NCBI GenBank assembly: GCA_947623455.1
Contig: OX392527.1
Span: 29,132,201-29,196,200 of the forward strand
Origin: Mimachlamys varia
Lineage: Eukaryota > Mollusca > Bivalvia > Pectinida > Pectinidae
Direction: 5' to 3'
DNA length: 64,000 nt
The notes under the pieces are model-generated. The model did not search any database. It saw nothing but the letters and a program-made list of their open reading frames with translations, and had not been told where the DNA came from. Positions 1 through 64,000 of the stretch are shown piece after piece (positions within the stretch are counted from its first letter, which is position 1; every line of letters starts with the position of its first letter). Position numbers and translations under genes: made by a program.

Positions 1-65
1 TTGTGTAACAGAATATCTACTGGAAATATGCTGCCAAAATCTTTATTTCTTCTCTCATGCGATAG

Positions 66-3000
66 GTTCTGCGGTTTTATTCAGCATTTTACCGCTGCTA
101 GGGTCAATTCTTTTTACCGTTGGGACCATGTCGACTGTACCAGTCAGTACGCCCATGTACATACTGATGATGGTGGGGAATGGCCTATTGTCTTTTGGAG
201 ACGGGGCTTTGAGATGTATGTATCAACAATTTATTAGTGTAAGCGTATATATAATTATATATATCCTAATTCATGATTCCTTATAACGTCACTAGTGATG
301 ATGCAAGCAGTGATGATTAAAGTTTTATCGGGTTGATATTTTCTGCTATTTCACAGGTAAAAATGTAAGAAATATGTTATAACCTATATCCAATAACGTT
401 AAGCATTATTTTCTTTTCATGTCTACATTCTGAGTATGGAGTTCAACATTCAGTACGTTCCATGAAATGAGTTGTATATCAATGGGCGCCAAACTCATGT
501 GCTTAGGTTCTATTTAGTTTGTTTCGATTCTTATTATGGAACGACATCATTTCGCTACAGTAATATTTTATTGATGAACAAATATTATGAAGATCAAACA
601 CATTTCTCCTTTTTTCTTTTTCTTTTCTTGTCTACAGTTGTTCAGGCTAGAGTCGTAGCTCATAGTTTCCCAGAATCCTCATTGGTCTCCAATGCATTTG
701 GTACCTTGGGTTATTCCGGACAGGCCCTGGCCTTATACACCGCACCTTCAATGGCCACAACTGTAGGTTTGATACCTACCCTATGGTTAGGTATGATTAC
801 AATGATTATTCAAACGTAAAGATGTGCATTTTACGTGATAAGAGATGACGCAAACAGTTATGGCGGATGTTAAAAGTGTATTGTGCTTATCACGATCATG
901 ATTCGATGTTTAGACATTATCGAATTTAATGAAATGAAACATTCTGTGATGAGTATTAGCTATACGTGATGGTAACCACACGTATGATAATGTAACACAA
1001 TGTTTCTGTGCTGTAGGCGTAGCCGTCTGTGGATTTGGGGTTTTGTGTGGAGTTGGGTTACTGTTTCTTCTCCGAGTAGAAACACCACAGATAGAGGACG
1101 TTCAAAACAATAAAATGTTGGTGAGTAATATATACCGTCTGGTTGGCTTCAAAATCATTTAGGTATAATTCTAATGTATATTGAGAATCACAATTGTGCA
1201 CATGTCAAGGACATTGCCTTATTTAATGTGAACTAAAATCAATAATTTGGTAGAGAGGTCAACATGTTTATAATTATGATACCAAAACAAAATAAGATTG
1301 TTGTTTCATCTAACTTGTTGAATTGGTGATTGCTAGGTAGACAACATATGGAGCCACCTATATCGAATTATATTCCTTGTAGACACTGGCAGAGTTCCGG
1401 TCATTGCCTGGGGCCTACTGGTTGTATATACCGGCTGTGGGACTGAATAGTGCGTGCTGGATTGTGAAACAATCTAATTTCCCGTAAGAAAAACTAGCAA
1501 TATATAAGATACTTATTTGGTTAAAGTTACATGATAAATAAATTATAACCTTATTTCAAAATCCAAAATATTGTTCTTTTTCACTGTGTTCATTATGTTA
1601 TTTTGCTTGGCTTTAATCATGATACAAAACCCATCGATGGTGATATAAAAGAGATTAATTAGGTATACATCTATGTACACTATTCACTAATTGTATCCAT
1701 CGATCTAGAAGAATTTCGACGGAATACAGCATTATAATTGTGATACAACTAACGGTATCCTTGTAGGGAATATCTACAGCTACGACACGGGTACACGATG
1801 ACAGAGGCAAGTTACATAACCGGTATATCTCCACTCGTGCTCTTACTGGGTCCATTCCTGTGTTCCGTACTGGTAAGTAGCCTGTGTTCCGTAATGGCAA
1901 GTAGTCTATGTTCCGTACTAGTAAGTAGCATGTGTTCCGTACTGGTAAGTAGTCTATGTCCTGTACTGGTAAGTAGACTGTGTTCCGTACAGGTAAGTAG
2001 CCTGTGTTCCGTACTGGTAAGTAGCGTTCTTAGTAGTATTATCACCATTCACCTCATTCTGAGTTTCACATCTTTCATATATAAATACTATCATGAGTAC
2101 AAGCTATTGTCATCCTGAGTTAATCGTAACGTCAGTCATGCTTTTTATTATATGTTTATATAATGATAAATACATATTCGGATAAATATCGATGTGTTAT
2201 AAATGTACTAATGTCAATGAAATACTATATTGTATATAATTACATTTCCTTAAAAACATCAATGAATTTATTATTTCTGTTTTTATTTCAATCACCGCTA
2301 TCGCTGAAATCGGTCTCGTTAGTCAGTTCTGTACCTTACGTTATTTACCTATCCCTATTGTAGCTGAGAAAGTGTGATAAGGTGTAAACGTTCAATACAT
2401 TAATAGTTTTAAATAGATTAATGGTTTAGCCTGCCCCCTAAATGTTACATTTAGGATAGAATTAGTATAATCATAAACATATAATCATAAGACTGGGAAA
2501 TGTTCTTCATTTTATATTGGTGTTGGTGCCATGTTATAAAGGACTCAAACAACTTGTAAATCAGCCTATCACGAAGTGTTTTATACTTTTGTAGTCCCTA
2601 CTGAAAATGTGTTCCGGCTAAATACAGTGTCTCTGAGTAATTTAAATAGGTAATTGTTGATCTATTCTGCATTGAATGAAATCTATAGATATTTAACGTT
2701 ACAAAAATATATACTTTGGTAGATTTTGATATGTGATGGCGGATTGATATTGGGTCAAACGTCGGAGGGTGTTCCCGTCCAATTTCATTGGTTGGACATG
2801 TAAATTTCTGGATGTCCGAAGCAGACGCCTGTAGCGAGCTAAAATATCAGTGAAGTCCTCATTAAAAGTCCTTTGAAACCTTTGTCATATATGTATCTGT
2901 GAATCTAGGCAGTTGTCACAAGTGTTGAACTTCAAATATTAAAGTTATTAGCTCGAAAGCTTAGTACAGCTGCAATAACATATAGTAAATTATTTACTTG

Positions 3001-5683
3001 TGCGAGTCATATCACCGAATATTTTTTAGTATTATTAAATTGAATAGATAATCTGTTTTTCATTCAAAACCCTATTTTGATTATACATTCATTTGAATGA
3101 AGTCCAATATTTCTTTCGTATAATATTGCAGAAGAAGATCGACTGTGACGGGATCATGTTCACATTTTTTCTAGCATGGATGGTGCCTCTATATGCTCTC
3201 ATTGGATTCTGTCCGGATATCAACGTTATTATCATTTTTTTGGCCGACGGGATAGGAATAACTATAAGTACGGTAAGAATTTGTAGGAAATATCGAGGGG
3301 TTCATTTTTTGTTGAAATCCAGATCTCATTTTAAACATCAATTATCATTAGCGAGGACTATATTTAACCTTCGCATTATCTCAAGGTGGTATCATATATA
3401 TCCTATTTAATGATTTTTTAAAGACGGCAATATCCGTAGAAGTTAAATTTACTAAATATAAATTTATAATATGAAATTAAATCTTAAACTTTTTAAAGCA
3501 AAGCAGAAGATAAAAACACAATTACTATGCTTATTATCTCATTGTAACAGTTACCTTTAAAAATACGAAACTATTGTTGACTGGTATAAAACATTATTGA
3601 ACAGCAGCTGCGGTTTCGAAACCTCATTTTATATTATCTTAGTTGATAAAAAAGACATATTTTTTCAATTCAAATATAGAAATTATCAAGCAAACTTAAG
3701 ATGTTTTTTCAATGAAGTGAAATACATACTGTAGCAATTTGAAAAAAATAATACTTTACTATTAGATGGATAAATAACAGCCAGGAGAATATTTCAAACC
3801 ATTTCTTTTATAATTAACCTTTCTATGAGCCCTCCTTCTTGATTTGTAAATGAAGCATAGGGGATATTTTCAACAAGGTTAGTATTTCATGACGTCTATT
3901 GGACTGTTTATTTGTATATTTAGGTAATGATGTGGCAGATCCTTGTGGTCCTATCCCCAGCTTCTTATGTTGGAACACTTGGAGGAGTGATGTACTTATT
4001 TGGGAAGACATGTACAGCGATGACATTTGTTGTCTCGGGATACATCCTGAACAGAAATAAAGTGTGAGTATCATTAAATGGTCTCAAAATTATCTCGGTG
4101 TACAAAAGCAAATGCATTTATTTTGGGAATAATAAGAAAAACAACGAAATAGATAATTGTCGTCCATCTATGATTAAAGAAAACAGCTAAAGACTAAAAG
4201 AATCTTCCCCTTCCTTGAGGGTGTGACAGAGAAATCTCCAACCAAAGGGGTAATATTCTTGGTTGCCTAACCCGAGGCTCTGTCCAGGGTCGGCAATTTC
4301 TCTGTTGCAACTTCAAGGTAGAGGGTGATGTTTTTCTCCCGTCATTTTGTATTTTTTTATAACGAATGTAACCGTGCATCACAATGCTGACGTGACAAGA
4401 TTCAAATGTTGACTTGTCGCGATGGCATTGTTGTCGTGACGTCATATTATTGCTGTAATCACGTGGTACAATGTTTCTGTCATACACTAGGGTGTGACAG
4501 AGAAATCCTGAGACAGGTACAAGAGGAGAAAAATCTGTGAAAAGCCAAAATACAAAGGACAAAAATCCGTCGTATTTGATTTGTTCATGTGAATTAATTG
4601 CACTCACTTTTAATATCACATGTCGTCACTTATATACTACGGTTTGGAAGTTTATGCAAAACAGTGCTGCTCTTTCCCGACATTCAAGGTAACATGAGCC
4701 ATTACGTATACAGACTGAAAAGGTTCTATTGAACGACTTTGAGTCAATATACTAATATTTTTCTTTAAATATTGATTAGTCCCCTTTAAGATTATAATCA
4801 TAAAATTAATAACAAATGAGCATTGCATGGCCCCTTGTGCATGTTGGGTAGTTGAGATAGTATGAACCTACTACATTATGAAAGTCTTTACTTGTATAAC
4901 ATAAATATGTTTGCTTGCCTGTGACACTGAGACAACCCCGCTACCTTTCAGACTTATAAAGTGATATTTTTATAAAAAAAAAACCGATATGACGTTTATG
5001 TATTTCTGTTGTTTTGTTGATTTTTGAAAATTTTATTTACAGAATTGACGTGGATGAGGCTCTGCATAGTTACCAGAATTTCTTCCTTATGTTGGTAATC
5101 ATGACGTCCACAGGATTGATCTGTGGAGCATTGATGAATGTACTAGATGGCCAAAAGGTAAACAAAATATGTCTCTCACAATCTGTTCATGCAGCTTATA
5201 GGGATCCCATATGACGTCAAACTCGAAGTAATTAAAATGCGAATTGTAGGTAAATGGCTATCGAGTCAATGCAATTGGTTAGCCAACTACGCACTCAAAT
5301 GCTGTCACCTATGTATATTTTTAACTTGAAGATATGTATTTGGATGTAGTTCTGATAAATTACATGTTCGGTACAAAACAAAACTTTCATTTTCATAAAA
5401 TAAAAGAAACTTCTGTCTTAAATATGATCAGGATCAAAGACATTATGTTGTGGGATACCTTAGCGTTATAACCTTCACAGATCCTGATTGTATTGTGTAT
5501 TTTCTGTTTCAGATATGTGCTTTAAACTCAAGAATAGCCAGGTGGAAACAATCCAATATGGAAACCATAGGACTAATATCGATGACTGAACCGTCCAGTC
5601 GGTACTCTGGTATTGATGACGTAAACGACAAAACAATGAATGATGACCCGTCAGTAAAATCAACAACTTTTACAGAAGATTAA
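66..5683 (+). CDS. MFSD1-like MFS transporter, copy A (5' end off window)
   Basis: Exons 5-13 of a 13-exon major-facilitator gene; exons 1-4 lie left of the window. Exons: 66-215, 638-790, 1017-1120, 1383-1483, 1767-1872, 3132-3272, 3924-4063, 5043-5157, 5513-5683 (TAA). All junctions are AG/GT and phases agree, giving one open frame of about 393 codons. Exon 5 carries FGDGALR. Exon 9 reads EYLQLRHGYTMTEASYITGI. Exon 10 begins KKIDCDGI. Exon 11 has WQILVVLSPASYVGTLGG and aligns with the MFSD1 stretch containing W, P, GT and a final G-x-IL. The cytosolic tail ends SSRYSGIDDVND, where YSGI fits a YXXPhi endosome/lysosome sorting signal. Exon 9 is followed by seven donor-bearing 24-bp repeats. 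The MFSD1 family transports dipeptides out of lysosomes; substrate and location here are inferred. No disabling change is seen, so it is probably functional. Confidence 0.75.
1858..2025 (+). repeat. 24-bp splice-donor minisatellite, 7 units (copy A)
   Basis: Seven tandem 24-bp units straddle the exon 9/intron 9 border. The core is TTCCGTACTG^GTAAGTAG, where ^ is the normal donor after 1872. Fifteen bases of each unit are exon and nine are intron. Six units keep a GTAAGT donor; unit 2 has GCAAGT. The unit length is a multiple of three, so splicing from any unit keeps phase 0 and adds eight residues (VSSLCSVL-like) per unit. The flank after the array (GTTCTTAGTAG, then CACCTCATTCTGAGTTT) is also found after the larger array in copy B, so the repeat predates the A/B duplication. 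Confidence 0.9.
2026..3131 (+). other. Remainder of copy A intron 9
   Basis: AT-rich intron sequence between the donor array and exon 10. I see no exon, RNA gene or clear repeat in it. Several small open frames occur but none resembles a family exon. Confidence 0.6.
4190..4510. repeat. Dispersed repeat with TGACGTCA-type sites
   Basis: This lies in intron 11 of copy A. It has inverted GGGTGTGACAGAGAAATC segments near both ends and a core with several TGACG/TGACGTCA palindromes and ATTGTTGCC-like phrases. Related sequence occurs at about 11385-11700 and more loosely at 47690-48130. The minus-strand open frame across it is probably incidental. Confidence 0.5.
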
Positions 5684-5769
5684 TTGCGCAAAACAACAAA
5701 AAATAATTGATACATTATTACTTCGTTGATCTTTTTGTCACATCACAATGCGTTGAAAGAATATCAAAT

Positions 5770-5945
5770 ATGAACCTCTCACAATGATTTTTTTTCTGTA
5801 TATCCGTTAGCATTTCCTCTTGTTTATAAACTGCCTATGAAACTAATTAAAACGTTGTTTGGTTTGTGTCTGGTTTGTTCTGCTTCTGTTTTACGTCCTA
5901 TATGTACAGCTATGGTCATTTTAGGACGTGCCAGGTTTTAATGGT
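5770..5945 (+). terminator. Copy A 3' flank / polyadenylation region
   Basis: Sequence after the stop codon is closely matched after copy B at about 24950-25125 (shared phrases AAAACGTTGTTT and GGACGTGCCAGGTTTTAATG). An ATTAAA hexamer at 5846-5851 is a candidate poly(A) signal; copy B has AATAAA at 25014-25019 and ATTAAA at 25025-25030. This shows A and B are the closest pair, duplicated together with their 3' ends. No cleavage site can be fixed from sequence. Confidence 0.4.
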
Positions 5946-6011
5946 GGAGACAATGATCTATGACAAAAACCTCACGACTGTTCAACTTAGGACTCGAACG
6001 CACACTATGTG

Positions 6012-6330
6012 TAGGTGCTGCTGGTGGATTTTTCAGTCCCCGAGCTTTGCTGGAGCCTCCATAGCCACAGTTATCTCATTTGAGTAGTGGCACTGTACAT
6101 AATATACACATTTTAATACAACACCACCTGAAATTATACAGAGCAAGTTTAGTTTTGCTTCTAAATTTGTAAATTAAAGAGGTTGTACGCACCTGACCCT
6201 TCTGCTTCTACATTAGGTTAAAATATCGGCTTCCCGCCTTTTGGCCACTAGCATCACTGATAGTCCTTGGAGGACGAAACAGCTGTATGATGCAGTTGAA
6301 TTCATTACGTTCTGGATACTGTATATATTA
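6012..6330 (+). repeat. Dispersed repeat family R2, copy 1
   Basis: About 320 bp beginning GTGCTGCTGGTGGATTTTTC and passing through GAGCCTCCATAGCCAC, CCCTTCTGCTTCTACAT and AGGACGAAACAGCTGTATGA. Other copies: 18255-18592 (+), 43425-43900 (+, in two pieces), 46865-47275 (-), 56145-56240 (+, partial) and 63961-64000 (+, cut by the window end). No coding capacity and no clear terminal inverted repeats; nature unknown. Confidence 0.65.
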
Positions 6331-6404
6331 CTAAATATTGCTAAACCAGGGGCGGAGGGCTATTGATAGTGGAATGTTAGACACATTAACCATTTGTCCG
6401 AAAC

Positions 6405-6720
6405 GTCATCAAAACCATAAACCGAACTCAAAATTGATTAAACAAGGGGTAAAACATGAACAAAGGAAAGATTTACATTGACCCTTGTAAAAGTAGAATT
6501 GAATAAGTGTTCCGGATGAGTAAGCGTCTTCTGCTTTAACGACGACGCTCGCCTTGTAAATCTTAGTCACATCCAAGTTAACATCAAGTCCTCTGAATGA
6601 CAAATGTAGGTTAGAGAAGCAGGAATGTTACTATCAAAATATGGAAAGTTCACGATCTAAAAATTGAAATCATCACGTTTATCTAATAGCTTAGAAGTAA
6701 GCTCTCATTGTCGGTCATAG
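6405..6720 (-). repeat. Dispersed repeat family R1 (minus copy)
   Basis: A copy of the commonest dispersed family here. Read on its + sense it contains TACATGGCGGATGTCGTCGA, GAAGCAGAAGACGCTTACTC, TTCCGGAACACCTGGT and TAATCGATTTTGAGTTCGGA. The adjoining part (6615-6720) matches 58425-58530 and so belongs to the same longer element. It is non-coding and diverged. Confidence 0.65.
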
Positions 6721-6779
6721 TTTAAGTAGAGATCGAGGTAAGCAGCTGTAGTAGAAAAGTCTGTAGTGTATATACGATC

Positions 6780-6950
6780 GACGTGTTCAGCAAGCTTCTA
6801 TTGTTCATAGAACACATATCGTTGATATATCTGAAGGTGAAATTAAAAGATTTGGCAAGGTGTTTGTAACCTGCCCTTTTAGCACTTCCACAAATGCAGC
6901 CTCGTATGAAAATAAAAGCAAGTCAGCCACATGCAAGGGTGAAGCACAGT
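6780..6950 (+). repeat. Dispersed repeat family R4, copy 1
   Basis: Shares ATCGTTGATATA, AAAGATTTGGCAAGG and CAGCCTCGTATGAAAA with 15940-16060, in intron 5 of copy B. Short, non-coding, function unknown. Confidence 0.5.
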
Positions 6951-6984
6951 TTGTTTCCATGGAAATACTAACAGTCTGCTGGAA

Positions 6985-7150
6985 AAGTTTCCTCTAATAC
7001 ATCGCTTACTCTTACGAAACACCTGATATTATTCTTTTTGTAATTTTCAAGAGCCTCCGTGTTAATCTCGTCTTAGTTCAAATTTTGCTCCTAATTTAAT
7101 CGATTTTGAATTTGGATTATAGTTTTGTTGATTCTTTGGTATTTTCTGAT
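6985..7150 (+). repeat. R1 copy upstream of the copy B promoter
   Basis: A degraded R1 copy ending in GATTCTTTGGTATTTTCTGA. A matching R1 relic lies at the equivalent place beside the inverted promoter copy (about 26880-27000, minus), so this insertion predates the inverted duplication. Confidence 0.6.
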
Positions 7151-7159
7151 TTATTTAAT

Positions 7160-7412
7160 AATATGGACTGATTCTTTAAAATATTTATATGAATACATTA
7201 CTTTTTGAATGACATTGATATGATAACCATAGGACTACTCATAATCGGTCCTAGATCCTAGATACATCTAATTGTATCGGTTGAATGGCATACAACAAGA
7301 GGATAGTGTGGGTAAGGTCACACACTGTTCTCGTTCAGCCGTAAAATATCCCATCCCTTGTCGGTCACGAGTCTACAGATAGTACAACAAAATTCCCTCG
7401 GTTTCACAGACG
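7160..7412 (+). promoter_or_regulatory. Copy B promoter / 5' leader
   Basis: Sequence before exon 1 that is conserved in the inverted copy at about 26586-26860 (minus). Shared blocks are GGACTGATTCTTTAAAA, GTATCGGTTGAATG, AAAATATCC, CCCATCCCTTGTCGG and GGTCACGAGTCTACAGATAG. A TAAAATA stretch near 7342-7348 is a weak TATA candidate about 70 bp before the start codon. The transcription start cannot be fixed from sequence. Copies C and D do not share this promoter. Confidence 0.45.
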
Positions 7413-10400
7413 ATGACAGGTAAGTCTTAACATTTCATGGTATTTCCAGTGCGAATCGCCGATGCAATTACTTATGTTTTTTGTAATATAAAGTGAATAT
7501 TCCAATAGTATTAACTCTAGTACCATCAAATTGTATTATAGTTGATATAAATGTTACCCGATTTATATGTTGATAATCTCTGTTTTACGTATCAATATCT
7601 AAAGATCGTGTGATATTTTTCTAACATTACTTTTACTGTTGTTATCCATCGGTATAGTAAGATTGCTGACACATCTTTGATTTTTATATATTTGTGTACC
7701 ACAATATCTCCATAATAAAGGAAAGAATGGTACACGGAGACGTTAAAAATCACACATTTGTGTATCATACGTGGAATAAAAAGATTATAAACAAATTTAT
7801 TAAAAAAACAGCCTAAATTTCTTTCATGTACAGTATATACTAAATATGTACCTACAGCCACTATCAGCAGGCAGAATGATATAAATGCCACCAGCTTTCT
7901 CATCTTTGTGTACCACACTTGGAGCGCTAAGATGTTATTTTTTTATCTTTGTGTACCACACTTGATGCGCTAAGATGTTATTTGTTATCTTTGTGTTCCA
8001 CACTAGGTGCGCAAAGATGATATTTTTATCTTTGTGTACCACACCTGGTACACTAAAATGATATTTTTTTTATGTTTGTGAACCGCACTTGGTGCGCTAA
8101 GATGTTATTTTTTATCTTTGTGTTCCACACTTCGTACGCTAAGATGTTATTTTTATCTTTGTGTACCACACTTTGTGCGCTAAGATGTTATTTTTATCTT
8201 TGTGTACCGCATTTGGTGCGCTAAGATGTTATTTTTTATCTTTGTGTACCACACTTGGTACGCTAAGATGATATTTTTCATCTTTATGTACCACACTTGG
8301 TGCGCTATGTTGTTATTTTTCATCTTAGTGTACCACACTTGGTACGCTAAGATGATCTTTTTTTATCTTTGTGTACCACACTTGGTACGCTAAGATGATA
8401 TTTTTCATCTTTATGTACCACACTTGGTGCGCTATGTTGTTATTTTTTATCTTTGTGTACCATATTTGGTACGCTAAGATGATCTTTTTTTATCTTTGTG
8501 TACCACACTTGATGCGCTAAGATGTTATTTTTTATCATTGTGTACCACACTTGGTGCGCTAAAATGTTATTTTTTATCATTGTGTACCACACTTGGTGCG
8601 CTAAGATGTTATTTTTTATCTTTGTGTACCACACTTGGTACGCTAAGATGTTATTTTTTATCTTTGTGTACCACAATATCTCCATAATAAAGGAAAGAAT
8701 GGTACACGGAGACGTTAAAAATCATACATTTGTGTATCATACATGGAATAAAAAGATTATAAACAAATTTATTAAAAAAACAGCCTAAATTTCTTTCATG
8801 TACAGTATATACTAAATATGTACCTACAGCCACTATCAGCAGGCAGAATGATATAAATGCCACCAGCTTTCTCATCTTTGTGTACCACACTTGGAGCGCT
8901 AAGATGTTATTTTTTTATCTTTGTGTACCACACTTGATGCGCTAAGATGTTATTTGTTATCTTTGTGTACCACACTTGGTGCGCTAAGATGATATTTTTA
9001 TCTTTGTGTACCACACCTGGTACACTAAGATGATATTTTTTTTATGTTTGTGAACCGCACTTGGTGCGCTAAGATGTTATTTGTTATCTTTGTGTACCAC
9101 ACTTGGTGCGCTAAGAGGATATTTTTATCTTTGTGTGCCACACCTGGTACACTAAGATGATATTTTTTTATGTTTGTGAACCGCACTTGGTGCGCTAAGA
9201 TGTTATTTTTTATCTTTGTGTACCGCATTTGGTGCGCTAAGATGTTATTTTTATCTTTGTGTACCACACTTGGTACGCTAAGATGATATTTTTCATCTTT
9301 ATGTACCACACTTGGTGCGCTATGTTGTTATTTTTTATCTTTGTGTACCACACTTGGTACGCTAAGATGATCTTTTTTTATCTTTGTGTACCACACTTGG
9401 TACGCTAAGATGTTATTTTTTATCTTTGTGTACCATATTTGGTACGCTAAGATGATCTTTTTCTATCTTTGTGTACCACACTTGGTGCGCTAAGATGTTA
9501 TTTTTTATCATTGTGTACCACACTTGGTGCGCTAAGAGGATATTTTTATCTTTGTGTACCACACCTGGTACACTAAGATGATATTTTTTTATGTTTGTGA
9601 ACCGCACTTGGTGCGCTAAGATGTTATTTTTTATCTTTGTGTACCACACTTGGTGCGCTAAGATGTTATTTTTATCTTTGTGTACCACACTTGGTACGCT
9701 AAGATGATATTTTTCATCTTTATGTACCACACTTGGTGCGCTATGTTGTTATTTTTTATCTTTGTGTACCACACTTGGTACGCTAAGATGTTATTTTTTA
9801 TCTTTGTGTACCACATTTGGTACGCTAAGATGATCTTTTTCTATCTTTGTGTACCACACTTGGTGCGCTAAGATGTTATTTTTTATCATTGTGTACCACA
9901 CTTGGTGCGCTAAAATGTTATTTTTTATCATTGTGTACCACACTTGGTGCGCTAAGATGTTATTTTTTATCTTTGTGTACCACACTTGGTGCGCTAAAAT
10001 GTTATTTTTTATCATTGTGTACCACACTTGGTACGCTAAGATGTTATTTTTTATCTTTGTGTACCACACTTGGTGCGCTAAAATGTTATTTTTTATCATT
10101 GTGTACCACACTTGGTACGCTAAGATGTTATTTTTTATGTTTGTGAACCGCACTTGGTGCGCTAAGATGTTATTTTTTATCTTTGTGTACCACACTTGGT
10201 ACGCTAAGATGATATTTTTCATCTTTATTTACCACACTTGGTGCGCTATGTTGTTATTTTTTATCTTTGTGTACCACACTTGGTACGCTAAGATGTTATT
10301 TTTTATATTTGTGTACCACATTTGGTACGCTAAGATGATCTTTTTCTATCTTTGTATACCACACTTGGTGCGCTAAGATGTTATTTTTTATCATTGTGTA

Positions 10401-13400
10401 CCACACTTGGTGCGCTAAAATGTTATTTTTTATCATTGTGTACCACACTTGGTACGCTAAGATGTTATTTTTTATGTTTGTGAACCGCACTTGGTGCGCT
10501 AAGATGTTATTTTTTATCTTTGTGTACCACACTTGGTACGCTAAGATGATATTTTTCATCTTTATTTACCACACTTGGTGCGCTATGTTGTTATTTTTTA
10601 TCTTTGTGTACCACACTTGGTACGCTAAGATGTTATTTTTTATCTTTGTGTACCACATTTGGTACGCTAAGATGATCTTTTTCTATCTTTGTGTACCACA
10701 CTTGGTGCGCTAAGATGTTATTTTTTATCATTGTGTACCACACTTGGTGCGCTAAAATGTTATTTTTTATCATTGTGTACCACACTTGGTACGCTAAGAT
10801 GTTATTTTTTATCTTTGTGTACCACACTTGGTGCGCTAAAATGTTATTTTTTATCATTGTGTACCACACTTGGTACGCTAAGATGTTATTTTTTATCTTT
10901 GTGTCCCACACTTGGTACGCTAAGATGTTATTTTTTATCTTTGTGTACCACACTTGGTGCCCTAAAATGTTATTTTTTATCATTGTGTACCACACTTGGT
11001 GCGCTAAGATGTTATTTTTTATCTTTGTGTACCACGAACGCTACAAATGAATATGGAGTCTCACTTCATTGTACATCTTTCTATTTCAAAAAATCGACTG
11101 ATCAATTGATATAGTCGATATTGTATCTAGTACAGTACTACAAACAAAGGTCTCTGAACTACATTTGTATGAACCAGACCAGACCACACCATGTTTTAAA
11201 AGTATGTCGATGATAACCTACTGTGTGTGATGATATCCCTATTGATGAATACTTTGTCACACTTGATGCAACGTTATAGGCTAAAAGATCACTCGGAGTT
11301 TTCATATTTTTGTACCATGGCCCATTTCGGCTGTTGTGTTGGTACAGAGGCATACCAAAGCAACGGGTAAAGAATAAAAGAATATATCATACCCTTGTGG
11401 AGGAGACAGGAGACTCTCAACCCGAGGGATGCTATTCTTAAGTTGCCAAACACGAGGCTTGCCGAGTGTTTGACAGCTTAAGAACCTTACTCCGAGGTCC
11501 CCTTTCTCACCCGAAGGGGGTAAATGATTATGTTTTTCTCTTACCCTGCTACACTATCTAATATTGTCGTTACATCAATGCAAGATAATGTTGATATGAT
11601 GTGATTGAGTTGTCGACGTGACATCATTGTATTGTTGCCATAACGTCATGGTATCAATGTATGACATCATGGTTGCTATGACGTCATACAATTGTTTTGA
11701 ACTTGCTTTTGTTTTGTTTTGAAAACGCATGCATAGCTTGTGCCAACCTTAGGATGAGATAAGAAAATATAGTGCCTGTAAAAAAAGTGGATATCCCTAT
11801 CCAGGGTAGAGAATACATTTTCTTTCATATCATAATGTACCAATTATGGTGACTAAAATTTGATTTTTGATATTTATGTGTACACAATTATGTCAGAAAT
11901 CATGATTGTCCGGCTCTTGTCGGCTATCATAGTACGGGATCTTGTTTTCTCGGTCACTTGATGTGGCATAATCAGTGTACCTACCGCTGTAAGAACAGAT
12001 TTGTTCACGTCATGTGATAGTTTTTTTATGTTATGACATTTTTTTTATTATTATTATGCTCTTACGTGCATTTTACATGTCAACTATTTACTGGAAGACG
12101 TTGTCTTTGGAGATTCAAAATGAGAACCTCTATGCAAGTATACTTTGCACCTTGCATTTCTGTCTCCAGTCGAGGATCAACAATCGCTGTCTTAGGTCCA
12201 ATGATTTTGACTTAAGGCACCTTTATTTAACAAAGCAATAAACAGCCTTCCGTTGTCATTTCAGCATTATCAACGACCAAATATGTTCTATTCAATTCTT
12301 TACTTTTCTTTTTTTGCTTTTGTTCCTCAGCATGTCGGCGATATTGCGTGTTATTTTGCAACAGTTTCCTGGTTTTTGGGATTTATTATTTTATGGAACT
12401 CCCAATAAGTTTACAAAGTGAAATCATGAATAGCTATGTAAGTATGCTAAATTATCCTATTATCCTTATTCACCAAAACGAACCGTAGTTATACTGCTTG
12501 GAGGGCATATTAAAGGCATCAGCATACATGTACATGTTAAGGATGATGTAAATGTTACGTTACACAACACCACATGACTGTAGGTATAGTATTCAATAAC
12601 ATAACACTCATTGAAAGACAACTTTACGTCTATTACACAAAGCACTCAGTACAGCCAATGCGTAACGGTCATACTAATAAAAACGACACCAAACGAAGGC
12701 GGAAATAACGCCATATGTCTAAAACAAATATTCCGCTCCCTGACAGGCGACTTCGTCCAGTACACAATTACAAATATATAAACATGGCACAACTGAGTGA
12801 GCGAAAACAATATAATATCTAAGATGCATAAACTGTTTAGTATCATCGACCATTTTTCTTGTACGAAATCAAAAAATCGAATTGTATATTTATATATATA
12901 TGCATATGAAAGAAAACATAGACGTAATGGATATAGGCTGTTTACATCCTTCCTGCAAAACGAACAAAATTGTAATTGTCTTATTTACTCCGTTTTAAAC
13001 CCTATCTGTGTCTGACTTTCTATTTTCTACCTATTTTGTTTCTATAGCATTCCGGCATTGGATCAAACAACAGTAATCAGACCGACTGTAAGGTGTGTCT
13101 TGGCCTGGGAGAGGTCCGTTATAATGTACTATTCTCCGTATTTAGATGGACGTAAGTATGTTATCTGATAAAAACCATCTTACCCTCTTACATAATGATG
13201 TATATACTTATTTGTTAAACGGGGCTACATTTTCCTAGTCTTATTTGATTGTCTGATATTTACTCACACAAAACACGCATTTCTCTCATATCTCGCCATG
13301 TTGGATAGAGTTTGCCCACATTAGAAAGCTATGTAAGGAAAGGGTATCTTACTATCGTGACGTCACAATGGCTAAACAATGACTTGACGTCACGAACACG

Positions 13401-16400
13401 GTAAACTCTGATGCAGAAAAGAGAACAACACATGATGAAATTAAAGACTTTCACAATACTTTTAACCGTGAACTTTAGAAAGCTGAGATTGTTTTATCTT
13501 CTATGATAAATATCGCTTACTGATTCGTTTTCGTTAAAAAGCTCAAGGTACAATCTGATATTTTCAAAATGGTAGCCAGTCTGAACGTCTTGTCATGGTT
13601 ACGGAGCTTATTCAGGTAGTTGAAATGAGAGAAAAATACTCTCTCATGGCCAAAGGTGTAAGATAGGGAAATCCAACTCTTTAGATATTTAAAGTTAGAA
13701 ATACTCACGGCAAAGCATCGGGTTTTACCAAATTTGAAAACTCCGCGGTTTGAATTTCCCTCTCTTTCAGCCTGCTCATAAAAGAGTGTTATATTCTTAT
13801 TCCGGTATTGTCATTTTATTTCGCATTATCCTTCGTGAGCTCTTTTTATTGAAAAACTGATTATCTTGTCCGTTTTTTTTTTTTTTGTAGAGAACCGTCT
13901 CGTTTACTCAAAGCTTATTTTCTATACCTACTTTAGAAAAATGTCTTAGATCTCTCGTTATGTTAGCTTTCTTTTTCCAATAAAGGCAGACGATGATACA
14001 AATATACGACAATAAACGTCTTGGAACACACTTTGTGAAAAACACAAAAAAAACAAGTTTTATTGCCGCTGTCTTTGTCTCATTGAAAAGTATTCAGTTT
14101 TTTGTGTAATATGAAGATGGACGTTTTTAGAATGCTCATTAGTGTGTTTACTTGTTATGATTGACAATGATGACCCGGTTTTCATTTTGAGGATTTGATG
14201 TTTATTTTGATGTGACCAAATTTACATGGCGGGGTCGTCGATGAAGCAGAATACGCTTACTCTTCCGGAACACCTGGTCCTATTATCTTGTCCACATGTA
14301 AACCATTTCTTTTTTCATACTTCGCCCCTTTCTTAATCGATTTCGAGTTCAGATTATGGTTTTGTTAACGCTTCGGTTTCTCTAATTATTTTTCGTTGCA
14401 TCATAAAATTACGCTCGTTTATTTATTTACATATCGAAGCTATTAATTCACTTTGTTACACAATCCTATGATTTTAAGATAGTTGATTGCACCTAAACTG
14501 TCCCTGGCTACCGGTCCGAGACAAAACTCGACAGCATATCAATTCAGTTATGATTGTGTTTGTGCATTGAATAACTTCGTGTTGACTGCGTATCTCTAAG
14601 CTTATGCTTGTTGTATGCTATTTTTGTTGCCTGTGTATTGCTTAAGGGATATCTTAACTGTAAGAGATAATAAATATGTGAAAAAATAGTACACGTGTTT
14701 CATTTATCATATTTGTGATTATCTATCGAGATGTAATACATATCGTAATTACTTACACTTTATTAGTCTGAAAGAATGTGCATATCATGTTAGAGTTAGG
14801 TATTCAATTTTAAGCCTTTGTACGCGTCGCTTTACATTTGTATTTGCGATGTCAAGAAAGATATGTTATTGATACGAATATCTTGTTGCATTTACCTTTG
14901 TTTTTTATGTCTAAATGTAATGATTACAAATAAAATCAACAAACAATTTCTTCTTGTGATCAGGAATGGAACAAAAACAAATAGTACATACAAGTATAAT
15001 CTATATGAAGGTGTGAAACGTTTAATGTTCACAGTTTAGTGGTAATGTGCCTGCCCTCGGGATTCCTGATCGACAAACTTGGAAATGGTCGTAAGTTTAT
15101 CTACACCGGTTTAATGATGCAACGATATGGTAAATAGTACACTTAAAGTACGTGTTATTTTGTTCCCGTGTTTCCTTAAGATGACAGAATGGTTGATCGT
15201 GCCACGTCAGAGACTATAATTATATAATGTAGAGTTTTTTGCGGGGTCAATACTTAGCTTTTCACTGGCTTTGTCCTTATGACAATGCATTCTCATCAAG
15301 AAAATGACATTAACTTGGATTTGGATCTCCTGGTAAGGAGATATTGAATCCCTTTGTATGGATTTTCATAGAGTATACTGTCCCAATGATCCTTCTGCTT
15401 CTTACCCGCAAGAATTGCTACAAATAGTGCTTTTATATTTACGAATAATGTCGTAGACAACACCTATTTCATTTAGAATCGGTATTTCTTTCTATCGTCG
15501 GCCGTACACAATGTAAGCTACTAAAAGCTTTGTGTCTTTTGTTAAAGGTTCTGCAATTCTATTCAGCATTTTACCGCTGATAGGAGCAATTCTTTACACC
15601 GTTGGAGCCATGTCGAATGTACCAGTAAGTACGCCCATGTACCTATTGATGATGATGGGAAATGTGCTAGTGTCTTTTGGAGACGGGGCATTAAGATGTA
15701 TGTATCCTTGTATTATATATAATAAGTTGTCGTATCATAAATGTAGGACTGAAATAGTTACCTAGGTGTAATAGTATACAGTTGATGACAGGGTTTGAGG
15801 GCAACAAATCTTTCGGACACGACGACAAACTGCTGCCCACGGCCGAAGGCCAATGGCAACAGTTTGTATGAGGTTCCAAAAGATCTTATGTTGTGTCCTT
15901 AATCTCGAAGTTCAATAGGGTATAACGGTCGACTAGGTCAGCAAACGTTGTTTATAGACAACACATCGTTGATATACCTGAAAGTGAAATTGAAAGATTT
16001 GGCAAGGTTTTGTTACTTGTCCTGATAAGCCCCTCGACAAGTTCAGCCTCGTATGAAAACATTCGTACCATATCTTCCTTGGTATATTTCATTCAAAGGA
16101 GCCTTTCCATGAGATTACTTTATGGTGTTATCATAACTGGCTTCGTTATTCAGATCTTGCAAGTGCAACATTCTATTTCATGGTTTGATAGAAATTAAAT
16201 AACCACGTTTTGGTCAATCTTTTTAAATCGGATGAAATCGTACAATCAATATATATATATATATTAAACGTTTCTGTTACATAAGGAATGAATAAAAAAG
16301 TTGTTGCCTCAATTTTGCATGAAGGCATATGGGCTTGTTTTGATAATTGAAGAAACCTGTTCACGTTCGTACCATTAACGCTTTAAAGGTTTACACATCC

Positions 16401-19400
16401 CTCCTTTTATTACCATTCTGGTGAACTTGACCCTATTTTCCTTTATCATTTTCTTATAATTCCCTATCTCTGGACATTCTCAGTCAGTGGTCCGTTCCTA
16501 GGCGCGTCAGTTGTCAACTTTGTTACACTACTTTATTGCATTTCTTTGTCTTGTTTGCATTTTCGATATTAAACACTAGTAACATAGTATCGATGTTTAT
16601 ACAAATATTTACACCTATATAACACAAAACTTAATCATAATGGATGTCGAACAAATATTTTTCTTTATTGAATGATTATTCTCTTTGCCACAGTTGTTCA
16701 GGCTAGAGTCGTAGCCCATAGTTTCCCAGAATCCTCATTGGTCTCCAATGCGTTTAGTTCTTTGGGCTATTCTGGACAGGCCCTGACGTTATATACCGCC
16801 CCTTCCATGGCAACGGTTGTGGGGTTGATACCTACCCTATGGATAGGTATGATTACAATAAAACTAAACCAGCTGGAAATGTTAGATAATGCATTCTGTA
16901 AAACATGGTCTGGTCTAGTCTGGTCTCATTGGTCTAGACTCATTAATCTTTTTTCATTGATCTCATCTTAAATTTTTTGTGTTTTGGTCTAAAATGTTTG
17001 CCAGAGCAGACAAAAATTTGAGTTCAGACCAGATCAATGAAACCCGACCACACCAGACCAAAGTTGAGATCAGACCAATTAAGTCAGACCAGACCAGACC
17101 AATGTTTATAGTATGTCGTTTTATTTTACTTTTAGCATACGGTATATATGTTATTTTTCGAATCATAGGAAAAGACTAAATTATTACAACGCTATCGTGT
17201 GACCATTAAAGAATGCTTATGCGTGTAATGTACTGGATATCATCACTTCAATTCACTAATTGAAACTAAACGTACAACACATGCTTTATTATTTTGTATT
17301 CAAATTGCACAGGTCTTAAGATACCTGATTCTAATGATGATAACCATATGCGTGATTATATTACCATTGCACACTCTCTATCTGTATTATAGGGACAGCC
17401 GTCTGTGGATTAGGGGTTTTGTGTGCAGTTTGGTTACTGTTTCTTCTCCGAGTAGAAACACCACAGATAGAGGACGTTCATAACAATAAAATGTTGGTGA
17501 GTAATATGCACCGTCTAATTCTACCGTTAATTGAGAATCACAGTGGTTATAGCAAACAAAACAAGTTTTGAATTAAAAAGTAATCGACTTTATATTTGAA
17601 GTTAATTGTTTTCTTGTTTTATATTTGCGCTATAAAAATACAGAAACAGTAGCCTGTTTTATATGAGCACCATTTTACAAGTAATTGATGCAGTAAGAAT
17701 GGTACGTAAATACTCTCAAAATCATAACACCAACGTTAAGATTGTTTTAAAGGCGTCTATATACCAAAATAACAAAGAAAATGTAACTGATATATTTCTT
17801 TCCCAAATGACATAGTTTCCATATATCAAATAAGCACAACCTGACTAGTATGCACTGTAAGGTCCTATTTCAAATAATTTGGTAGGTTGGTGATGTATAC
17901 AATGAAGGAAACTCGATAAAATATAAAGCACATTTAAGCATTAAACACGCGTTATTAATTTTGTCTGGAATCCTGTTCCGTGTTTTAGGACACAGAAAGC
18001 TGTGTAATGCTAACATGTATATTTATTTTTTCCATTGGTTTTGATAGCAAATTATTAATTATTTTAGATAGATTTCTAATACATGCAATAGCCAACAGCC
18101 AGTATTGACCAGATATCTCCAACGTGATGATTTTGACGTGACAATGGTAATGCCGTCACTATAACCACTCCCGTGGTATGGTTTCATAACACGGAACTGG
18201 CCTTTGTAGCGGTCTAAAGTTGCAATACAAACCAAATGTAAAGATATAAATATAAGGTATTGGTTTGCTGGAGCCTCCATAGCCACCGTTAATCTTATTT
18301 GTGTAGTGGCACGGTACATGATATACCCATTTTCATACAACACGATTTTAAATTATACATAACTAGTTTAATTTTACTTCTAAATTAATAAATTCAAGGG
18401 GTTTTACGCAGCTGATCCTTCTACTTCTATATAAGTTTAGACAGTTTGGGTTCCCAGGTGTTGGCCCCTAGCATCACTGAAGAATCCTAGGAGGACGTAG
18501 CAGCTGTATAATGCAGTTTGATTCATATTTTCGGCATAATGTATCTATTACTAAATTTGAAAGATGCAGCATATATGTGTGTAACGTCATCTTTGGTTTC
18601 CTTGTAGACATTGAAAGAGTTCCTGTCATTGCCGGGGACCTACTGGTTGTATATACTGGCTGTGGGACTCACAAACGCATGTTGGCTTGTGAAACAATCA
18701 AATGTGCCGTAAGACAAACTAACAATGTAAAGAAAATACCTTAACTATAACGTTTTCTACTTTGTCATAACAATGGTAATATGATAATTGAAATCATTAC
18801 CTTCTCATTTCTCAATGCAAAATGTTTCTTGTTATCTTTTATTGTTGTATTTAATGCATCATTTTTCCTTACATAACGTACACGGTGACATAAATAGATG
18901 TCCATCATACATTCTGAGTACACAATATACAAATGTAAACCATCGTTTTAAAAGTAGTTGGTTGTCTAATTGTGATACGACTGATGGTATCCTTGTAGGG
19001 AATATCTACAGCTACGACACGGGTACACGATGACAGAGGCAAGTTACATAACCGGTATATCTCCACTCGTGCTCTTACTGGGTCCATTCCTGTGTTCCGT
19101 ACTGGTAAGTAGCCTGTGTTCCGTACTGGTAAGTAGCCTGTGTTCCGTACTGTTAAGTAGTATATGTTCCGTACTGGTAATTAGTATGTGTTCCGTACTG
19201 GTAAGTAGCCTGTGTTCCGTACTGGTAAGTAGCCTGTGTTCCGTACTGGTAAGTAGCCTGTGTTCCGTACTGGTAATTAGTATGTGTTCCGTACTGGTAA
19301 GTAGCCTGTGTTCCGTACTGGTAAGTAGTCTATGTTTTGTACTGGTAGGTAGTTTGTGTTCCGTACTGGTAAGTAGCCTGTGTTCCGTACTGGTAAGTAG

Positions 19401-22400
19401 CCTGTGTTCCGTACTGGTAAGTAGTTTATGTTTTGTACTGGTAGGTAGTTTGTGTTCCGTACTGGTAAGTAGACTGTGTTCCGTACTAGTAAGTAGCCTG
19501 TGTTCCGTACTGGTAAGTAGCCTGTGTTCCGTACTGGTAAGTAGTCTATGTTCCGTACTGGTAAGTAGTTTGTGTTCCGTACTGGAAAGTAGCCTGCGTT
19601 CCGTACTGATAAGTAGTCTATGTTCTGTACTGGTAAGTAGCCTATGTTCCGTACTGGTAAGTAGCATATGTTCCGTACTGGTAAGTAGTCTATGTTCTGT
19701 ACTGGTAAGTAGTCTATGTTCTGTACTGGTAAGTAGTCTATGTTCTGTACTGGTAGGTAGCCTATGTTCCGTACTGGTAAGTAGCCTATGTTATGTACTG
19801 GTAAGTAGCCTATGTTCCGTACTGGTAAGTAGCCTGTGTTCCGTACTGGTAAGTAGCCTGTGTTCCGCACTGGTAAGTAGCCTATGTTCCGTACTGGTAA
19901 GTAGTCTATGTTCCGTACTGGTAAGTAGCATGTGTTCCGTACTGGTAAGTAGCCTGTGTTCCGTACTGGTAAGTAGCCTATGTTCTGTACTTGTAAGTAG
20001 CCTATGTTCTGTACTGGTAAATAGCCTATGTTCCGTACTGGTAAGTAGCCTATGTTCCGTACTGGTAAGTAGTCTATGTTCCGTACTGGTAAGTAGTCTA
20101 TGTCCCGTACTGGTAAGTAGCCTGTGTTCCGTACTGGTAAGTAGCCTGTGTTCCGTACTGGTAAGTAGCCTGTGTTCTGTACTGGTAAGTAGTCTATGTC
20201 CCGTACTGGTAAGTAGCCTGTGTTCTGTACTGTAAGTACCCTGTGTTCCGTACTGGTAAGTAGCCTATGATCCGTACTGGTAAGTAGCCTGTGTTCCGTA
20301 CTGATAAGTAGCCTGTGTTCCGTACTGGTAAGTAGCCTGTGTTCCGTACTGGTAAGTAGCCTATGATCCGTACTGGTAAGTAGCCTGTGTTCCGTACTGA
20401 TAAGTAGCCTGTGTTCCGTACTGTTAAGTAGTCTATGTTCCGTACTGGTAAGTAGCCTGTGTTCCGTACTGGTAAGTAGCCTATGTTTCGTACTGGTAAG
20501 TAGCCTATGTTCTGTACTGGTAAGTAGCCTGTGTTCCGTACTGGTAAGTAGCCTGTGTTCCGTACTGGTAAGTAGCCTGTGTTCCGTACTGGTAAGTAGT
20601 CTATGTTCCGTACTGGTAAGTAGCCTGTGTTCCGTACTGGTAAGTAGCGTTCTTGTTCGTGTTATTATCATTCACCTCATTCTGAGTTTTAAATCTTTTA
20701 TTTCTAGAGCCTACATCGGATGATAATGGTGATGATGATATACAGCATTATAAATAGCACCCTACCTAGCTTACATGTGCCATTCTAAAGCTCTTAACAC
20801 AATCGATACAATCAAAGCAATGAACATATAAATTGTGCAATACGATTGCAAGGAATTCGCAGATGCTGTCTTATCTGGCGCTCATAAGTCCTATGCCACC
20901 TGGCTAGTATATCCATATGTGTGTATGCCTGCATGTGTGTGTGTTAAAAGTGAATTGTGTTCTTGCAATTGGACTGTCATTCCAACAGCATTTTTTATAA
21001 TGTCATTTCACTTGAATGCTTAAACCCAAATACTGCAACCACACAGACAGGTTGATAAAATACAATATACATGTAACTTACGATAACAGTTATGGTTATT
21101 GCGGAAACCCCACAGCCATCAACCTCCCCATCCCCTCTTAAACCATTTTCCAAACGCTAATGAATGAAACTCATATATTTTACAGCTGTAGTTATCGTTG
21201 TTCGGGTATTAATAATGATTTGTTTTATGTAATAGTTACAGTCTACAGTGCCATGCACTCGATAACCATTGTTCCACCAACTACCGTTATCACCTTATAC
21301 AATACAACTCTAATAAAACAAGTACCATGTTTCTATGACGTCAACAACAATAAGTGTGACCGGGGCTATGTAAATTATCCAGTAGACAGTGTGACATCAT
21401 CAACTACAGACACTGGCAGAGTTAACATCGGTTTATGTTTAGTCCAAAATGTTGTATTTGATTAACCGTTCTCACGTTTATTCGTTTTAAAATTAAATGT
21501 GTGTATGCAATTTGTGTCCCAATATAGGACTACATGTATAATAAACAAAATAGTAACGAACATAAGGATAATTTAAAAGTTTAAAGATTACCTGTCTATT
21601 ATGTTAAGGTTATTTGGGGAAAGCTTCTAAGGAACACATGTAATTTATACATAAATAGCTTCGCCGATAACCAAACAGGGGTTAATACGTGATTATTGAG
21701 GACGGAATTCAAAACTATTAACTTTAGGCTCTCACGTTCTATTTACGAATGAATACATAATTTATAACTTTTGAAAATGGGATACTTTTTTCATAAAATA
21801 ACTGTTTCTATTGGGGGAGTATGACTGGCCTTAAATTGACAACATCATTTTTGATATTCTGTTTTATTCTATAGTTAAATGCATTGTTTTGGATGTTATT
21901 GATTGTAGATAAAAGAATTGTAAAATATTTTCCAGTTTGTAGGAACAAACTACATTCTATGCCTAAGCATTAATACGTACTTTAAGTATTGTAGATGCCG
22001 TATGTATTAAGGCCAAACACGGGAAACTTAAATGGGTGCGATGGAACAAAGCGTATATGACATCCCTCTGTTTACGAAACCGAATAGGCCTCAATATCCT
22101 CTTTACTATTATTATCATAAAACAAAATGCTGTCATGTAACGATGTGTTACTCATGTCCATATACAAAAACATACTTTATATACAGTCTTAAAGTTCTAC
22201 CATTTTCGCCGACAATGTAGATAGGAAATATTTTTTTTGTCGATTGTATTACATTGCAGTAGAGAAGACAACGTATGGATAGATAATCCAAGTTTTACTA
22301 TAATTGTAAAACTCCTGAATGTAAATAGATGTAAGATATTTCTAACATAAGTTATATACTGATCTGCAAGTGGTACCTGTATGCTGATATAGTGTTTAAT

Positions 22401-24504
22401 CGAAAGCGTATATAGAACTGGGATTTTTTCTTCAGCTTTACCTGATGGTACTTCCATAGCTTTCATAGCAATTATCCTCGTTAATTCCAATGAGTCAAAA
22501 TCCAGACTTTCTCTTCAATTAGCACTTCATATCACATTTTGCATTTCATTCAAGTAAAACCTGACAGTTCATTCTTACAATATTGTAGAAGAAGATCGAA
22601 TGTGACGGGATCATGCTCGTATTTTTTCAAGCATGGATGGTGCCACTGTATGCCTTAATGGGATTCTATCCGGATGCCAACGTTATCATTATTTCCTTAG
22701 CAGACGGGATAGGCATAACTATGAATGCAGTAAGTGTTGGTAGCTTAATGAGTATTCGTTAAGACTAGTCTTGGACTAGTCTAGTCTAGTCTTGTGGTTC
22801 GCCCTCTCTTTGTGACAAACAGTTTTGTTTCTATGTAGCCTGGCATCCAACGTGCGTTCCATTTGATATTGAGCTGACAAGACAATGATGAATATACGAT
22901 TTTAAATTGTTTCAACAAGTTTATGGATTTTAATCTGTTATACTTACTATAAAAAAAACTCTAGACTCTAAGAGTCATTTTTTTGTAATACTATATAGTC
23001 TGACATTTCATTTTTGTAAACAACCCCATCGCCGTTTTTCGACCGAATTGCCCCTTTGTCAATGTGTTGCTTTTAAAATAAACGATTTGGAATGTTTACC
23101 TGTAAAACGACGAAACGAACTTTTATAAAGTACAAGTATTGTATAATGATCTACGTTTAATATCAAAAATGGTTTTACATTGGAAATAAAATCAAAAATG
23201 AATTATACATTACTCATAAAAATTTGGTGTGTTTATCTACTATATAGGCAATGATGTGGCAGATGCTCGTTGTCTTGTCTCCCGCGTCTTATGTGGGAAC
23301 ACTTGGAGGTGTCATGTACTTATTTGGGAACATATTAACTGCGCTGACCTACATTGCCTCAGGGTATATACTGAAAAGGAAGAAAGAGTGAGTATGATTA
23401 AAATCGTCTGCTAAATATCTATGTCTGTATATCAAATTTACGTAAATTTTAATTGACGAACTATATTTTGTTCGGTATGAATCGGTTTGCTTGGCTGCGT
23501 TTTTCCACTGAGGCAACTGTTCACATAAGTACCCCGCTACCATCCAGACTTACAAACATGATTTATATAAATAAATATATGACGTAAATGTAATCCCGTT
23601 GCTTTGTTCATGTTCTTGAAATTTATTGTATTTACAGAGTGGATGTGGATGAGGCTCTGCATAGTTACCAGAATTTCTTCCTTATGTTGGTAATCATGTC
23701 GTCCACAGGGATGATCTGCGGAGCATTGATGAATGTACTGGATGGCCGAAAGGTGATATAACTTTAAATGAATTTGATTCATTCAGTAGCACATGCATTT
23801 TAATAAGTCGAGTCGAAGTCCGAAGTCTGGTCTAATCTATTTAGTATTTGAATACTGTCAGTTGTGTCCCTTAAAAACCTGTGTATCTAATTATGATAAA
23901 TATCCTGTGTAGTAAAATATAAGCACTTATTTATTTCTTTAAAAAATGGTATCATTCTGCATCAAACGTGTTCATAATCAAAGATTACTGAAATGAATTA
24001 ATCATATTTTTAATGGACTAGGTTGTCTGTTGATATCATGAAAGTCCATACAATTGTTTTATGTATCCGCTATGTAACGCCAAAGAATTGGTTTTTATGT
24101 CGGCTATAAAAAGTTATTTTTGTCGTGGATTTCCTTATCAATAACCGTTACAGATTCTAATTTGTGTTGTGTATATTCTGTTTCAGGCCTGTGTTTTAAA
24201 CCCCAGAATAGCCAGGTGGAGAAAATCCAATATGGAAACCATAGGACTAATATCGATGATGGAACCGTCAAGTCGGTATTCTGGTATTGATGACGTAAAC
24301 GACAAAACAAAGAACGATGATGACCCGTCCAGTCGGTACTCTGGTATTGATGACGTAAACGACAAAACAAGGAACGATGATGACCCGTCAAGTCGGTACT
24401 CTGGTATTGATGAGGTAAACGACAAAACAATGAACGATGATGACCCGTCCAGTCGGTACTCAGGTATTGATGACGTAATCGACAAAACAATTTCCGTCAG
24501 TTAA
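7413..24504 (+). CDS. MFSD1-like MFS transporter, copy B (complete, 13 exons)
   Basis: Exons: 7413-7419, 12331-12437, 13048-13151, 15035-15090, 15548-15697, 16694-16846, 17393-17496, 18608-18708, 18999-19104, 22589-22729, 23248-23387, 23638-23752, 24187-24504; 1602 nt, about 533 residues with the first exon 9 donor. The tiny exon 1 (ATGACAG) is chosen because C and D have ATGATGACAG before a GT and the phase fits. Exon 2 encodes TM1 (CVLFCNSFLVFGIYYFMELP). Exon 3 is a luminal loop with sequons NNS and NQT and two cysteines. Exon 4 has the MFS motif-A type GFLIDKLGNGR. Later exons match MFSD1 helices. The tail has four 20-residue repeats with YSGI. MFSD1 members export dipeptides from lysosomes; the very short N-terminus lacks a dileucine signal, so the YSGI tail may do the sorting (inference). 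Exon 9 ends in a 65-unit donor array. Confidence 0.78.
7592..7903 (-). other. Hydrophobic small ORF next to the 42-bp array (first copy)
   Basis: The minus-strand frame starts MRKLVAFISFCLLIVAVGTY, a short basic N-terminus then about 16 hydrophobic residues, like a signal anchor, followed by LVYTVHERN. I do not recognise the family. The block 7691-7905 recurs at about 8663-8877, both times bracketed by TTTGTGTACCAC, so it was duplicated within the minisatellite. The two ORFs are nearly identical, which reflects recency rather than selection. It lies inside intron 1 of copy B. It may be a captured exon fragment or chance. Confidence 0.25.
7904..11035. repeat. 42-bp minisatellite in copy B intron 1 (about 70 units)
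   Basis: Tandem units of about 42 bp with core TTTGTGTACCACACTTGGTG then CGCTAAGATGTTATTTTTTA, interrupted at about 8663-8877 by the duplicated ORF block. Variants (GTGCGC/GTACGC, TTATC/TTCATC, ATGTTTGTGAACCGC) occur in repeated blocks, for example across 9640-10290, 10300-10640 and 10640-10990, so segments of several units were copied. The unit is a multiple of three, so long false ORFs run through it on both strands. A few relic units survive in the inverted block near 25735-25810. Confidence 0.9.
8651..8875 (-). other. Second copy of the hydrophobic small ORF
   Basis: A repeat of the ORF at 7592-7903 with few substitutions (for example an R to C change and T to C near the bracketing repeat). 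It ends by reading into 42-bp units. Same caveats: no recognised family, no splice evidence. Confidence 0.25.
11385..11700. repeat. Dispersed repeat with TGACGTCA sites, copy 2
   Basis: In intron 1 of copy B. It contains CCCGAGGGATGCTATTCTTA, GTTGCCAAACACGAGGCTTG and several GACGTCAT palindromes with ATTGTTGCCATAACGTCAT. Related to 4190-4510. Non-coding. Confidence 0.5.
14110..14400 (+). repeat. R1 copy in copy B intron 3
   Basis: Longer R1 copy: AAGATGGACGTTTT, TTACTTGTTATGATTGACAA, CATTTTGAGGATTTGATGTT, TTACATGGCGGGGTCGTCGA, then the CTTCCGGAACACCTGGTC core. It helps define the upstream half of the element, which is shared with the minus copies at 33555-33935 and 57975-58530. Confidence 0.65.
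15930..16060 (+). repeat. Dispersed repeat family R4, copy 2
   Basis: Matches 6780-6950 through ACATCGTTGATATACCTGAA, AAAGATTTGGCAAGG and CAGCCTCGTATGAAAAC. It is in intron 5 of copy B. Confidence 0.5.
16895..17117. mobile_element. Short inverted-repeat element with AGACC-rich ends
   Basis: About 220 bp in intron 6 of copy B. The left end CTGTAAAACATGGTCTGGTC is matched in inverse by the right end GACCAGACCAATGTTTATAG, and the interior is rich in GGTCT/AGACC words. Single ends of the same type lie at about 11165-11205 and 26345-26390 (GACCAGACC...CCATG...TATAGTATG). No coding capacity. It looks like a MITE-type non-autonomous element; superfamily not determined. Confidence 0.5.
18255..18592 (+). 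repeat. R2 copy in copy B intron 7
   Basis: Runs from GGTTTGCTGGAGCCTCCATA through GGCCCCTAGCATCACTGAAG to GCAGCATATATGTGTGTAAC and ends just before the acceptor of exon 8 (18607). Non-coding dispersed repeat. Confidence 0.65.
19090..20648 (+). repeat. 24-bp splice-donor minisatellite, 65 units (copy B)
   Basis: Sixty-four 24-bp units and one 23-bp unit (near 20229-20235) follow and include the end of exon 9. The core is TTCCGTACTG^GTAAGTAG, so nearly every unit presents a consensus 5' splice site after CTG. The reading frame of exon 9 stays open through about 48 units and ends at a TAA at 20233-20235, created by the one-base deletion. Using donor n would add 8(n-1) hydrophobic residues of VSSLCSVL type at the TM8-TM9 loop. 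The intronic flank GTTCTTGTTCG matches the one after the 7-unit array in copy A. Units differ by single-base variants (CTATG/CTGTG, TCTG/TCCG) in patches, which suggests repeated slippage or unequal exchange. Confidence 0.93.
20649..22588 (+). other. Remainder of copy B intron 9
   Basis: AT-rich intron. A 101-codon frame at 21160-21465 has no recognised domain. I see no family exon and no strong repeat. Confidence 0.5.
24262..24500 (+). repeat. 60-bp coding repeat, 4 units, in copy B exon 13
   Basis: Four in-frame 20-residue units of the form PSSRYSGIDDVNDKTKNDDD (the last unit is altered after VIDKT). Copies A and C have one unit. Each unit carries YSGI, which fits YXXPhi, next to acidic DD/NDDD clusters. 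This is the predicted cytosolic C-terminal tail. The repeat makes the tail 49 residues longer than that of A. Confidence 0.9.
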
Positions 24505-24599
24505 ATCTACAACTTATGAGATGGATAGTTGAATATAATGAAAATTATTGTTACATTAATACTTCAAATTTGTTGATCAGTTTGTCAAAGATCAAGGCG

Positions 24600-24950
24600 T
24601 TTGACAGGAAATTAAAGGCCCAGTAACGTAACTTTCGGCAAAACATGAAGCAAAAACAAGCCTAATAACTTATTATATTTATAGATTAAGTAAGGATTAA
24701 CTAATATCAACAATATCCAAGACGAATTCTTACGCGATTTCTGGTACAGCAACAGTAGTTGAAACTCGGTATTTGTAAAGTGGACCACACCTGAATTATT
24801 TTCAATTCTTTTGATTTTTCTGTCAAACGTTTCTTGTTAGTTACCGCTCAGGTTTACTTCGTTTTAGGCTTATCGTTGTATAGTTATCAACTGGATTTTT
24901 TTTCAGAATCACGAAAAATGTCCTGAAGTTGCGTTTATTAGGCCTTTAAT
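24600..24950 (+). repeat. Dispersed repeat R3 after copy B
   Basis: Shares ACGTAACTTTCGGCAAAAC, TATTTATAGATT, GGTACAGCA and ACACCTG-ATTATTTTCAATTC phrases with 43240-44010, where the same element is split by R2. Non-coding. Confidence 0.6.
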
Positions 24951-25384
24951 ATGAACCCCACTCAAGACTTTTTTTTCTGTAACCAGTGAACACTTTTCTT
25001 GTTAATAAACTGCTTATGAAACCAATTAAAACGTTGTTTAGTTTGTTTCTGGTTAGTTCTGCTTCTGTTTTACGTCCTGCGAACAGCTGTTGTCATTTCA
25101 GGACGTGCCAGGTTTTAATGTCATTTAAATATGCAAATTAAGTTGAACTTAAATGCATCAGAAAGCAAAAATTTGGCACAAGTATAGTCATGTAATATAA
25201 CAAAATGTTTGTGCTTACATGCATTTCCTTAATATATTCAATCATAAGCTGTTTGTGATAAGAAATTAATGAATAAATTGACTTTGTTGCAAGATGTAGC
25301 GTGGGATAATTTTAAGCTGCACAATATATGAAACCAGAAAATCAATAGTATCGCTGTACTCTCAAGTGTTGATTCTGTTTTGAC

Positions 25385-25590
25385 CTCGATGGTATAAATC
25401 GGCGTTAACAGGTAGGTATCATACGTGCCCTGTGGATATGGTATAAAGCGGTGACAGGTATGTATCACAAGTACCCTTTTTGTTATCGTATAAAGCGGTT
25501 ACAGGTAGCTATCACACTGCCCTTTGGCGATGGTATAAAGTTGTGGCATGTAGGTATCAAACGCGCCCTAAGGTTATGGTATAAAGCGTT
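25385..25590 (+). repeat. About 50-bp tandem repeat, 4 units
   Basis: Imperfect units built on TGGTATAAAGCGGTTACAGG and GTATCACACGTGCCCT. Diverged, non-coding, lying between the copy B 3' end and the inverted promoter block. Confidence 0.65.
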
Positions 25591-25719
25591 TTGTTTTTCT
25601 TTTGTTTTGAAATGTGCATTAAAACACATCAGTCTTCATTTCCAACCGATCAGTATAGAACTGTGTTACCCAACGGTATGTTCGTAATGCGGATTTGAAT
25701 CTCACATATGGTTTTTAAC

Positions 25720-27010
25720 ATCTTACATCTTTGTTTACCATGGTGCACTTTTACATGGTACACAAAAGATATGATAAATCCAATATTTGTGTACCGTGTT
25801 TAGTACATGATATGAAAGAAAATATATTCTGTACCAGCACAGCGGCCGAAAAGGGCCATGTTACAGAGACATGTAAACCTCCAGTGATATTTAACCTCTA
25901 AAGTTTAATGAAGACTGACACATTATCTCTCGACCTTTTTTTATAGTACTAGATACAATTTAAATTATGTCAATTGGTCGATCGATTTCTTAAAAACAAA
26001 TTAAAATGACAAGTCCATGTAGCCGTTGTCGGAATCCGCTAATTGAATTCACCGTGGAAGTGGGTGGTGGTGGTGGTGGTGGGGGGGGGGGGGGGATTAA
26101 ACCGCAGCTAGCTATCAAGACAGAGTGATACAAACTGCTGCGACACTTTCACGTTTTACTGTACACAGTAAAACAACGACTTGTTCGGTAAATATACACA
26201 AACGGCAATTGCAATATCTACATGTAAACTAAACAATATAGGATATTTTAATTTAATCTATATTGGTTCATGCATCTCAGTAATTGATTAATTTAGCAAG
26301 ATATTGACATTTTACTAGTTTATATTGTATCTAAGCTATACACTGACCAGACCAAAGCAGACTGGACCATGCTTTATAGTATGACTGTAAATTGCGTATT
26401 TTCATAATGCCAAAGGAAAACTCGTACTCAAGTATGCATGTGCGATATATTATTATTATAAAATTTTAGGCCGTACCCCAACGTGGTGCTGCAGTTGATA
26501 TTATTGAAACATTAACTTTATAATACCAAACAAAATAGTTATTGCATCGGCGATTTGCATTGTGTGAAGCCTTACCTATCATCATCTGTCAAACCGAGCG
26601 AAACTGTTTGTACAACGCACTATCTGTAGACTCGTGACCGACAAGGGTGAACCCGACAAGGGATGGGACGGATATTTTATGGTTGGGGGAGAACAGTTTG
26701 TGACCTTATACACAATACCCTACTGTTGTGTGTCATTCAACCGATACCATTAGATACATTTAAGAACCATTATGAAGAAGCCGATGATTATCATAACATG
26801 TCATTCAGTAGTTAATGTATTCATGGATTTTTTTTTTAAAGAATCAGTCCACATATCATAAACTAAAACAGATAATTTCAAGGCGTCAATAACATCAAAA
26901 TCCGTACTTAAATTCGATTAAACAATTAAACAAGAGGCAAACTATGGAGAAAAAAAGAATAGATGTATGATGTTCTATATGATGAAACATTCAACAAGAA
27001 ATCTAGACTG
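25720..27010 (-). pseudogene. Inverted duplicate of a B-type 5' end (promoter, exon 1, intron 1)
   Basis: On the minus strand, from high to low coordinate: an R1 relic (about 27000-26880); promoter blocks GGACTGATTCTTTAAAA, GTATCGGTTGAATGA and GGTCACGAGTCTACAGATAG; exon 1 as ATGATGATAG at 26585-26576 followed by a GTAAGG donor; then AATCGCCGATGCAAT as in copy B intron 1. Lower still, about 26000-25800 matches 11085-11360 (ATTGTATCTAGTAC; ATGGCCC..TTCGGC near TGGTACAGA), and about 25735-25810 holds relics of the 42-bp satellite. No exon 2 or later exon follows on this strand. It is an orphan 5' end aimed at the 3' end of copy B. If active it would give antisense RNA (inference). Confidence 0.7.
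26060..26096 (+). repeat. TGG microsatellite running into a poly-G tract
   Basis: (GGT)n followed by an unbroken G run of about 17. G-quadruplex formation is likely on the + strand. It lies inside the inverted 5' block and is absent from the corresponding copy B intron. Confidence 0.8.
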
Positions 27011-28565
27011 ATTGGTAAAACAACTTAACATATTAATATAAAATATGAAACAATAATTATATATTCATAAAACAAATGCCCACATCTATTATGTTTCAGT
27101 ATCTTCAGAGCTAATCCGGAATTGAAAACATAAAGACCAATCAATTACTGAACGAAAGGTCCTCATCGAACATGACAGCAGTTGAGATATTACATAGAGT
27201 AATACAGCAGACAATATAAGCTATTCTACACGTACCATTCACTCGGTTAGCATTGTCAACTGGCATGATTCCACAGGAGTTTATCAGATGGTATACCTCA
27301 ATATTAAGGTGGTATTCGACTCTCATGGCATCCATACCACATTACAACTCTTTATAAACAAAACCAGTTAAAAATACTTGGATTAAACTAGGCGCGCTGT
27401 GACTGGCTGACACGGAAATACGTGTTATCACTTGGGTAATGATGTCGCCGACGCCCTCACTAATAGAATAATGACACACAATCAAATGCAATATTTTACG
27501 TTTACAAATGACTTAAGTCTTATATTTCAGCAGCCACCATGTCTACTTATATTGAATATTGTAGTTTCGATCTGTGTTGTATTTATACTCCTGGAATTGG
27601 CAATGTGTCGAGTGATGCATGGTATTAAATGTCCAATCAATAAAACATCTCTCAAAGAGCCTAATTAGTGACAATGCCTTGTAAATATAAATATCTTTAT
27701 TAAAGATATATCACTTGATAAGGACTTTTTATAATTTAATAGCATCATGCTCACTTCTGGAATTGTCTGTTTTGCATATTAGCGGCGTTCATACCATTAC
27801 GCTACACCTGATATCGTAAACAAAACACATGTGAGTAAGGATTTGTTGTAATAGAAAACAGTTATGCATTCTCGTGATTGTTGTTTATGATATCTCTGTC
27901 CCTCTCAATATTTTTTTGCAAGGAAAATATGACCAGGTTTTCAGGAAGAAAAAGCGTGTTCTGCTTCTGCGACACCCGCCGTGTAAACCTATTGTCACGT
28001 CAAAGTAAATACCACTTCCTCAAAATCAGAACTGAGACATCGTCCTCAAAAATGTGATACATGTAATAAATGTTTTCTTCAGAAACCTTGGAGACCAATA
28101 CGTAGAAGACAATTATAGAAACTTTCACCCATGCTTTGAGACACTGCGTTATAAATCGAGGATGAATATGTTGGAGAGCATTATACCATACAACAAATAT
28201 ACAAACGGCCTGTATACACTTTTGTATATGCCTCGGTAGAAATATGAAGTGTATACGGTCCAGTAAGAGCACTGACCTATATTTCTTTCAACATCGTCGA
28301 TGCGAGAGTTAGCATTAAATTGATAGTTGGGATACAGCCATATAGTGTGTAATGTACTAATGTTAATCACGAAATAATAATGAATATAAAATATAAAAAG
28401 CCATATGGGATATACAATTTAGAAATAACTATAATGAACATATTTATAGCACGGAACTGAATAAGATACATCCTACCAGAAAGTCTCCTTCCTTTGTTCA
28501 CATCATAAAAAATGTAGGAGTTATTCCAGTTTGGTAGGTCCATCATACAAACAATGAAGATACAT
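27010..28565. other. Intergenic stretch with a worn R1 piece
   Basis: A minus-strand R1 relic is visible at about 27945-28035 (GTTCTGCTTCTGCGAC, CCGTGTAAACC, CCTCAAAATCAGAACTGAGA). A 78-codon + frame at 27432-27668 has a hydrophobic middle (LLILNIVVSICVVFILLELA) but no match to any family exon. Nothing else is recognisable. Confidence 0.45.
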
Positions 28566-28567
28566 GT

Positions 28568-28830
28568 ATGTGGAGGCACGGTGGTCTAGTGGTAGGACGC
28601 TGGGCTTGTGATCGAGCAAGATACTTTATTCTGTCTGTTCCAGTCTACTCAGTTATAAATAAGTACTTGGTTGAGTAGTGCTATAAATGGTAGAATGCTA
28701 TCTATGAGCGCCGAAATGGCAGTATCGGTTGAATGGTCCCCGGGAGTTGAGAACGATATTGACTGGTTTCTAAGGCCAAATGCCACGGATGATAATTAAA
28801 GTTCGTGAACCGCTTTCAGACGTCATTTAC
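28568..28830 (+). mobile_element. tRNA-derived SINE, internally deleted
   Basis: The head GGTGGTCTAGTGGTAGGACG is an A-box-like tRNA sequence. The B box (GGTTCGA) is missing where GATCGAGCAAG joins the body directly, so the element could not be transcribed by Pol III as it stands. The body (AAGTACTTGGTTGAGTAGTG ... GGCCAAATGCCACGGATGAT) resembles bivalve SINE bodies. Class from the A-box; exact family not determined. Confidence 0.6.
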
Positions 28831-28929
28831 GGTATAAAAGGATTGTTAAATATTACGATATCATACAAGTGTACAATTAAACAATAATCGTGGATGTCTA
28901 TAAAAACAAGATTGCTAAACATATGCACA

Positions 28930-29180
28930 TGATCTTCATGCAATTTGTACGGAAGTCAACGATATCGGCATGTCTTTAGCAGACGGGATGGGCAGAATTT
29001 CTGTATGGCTATAGTAAGTTTTCGTAGGTTAGTATGTAGTATCTAGTTGTAATGACAATACTTGTCCAGCACGCGACACGCCGTCTTTATGTTACAGATA
29101 ATGTTGTTATTGTGTTGCCTGACATCCAGTTCGTCCCTGTTGGCATTGAGCTGACCTTTTTTTCAAAACTTAAATCCTCC
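28930..29180 (+). pseudogene. Relic exon 10 of a further MFSD1-like copy
   Basis: TTAGCAGACGGGATGGGCA at about 28976-28994 matches the LADGIGI codons of exon 10 (copy B TTAGCAGACGGGATAGGCAT), and GTACGGAAGTCAACGATATC precedes it as CCGGATGCCAACGTTATC does in B. A GTAAGT-like site follows (TAGTAAGTTTTCG). The next 150 bp continue to match copy B intron 10 (GCCTGACATCCAG ... GCATTGAGCTGACC against GCCTGGCATCCAACG ... ATATTGAGCTGAC). The frame is broken. No other exon of this copy was found nearby. Confidence 0.6.
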
Positions 29181-30186
29181 TTATTTCGTGTCCTTTATAT
29201 ATAATGTCACATTAAGACTGATTAATAGTTCTAAGTATTAGTGTGATAGTACGAAGTTTTGAGAAAGGCTTTCTTGGGCAATTAGCACATCCAAAAAATG
29301 AAAGACTAGCAATCGTTGAGGGTGTATTTGGTCAATAATACAACTGGAACTACCTCAAACAGTTCTGACGCTTTCTTAAAGGTAGTTTCTGTAAAAATAT
29401 AAAATAAGTTCCTTTGAATTTCTTTACAGCAGAATGTAGAAAAACTCAAATGTAGACTTATGTGCTAAAAGAGAATGAGTTGAGTTAATGTGACGTTAGC
29501 GCCGGACAAAGCAGTTCCTGCGATCCCTCAGAACTATATTGGTTAATTTATATGTTTAGATTGTATGAACTGAATTTCTTGCGTGAAAATACAGCTTCTG
29601 CGAATTGATCAAAATTATGTCGATTAATATAGATATGTTAATTTATTGATTGTATAAACTGTATAGCTATGCCCTATGCAGCACAGTGGAGTGAATTGTA
29701 TTAGCTACATGTAGATATGGCGCTAAATCAAATGTTGAATTCATTATAGATTTTGTTGTAGCTGTTAAACGTTCATTTTGATTCAATCAGAAGAAATGTT
29801 TAATAGATGAGATATATATCGATAATTGCTGTTACAACACCTAAAGCAACATGTAGCTTATCAACACCTATAAAACGCCGATTACACTCAGTAGTAGTTG
29901 GTAAAACAAAGGATTACACATAGCTTATAAATATATTAAATTATTTTATATTTTATAACTGCTCTCTTTTACATATTGAATACTTGTTTTAGCTGAATAA
30001 CACACCACCAGCTAGTGTTCGCAAGGCCTAAAATGTGTATCATTCATCTCTGAAATAGCCTGCTTAAAAAGAGTTTAAGGTACGCATCGACCCACAAAAG
30101 CGACGTGCTCCATTTACGGGTGTTAAAAGATGCGATATGAAACTGCTAATTCATTACCGATGCAGAGTAGCGTGCAGGACGGAAAT
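29181..30186 (+). promoter_or_regulatory. Upstream region of copy C
   Basis: AT-rich sequence before copy C exon 1. A TATAAAA at 29869-29875 could serve as a TATA box about 310 bp before the ATG pair. There is no similarity to the copy B promoter. Nothing else is recognisable. Confidence 0.25.
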
Positions 30187-30969
30187 ATGATGACAGGTTA
30201 GTATTTAGATTCTCATGTTGATATCTAAATTATTTATATGTTCAATTATCATGTCGGATACATATTCTGATGTTTAATTAGTATTATTATACCTCTGTTA
30301 TATAACACAGTCATGGATTGGTCGAGAGCCGTCACGTGTCAGGGAAACTACACTTCATGTCTCTCTCGCGTGAATCATGTCCAATTTCTCATGTGTCCCC
30401 CATGTGGAGCCCCTCTCAGGATTCTCTAGAGAGTTGTCGTTCGTGGTACCAAACTCTCCGAGGTATTCCGATGAATAACATGGCAGACGACAGACGTTTT
30501 CGTTAAGCAGACGCCGATGAAATCAACAATATGTTGCATCCGCTGTACCGACAAGTTACTTTTATTTTTCCTCCTTAGGATGTTGGCGGTATGGCGTCAT
30601 ATTTTGCAATAGTTTCATGCTGTTTGGAGTTTACTTCGCTTACGAAATCCCGATCGCCTTACAAAATGAGATTTTAAACAGTGATGTAAGTATCACCCCA
30701 TCGTAGTGAATGAAAACCATACATTTAATAAACAATAACAAAAACACACCGTAAAACTTGTAAATAATAACAAACACAATATATTAGGAGCATACACCAC
30801 GGAGAATAACTCTTGGTATCTTAAACACAATGCCCAGTGTACACGAATGACATCTAAATGCTTCATTTATCACCTGTATTCCAGGTACAATGGATAACGT
30901 GTTTGTGTAACTATAATTTATACTGGTTGCTATCTTAGTATGTCACTGTAATTAAGTTACCTTTTGATG

Positions 30970-31665
30970 GCCCTGTGTCTAGTGCAAAATACACAAGTTA
31001 ACATGAGACGGTCTCACGTATAACATGATACAACAATTAGTAAGTGATTAATTTTGGTCTGGTATACAACATAACTGTTAGTATGTCAGATATTTTGTCT
31101 AGTACACAACACAATTGTAAATATGAGATAGCTTTATGTCTATTAAAAAGACAAATGTTAGTAGGTGATAACGCTTTGTCTAGTACACAACACAACTGTT
31201 AGTATGTGACGACTTATTCCTAGTACACAACATAACTGTTAGTATGTGATAACGCTTTGTCTAGTCACAACACAACTGTTAGTATGTGACGACTTTTACT
31301 AGTACACAATACAACTGTTAGTATGTGACGACTTTTTTCTTGTACACAACACAACTGTTAGTATGTGACGACTTTTGTCTAGTACAAACACAACTGTTAG
31401 TATGTGACGACTTTTTTCTAGTACACAACACAATTGTTAGTATGTGACGATTTTTTTCTAGTACACCACACAACTGTTAGTATGTGACCACTTATTTCTA
31501 GTACACAACATAAGTGTTAGCATGTGAAGACTTTTTTCTAGTACACAACACAACTGTTAGTATGTGACGACTTTTTCTAGTACACTACAAAACTTTTAGT
31601 ATGTGACGAGTTTTTTCTAGTACACAACACAACGTTTAGTATGTGACGACTTTTTGTCTGATTCA
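30970..31665 (+). repeat. 39-bp minisatellite in copy C intron 2 (about 17 units)
   Basis: Units with CTAGTACACAACACAACTGT and TAGTATGTGACGACTTTTTT; the first ones are diverged. The homologous intron 2 of copy D holds a related array with the CTAGTACACAAAACATCTGT core, so the repeat predates the C/D split and diverged within each copy. Confidence 0.85.
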
Positions 31666-32379
31666 ATCAAAAACTAATTCATATCTTTTTCTGTAGTATT
31701 TGACGTTTAAGTGTTACAAACGTGTCTCTATATAACGTTATGTCAAAAATCGACAGTCAAGATATATCTGTTTACAGCTTTCTTACTCCGGCCCAAACAA
31801 CATCAGTAACCTGAGCGACTGTAAAGTGTGTCTTGGTCTCGGGGAGGTCCGATACAATATGATGTTCTCCGTTACTAGATGGGCGTAAGTGTGACGATCT
31901 GTCTACTTGGTCACAACAAATTACTCGATCCAAATGAAATCGTACATTTATGTCAGCTTGTATAGTTTTGTTCAGAGACTGAAGCTTGTTTTGTTGCTAA
32001 ATTAGAGTTCCAAAAAGACAACTTCAAGATAAGATAGTTGTGAAAAGGTCATTTATTAATGACAAAGAAAAAATTGTGACAATTTTGGTTCACAATTTTT
32101 TAAGATGATATGAATAAGAAATACAATGACTTCTATAAGTAATGTATCAACAAAGATGGGATACACAAAATGGCATACACATAATTAACAAACAAATTGT
32201 AGGACAAAATTAAAAAATGCCATTATGGCAAATATCTGTAAAGGCTCAAAACTAGCAATGATACATAAATTAGGAAGCTCGAAGGGAGGGATGGTGGGTT
32301 TTCAGTTGAGATGTGGTGTCCGGAAATAAAGTGTTTTTACATAAGATATCCCGATGAAACTGCTACAGAGAAAATATAA

Positions 32380-32600
32380 TAGTGATGAAGGGCCCTCGGA
32401 CAGTGTCGCGTCCCAAGCAGTGCGCGATGCACTGATTGGTTAAAAAAGGGCAGTGACGCACAACGCTGATTGGTCCAGTGTATAGCTGACCGCGTCACAT
32501 GCGGATCACGCATAGGTAGGCCCTAAAGGTCCCGAGAGAGTGTGAAAATCACCCTTAGTTCACGTGATCGTTTACAAATAGCGATCACGTGATAGTCAAT
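32380..32600. promoter_or_regulatory. GC-rich island with CCAAT and E-box motifs in copy C intron 3
   Basis: A CpG-richer stretch unlike its surroundings. It contains two inverted CCAAT boxes (ATTGGTTAAA, ATTGGTCC) and two TCACGTGA palindromes at about 32560-32592. This could be a small promoter or an old inserted element. TCACGTGA is close to the CLEAR element bound by TFEB-type factors at lysosomal genes, but two short palindromes are weak evidence. Confidence 0.3.
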
Positions 32601-33004
32601 ACAGAAACCTACTGAAACCGTAAGGATAAACTTATGGATCATTTAGAAAGTTGAGAGCCTGTATAACCTACAAAGTGTACAAACATCGCCTAATACATAC
32701 TATAATTTAAAATACACTTAATCAATAACCAACTTACATAAATATAATTATTGTGCCAATAAATTAAAGTTATCTTAAAAAGAGGGAAATTTTGCGAACA
32801 TAACTTTCTAACATGCTCTTGTATAACAGACATTTCCAAACAGTGAAGTATTTTATCTTAAAGATAGGCCTACAGGAATTTTTTTGTCTCAAGTGAATGA
32901 CAACTGTGAAAATATTTCGAAGTGTTAGCCGTGTAATTATCTGTCCATGAGCAAATTGAATCAGTAGTGTAATCAATATGTTAACAAATAATAGAGAATA
33001 CCGA

Positions 33005-33090
33005 ATCCTCAACGAAACCATAGTCCGCACTCAAAATCGATTAAACGAGGGGCAAAATATAAAAAATATACATGGAGACCCTTGTACAAC
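33005..33090 (-). repeat. R1 fragment
   Basis: Partial minus copy: CGCACTCAAAATCGATTAAA and CATGGAGACCCTTGTAC phrases of R1. Confidence 0.55.
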
Positions 33091-33554
33091 CGGTTTTATA
33101 TCTTTAAAACATTAAAACATACTTTTCAAAACTAGATAAATATCTGTTAAAACGCCATTAATCTATCGTAGTGGCACTAAAAATCATTTATGTTTAAATG
33201 ATAATTTGATAGTTGTAGAGTTTATTGGTTACAGGTTAGTTATCCTATATCTGCCATCAGGGCTCCTCATCGACAGACTTGGGAACGGGCGTAAGTATGA
33301 TAAACTTAAACAAATGCTTGTTGTATTTGATGTGTTCACTTTCAGCTGAATATCCTGAGTGGATATGATTACAGAATGCACCTTCTTTTTGACATTGTGT
33401 AAGGTATATTGTAATAAGCGCGCACAATGCAACGCATATATCAATACATAATGAATTAAAAAGAGGTCGAGATTGGTAAGTCACCGTTCACAACAGTTGA
33501 ATTAATGAAATAAGAGTTTGTCAACATCCATTAGCTGTTTAATTACACATCAAA

Positions 33555-33935
33555 CAAATAAGAGAATACTGAAGCGTCAACAAAACCATAAACCGTACGC
33601 TAAATCTATTAAACAAGAAGCAAAAAATGAAAGAAGGAAAGACTTAAATGGAGACCCTTGAATAAATGTACATGTAAGACCAGATGTTCCGGAAGGAAGG
33701 TGTCTTCTGCTTCATCTACGTCATCCGCCATGTAAGTATGGGTCAAATCCAAGTAAACGTCATTGCATCAAAGTGAAAATTAAGGCATAATTCTCAATCA
33801 CAACAAGCAGGCATATCGATGGGCATATTCCAAAACGCCCATCTTTATATCAAGAAAAAAAATATATATATAATTTTTAACCAGACCAATATGGCGATCA
33901 CCTACGGAAGCTGGTTAATGCCACATGAAGTAAAC
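33555..33935 (-). repeat. R1 copy in copy C intron 4
   Basis: A long minus copy including the AACAAGCAGG, CGCCCATCTTTATATCAAG and AATATGGCGATCACC parts that also follow R1 at 57975-58290. It sits where exons 5-7 should begin and may have been involved in their loss. Confidence 0.6.
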
Positions 33936-33949
33936 CTTTTTTGTGGTAA

Positions 33950-34165
33950 TTACGACTTAGCTAACACGTAATTACGACTTAGTATGTATTAATTACGACT
34001 TAGTAATCTCGTAATTACGACTTAGTTATCTCGTTATTACGACTTAGTTATCTCGTAATTACGACTTAGTTATCTCGTTATTACGACTTAGTTTCCTCGT
34101 TATTACGACTTAGTTATCTCGTAATTACGACTTAGCTATCTCGTAATTACGACTTGGTTATCTCG
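33950..34165 (+). repeat. 22-bp tandem repeat (about 10 units)
   Basis: Units of ACGACTTAGTTATCTCGTAA plus TT, with minor variants, within the deleted interval of copy C. Confidence 0.85.
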
Positions 34166-35459
34166 TAATCATGCTTTTTGCCGCTTCGGTATACTTATCA
34201 CAAAATCATCAGCATGGGTTCTAATGTGAAGATTAACCTAATGTATTTATGTTTTGTCAATTTCAATAAAGATATTTACAATAAATACTTGAATACACGG
34301 TAATACAAATAACAAAAATAACATGTTTCGTAATTGAAAAAAAAAACTCGATTATAAAAAGTAGATCCAGGTTCTATTGTTTGAATATTAAGAGTAGGCA
34401 GCAATGCGTATCATTTGCCACTAACGGAATTCAAATTAAACGAAATTGTCAACATGTTTATGTTAAAAAGTACTATTTTAATCAAACGTTTATTTTGATC
34501 GAGGTCGTTTTTTCTTGTAGACATTTGGAGAATTACGAGCGTTACCGGGAACTTACTGGCTGTTTATCATATCTGTGGCATTTTCGTCTCTGAGTTGGCT
34601 TGTTCCACAGGCCAATTTACCGTTAGTAAACTAGAAACAAGCCTTTACCCTAAACGTAATATTACGATCAACTACTTATTTATTTCGTTTTAGAGATTTA
34701 TGAGACACTAGATTAACTGTTGACTTCATTTTGAAATGTGTAGACAAGTTCCTCCCATTATCTTATCAACTAAAACATACTGATATACGAATGCAATCTT
34801 AAATAAAAAGTTGAAAAAAACATGAAGTGAAAATAGAAAATACAATAGTCAACAAGCAACAAAAACTACAAATAAACGATGATATTTAAATGGATATTCT
34901 TGTAATACAAAAACGATGTATTTACAGAGACTATTTAAGGCTACGACATGGTTATACGATGATAGAGGTCAGTCACCTGATCGGTGTGTCTTATCTCATG
35001 TTCTTGCTGACTCCTCCCTTATGTTTTATACTGGTAGGTATTACAATTTCAATCAATATATTAATACTTTATATTCTCTGACTCTTTGCAAATACTCTCG
35101 TTTACGAGTTTCTGTGTCCCATTTCCCTGAGAATTTGGAATGGACCGATACATGATTGTTTGATATCTGCTTCAAAAACCGACTGAGGCTTGGATCATTG
35201 GCTTGCTGTGTTGAATGATAACGCAGAAAACGTTAACATGTCGGAGTGTTCTGTAAGGTGATAGTTTCTGTGCAGTTTATTTAGTCTACATTTTGATCCG
35301 ATTTCACCTCTTTCTCTTCAGCTGCCGTGTTGTCATTCTTGTTGAAGTTTGTTGTAGCCATAGTGCACTGTATTGTATGTTATATCCAGTATCATACTTC
35401 TAAAACGCCTTTGTATAGTATAGTTTTCCAATGTAGACGTACAGATCTACTTTTATCAC

Positions 35460-38400
35460 AAACAATGTGTACAATTGTTGCTACACAAACAACGGTCTGA
35501 TAAAAGGATTATGTCCACTCTGTACTACAGACAATCAATGATCTGATAAAAAGGTTATGTCCCCTCTGTACTTCAGACAATCACCGGTCTGATAAAAGGG
35601 TTATGTCCCCTCTGTACTACAGACAATCAATGGTCTGATAAAAGGGTTATGTCCCCTCTGTACTACAGACAATCAATGGTCTGATAAAAGGGTTATGTCT
35701 CCTCTGTACTACAGACAATCAATGGTTTGATAAAAGGGTTATGTCCCCTCTGTACTACAGACAATCAACGGTCTGATGAAAGGGTTATGTCCCTTCTGTA
35801 CTACAGACAATCAATGATCTGATAAAAGGGTTATGTCCCCTCTGTACTACAGACAATCAACGGTCTGATAAAAGGGTTATGTCCCCTCTGTACTACAGAC
35901 AATCAATGGTCTGATAAAAGGGATAAGTCCCCTCTGTACTACAGACAATCAATGGTCTGATAAAAGGGTTATGACACCTCTGTACTACAGACAATCAATG
36001 ATCTGATAAAAGGGTTATGTCCCCTCTGTACTACAGACAATCAATGGTCTGATAAAAGGGTTATGACCCCTCTGTACTACAGACAATCAACGGTCTGATA
36101 AAAGGGTTATGTCCCCTCTGTACTACAGAAAATCAACGTTCTGATAAAAGGGTAATGTCCCCTCTGTACTACAGACAATCAATGGTCTGATAAAAGGGTT
36201 ATGTCCCCTCTGTGCTACAGACAATCAACGGTCTGATAAAAGAGTTATGTCACCTCTGTACTACAGACAATCAATGGTCTGATAATAGAGTTATGTCCCC
36301 TCTGTACTACAGACAATCAACGGTCTGATAAAAGGGTTATGTCCCCTCTGTGCTACAGACAATCAACGATCTGATAAAAGGGTTATGTCCCCTCTGTACT
36401 ACAGACAATCAATGGTCTGATAAAAGAGTTATGTCCCCTCTGTACTACAGACAATCAACGATCTGATAAAAGAGTTATGTCCCCTCTGTACTACAGAAAA
36501 TCAACGATCTGATAAAAGAGTTATGTCCCCTCTGTACTACAGACAATCAACGATCTGATAAAAGAGTTATGTCCCCTCTGTACTACAGACAATCAATGAT
36601 CTGATAAAAGGGTAATGTCCCCTCTGTACTACAGACAATCAATGGTCTGATAAAAGGGTTATGTCCCCTCTGTACTACAAAAAAACAACGGTCTGATAAA
36701 AGGGTTATGTCCCCTCTGTACTACATGCAATCAATTGTCTGATAAAAGGGTAATGTCCCCTCTGTACTACAGGCAATCAATGATCTGATTATAGGATTAT
36801 GTCCCCTCTGTACTACAGACAACCAATGGTCTGATAAAAGAGTTATGTCCCCTCTGTACTACAGATAATCAATGGTCTGATAAAAGAGTTATGTCCCTTC
36901 TGTACTACAGATAATCAATGGTCTGATAAAAGAGTAATGTCCCCTCTGTACTACAGACAATCAATGGTCTGATAAAAGAGTTATGTCCCCTCTGTACTAC
37001 AGGCAATCAATGGCCTGATAAAGGAAGTATGTCCCCTCTGTACTACAGACAATCAATGGTCTGATAAAAGGGTTATGACCCCTCTGTACTAAAGGCAATA
37101 AATGGTCTGATAAAGGGTAAGTCCCCTCTGTACTACAGACCATCAATGGTCTGATTAAAGAGTTATGTCCCCTCTGTACTACAGGCAATCAATGATATGA
37201 TTAAAGGGTTATGTCCCCTCTTTACTACAGACAACCAATGGTCTGATAAAAGAGTTATGTCCCCTCTGTACGACAACAATCAATGGTCTGATAAAAGAGT
37301 TATGTCCCTTCTGTACTACAGATAATCAATGGTCTGATAAAGGGTTATGTCCCCTCTGTACTACAGGCCATCAACGGTCTAATAAAAGGGTTATATCCCC
37401 TCTAGACTACAGACAATAAATGATCTGATAAAGGGTTATGCCCCCTCTGTACTACAGACAATCAATGGTCTGATAAAAGGGTTATGTCCGCTCTGTACTA
37501 CAGACAATCAATGGTCTGATAAAAGGGTTATGTCCCCTCTGTACTACAGAAAATCAATGGTCTGATAAAAGGGTTATGTCCCCTCTGTTCTACAGACAAT
37601 CAATGGTCTGATAAAAGGGTTATGACCCCTCTGTACTACAGACAATCAATGATATGATAAAAGGGTTATGTCCCCTCTGTACTACAGACAATCAACGGTC
37701 TGATAAAAGGGTTATGTCCCCTCTGTACTACATGCAATCAATTGCCTCATAAAAGGGTAATGTCCCCTCTGTACTACAGACAATCAATGATCTGATAAAA
37801 GGGTTATGTCCCCTCTGTACTACAGACAATCAATGGTCTGATAAAAGGGTTATGTCCCCTCTGTACTACAGACAATCAATGGTCTGATAAAAGGGTTATG
37901 TCCCTTCTGTACTACAGACAATCAATGATCTGATAAAAGGGTTATGTCCTCTCTGTACTACAGACAATCAATGATCTGATAAAAGGGTTATGTCCCCTCT
38001 GTACTACAGACAATCAATGGTCTGATAAAAGGGTTATGTCCTCTCTGTACTACAGACAATCAATGGTCTGATAAAAGGGTTATGTCCCTTCTGTACTACA
38101 GATAATCAATGGTCTGATAAAAGAGTAATGTCCCCTCTGTACTACAGACAATCAATTGTCTGATAAAAGGGTTATGTCCCCTCTGTACTACAGACAATCA
38201 ATGGTCTGATAAAAGGGTTATGACCCCTCTGTACTACAGACAATCAATGACTGATAAAAGGGTTATGTCCCCTCTGTACTACAGACAATCAACGGTCTGA
38301 TAAAAGGGTTATGTCCCCTCTGTACTACAGACAATCAATGATCTGATAAAAGGGTAATGTCCCCTCTGTACTACAGAGAATCAATTGTCTGATAAAAGGG

Positions 38401-41400
38401 TAATGTCCCCTCCTCTGTACTACAGGCAATGAATGATCTGATTAAAGGATGATGTCCCCTCTGTACTACAGACAATCAATGGTCTGATAAAAGAGTTATG
38501 TCCCCTCTGTACGACAACAATCAATGGTCTGATAAAAGGGTTATGTCCCTTCTGTACTACAGATAATCAATGGTCTGATAAAAGAGTAATGTCCCCTCTG
38601 TACTACAGACAATTAATGGTCTGATAAAAGAGTTATGTCCCCTCTGCACTACAGGCAATCAAAGGCCTGATAAAGGAAGTATGTCCCCTCTGTACTACAG
38701 GCAATAAATGGTCTGATAAAGGGTAAGTCCCCTCTGTACTACAGACCATCCATGGTCTGATAAAAGAGTTATGTCCCCTCTGTATTACAGGCAATCAATA
38801 TTCTGATTAAAGGGTTATGTCCCCTCTGTACTACAGACAACCAATGGTCTGATAAAAGGATTATGTCCCTTCTGTACTACAGATAATCAATGGTCTGATA
38901 AAGGGTTATGTCCCCTCTGTACTACAGGCAATCAACGGTCTGATAAAAAGGTTATGTCCCCTCTGTACTACAAACAATAAATGATCTGATAAAGGGTTAT
39001 GCCCCCTCTGTACTACAGACAATCAATGGTCTGATAAAAGGGTTATGTCCGCTCTGTACTACAGACAATCAATGGTCTGATAAAAGGGTTATGTCCCCTC
39101 TGTACTACAGACAATCAATGGTCTGATAAAAGGGTTATGACCCCTCTGTACTACAGACAATCAATGATCCGATAAAAGGGTTATGTCCCCTATGTACTAC
39201 ATGCAATCAATTGTCTCATAAAAGGGTTATGTCCCCTCTGTACTACAGACAATCAATGGTCTGATGAAAGGGTTATGTCCCCTCTGTACTGCAGACAATC
39301 AATGGTCTGATAAAAGGGTTATGTCCCCTCTGTACTGCAGGCAATCAATGATCTGATAAAAGGGTTATGTCCCTTCTGTACTACAGATAATCAATGGTCT
39401 GATAAAAGAGTAATGCCCCCTCTGTACTACAGACAATCAATGGTCTGATAAAAGGGTTATGTCCCCTCTGTACTACAGACAATCAATGATCTGATAAAAG
39501 GGTTATGCCCCCTCTGTACTACAGACAATCAACGGTCTGATAAAAGGGTTATGTCCCCTCTGTACTACAGACAATCAATGATCTGATGAAAGGGTAATGT
39601 CCCCTCTGTACTACAGACAATCAATGGTCTGATAAAAGGGTTATGTCCCCTCTGTACTACAGACAATCAACGGTCTGATAAAAGGGTTATGTCCCCTCTG
39701 TACTACATGCAATCAATTGTCTGATAAAAGGGTAATGTCCCCTCTGTACTACAGGCAATCAATGATCTGATTAAAGGATTATGTCCCCTCTGTACTACAG
39801 ACAATTAATGATCTGATAAAAGGGTTATGTCCCTTCTGTACTACAGATAATCAATGGTCTGATAAAAGAGTTATGTCCCCTCTGTACTACAGGCAATCAA
39901 TGGCCTGATATAGGAAGTATGTCCCCTCTGTACTACAGGCAATGTATGGTCTGATAAAGGGTTATGTCCCCTCTGTACTACAGACAATCAATGGTCTGAT
40001 AAAAGGGTTATGTCCCCTCTGTACTACAGACAATCAACGGTCTGATAAAAGGGTTATGTCCCCTCTGTACTACAGACAATCAATGGTCTGATAAAAGAGT
40101 TATGTCCCCTCTGTACGACAACAATCAATGGTCTGATAAAAGGGTTAAGTCCCTTCTGTACTACAGATAATCAATGGTCTGATAAAAGAGTTATGTTCCC
40201 TCTGTACTACAGGCAATCAATGGCCTGATATAGGAAGTATGGCCCCTCTGTACTACAGGCAATGTATGGTCTGATAAAGGGTTATGTCCCCTCTGTACTA
40301 CAGACAATCAATGGTCTGATAAAAGGGTTATGTCCCCTCTGTACTACAGACAATCAACGGTCTGATAAAAGGGTTATGTCCCCTCTGTACTACAGACAAT
40401 CAATGGTCTGATAAAAGGGTTATGTCCCTTCTGTACTACAGATAATCAATGGTCTGATAAAAGAGTTATGTCCCCTCTGTACTACAGACAATCAATGGTC
40501 TGATAAAAGAGTTATGTCCCCTCTGTATTACAGGCAATCAATGGCCTGATATAGGAAGTATGTCCCCTCTGTACTACAGGCAATGAATGGTCTGATAAAA
40601 GGGTTATGTCCCTTCTGTACTACAGGCAATCAATGATCTGATTAAAGGGTTATGTCCACTCTGTACTACAGACAACCAATGGTCTGATAAAAGAGTTATG
40701 TCACCTCTGTACGACAACAATCAATGGTCTGATAAAAGGGTTATGTCTCTTCTGTACTACAGATAATCAATGGTCTGATAAAAGAGTTATGTCCCCTCTG
40801 TACTACAGATAATCAATGGTCTGATAAAAGAGTTATGTCCCCTCTGTACTACAGATAATCAATGGTCTGATAAAAGGGTTATGTTCCCTCTGTACAACAG
40901 GTAATAAATGGTCTGATAAAGGGTTATGTCCCCTCTGTACTAAAGACAATCAATGGTCTGATAAAAGGGTTTTGTCCCCTCTGTACTACAGACAATCAAT
41001 GATCTGATAAAAGGGTTATGTCCCCTCTGTACTACAGACAATAAATGGTCTGATAAAAGGGTTATGTCCCCTCTGTACTACAGACAATAAATGGTCTGAT
41101 AAAAGGGTTATGTCCCCTCTGTACTACAGACAATAAATGGTCTGATAAAAGGGTTATGTCCCCTCTGTACTACAGACAATCAATGGTCTGATAAAAGGGT
41201 TATGTCCCCTCTGTACTACAGATAATCAATGGTCTGATAAAAGGGTTATGACCCCTCTGTACTACAGGCAATAAATGGTCTGATAAAAGGGTTATGTCCC
41301 CTCTGTACTACAGACAAGCAATGGTCTGATAACAGGGTTATGTCCCCTCTGGACTACAGACAATCAACGGCCTGATAAAAGGGTTATGTCCCCTCTGTAC

Positions 41401-41680
41401 TACAGACAATCAACGATCTGATAAAAGGGTTATGTCCGCTCTGTACTACAGACAATCAATGGTCTGATAAAAGGGTTATGTCCCCTCTGTACTACAGACA
41501 ATCAATGGTCTGATAAAAGGGTTATGTCCCCTCTGGACTACAGACAATCAACGGTCTGATAAAAGGGTTATGTCCCCTCTGTACTACAGACAATCAACGG
41601 TCTGATAAAAGGGTTATGTCTCTTCTGTACTACAGACAAACAATGGTCTGATAAAAGGGTTATGTCCCCTCTGTACTACA
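35460..41680 (+). repeat. 46-bp satellite array in copy C intron 9 (about 135 units)
   Basis: Units with GTCTGATAAAAGGGTTATGT followed by CCCCTCTGTACTACAGACAA. Unit length is about 46 bp, with patches of shorter or altered units (GGCCTGATATAGGAAGTATG; GTACGACAACAATCAATGG) recurring in blocks, as at 38460-38700, 40080-40260 and 40670-40740. The array starts about 430 bp after the exon 9 donor, the same intron that carries donor repeats in A and B. Not a multiple of three and not coding. Confidence 0.93.
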
Positions 41681-41869
41681 GGCTGTTAAGCATGTCAATT
41701 TCTGTTGTTTATACTGTACTATTTCATATGTAGGTTTGATATTGTATTAGACGAAATAAGGAATTGTTTTCTAAATAAATCTCCTTAGTATCCTCTCGCG
41801 GTGACCGTTGAGGGTTTATAGCACTCCGTTCGTACGAACGTACATATGTTCAATTTCTGTCGTCATTCT

Positions 41870-42445
41870 AGCATCTTCATTTCTAAATTAATTTTCATCG
41901 AACTTCACATGTAAGTTAAGTATCATATTACCTCCGACGAGTTCATATTTAAGCGTTTCAAGGCCGTTTCAATATACAGAAAATATGCGCCATCGTTCTA
42001 TTGAAATATGTCTTAACACACACACATGCTTCACCTTTATAACTTCATTTCTCAACCAATTTTCATCGAATTTCACAAATAGGTTCAGTATCATGATACC
42101 GCGGTCGAGTTGGGCGTTTCAACGTTCCAATGTCATCATTGGTCATCATAACGATTTATAGAAAATCACTTTCATCGTTTTTATGACTTCATTTCTCAAT
42201 CATTTTCACCAAACTTCACATAATTATCTAACCTTGATCGAGTTCCTGTTGCAGCGTCCCATGGTCATTATTAAGGTTACTATTTATAAAAGAAATATCT
42301 GTCTTCAATGTGACCACTTCATTTCTCAACCGATCTTGATCAAACTTCATATATTGGTCAAGCTTCTATATACTTAGCTTGTGTTATCAATATCTCCATG
42401 GTCAAAGTCAAGTACATTATTGCTATTTATAGGAGATCTTTGTCA
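41870..42445 (+). repeat. About 140-bp diverged tandem repeat (4 units)
   Basis: Each unit begins CTTCATTTCTCAACCAATTT, then TCATCGAACTTCACAT, and ends in a TATTTATAGAAAATC-like stretch. It is between the 46-bp array and exon 10 of copy C. Confidence 0.65.
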
Positions 42446-43239
42446 TAGTCTACCGTGAGTTGATTTGTATCGTTTGCAATGCCTTGTTCAATACTGTACT
42501 TTTATTTGATTGTAGAAGAAGATTGATTGTAATGGAATCCTGACTACATCATTTCATTTAATGATAGTAGTAAACTGTGCCTTATGGGGATTCTGTCCAT
42601 CCGTCAGTATCTGGGTCTTATCCATAGCCGACGGGATTGGATTAAGCATAAATACAGTAAGTACACGTGTGAATAAGGAAGTGATATTATCGTTCGCCAT
42701 TATTGCAAAATTTCTTTAATTTCTTCAATTAAAAGCACGTCTTTTAGGTGTATGTGTCAGAAATTATGTAAGCACTTTAGAATTTGTCGTTATTTGAATT
42801 ATTAAAACTGTCATAAATCTGGGCATTGGATCTTTGTACTAGTTTTTACATTTTGCTTGGTTACTTTTTAAGATGCAATGTACTGGAGGAATAGTAGTTC
42901 TAAGTATGTTACGCATATTGAGTAATAGGTTTCGAAAGATCGTTAAGGCTAATAGGCAGCACAACCGTACATGGAGATTGCAAAGCTCATACGTCTTGTC
43001 TAAGAGTAAGTTATTTTGGTCCCAGCCCTGTCTAGTATTTCATCCGGATTTCAAAAGTATCACCTTCACAATCGTGGTTTGGCTAGAATATATGTTGGAG
43101 ACGTGTGAGTATCGTTCATTTTTTCCTGGTGTTGGTGATATTGTCTTCCACTGGGGTGATCTGTGGAGCAGTGATGAATGTGCTGGATACTCACAAGGTA
43201 AACGGAACATAGCAGACAGTGCTGGTAAGATGTCTATGT

Positions 43240-44010
43240 TAAAGACCCAATATACGTAACTTTCGGCAAAACCTGAAGCGAAAATCAGGCCTAATACCTT
43301 TTTATATTTATAGATTTAGTTAAGATTAACTAGTATCTGCAATATTCGAGATGAACTCTTAAGAAGTTACCGGTACAGCAGCAGTTAAAACTCAGTATTT
43401 GTAAACACGCATCAATTTTGAACTGTCTGAAACAGCTGTTTGATAAGGTTGTATGGAGCAGCTAATTCCATTTTTTCGGCCTACTGTATCTATTACTAAA
43501 TTTAAAAGGTGCAGCACACGTGTATGTTACGTTACTTTAGTGATAGAGGGTGGCGGACTCTGCTGGTGTTTTTTTTAGTCCCCAAGGTTTGCTGAAGCCT
43601 CCATAGCCACAGTTTATCTCATTTGCGTAGTGACATGGTACATGATATACACATTTTCGTAGTACAATATTTGAAATTATACAGAACTAGTTTAATTTTA
43701 CTTTTAAATTCATAAATTAAAGGCGTTTTACGCACCTGACCCTTCTGCTTCTACAGTAGTTTAGAAATATTAGATTCCCACCTTTTGGCCCCTAGCATCA
43801 CTGAAGAGTCCTAGGAGGACGAAACAGCTGTATGGTGCAGTTTAATTCATTTTTGTTATATATTACTAAATCTAAAAGGTGCAGCACATGTGTGTGTCAT
43901 CTTCTAACTTCGGCTTGTTGAAATGGGCCACACCTGGATTATTTTCAATTCTTTGGATTTTTCTGTCAAGAGTTTCTTGTTAATTACGACTCTGGTTTAC
44001 TTCGTATTAG
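43240..44010 (+). repeat. R3 element split by R2 insertion (copy C intron 12)
   Basis: R3 begins at about 43250 (ACGTAACTTTCGGCAAAACC) and stops near 43408. R2 sequence fills about 43425-43900, in two consecutive partial copies. R3 resumes at about 43918 (GAAATGGGCCACACCTGGAT). At 24600-24950 the same R3 is continuous, so R2 went into R3. Confidence 0.65.
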
Positions 44011-44049
44011 GCGTAAAGGATAAAATATCTGCATTTCTTTTATTTATCA

Positions 44050-44200
44050 AATAATTGTCTTATTCAAAAGCGTCAACAAACCATAATCTGAACTCGAAAT
44101 CGGTAAATCTAGAGGCAAAATAGGAACAAAGGAAAGATTGGCATGGAGATCCTCGTAAAAGTACAAGAGGATATGACCAGGTTGTCCGGATGGGTCAATA
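44050..44200 (-). repeat. R1 copy before copy C exon 13
   Basis: Minus R1 fragment: AGCGTCAACAAACCATAATC, GGAACAAAGGAAAGATTGGC, GACCAGGTTGTCCGGA. Confidence 0.6.
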
Positions 44201-44509
44201 GGGTAAAATGTCACTGAAATTTTCTGTTTCAGGCCTGCGCTTTAAACTCCAGAATAGCAAGACGGAGGCAATCTAATATGGAAACCATAGGACTAATATC
44301 GATGACTGAACCGTCCAGTCAGTACTCTGATATTGATGACGTAAACGACAACACAGTGAACGATGACAAACTGGCTAGTCAGTAATGTGGTTCAGATTTG
44401 AGTAAGCGACATTTGGATAAGCATGAACAATGAAAGTAAAGCAAATCATATGGTGCGTAATTAGCTAGCATTATTGTTTTGAAGTTTTATCAAGTTATTA
44501 TTGTTTGCC

Positions 44510-44690
44510 TGGATGTAAGCGCGCGAGGTGTCTTATTGTGGGAGGAAAGTGGAGTAACCCGAGAAAACACACGTAGTCGGGCAGGTAACCCCATACCTTT
44601 TCACGTCCGGTCGGGGAACTGAACCCCGACCGCCTTGATGAGAGACAAGTGCGTTATACTTTTCACCACCCGACCACAAATGATTAGTTC
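44510..44690 (-). mobile_element. tRNA-derived SINE (minus strand)
   Basis: Read on the minus strand the head contains GTGGTCGGGTGGTGAAAAGT and a B-box-like GGGGTTCAGTTCCCCGAC, then GGTATGGGGTTACCTGCCCG and TTTCCTCCCACAATAAGACA. This fits a tRNA-derived SINE head. Internal changes suggest an old copy. Confidence 0.6.
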
Positions 44691-45655
44691 TTAGTTTTCT
44701 TTGTGGGACAAATATTTTGGAGAAATCGACATCTACTAAAGTGATTTTCAAATATGTTTATAATTTTGAAAATAGTATTTTTTTTAGCATTTTTTTTTCT
44801 ACTAGACACAGGCTTTATATGCATCGATGTAGAACCCTTGTTTCCAAATCCATTTCTTCGACTTGTGTGCTTGTTATATAGCATGTAAAGTATATATACG
44901 TATATGAATAAACTAAGTCTATATCAAATCCTGCTGTTTGTAGATTGTTCAGAGTGAATACATTAACAACATACTTTGGTTTGCAAATAAGAATGAGAAG
45001 GCAAAGCAGTTAGCCATTTACGCTGTACATTAAACCCACTCTAAATGGTATACACATGTATTGTAATGACATTGTGTAGCATTTATAAGACCAACAACTC
45101 CTTCAGCTCTTTCGACTACAAAATTACATAATTATGGGAAACAGCCACACCATTCAAAAGATGCCAACGTATAACTAACAAGAACTTTATGTAAACCTTA
45201 AGTGCATTGATATATCGCACTTGTCTGACAGTATCTGCTATACATTAGTCCTCACCGAATCCACTGAGGATGTGTCATTGAGGGTCCGTATCGATATAGT
45301 TATTACAGTTTGTTTGGTTGGATATTGTTTCAGTACGGTTGGTTGTGTTTCCCTTCCTGGGTCTAATGTACCAGACTCGTTAAATCTCGGCTGTTGTCGG
45401 CACTGAAAGCATTTGTCTTATATTTTACTGGTGGAATCCTACAAAGGAGAATTACTGTTAGTACATGTAGAGTCGCATTCAAAGTTTCTTGAACATTCAC
45501 ATTCATTACAAAGGATCAATGGTTTCGTCTGGCAAAGCTTTGTGTGTTTTATCAGAGCACGATCGAGACTAAATATTGCAATTTCAGAGATGATTGGAAT
45601 TTCAGTATGGCTAACGTGAATATGTATTTTTAACTTTTTATGACAAGTAATGGCA
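44690..45655. other. Intergenic sequence after copy C
   Basis: AT-rich sequence without a recognisable gene. Two short + frames (45221-45406 and 45413-45619) show no domain. Confidence 0.4.
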
Positions 45656-45659
45656 TTAA

Positions 45660-46155
45660 CTCATGTGAGGTGCATCCTAAGTCATAAACATCCTGTCAGA
45701 TATTTAATATCGACAGTCGTCTCACAATGATGTGCGGTGTATACTGGATCCTGGTCCTAAACATCCTGTCAGATATACAATATAGACAGTCGTCTCACAA
45801 TGATGTGGGGTGTATACTAGGTCCTCGTCCTAAACATCCTGTCAGATATACAATATAGACAGTCGTCTCACAATGATTTGAGGTGTATACTAGGTACTAA
45901 ACATCCTGTCAGATATACAATATAGACAGTCGTCTCACAATGATTTGAGGTGTATACTAGGTCCTAAACAACCTGTCAGATATACAATATAGACAGTCGT
46001 CTCACAATGATGTGCGGTGTATAACATAGACAGTCGTCTCACAATGATGTGCGGTGTATACAAGGGCCTGGTTCTGAACATCCTGTCAGATATACAATAT
46101 CGACAGTCGTCTCTCAATGATGCTGGGTGTATACTGGGTCCTGGTCCTAAACACT
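45660..46155 (+). repeat. About 70-bp tandem repeat (7 units)
   Basis: Units of AACATCCTGTCAGATATACA, ATATAGACAGTCGTCTCACA and ATGATGTGCGGTGTATACT, some truncated. Intergenic between C and D. Confidence 0.8.
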
Positions 46156-46864
46156 CTAAATGAGACACAGAAGTTGTCTCATAATGTCCAATTTGAGAAA
46201 TTGAAGTTGTGAATGTTCGTCAAAGCATAGAAACTAGAGGGTAAGGTGTACTTTATTTTAATGAAACAATCTTAGATTTGTGCTAAAACTCATATTTCTT
46301 TTAGTTTTATCTACATTGCATGAATGTGGTCGATTAAAAATAAATTCACAAATAAAAACGATTTGTAAGTACATTAAAATCCTGATTCTGTTTTTCCTTT
46401 TTTATGTATAACATTTGATTGTGCCAGATGTAAGCAAACAGCAGAGCAAATAATCTATGTTAGAGCATGTGGCGGTTCTTGATTACGGGTCATAGCCCAA
46501 CACATTAAAATCAAATTCGTGATATGTATATCCTGTTTTATTTCTTTTCAATTTTTTTTTATTTGATTGAAACAATTACCAAACTAAAACTATTTTATGT
46601 TTCTGCATTCTATATATCAATCGAAATATCATATTTGTTTAGTTTCAATTATTATTTAGAAAAATGAACCTTTTAAACAATCAATTGGTTAATTCAATGC
46701 GAAATGGCATTTCTGACATTACATATACATAGTTTATGCTTTTTCTGTAACCACGGAAAACAATCCTAAAAGAACAGAAATGAAATATACAAAACATGTG
46801 AACAGCGACCTTTGAAGCAAACAGAAACGTATCAAAATGACGTAACACACACGTATGATTCACC

Positions 46865-47275
46865 TTTTAAATTTAGTAATAGATGTAAATGTCGAAAAAT
46901 GAATTTAAACCGCATCATACAGCTGTTTCGTCCTCCTATGACTCTTCGGTGATGCCAGGGGCCACAAAGTGCAATCCAAAATGTCTAAACTAATGTAGAA
47001 GCGAAGAGAAATTTAGTTATAGATACATTATGTCGAAAAATGAATTAAAACTGCATCATACGTCCTCCCAGGGCTCTTCAGAGATGCAAGATTCCAAAAG
47101 GCTGGAATCCAAAATTTCCTAACTAATGTAGAAGGGTTCTGTGCGTAAAACCCCTTTAATTTAAGAATTTATAACTAAAATTAAACTAGTTCTGTATAAT
47201 TTAAAATGTGTATATGACGTACCGTACCACTACTCAAATGAGATTAACCGTGGCTATGGAGGCTCCAGCACTAAG
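46865..47275 (-). repeat. R2 copies upstream of copy D
   Basis: A full minus copy at about 46985-47275 (GGCTATGGAGGCTCCAGCAC, AAAACCCCTTTAATTTAAGA) preceded by a partial one (46865-46980), so a head-to-tail pair. Confidence 0.65.
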
Positions 47276-47470
47276 TAATAAAGTACTAAACCGAGCGTTC
47301 TACAATTAAAGTGCTAAACCGATTGTGTTCAATTAAAGTACTGAGCATATCTTTCTACAATTAACGTACTAAATCGACTTTTTCTACAATTGACGTTATG
47401 AACCGATCGGTCTACAGTTAAGCACTGAACCGATCGTTCTTAAATTAACGTAGCGAACGAATCGTCCCGT
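47275..47470 (+). repeat. 28-bp repeat just upstream of copy D
   Basis: Six to seven diverged units of AGTACTAAACCGATCGTTCT plus ACAATTAA, ending about 95 bp before the exon 1 ATG. It lies in the likely promoter region of copy D and is absent from B and C. Whether it binds anything is unknown. Confidence 0.65.
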
Positions 47471-47562
47471 CCCTTCCTCAGCCACCCGTGAAATTCCTTT
47501 AGCTTTTATACTGATAGGACGCTACAACTAGTATTATATCCTGAGAAGTGTCGGACAACAAC

Positions 47563-50500
47563 ATGATGACAGGTAAGAATCATTTTGTTTGTGCTGTTTG
47601 TTAATAATACTGTTTTAACTTATACTTTCACAGCGGATAAAAATCCCTCTATATATTTAAAACAGTTTCATGAGAATAGTGTTGGCCTAAAATTGTGTGC
47701 CCTGGGTTTGAATTACTGTCGGTCTAAGGACGTGTCATTGAGCATTTTGAAACACAAGAGACCTAGGGTCACCAGGTCTATCGGAGTTCGCTATATAAAA
47801 TTCAGGTTTCTGGGCTGCCGAACACGAGAAAATCGTATCTTGAGGGTTGTGATCTCTCTGACTCACTGAAGGAGCAAATGACCATTTTTCTCTTCACATG
47901 TTAACCCTCTTATTTATCTGAAATTGACTTTACATCAGTAGATGGCAATGTGGTGGATTTGATGTGCCTGAATTGTCAACTTGATGCAATTGTATTGTTG
48001 CCGAGACGTCATAGTACTGTTTTTATAGTATTATATTTGTGTCATATAATTATTAAGAACGTGCAAACAGCACGTCTAGCTTCTCTCAACTTTGGGTGAG
48101 ATACCGGTGACATTTTGTATATGGGATTGCCTGTCTATGGTAAGAGGCAGAGGTGGTGTATTCGCCCTCCTCACCGGTATGAGTATACAACAGTTCCCCA
48201 GAGCCTCTATCTACTTCTTATCTAATTTTTAAAATTCAAAAAGTGCAGCACATGTGTGTGTTAGTCATCTCTTATGAATCCCTTTCCTCGTCCCTTTAAG
48301 GAACCAGCCTAATCTCAACTACCGAATCTGACTGGCCTCTTCTATGTATTCAGAATTAGCGACAAATTTCCTCAAATTGTGATTTCTCAACACAAGTAAC
48401 CTATTATGTTCCCCCTTTCTGTCCATTCTTTTTACAAAGTGTCTGTTTTAGAAATATTGATGCAACTACATGTTTAACAGTAGCGACTGTGAAGTTTTGC
48501 TCTCTGTGGCAACCTATGGCCGCAGGTGACAGTTCCTTCTCGAGTACAATTTTCTTTTGATTCCAACTTCTAGCTGATGATTACCAACAAACTATCTATT
48601 ATTATTATAGGTTCGAAAACATGTCGACCAGGAGATTTTGTTTACGGACGACGGGCGGCATGTTAAAACTCTTGTTTCAGCTTGAAACCTCATACGATGA
48701 ATGCTACATTGCAGTAACACTTAATTCTTCCTTTTAAGAATGTTGGCGATATGGCGTGTTATTTTGCAACAGCTTCGTGATTTTTGGAGTATATTACTTT
48801 ATGGAAATCCCTGTCAGCCTTCAAAATGAGATTATGAATAGATATGTAAGTATGTTAAGACAGCATTATTAAGTATGCAACAACAATTTTTTACGCTGAG
48901 TGAGAATCAGGTAAACAATAAAAGATAAAAGTGAATTTATTTCTCACTCATAGCCGATATGGCTAATGCCTTTTACAAGTAGTTACGTAACATGTATAAA
49001 GAAGATCACAGAAAATAAATCGTATGATGCATGTATAGTATCCTACATAAATCAGGCAAACTTCACGTCTAATGTGGGTGATGATAAAAATTAAGTAAAC
49101 AAATCCCCAGACTCTGGATGGTTCACAAAATACCCATGCCTAAGTAATGAATACATGTCTAGTACACACAACGTCTGTCACTGTGTGAGGAACATTACGT
49201 CTAGTACACAAAACAGATGTTACTGTGATATATATATGTCTAGTACACCAAACATCTGTTATTGTGTGATGTCTATATGTCTAGTACAGAAAACATCTGT
49301 TATTGTGTGATGCCGATATGTCTGTTACACAAAACATCTGTCGTCGTGTTGTGAATATATGTCTAGTATACAAAACATATGTTACACTGTGGTGACTATA
49401 TGTATGGTAAATAAAACATCTTTCCTTCTGCGATGAATGAATGTATAGTTCACAAAACATCCGTCACTATGTGTTGTCTACATGTCTAGTACACAAAAAC
49501 ATCCGTCACTGTGTTTTCTACATGTTTAGTACACAAACAAACATATGTCACTGTGTGGAGACTATATGTCTGCAGCAGAAGAGGTTTACTCTTCCTGAAC
49601 ACCTGGACTTATTCTTTTGTGCTTTTACGAAAGTCTCCATGTAAATTTTTCCTTTGTTCCTATTTTGCCCCTAGTTAGGAAGAACATCTGTTATTGTGTG
49701 ATGTCTATATGTCTAGAGCACAAAAACATTTCTCACTGCGTGATGTCTGTATGTCTAATACACCAAACATCTGTCACTGTGCGATGTCTATATGTATAGT
49801 ACTCAAATCATCTGTCACTGTGCGATGTTTATATGTCAAGTACTCAAACAGCTGTCACTGTGTGATGTCTATATGTCTAGTACTCAAACATCTGTCGCTG
49901 TGTGATGTCTATATGTCTAGTACTCAAATATCTGTCACTGTGTGATGTCTATATGTCTAGTACACCAAACATCTGTCACAGTACGATGTCTATATGTCTA
50001 GTACACCAAACATCTGTCACAGTACGATGTTTATATGTCTAGTACTCAAACATCTGTCACTGTGTGATGTCTATATGTCTAGTACTCAAACATCTGTCAC
50101 TGTGTGATGTCTATATGTCTAGTACACCAAACATCTGTCACAGTACGATGTCTATATGTCTAGTAGTGAAACATATGACATTGTGTGATGTCTATATGTC
50201 CAGTACACCAAACATCTGTCACTGTGTGATGTCTATATGTCTAGTACTCAAAACATCTGTCACTGTGCGATGTCTATATGTCTAGTACTCAAACATCTGT
50301 CACTGTGTGATGTCTATATGTCTAGTACTCAAAACATCTGTCACTGTGTGATGTCTATATATCTAGTACTCAAACATATGTCACTGTGTGATATCTATAT
50401 GTCTAGTACACCAAACATCTGTCACTGTGTGATGTCTATATGTCTAGTACTCAAACATCTGTCACTGTGTGATGTCTATATGTCTAGTACTCAAATATCT

Positions 50501-53500
50501 GTCACTGTGTGATGTCTATATATCTAGTACACCAAACATCTGTCACAGTACGATGTCTATATGTCTAGTACTCAAAACATCTGTCACTGTATATGTCTAT
50601 ATGTCTAGTACACCAAAAATCTGTCACTGAGTGATGTCTATATGTCTAGTACATCAAACATCTGTCACTGTGTGATGTCTATATGTCTTGTACTCACACA
50701 TCTGTCACTGTGTGATGTCTATATGTCTAGTACACCAAACATCTGTCACTGTGTGATGTCGATATGTCTAGTACACAAAACATCTGTCACTATGTAACGA
50801 ATATCTGTCTAGTACAAATACACCACTCACTGACTCTGATTACGTTACAAAACACAACAAACTGAGTGACTACATCTAGTCCAAAAAGCAACTAATACTG
50901 AGTAAGACAACATGTTTGGCTCACATCTCACTATCTACTGATTGCATTATGTGAGGTACACAATACACAATCCAACACATTACTAACTGTGCTGCACATA
51001 TATCTAGTGCACAATACCTCTCTAACTGCGTGGAGACTCCAAGGTTACTTACATAACACACCACTCATAAGGTGTGACAACAACACACTACTCACTGAGT
51101 ACGGACTCATGTTTACCTACACAACACACCACTCACTGAGTATGGACTCATTTTTACCTACACAACACACCACTCACTGAGTACAAACTCATGTTTACCT
51201 ACACAACACACCACTCATTAGGTGTGACAACAGCACACCACTCACTGAGTACGGACTCATGTTTACCTACACAACACACCACTCACTGAGTACGGACTCA
51301 TGTTTACCTACACAACACACCACTCATTGGGTGTGACAACAGCACACCACTCACTGAGTACGGACTCATGTTTACCTACACAACACACCACTCACTGAGT
51401 ACGGACTCATGTTTACCTACACAACACACCACTCATTAGGTGTGACAACAGCACACTACTCACTGAGTACGGACTCATGTTTACCTACACAACACACCAC
51501 TTATTGGGTGCGACAACACCAAACTACTCACTGAGTATGGACTCATATTTACCTACACAACACACCACTTATTGGGTGCGACAACACCAAACTACTCACT
51601 GAGTATGGACTCATATTTACCTACACAACACACCACTTATTGGGTGCGACAACACCAAACTACTCACTGAGTATGGACTCATATTTACCTACACAACACA
51701 CCACTTATTGGGTGCGACAACACCAAACTACTCACTGAGTACGGACTCATGTTTACCTACACAACACACCACTTATTGGGTGCGACAACACCAAACTACT
51801 CACTGAGTACGGACTCATGTTTACCTACACAACACACCACTTATTGGGTGCGACAACAGCACACTACTCACTGATGAGTGTGGACTCATATTTACCTACA
51901 CAACACAACACTAATTGGGTGATGTTTGCACAAATCCTCCATGATAGAAACAAAAACAAAAAGCATGAATGAATATATAGATGCTAACAAAATAAATAGT
52001 GTCAATGACGTATTGGCTACATTTATAATGGTCAACTTAATCCGTTGTCGGTGTGCTTATCTGTTTACAGCATTTTCATACCGGAACAAACATCACAAGT
52101 AACCAGACCGACTGTGAAGTATGCCTTGGTCTCGGGGAAGTCCGTTATAATCTGATTTTCGCTGCATATAAATGGACGTAAGTATAGTGCTTTTGTTGAA
52201 TGAAAAATGAAAAAAAATCTATTGCCCAAAAGGTAAAAATCTTTTAAGAAGCCATTGATAATTGTTGCCCTGCCCTAAAAATTATGCTTCTGTTGCATAA
52301 TGTATCTATTATGCCTCCTGAAATAAGTATATCTAAATTATGCATTCATTCACAAAACTTTTAAGATCATTTCAATTCAGCACCCCATCAAATCCACCAA
52401 AGCAGGATTCAATCAAATGTAAGAAAACTAATAATTTTGTTATCGGTTACAGCTCACTCGTTGTGTGTTTGCCCTCAGGGTTGGTGATAGACAGACTTGG
52501 AAATAGTCGTAAGTATTACAGAGAAATTCCATATCTGATGTCGTATAATTTATAAATCATTTTGTTTATTTTAATAATTTCATATCAGAGGCCGCGGGGA
52601 TCGATTGGTCAAGGTTTCTGACCACTTGTCGTCTACCCTTTGATCAATGTTTTCTTCTTCAGTCAAGGCACTATTGTTCTAACAAACGGTGTCACCCAAA
52701 ATATATCTGAAATTATACGAAGGAGCAAATTTATTACATTCAAAAACATGGACACATGAAATCGGTTATAAGAAAACTTAACATAAAACATTTTTCTTAT
52801 GTGTTGCACACAGTTCGAAAATTTCAACGAAGGAACCTGGTTCTTTGAGCTTTGTCTACACTCTTATGACCTGACAACATAGTTGATACATGTGCAATAC
52901 AAGACCGTCATTCTCAAAGCTTTCCTTTGGATGTTCTAGGTTCTGTGAATATGTTCAGTGTATTGCCTTTGATTGGGTCAGTGATGTTCTTTAAACTTTG
53001 TTTTGTTTGTTCAGGGTCCGTGAATCTGTTCAGTGTGTTGCCTTTGATTGGGTCGGTGATGTTCTTTAACTTGTTTGTTCAGGGTCCGTGATTCTGTTCA
53101 ATGTGTTGCCTTTGATTGGGTCAGTGATGTTCTTTATGCTTTGTTTTGTTTGTTCAGGGTCCGTGAATCTGTTCAGTGTATTGCCTTTGATTGGGTCGGT
53201 GATGTTCTTTAAGCTTTGTTTTGTTTGTTCAGGTTCCGTGATTCTGTTCAGTGTGTTGCCTTTGATTGGGTCGGTGATGTTCTTTAACTTGTTTGTTCAG
53301 GGTCCGTGATTCTGTTCAATGTGTTGCCTTTGATTGGGTCAGTGATGTTCTTTAAACTTTGTTTTGTTTGTTCAGGGTCCGTGATTCTGTTCAGTGTGTT
53401 ACCTTTGATTGGGTCGGTGATGTTCTTTAAGCTTTGTTTTGTTTGTTCAGGGTCCGTGAATCTGTTCAGTGTGTTGCCTTTGATTGGGTCGGTGATGTTC

Positions 53501-56500
53501 TTTAAGCTTTGTTATGTTTGTTCAGGGTCCGTGATTCTGTTCAGTGTGTTACCTTTGATTGGGTCGGAGATGTTCTTTATGCTTTGTTTTGTTTGTTCAG
53601 GGTCCGTGAATCTGTTCAGTGTATTGCCTTTGATTGGGTCAGTAATGTTCTTTAAGTTTTGTCTTGTTTGTTCAGGGTCCGTGATTCTGTTCAGTGTATT
53701 GCCTTTAATTGGGTCGGTGATGTTCGCCGTTGGAGTTACGTCCCACGCTCCTGTGACGACATCAGCGTATATCATGATGGCGGCCGGGTACAGTCTTCTG
53801 GCGTTTGGGGACGGAGCTCTTCGCGGTATGTATTAACGATTGATGACTAACAATTATTTAATAAGCATGTAATTAGTCCTTTATGATGTGTTCATATCTG
53901 TGTTTCTTTTAATTTCAGTCAAATATTTTTTCCTTGCACAAATAAAATGAAGTATGTATATTGTAATCAAATTATCTGTTCTTTGTTAGCAATGATCTGC
54001 TTCAGTTGGCATCCATAGTCGATATAAATGCTCATTAGGAATGTAAAACGTGATGAGGCGACTGTGTCAAATAACTCACGACGAAAGATGAACGAGAGAT
54101 ACATACCGATGATGACATCTAAGCTATGTTACTATAAGCAAAGCTTCACAACATTGCGTCACACAGCTGTTCCGTCATTTGTGCACTCATCAATGAAGAT
54201 AGTGGGTCAAAAAAAATCACCTAAATATGTATAGGTTATTGTTGAAACAACAAACACACTGTTTAAACTCTCATACTCGATAACCAGGATTACGCTCACC
54301 TTCGCTCTCTACTCCCCTGGAATAGTTTTCATCATTATGTAACTGAGAGATTCTTTCAATGTACATCGAAGTGTCGAAACTAGTCTCCGTGCTTCATCAA
54401 AAAGTTTGTGCAAAAAGAACCTTCAATTTTACTGACAGTCCAGGGATGCAGAGAGCGCAAGTGGGCGTGACATGTGATATCGAGGATGCTAAACCCTCAG
54501 TTGTATGGTATTCAAAAATAAGGGAATTCCCAAAGTATAAGTTATGAAACCAACCGACTATTACTAAGAGACAGTTAATAAGGTTTAAATCGATAGTCAG
54601 AAATCAATCGGCAAATGCTACCATCTCATATCTATAAGGGTTAATATCCAATGGCAACCAGGCCCACACCATCACTGTGTCTGCTTTTGCCGATCTTTAT
54701 AATCAGTTCAATGAACATGTGATCGAATTGAGACATTGTTTCCTTCACCTTTAGATCCTGCAATTGGTACATGTATGTCATTACAAACCTTACCTTTTAA
54801 ATTTATACCATTACATTTTAGTTTTTACAGTATTAATTTGATGTGTTATATACGTCTATGATGTTATACGATGTATCTCATTCTCTTTTGCTTATTCTTT
54901 TTATCTGCAGTTGTACAGACAAGGGTGATATCCTATTGTTTTCCGGAAGCCACGCTTATCTCCCTGGCGATCTGTACATTTGGACACTGTGGAGAGGGCG
55001 TAAGCTTGTACCTGACGCCATACATTGCCACTACTGTAGGGTTCGTACACTCAATATGGCTAGGTACGATTACAATTTTCTACCACAATATCCGGTGTTG
55101 TTCCACTCTTAGACAAATGTATAAACGTGTCCGATTTAAACGACCTCAATGCAGTAACGGCCCTAGTAAAAACGGCCCTAATTGAAACGGCCCTACTTTT
55201 ATATAGGATACATATAACATTATTTTTTGTTAATAAAGGTACATGTACCATTAATAACTAAATATGTGTACAGATAAACAGATATAGATCCATGACTGTT
55301 GGATAGATATATTAAGGTTTTTGACCGGAAATCACGTGGTTCAATGCCTCGTGCAGATTGTTGACGGAATTTATTTCACTCGATTATTTTGGAAAGTTAC
55401 AAAGGCATTCACTAAGGATTGTGTCTTTTGTAATGACGGTGAAATAAATTTGATATCAAACAACCACTCGTTGTGAGACCTCGAATCGATATAACGTTAA
55501 CTACAAGCATAAGGTAAAAGTCAGCATTCGACCTGTCAACCGCTGTCTAGTATAACGACAGATCTGTCATTTTACATTAAGAGTGTTCGCGTTTTGAATC
55601 TTCGATTAACAACATTTTCGCATTCATGTAAACATGTCTACTTCTTCAAAGAGAACACTTCGGGGTTCGATCAAGAAATAAAGACAATTTTGCTTTAACG
55701 GAAAGCCTTTAAACATTGTTGAATCATATGAGCAGAATACCGAAAACAACAGGATTTACAAAATCTTTTCAACACATAGATAGTAGAGAGACTGAAAGTG
55801 TGATCAGCTATATATAACAAGCAGAATTAAACAGGTCCATCATATATATTACTAACGGCTTTCTCTGGTACAATACGGAAGTCTGTGTTAATATAAACCA
55901 CCATAGTTTTATGACCGTGTTACCAATTTTTTGTGGTTTAAATTTCTTTATTACAGCAACTGTTGCCTGTGGATTGGGAGTGATATTAGCGGTTGTTTTA
56001 GCGTTTCTTCTTCACCTGAAAACATCTCAGGTAGCAGCAGACAATCAAAACAAAAGGATGATGGTAAGTAACATTTGTAGTCGAGGTACGTGTTACCCTT
56101 CATAAGGTACTCTCAGATATCACACATTATAGTTTTTCCTTGACTTACCAAGCTGTATGATGCAGTTTAATTCATTTTTTCGGCATACTGTGTATATTAC
56201 TAATGTTAAGAGGTGTAGCATATGTGTGTGTTACGTGATCACCAGATACTCTGCAAATACCTTTATGTTGATTTTTACTATTGAGATCGGTATATATTTT
56301 TTCGACTAACACTATTTACCCAATAAAGCAGTACTTTCTTGTAGACACTGAGAGACTTGTGGATGCTACCGGGAACATACTGGATGTTCATTACATCTGT
56401 AGCGTTCTTCAATGTGTGTTGGATTGTTAAACAGAACAACTTACCGTAAGAATAAACATAAAAATAAATATGATACCTTAAATGAAACATATCCGGGCAT

Positions 56501-59500
56501 TTGTATAACCAATTAGTTATAATTATATATTTTACATTTTTGCCATTGTGTATAATATGATTTACTTTCTAAACGTTAAATTATAAGTCCCTTGTGTAAA
56601 TACAGTTGCAGTTAAATATTTTTGTAACAGAGTTTCAAATCAGATGCTTTATCATTAACGATTACAGAGACTATTTGCTGTTACGACATGGGTATACGAT
56701 GATACAGGCGAGTCAGATAACTGGTATCGCCCCATTCGGTACCTTCCTGAGTCCTTTCATATGCTTGGCACTGGTAAGTATCATACGACAACTGATGGAT
56801 TTCTTAATTTAACAGGGCATTTCAAGACGAGTTTAACATGTATTGTAAAACACGTTTACCTGTCCGATGTATGCATATGATTAGGGGATTGAGGAGAAGT
56901 GACTTTTGGATCTTGTTTCAGCTGTCATTTTGTTAAGTATGTCTCCCGTCCGAATGAACAGTGACATATTGTATTAGTACCGGTTGTTCGGGTTCTTTGA
57001 ATATGATCTTGTCTGGGTTGTAACCCGCGAACCAAATTTTATGAACCTGAACGTTTATCCTACACCACCCATACACGATGTACATTGCATTGTCACAATG
57101 TCAAAAAGACCCTCGCTCGAAAGGCAAAGGTCAAATATGTGCGTTTTTCATGAACATCTTGTCCGGGCTGTAACTTTTAACCCGTTAAAGCTATCTTGAT
57201 GAAATTAAGAGTGTATCCTACATCACCCATGAACCATTTGAACTGTCAAAAGTCATTGTGAACTGTTGTCGATGAAGCAGAAGACGCGTACCCTTCCGGA
57301 ACACCTTGGCTTATTCTCTTATACTTTTACGAAGGTCTCCATTGTACATCTTTCCTTTGTTCCTATTTTGCCTCCAGTTTAATAGATTTTGAGTTCGGAT
57401 TATGGTTTTGTTGACGCTTAGGTATTCTCTGGTGTTTTTACCCGAAGGCCACAGTTCAAGTGTGTGCATTTTTTACCGTGTCATATTGTTAGGGGTCTAA
57501 CTTTGAAACAGTTAAAGATATAGTGGTTAAACGTGAAATATATACATTTGTATACCTGCATCCGTAATAGAGAATGACAATGAGTCAAAGATGCAAAAAG
57601 TGTAAAAGTTTTACGAATATCTTTCCTATGCATTCTTATTCCATAACAACTAAGAGAACACATTTTAATGTTACAAATGTAGTTAAGTGGCAGTTCATTC
57701 ACGGTATCTCCTCCCTATTTCAAAACTAGATTGCATTCATTGTTCAGCCGTAAATATACATACAATACTGGTTATACATTTTGTAACAGAGCTTCTAACA
57801 AGCGTGTTGTATGATAAACGTGACAAATTCCATTTTCCTCTCGTGAATTTTCCCTTTCTGGATAGAATATCCCTGTTTCTCCATCATATGGTGTAAACAT
57901 GTCGCAGTCGACTCGTTATTCTAAGACTTGCTCTAAATATCGCGATGTCAGATGGTGACGAACAAAAACAATCAGAAGATACCAAAGCGTCAACAAAACC
58001 ATAATTCGAACTCAAAATCGATTAAACTAGAGGCACAATATTAACCAAGGACATTTTTACATGGAGACCCTTGTAAAAGTATAAAGCCAGGTATTCCGGA
58101 AGAGTAAGCGTCTTCTGCTTCATCGACGACATCCGTCATGTAAATCTTGGTCACATCCAAGTAAACATCAATCCTCAAAATGAGAACTGAGTCAGTATTG
58201 CCAATCCCAACAAGTAAGCAAACAAAAGCAAAATCGAAACGTCCATCTTGATATCACACAAGATACATAATATTTCTCGATGAAATAAAGATGGCGGCCA
58301 TAAATCTTGTCCATAGTCTCCATCAACCTGCATCTCTCAAATCCTGTGCCGTAAGTTTGTTCGTCAGCAGCTGACATCCATCACGGAAATCTCGATATTC
58401 AGAGCTATTCCTAGAATAACGAATCAACTGCGACACTTAAACACCATAGGAAGGAGAATCAGGGATGTTACTTTCAAGAAAGGGAAGTTCACGATCGGAA
58501 ATTCGAAATCGTCACGTTTATCATATTGCTTAGTAGTACTCTGCCCGTGTTGGTCATGTTGAAGTATTCTTCTAACAATTCTTTTCCGGGTCTTAACTTC
58601 TAACCGTTGAAGATATCTTGATGAAACTTGCAGTATACATGCATCACCTAAAGCAGATGTGCAGTGCACTGTCATTTTGTCACTGTGTCCTTGACCTGAA
58701 GGTCAGAGGTCAAATAAGTATGATTTTTAGGTCACCTGAGACGAAGTCTCAAGTGACCTATTCTAATCGCCTTTTGTCCGTCGTCGTCCGTCGTGCGTCG
58801 TGCGGTGTGCGTCGTGCGTCGTGCGTCTGTAAACTTTTTACATTTTCGACTTCTTCTCCAAAACCACTGAACCAATTTCAATGAAATTTTACAGGAAGCT
58901 TCCATGGCTGAGGGTGAACCAAAATTGTGAATTATATGGTCCTCACCCCCCAGGGGCATGCGGGGCAAGGCCAAAAAGGGTAAAATTGACTAAAACTTCA
59001 AAAATCTTCTCCTCTACTCTCAGATATGGTAGAATCAAATACTCTTCATAGATAGAAGGGTCTTAAGGTGCTTTACCAAAATTGTGAATTTCATGACCCT
59101 TGGGTCTCATGTTTGCCCCTGGGGAGGGGGTAAACTTTACTATAGTTTATATTGGGAAATCACATTTTTGACTATTATTTGTTGGATTTGTATTGGAATT
59201 CATTCTAACTTGTATAAAATTATCAGCATGGGATGACACTTTGATGGTATGTGCATGTTGGCCCTAGTTGACCCCCAGGGGCTGGTGGGCGGGGCCAAAA
59301 AGGGTCAAATTGACAAAAATTTCAAAAATCTTCTCCTCTACTCTCAGATATGGTAGAATCAAATACTCTTCATAGATGGAAGGGTCTTAAGGTTCTTTAC
59401 CACAATTGTGAATTTCATGACCCTGGGGTCTCACGTTTGCCCCTGGGGAGGGGGTAAACTTTACTATAGTGTATATTGGGAAATCACATTTTTGACTATT

Positions 59501-62500
59501 ATTTGTTGGATTTGTATTGGAATTCATTCTAACTTGTATAAAATTATCAGCATGGGATGACACTTTGATGGTATGTACATGTTGGCCCTAGTTGACCCCC
59601 AGGGGCTGGAGGGCGGGGCCAAAAAGGGTCAAATTTACAAAAATTTCAAAAATCTTCTTCTCTACTCCCAGATATGCTGGAATCAAATACTCTTCATAGA
59701 TGGATTGGTTTTAAGGTTCTTTACCAAAATTGTGAATTTCATGACTCTGGGGTCTTGCATCTCCCCCTGTGGAGGGGATTAAGTTTACTATAGTATATTG
59801 GCAGAAAAAAAAACATTTTTTTGCATTATTTGTTTAATTGCCATAAGAAATGATGCAAATTTGGTTGAAATTATCAATATGACATGACTTTTGAGTAGTA
59901 CGCACATATTGACACTGACAGACCCCCATGTGACTGAGGGGTGGGGCCTAAAAGGGTCAAATTGACATAATTTCAAAAATTCATTTTTTCCACTCCCAGA
60001 TATGCTACAATGTATTGTTATAAATATTCATCTCAACATTCCCATATTTCTCTTTCATGTCAAACATCAGGTGACCGTTAAGGCCTATGGGCCTCTTGTT
60101 TCAATAATTCTTTTCCCGCGGGCGATAACTTTTAAACCGTTAAAGATATATTGATAAAAAGTTTAGTATACCTGCATCACGAATAGACGATGTGATGTGT
60201 ATTGTCAATAGGCCAGTGTGACCCACAGGGGCTAGGCACGGACCTATGTCACTATGAAATGATTGTCAGATATTTGTTTTACCTTTCTCGAATATAGCCC
60301 CTCCCACTACTATATATCTGTGACAAGGGAAAGAACTAGCCTCAACGAGAAAATCGACCTATTTTCACTCTAAGCTTGTTTTCGTCACTGAATGAAGTCC
60401 AATTTTTTACATGCATGCCTCATTTTAAAGGTGAAACTTTTATCTTCCAGCCGATACCAAATATATCCCGCTACACGCATGTAAAAGCTCACTAGGCTGT
60501 CTAGAATCCGAGGTTTTGCATGAAAAATAGTAGGTGGGCACTTCCGTGTCCAGTGCTTCATACCTTGTCTAACCATGGGTATAGCTTTATTAACGTGGTG
60601 ATTACTGAAAACGGCTTTGCAGTTCCATTACTAATGCTAAAGCACGTTATCCTACCTTGAAGTCGAATGTTTATCGCTATTGTAATCCAGGTCATCCGAG
60701 GTTAACTTTACGGTTCACTGAAGATGTGAACTTCATCTGCCATTTTGCAAGTTTACATATTTTCGGAATCCATCTAGATTTTCGCACTACTCATGTAGAC
60801 CGACAAACTCCGAACAGTTGCTCTGGACACGGAAGTGCCCACCTACTGTTTTTCATGCAAAACCTCGGATTCTAGACAGCCTAGTGAGCTTTTACATGCG
60901 TGTAGCGGGATATATTTGGTATCGGCTGGAAGATAAAAGTTTCACCTTTAAAATGAGGCATGCATGTAAAAAATTGGACTTCATTCAGTGACGAAAACAA
61001 GCTTAGAGTGAAAATAGGTCGATTTTCTCGTTGAGGCTAGTTCTTTCCCTTGTCACAGATATATAGTAGTGGGAGGGGCTATATTCGAGAAAGGTAAAAC
61101 AAATATCTGACAATCATTTCATAGTGACATAGGTCCGTGCCTAGCCCCTGTGGTGTGACCTTTACCGAAAGTTCAGAGATAACAAAAAATGTATGACTTT
61201 TTCAAACATCCAAAGGAGTACGCCAAGGTGATGCACTCTCACCCTCCTTGTCTTATTATAGACATGTAACAATAATTGATCAAACCTCATGGTAATAGAG
61301 GCCCGTCTACGATTCGGATGTTCTATAGTAATAAGCTTGTCCGTCCGTTTGTCCGTCTGTCTGTCCTTCTGTTCGTCCGTCTGTCCATTTTTGACTGATT
61401 GATATTTTGGTATGAAGGAAAGTTGGTCAGAAGAAAAAAAGATGTCCACTCACCAAGCATCAAGGTCACAGGGTTAAATATCAAAGTCATAGGTTAAGAT
61501 CAAAGTTTACATTTATTAAGTGCTTAACATTTCGTTATGACATTATGAAGGAAAGTTGGTACAAATAAAAAAAAAGATTATAAGGGGAGACCTATGTTTT
61601 TGTTCATTAAAACAAGTCTGTACTTATGTCTCGGTTCTCAATTGAGGCCATGATATTTACTTGGATTTGACCTAGACTTACATGGTGGGTGTCGTCAAAG
61701 AAGCAGAAGGAGCTTACTCGTCCGGAACACCTCGTCTTGGTCTCTTGTACTTTTACAAGAGTTTCCATGTAGCTCTTTCCATATTTCATATTTTGCCTCT
61801 AGTTTATTCGGATTATCGTTTTTTTGACACTTTGGTATTCTCTCATTTTTTTCCTATCCCGCTGTATTTTTCTCATTTTGGCTTCTGTCATATTTTTATC
61901 ATGCTGTTGATCCATAAAACAAAATATAAGCAAGAAAATAAATCTCAGTCGAAAACTAGGACGTGTGTACAAGCGTGTTTAAAATGCCATTACATCAAGT
62001 ACTTACTTTTGATGACAGGAGAGGATCGACTGCGACGGAATTATGACTACATCGTTTCAATCGTGGATGCTGATATTCTATGCCTTACTCGGATTCTGTC
62101 CTGATTTCAACATTATCGTCATCGCCTTGGCAGACGGGATAGGTATTGCCATGCTTACAGTAAGTTTGTGTTGGTAATATTATAGATGTACGATTATAGA
62201 CGTTATTGTTAGGGTGTGCCCTGCAGGTAGGGCGTAAGAATTTTACCTGCTGCCCCAACTGCATGATCGTAGAAGGTGACTAAACTTGGGATCTTATCTT
62301 TTCCATTATTTCTAAACAACTTTCGCATTCCTAATGTCTCCCTTGGTACAACCTCACTTTTGGCCTTTATTTGAGCGTTTGCCCCTGTGAGGAAGGCTAT
62401 GGGGTCTGCCCCCATGCCGAGTTTACCTCTAACAATGGAAGTTATTACTTCCTGCTTGATGTTCAGAATGATGGGAGTGGTACGCCCACTTTTATTATAA

Positions 62501-63817
62501 TGCGCCGGGGGGTGTTCTGCTGGGGGGCTTCGGCAGTATACTGCGGTGTGGTAGCACTCTAAATCGAAAAAAGATCCGGACTGTCGCAAGAAGGCTTACA
62601 CGAACATACCGCATCCTAAAAAAGAACACATCACTCTCCCAACAAACACACCCACATCACATACACCGTGAGGCCGTCCTTAAATGACCCCGGCTGTTAA
62701 TAGGACGTAAACCAATCAACCAACCAAATTATTGATAGTGAATAGTGAATATTTACCAGCAAATAAAACTCCAAAAACTCTCTTATTATATGCTTCCATG
62801 ATAAAATTTCGAAAGGAAAAAATGTATGACTGATGTTTTTGTACAAAACTTCGCCAAAACTTTAGACAGGGCTGAATTCATTAGTTCAGCATCTTAGCTT
62901 TAGAAGACAAGCAATGTGCATGCTCGATTGCTTTTTCAGGGATGACAGCATCTTTGATCTACTATTAGTTTTCCGAATTTTCAGATAAAGCGGGAGCGAA
63001 GCGTTCGCGAGCTATTATTTTCGTTCGTCGTTTGAGATGTCGCGTTCTATTCTTAAAGTGCACCTGTAACTACTGGTTTTCATTGACTGTATTTATAAAT
63101 CGAAATTCAGTGGATAACTAGTCATTATTTTGCAATCATGGATTTTTTAGCTGGTGAATTTGTAATTATAATTTGTACAAAAAATGACTGGGGTGAGGTT
63201 CAGTACACTGATGCAATGCTAGATACATTTTCCAGTTCGAAAAGCATATAGATATTTTGCTCCCATTAGGTATACGACTTAACCACAATAATGCCATAGC
63301 CATGCGTGTTTGAGCATTACCAACATTGTGTTCACAATTCGATGGACCATACACAGTATAAATAAACTACAAAATTATGAAGAATTTTACTATAATTCAT
63401 TTTTCTTACTCCAAGTGTTTCTAGAGCTTTTTGATAAATTGTCTTTATTTCATTTCTTTCTTTACTTTTTAAGAAATAAGACTTTTGTCAGTTCATCGAC
63501 CACTTGGTGTTTGCAGGTAATGTTGTGGCAGGCCCCCATGGACCTCTGCCCCGCCCAATACATAGGATCTCTGGTACTCTAATATTGGTGTCTGTAGGTA
63601 CTGTTGTGGCAGGTGCTTGTTTACCTCTGCCACGCCCCATATATAGAACTCATGTACTCTAATATTGGAGTTTGTAGGTACTGTTGTGGCAGGTGCTGGT
63701 GAACCTCTGTCCCACCCCATATATAGGAACTCTGGGAGGGTTGATGTTCTCGGTGAGAAATGTAGTAACAGCGCTGACTTTCGTTGCATCTGGATATATA
63801 CTGGAGAGACCGAACAC
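47563..63817 (+). CDS. MFSD1-like MFS transporter, copy D (3' end off window)
   Basis: Exons: 47563-47572 (ATGATGACAG), 48739-48845, 52071-52177, 52453-52508, 53676-53825, 54911-55063, 55957-56063, 56345-56445, 56668-56773, 62019-62159, 63678-63817; exons 12-13 lie beyond the window. Phases agree and 392 residues are open. Exon 2: RYGVLFCNSFVIFGVYYFME. Exon 3 loop has sequons NIT and NQT. Exon 4: GLVIDRLGNSR (MFS motif-A type). Exon 5: FGDGALR. Exon 9: DYLLLRHGYTMIQASQITGI. Exon 11: LGGLMFSVRNVVTALTFVAS. It is the most diverged copy. Exons 5 and 11 are each preceded by tandem copies of their own intron-exon junction; the last acceptor is chosen in each because only it leads to a full-length exon in frame. 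Role inferred from MFSD1: proton-independent dipeptide export from lysosomes. Confidence 0.75.
47573..48738 (+). other. Copy D intron 1
   Basis: About 47690-48060 loosely matches the TGACGTCA-bearing dispersed repeat (ATTGTATTGTTGCC, GACGTCATAG) and 48215-48265 is an R2 scrap (GTGCAGCACATGTGTGTGTT). The 94-codon frame at 47585-47869 has no domain I recognise. Confidence 0.4.
49150..50815 (+). repeat. 40-bp minisatellite in copy D intron 2 (about 40 units)
   Basis: Units of ATGTCTAGTACTCAAACATC and TGTCACTGTGTGATGTCTAT. Interrupted at about 49585-49680 by an R1 fragment (TTCCTGAACACCTGGACTTA). Homologous to the intron 2 array of copy C. Confidence 0.9.
51040..51905 (+). repeat. Composite satellite in copy D intron 2
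   Basis: Alternates CACTGAGTACGGACTCATGT plus TTACCTACACAACACACCAC with CATTAGGTGTGACAACAGCA. The composite unit is about 67 bp. The right part (51500-51870) is homogenised to the TTATTGGGTGCGACAACACC variant. Confidence 0.9.
52915..53675 (+). repeat. Splice-acceptor minisatellite before copy D exon 5 (10 extra units)
   Basis: Ten tandem units (eight of 75 bp, two of 68 bp) run from 52940 to 53675 and lead into the true exon 5. Each has a 25-bp intron-like tail TTTGTTTTGTTTGTTCAG followed by about 50 bases of exon 5 (CCGTGATTCTGTTCAGTGTG ... TTGGGTCGGTGATGTTC). The first unit keeps the older acceptor TTCTAG^GTTCTGTG as in copies A and B. There are thus eleven AG acceptors. The 68-bp units shift the frame, so splicing into the first acceptors and reading through hits stops. 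Only splicing to 53676 gives the family exon. Confidence 0.9.
55064..55956 (+). other. Copy D intron 6
   Basis: Contains a small AACGGCCCTA triplicate at about 55157-55196. Otherwise AT-rich without recognisable features. Confidence 0.4.
57000..58728 (+). repeat. About 165-bp satellite units with R1 insertions (copy D intron 9)
   Basis: Diverged units with CTTGTCCGGGCTGTAACTTT, GTTAAAGATATCTTGATGAA and GACCTGAAGGTCAGAGGTCA begin near 57007, 57158, 57480 and 58570, and again at 60103. R1 copies interrupt them at 57255-57440 (+) and 57975-58530 (-). A 135-bp R1-end segment is present in inverse at about 57805-57945 and 58395-58530. Confidence 0.6.
58729..60103 (+). mobile_element. Long dispersed element with GGTCACCTG ends and 315-bp internal repeats
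   Basis: Begins AGGTCACCTGAGACGAAGTC and ends CATCAGGTGACCGTTAAGGC then CTATGGGCCTCTTGTTT; AGGTCACCTG and CAGGTGACC are inverse. Inside are GTCGTCCGTCGTGCGTCGTG microsatellite sequence and about three tandem units of about 315 bp (CTTCTCCTCTACTCTCAGAT ... TTGCCCCTGGGGAGGGGGTA). No transposase is seen. It sits within one 165-bp satellite unit. Elements with this start are, to my knowledge, common in bivalve genomes (recollection, not checked). Confidence 0.6.
60224..61152. mobile_element. hAT-like foldback element with 330-bp inverted arms
   Basis: A 929-bp element with two near-perfect inverted arms, 60224-60553 and 60823-61152, and a 269-bp unique centre. The ends are CACAGGGGCTAGGCACGGAC and its inverse. 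It is flanked by an exact 8-bp direct repeat GTGTGACC at 60216-60223 and 61153-61160. An 8-bp target duplication with CA-GGGG type ends points to the hAT superfamily. It has no transposase ORF, so it is non-autonomous. Arm identity suggests recent activity or gene conversion. Confidence 0.88.
61335..61388 (+). repeat. GTCC/GTCT tetranucleotide microsatellite
   Basis: Imperfect run of GTCCGTCCGTTTGTCCGTCT type in copy D intron 9. Confidence 0.8.
61640..61870 (+). repeat. R1 copy in copy D intron 9
   Basis: ACTTGGATTTGACCTAGACT, TACATGGTGGGTGTCGTCAA, TCCGGAACACCTCGTC and GACACTTTGGTATTCTCTC phrases place it in R1. It ends about 150 bp before exon 10. Confidence 0.65.
62209..62705 (+). mobile_element. 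Dispersed SINE-like repeat in copy D intron 10
   Basis: Starts at about GGTGTGCCCTGCAGGTAGGG, continues ACCTGCTGCCCC, ACTGCATGATCGTAGAAGG and ends CCCCGGCTGTTAATAGGACG then AAACCAATCAACCAACCAAA. The CAACCAACC tail after GTTAATAGGACGT is a 3' end I associate with bivalve SINEs. The minus-strand 126-codon frame across it is incidental. Confidence 0.5.
63517..63677 (+). repeat. Splice-acceptor duplication before copy D exon 11 (2 extra units)
   Basis: Two units (81 and 80 bp) each consist of the exon 11 start GTACTGTTGTGGCAGGTGCT ... CCCATATATAG followed by a new intron end CTAATATTGGAGTTTGTAG. With the real exon at 63678 there are three acceptors (after 63516, 63597 and 63677). Units 1 and 2 run into TAA (CTCTAATATTGG), so only the last gives a full exon. 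Confidence 0.88.
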
Positions 63818-63960
63818 GTAGGTTTTATTTGAAATTATTTCCTGCACCTTTAATTAACTTAAGCTGAGTTTTTTTTCCAATATAAAGTGCGAAAAAAATT
63901 CAATGTTTCATAATAGTATCATGTGTATTCCTGCTCTATATCATCTTAGTGTAATTTGCA

Positions 63961-64000
63961 GACGCTGCTGGTAGATTCTTTAGTCCCTGAGGTTTGTTGG
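63961..64000 (+). repeat. R2 copy cut by window end
   Basis: GACGCTGCTGGTAGATTCTT then TAGTCCCTGAGGTTTG matches the start of R2. Confidence 0.5.

Follow-up and report, generated by a model that had tools for sequence, protein, structure and literature searches.

Minisatellites spanning exon-intron junctions in MFSD1-like genes of the scallop Mimachlamys varia, and a genome-wide excess of tandem splice-donor motifs

Introduction

How do exon-intron junctions come to be repeated in tandem, with the splice site itself inside the repeat, and does such a repeat matter to the gene that carries it? The window (the whole stretch of 64,000 nucleotides analysed here) raises this question at several junctions of one group of paralogues, genes A to D. 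An earlier note on this DNA had described arrays whose unit contains the splice site at the exon 9 donor and at the exon 5 and exon 11 acceptors, and on this TRF, the sequence and the exon models agree. The note went on to suggest that junction duplication recurs in this one family, perhaps because a repeated junction is harmless or because it serves to vary the protein, and knew of no described system of the kind. Here we ask which of these suggestions hold, within the window, in its surroundings and across the assembly.

Results

Four junction arrays in the window

The junctions concerned are as follows; a slash in a sequence marks the splice junction.

1767..1872, + strand: gene A exon 9 (EYLQLRHGYTMTEASYITGISPLVLLLGPFLCSVL), donor CTG/GTAAGTAG; matches B exon 9 over 106 nt
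1857..2025, + strand: gene A exon 9 donor array, 24 bp x 7.0 (TRF); unit CCTGTGTTCCGTACTG/GTAAGTAG, open in the exon frame
18999..19104, + strand: gene B exon 9 (exon model, sequence)
19089..20648, + strand: gene B exon 9 donor array, 24 bp x 65.0 (TRF)
34929..35033, + strand: gene C exon 9, array-free homologous junction for comparison (exon model)
52917..53725, + strand: gene D exon 5 acceptor array, 75 bp (some units 68 bp) x 11.0 (TRF, reading frames)
53676..53825, + strand: gene D exon 5, bounds set by the last acceptor (exon model)
56669..56773, + strand: gene D exon 9, array-free homologous junction for comparison (exon model, TRF)
63504..63732, + strand: gene D exon 11 acceptor array, 80 bp x 2.8 (TRF, reading frames)
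63678..63817, + strand: gene D exon 11, bounds set by the last acceptor (exon model)

The genes that carry the arrays are MFSD1-like transporter genes: eight pectinid homologues share 42-58% identity with them, four of these being named MFSD1 or MFSD1-like by their source, and the array-carrying genes encode an MFS_1 domain (E = 2.2e-13). A PDB sequence search with the MFSD1-like protein returned no solved relative.

In each of the four arrays the unit covers both the exon edge and the intron edge, as judged from the sequence and the exon models. In the true frame exon 9 ends in ..PFLCSVL, followed by GTAAGTAG, and its units translate as (VSSLCSVL)n. This frame is stop-free throughout the A array, and in B it is open for 411 codons counted from the exon, ending at a 1-nt deletion in unit 48. 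The D exon 5 unit joins about 22 nt of intron end to 53 nt of exon start, with the acceptor TTCAG/GGTCCG; the acceptor of D exon 11 is TTTGTAG/GTACTG. The last six of the 11 exon 5 acceptors are in frame and open and the first five lead to stops, while at exon 11 the last of three acceptors alone gives an open exon and the other two lead to stops. Splice signals are thus present in many units (GT in 64 of the 72 exon-9 units, 11 acceptors at D exon 5 and three at D exon 11), and the exon-proximal splice site is intact in all four arrays. Acceptor arrays were found in gene D only, donor arrays in several genes, and the copy number of the exon 9 array differs between paralogues (7 in A, 65 in B).

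Some further features of the window were recorded. Intron 9 of gene C contains a 46-bp x 135 array (35485-41681) that begins about 450 bases past the exon 9 donor and whose unit ends in CTACAG. Exons 5-7 and 11 of gene C (30587-44355) were missing from the tblastn matches, so this gene is possibly a broken copy. Intron 9 of gene D holds an inverted repeat (60214-61162) whose arms measure about 350 bases and, by their translated matches, are largely identical. Past the last coding exon of B, at 25408-25588, there is a 46-bp x 3.9 array whose unit has a strong donor-like ACAG/GTAGGTA (p = 0.005 in shuffles), at a place with no known junction. The D exon 5 units were also considered as a series of small tandem exons; this was rejected, no donor of their own being visible by eye.

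The A and B arrays go back to one event

Exon 9 is identical between A and B at 106 of 106 nt, whereas eight other exons are only 0.78-0.93 identical. On this sequence evidence the two arrays represent one event and should not be counted as two independent cases. The identical stretch measures at least 127 nt; on the upstream side it breaks off abruptly within intron 8, and in the other direction it reaches the first unit. A short similar stretch is present after the array. This bounded block suggests that the array lies within a recent gene-conversion tract.

Within the B array, neighbouring units are slightly more alike than in shuffled order (2.09 vs 2.28 ± 0.11). No diverged edge units were found there, the first, second and last units all being consensus, and a search for a higher-order repeat gave no clear period.

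Junction arrays in a neighbouring SLC5-like gene

Two donor-spanning arrays, one of which reads into stops, are present in an SLC5-like gene located some 9.5 to 24 kb outside the window. Junction arrays are therefore not limited to one gene family, as the earlier note had supposed, and others were found on chromosome 1 (see below).

At 73530-77069 in window coordinates this gene has a 42-bp donor array and then some 68 similar units of 43 bp. The 43-bp array (74162-77069) begins about 340 bases after the 42-bp array, and the likeness of their units suggests that it is a continuation of it. In two SLC5-like genes (L015:4369-5233; L032), donor arrays stand at what seems to be the same exon end with units of 33 and 30 bp respectively; the difference in unit suggests independent origin at the same junction.

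Tandem donor motifs are in strong excess genome-wide

The whole assembly was scanned for motifs present three times in a row with 8-38 bases between copies (10-40 in the case of the acceptor). The donor motif CAGGTAAGT gave 6,424 triplets (2,682 + 3,742), 32-fold more than the same motif reversed (74 + 125 = 199) and 49-fold more than CAGCTAAGT, a donor killed by one base (20 + 112 = 132; its reverse, 12). A second good donor, CAGGTGAGT, gave 1,315 triplets (711 + 604) against 177. Tandem copies of an intact donor motif are thus in strong excess across the genome. Lone motif counts, array copies included, were 30,635 for CAGGTAAGT and 5,463 for its reverse, so that base frequency explains only part of this excess. 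The acceptor-like TTTTACAG gave 5,185 triplets (2,561 + 2,624) against 2,003, a 2.6-fold difference, but it is a poor proxy for acceptors and one long array fills most of its listed matches.

Triplet counts give weight to long arrays, and the number of arrays behind them can be stated as estimates only. Among the matches listed, which for both strands are incomplete by position, 100 CAGGTAAGT triplets came from nine arrays, corresponding to about 580 arrays genome-wide; the nine arrays within the first 6-10 Mb of chromosome 1 correspond to about 1,200. For the dead donor CAGCTAAGT, 100 listed of the 132 matches came from ten arrays. Counted by locus in the first 2.62 Mb of chromosome 1, a sample from one end of one chromosome, four of 27 CAGGTAAGT loci were clustered, compared with one dense and one loose cluster among about 84 loci of the reversed motif (Fisher P = 0.012 or 0.030). 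Two loci counted as single within the 27, 1367706 and 2003581, actually lie in arrays with imperfect units; as this check covered CAGGTAAGT loci only, the figure of 4/27 was kept.

Do the arrays begin at coding junctions?

The upstream flanks were read for 12 CAGGTAAGT arrays on chromosome 1, nine plus three from two motif listings. A coding exon was called from an open frame ending at the donor together with an acceptor-like start, most of the calls resting on the open frame. By this measure seven of the 12 begin at the donor of a coding exon (3406116, 6209985, 240111, 3046605, 4378067, 8007521 and 9975107). The exon at 3406116 encodes a DSL domain (Pfam E = 1.6e-6), the sole one of the seven past the Pfam cut-off. 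That at 6209985 has no Pfam match and by eye resembles the SLC5 exon end of the neighbour gene, with a different, 30-bp unit. The exon at 240111 is dynein-like: its AAA_6 match falls below threshold (E = 0.0012), an AAA_7 match lies 10 kb from it (L041), and its array reads into stops; the array at 3046605 is open as far as it was seen. Where four arrays begin (667968, 2385978, 4171903 and 5593878) no coding exon is evident, and for 1021752 the start was not reached, so part of the donor excess possibly lies off real junctions. Array 1367782, having been found through its coding flank, was left out of the 7/12, and other arrays from the second-donor listing (1054072, 4879689, 4948144 and 5231442) lie outside the 12 flanks read.

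At 4171903 and 667968 (L030, L036) the unit looks like an acceptor that runs straight into a donor (TTTGTTACAG/GTAAGT), and the flanking sequence shows no evident coding exon; we take these units to resemble recursive splice sites.

Chromosome 1 has 23 lone CAGGTAAGT loci within its first 2.62 Mb, of which 16 were read for comparison. Four had a clear coding exon and two a doubtful one, and L048 proved to be an array; L046, one of the four, starts a 38-bp array of CAGGTGAGT units. A coding donor therefore stands at the start of 7 of 11 resolved arrays and at 4 of 15 lone loci, a weak contrast (P = 0.07, rising to 0.21 if both doubtful exons are counted).

These flanks bear on the possibility that the excess is due to the sequence of CAGGTAAGT itself, or to one dispersed repeat family, rather than to junctions. 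The four arrays of 12 that start without a coding exon, two of them looking like an acceptor and a donor back to back, are what such an explanation would lead one to expect. However, the units of the listed CAGGTAAGT arrays vary in sequence and length from array to array, the second donor form is likewise in excess, and the contrast with lone loci, weak as it is, points to junctions. We therefore consider this explanation unlikely.

Are the repeated splice sites used?

The earlier note's other suggestion was that the repeated junctions are used to vary the protein; on this reading the units would be alternative splice sites, kept by selection. The frames invite this reading: the 24-nt period keeps frame, the B array stays open far beyond the exon, more than half of the D exon 5 acceptors are usable in frame, the array at 3046605 shows no stop in the part that was seen, and human IFI6 employs its repeat donors according to the part of PMC4526556 available to us. 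An open frame is nevertheless expected here and is no evidence of use, because just one of the 72 possible single changes in an exon-9 unit makes a stop. Stops do follow in other cases, namely at D exon 11, after five D exon 5 acceptors, in the dynein-like array and in one SLC5 array.

Variation among the 72 exon-9 units of A and B was examined for traces of selection. There are 32 distinct unit types and 24 distinct variants, 16 at 16 exonic sites and eight at eight intronic sites, that is one per site in both parts. When 23 of these were classed (one, in a deletion-bearing unit, was left out), 6 were silent, 16 changed an amino acid and 1 made a stop, compared with 20, 51 and 1 among the possible single changes. 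The distinct variants thus fit the expectation under no selection. Counted by copies the picture differs: an exonic site had on average 5.75 non-consensus copies and an intronic site 1.88, silent changes made up 70 of the 104, and each of the three commonest variants (30, 21 and 13 copies) was silent (P = 0.06 when drawn from transitions, 0.02 when drawn from changes of any type). As amplification makes the copies relatives of one another, these counts are not an independent test, and they give at most a weak hint of selection on the units.

The periods give another hint. Donor arrays at coding exons have a period that is a multiple of 3 in 8 of 12 cases, compared with 17 of 43 for arrays elsewhere (P = 0.053; a small, post hoc comparison with periods counted by hand). 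Together with the silent common variants, these periods hint that leaky inner donors may matter.

By donor score, no unit of the B array surpasses the first, and 50 of the 58 scored units equal it; in the A array one of six units is stronger than the first. None of the seven aligned pectinid homologues has extra residues at the exon 9/10 border (the eighth, P0008, is without this stretch and lies outside the alignment), so the first exon 9 donor would give the normal protein of the family and is probably the donor actually used. With the insert absent from all seven, distinct variants close to neutral and stops after 5 of 11 and 2 of 3 D acceptors, we find it unlikely that the arrays are kept for varying the protein.

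Can chance account for junction arrays?

Minisatellites are common in this genome. The window holds 17 arrays covering 25.5% of its bases, and 120 kb outside the locus hold 30 arrays of at least 2.7 copies covering 28%; array density in the window (0.266 per kb) is like that in 12 stretches elsewhere (0.25 per kb), which were 10 kb each and taken at round coordinates, not drawn at random. With about a quarter of bases in minisatellites, some arrays might simply land on junctions.

This was assessed in a 144-kb locus, the window with 40 kb on each side, with the expectation built from the locus's own arrays and 78 exons, about 10 of them from the neighbour gene. For arrays of at least 2.7 copies, 1.43 junction-spanning founders were expected and 6 arrays, or 5 events, were seen (P = 0.0035 or 0.015). 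Adding two-copy duplications raises the expectation to 2.06 and the observed number to 7 arrays, or 6 events (P = 0.005 or 0.019). Exon ends were tblastn estimates in this test, and the arrays were known before it was chosen. Taken alone, the window's three events are not decisive against chance (P = 0.17). The wider locus and the arrays on chromosome 1 bear out the earlier note's view that junction duplication recurs, and with intact-donor triplets 32-fold and 49-fold above the two control motifs as well, chance overlap is very unlikely to be the explanation. Among 28 arrays sampled outside the locus, none had donor-enriched units (p < 0.05), so junction arrays are a minority of all minisatellites.

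The earlier note had also asked whether junction-spanning arrays are equally common at random genes. They do occur at other genes and are thus not a family trait, but their placement is not random, as donor triplets stand far above the control motifs.

Long tandem arrays can be mis-sized in assemblies, though HiFi reads are usually longer than the 0.2-1.6 kb of these arrays. An assembly artefact is scarcely credible, given PacBio HiFi data at 44-fold with QV 64.4 (as stated in the accessible part of PMC11252643) and 32 distinct types among 72 exon-9 units.

Discussion

Probable origin and tolerance of the arrays

Given the observed anatomy of the arrays, the homogenisation of A with B, the presence of arrays in unrelated genes and the excess of the donor motif, we regard them as minisatellites that were probably seeded at junctions and belong with the mirages described in amphioxus; they would be tolerated through continued splicing at the exon-proximal unit. 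Such an array would be founded by a short tandem duplication that captures an exon edge together with its splice site. It would then grow and shrink through slippage or unequal exchange, and might spread between paralogues via gene conversion. The exon-proximal unit (the first in a donor array, the last in an acceptor array) would keep a complete splice site and the remainder would act as intron, so that normal mRNA could still form and the array be tolerated. This agrees with the earlier note's thought that a repeated junction leaves the spliceosome one site to pick, since by sequence the exon-proximal unit can still splice. The common silent variants of exon 9 count against the mirage-type reading, for a neutral intron does not need its commonest variants, or 70 of 104 copies, to be silent.

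Tolerance by itself leaves the donor excess to be explained. Arrays within introns ought to meet no less tolerance; hence either founding duplications are more frequent at donors, or at exon edges in general, or there is an advantage in spare donors. We tentatively attribute the excess to a higher rate of founding duplications at donors, giving this slightly less than an even chance; the alternatives are selection for spare donors and a surplus of arrays of every kind next to exons. With acceptor data this weak, an effect of donors is hard to tell from one of all exon edges.

A joint reading is conceivable, though we think it less likely than not. The splice donor would be a preferred seed of duplication, and hundreds to about a thousand or more donors would now be expandable arrays, through a process tied to donors such as transcription-coupled breakage or RNA-DNA hybrids at the 5' splice site; selection would then remove arrays with leaky inner donors that break the frame.

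As far as the literature searched shows, junction arrays have been a curiosity, known from one human gene and a handful of loci in amphioxus. A genome with intact-donor triplets some 30-50 times above two control motifs would be a natural laboratory for asking by what rule the spliceosome picks one of tens of equal donors, whether mutation concentrates at splice sites and whether introns can be gained from junction arrays. PMC11252643 lists public reads and an alternate haplotype (GCA_947622925.1) from this animal, together with RNA reads of the species (ERR10908612), so that the questions of spliceosome choice and of hotspots are open to mapping.

Comparison with known systems

The earlier note's impression that no such system had been described does not stand beside two precedents. 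In amphioxus, mirages are minisatellite-like tandem duplications of exon-intron boundaries in Adh3 and in the globins BflGb6 and BflGb9, and the accessible text of PMC3087553, which cites Canestro et al. 2002 (its reference 68), reports regular splicing to be undisturbed and proposes a gain-of-intron model. As far as that text describes them, mirages and the scallop arrays share a junction-spanning unit, occurrence at donors and acceptors and in several genes, signals in many units, and varied lengths. The scallop arrays differ in belonging to a bivalve rather than a cephalochordate and in being longer than those of the amphioxus globins (65 units in B compared with 3-6 in BflGb6). In the scallop, moreover, an array has been homogenised between paralogues and a genome-wide excess of donor arrays has been measured, all this being known from sequence alone. 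Homogenised interior units with the edges left out are described there for one amphioxus globin cluster, are not a defining trait of mirages, and were not found in the B array.

The second precedent is human 6-16, in which Turri et al. reportedly described, in 1995, a minisatellite with multiple splice donors. The available part of PMC4526556 states that the minisatellite of this gene (IFI6/G1P3) supplies multiple splice donors and that repeat donors are used. IFI6 and the scallop have in common tandem donor-containing units with downstream units available as donors. From what is given there, IFI6 differs in being a single gene with reported use of inner donors, the inner donors of the scallop being candidates.

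Two further systems are more distant. In intron gain by tandem genomic duplication, the duplication makes a new intron (PMC4974935, in its accessible part); there too a tandem duplication copies splice signals, but the scallop arrays repeat a single junction and show no sign of a new intron. Set apart from this are tandem splice sites, competing neighbouring sites at one junction in the account seen in part in PMC2423196. The scallop arrays likewise offer neighbouring sites that would compete at a junction, but differ in having up to tens of sites, 24-80 nt apart. Tandem splice sites are usually two, a few nucleotides from each other.

For bivalves and scallops the literature searched, whose coverage leaves out most subscription papers, held nothing relevant on junction arrays. 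As the amphioxus mirages and IFI6 are of the same kind, the arrays of the window are classed here as mirage-type minisatellites. What goes beyond the precedents found is the scale, namely the strong genome-wide excess of tandem intact donors.
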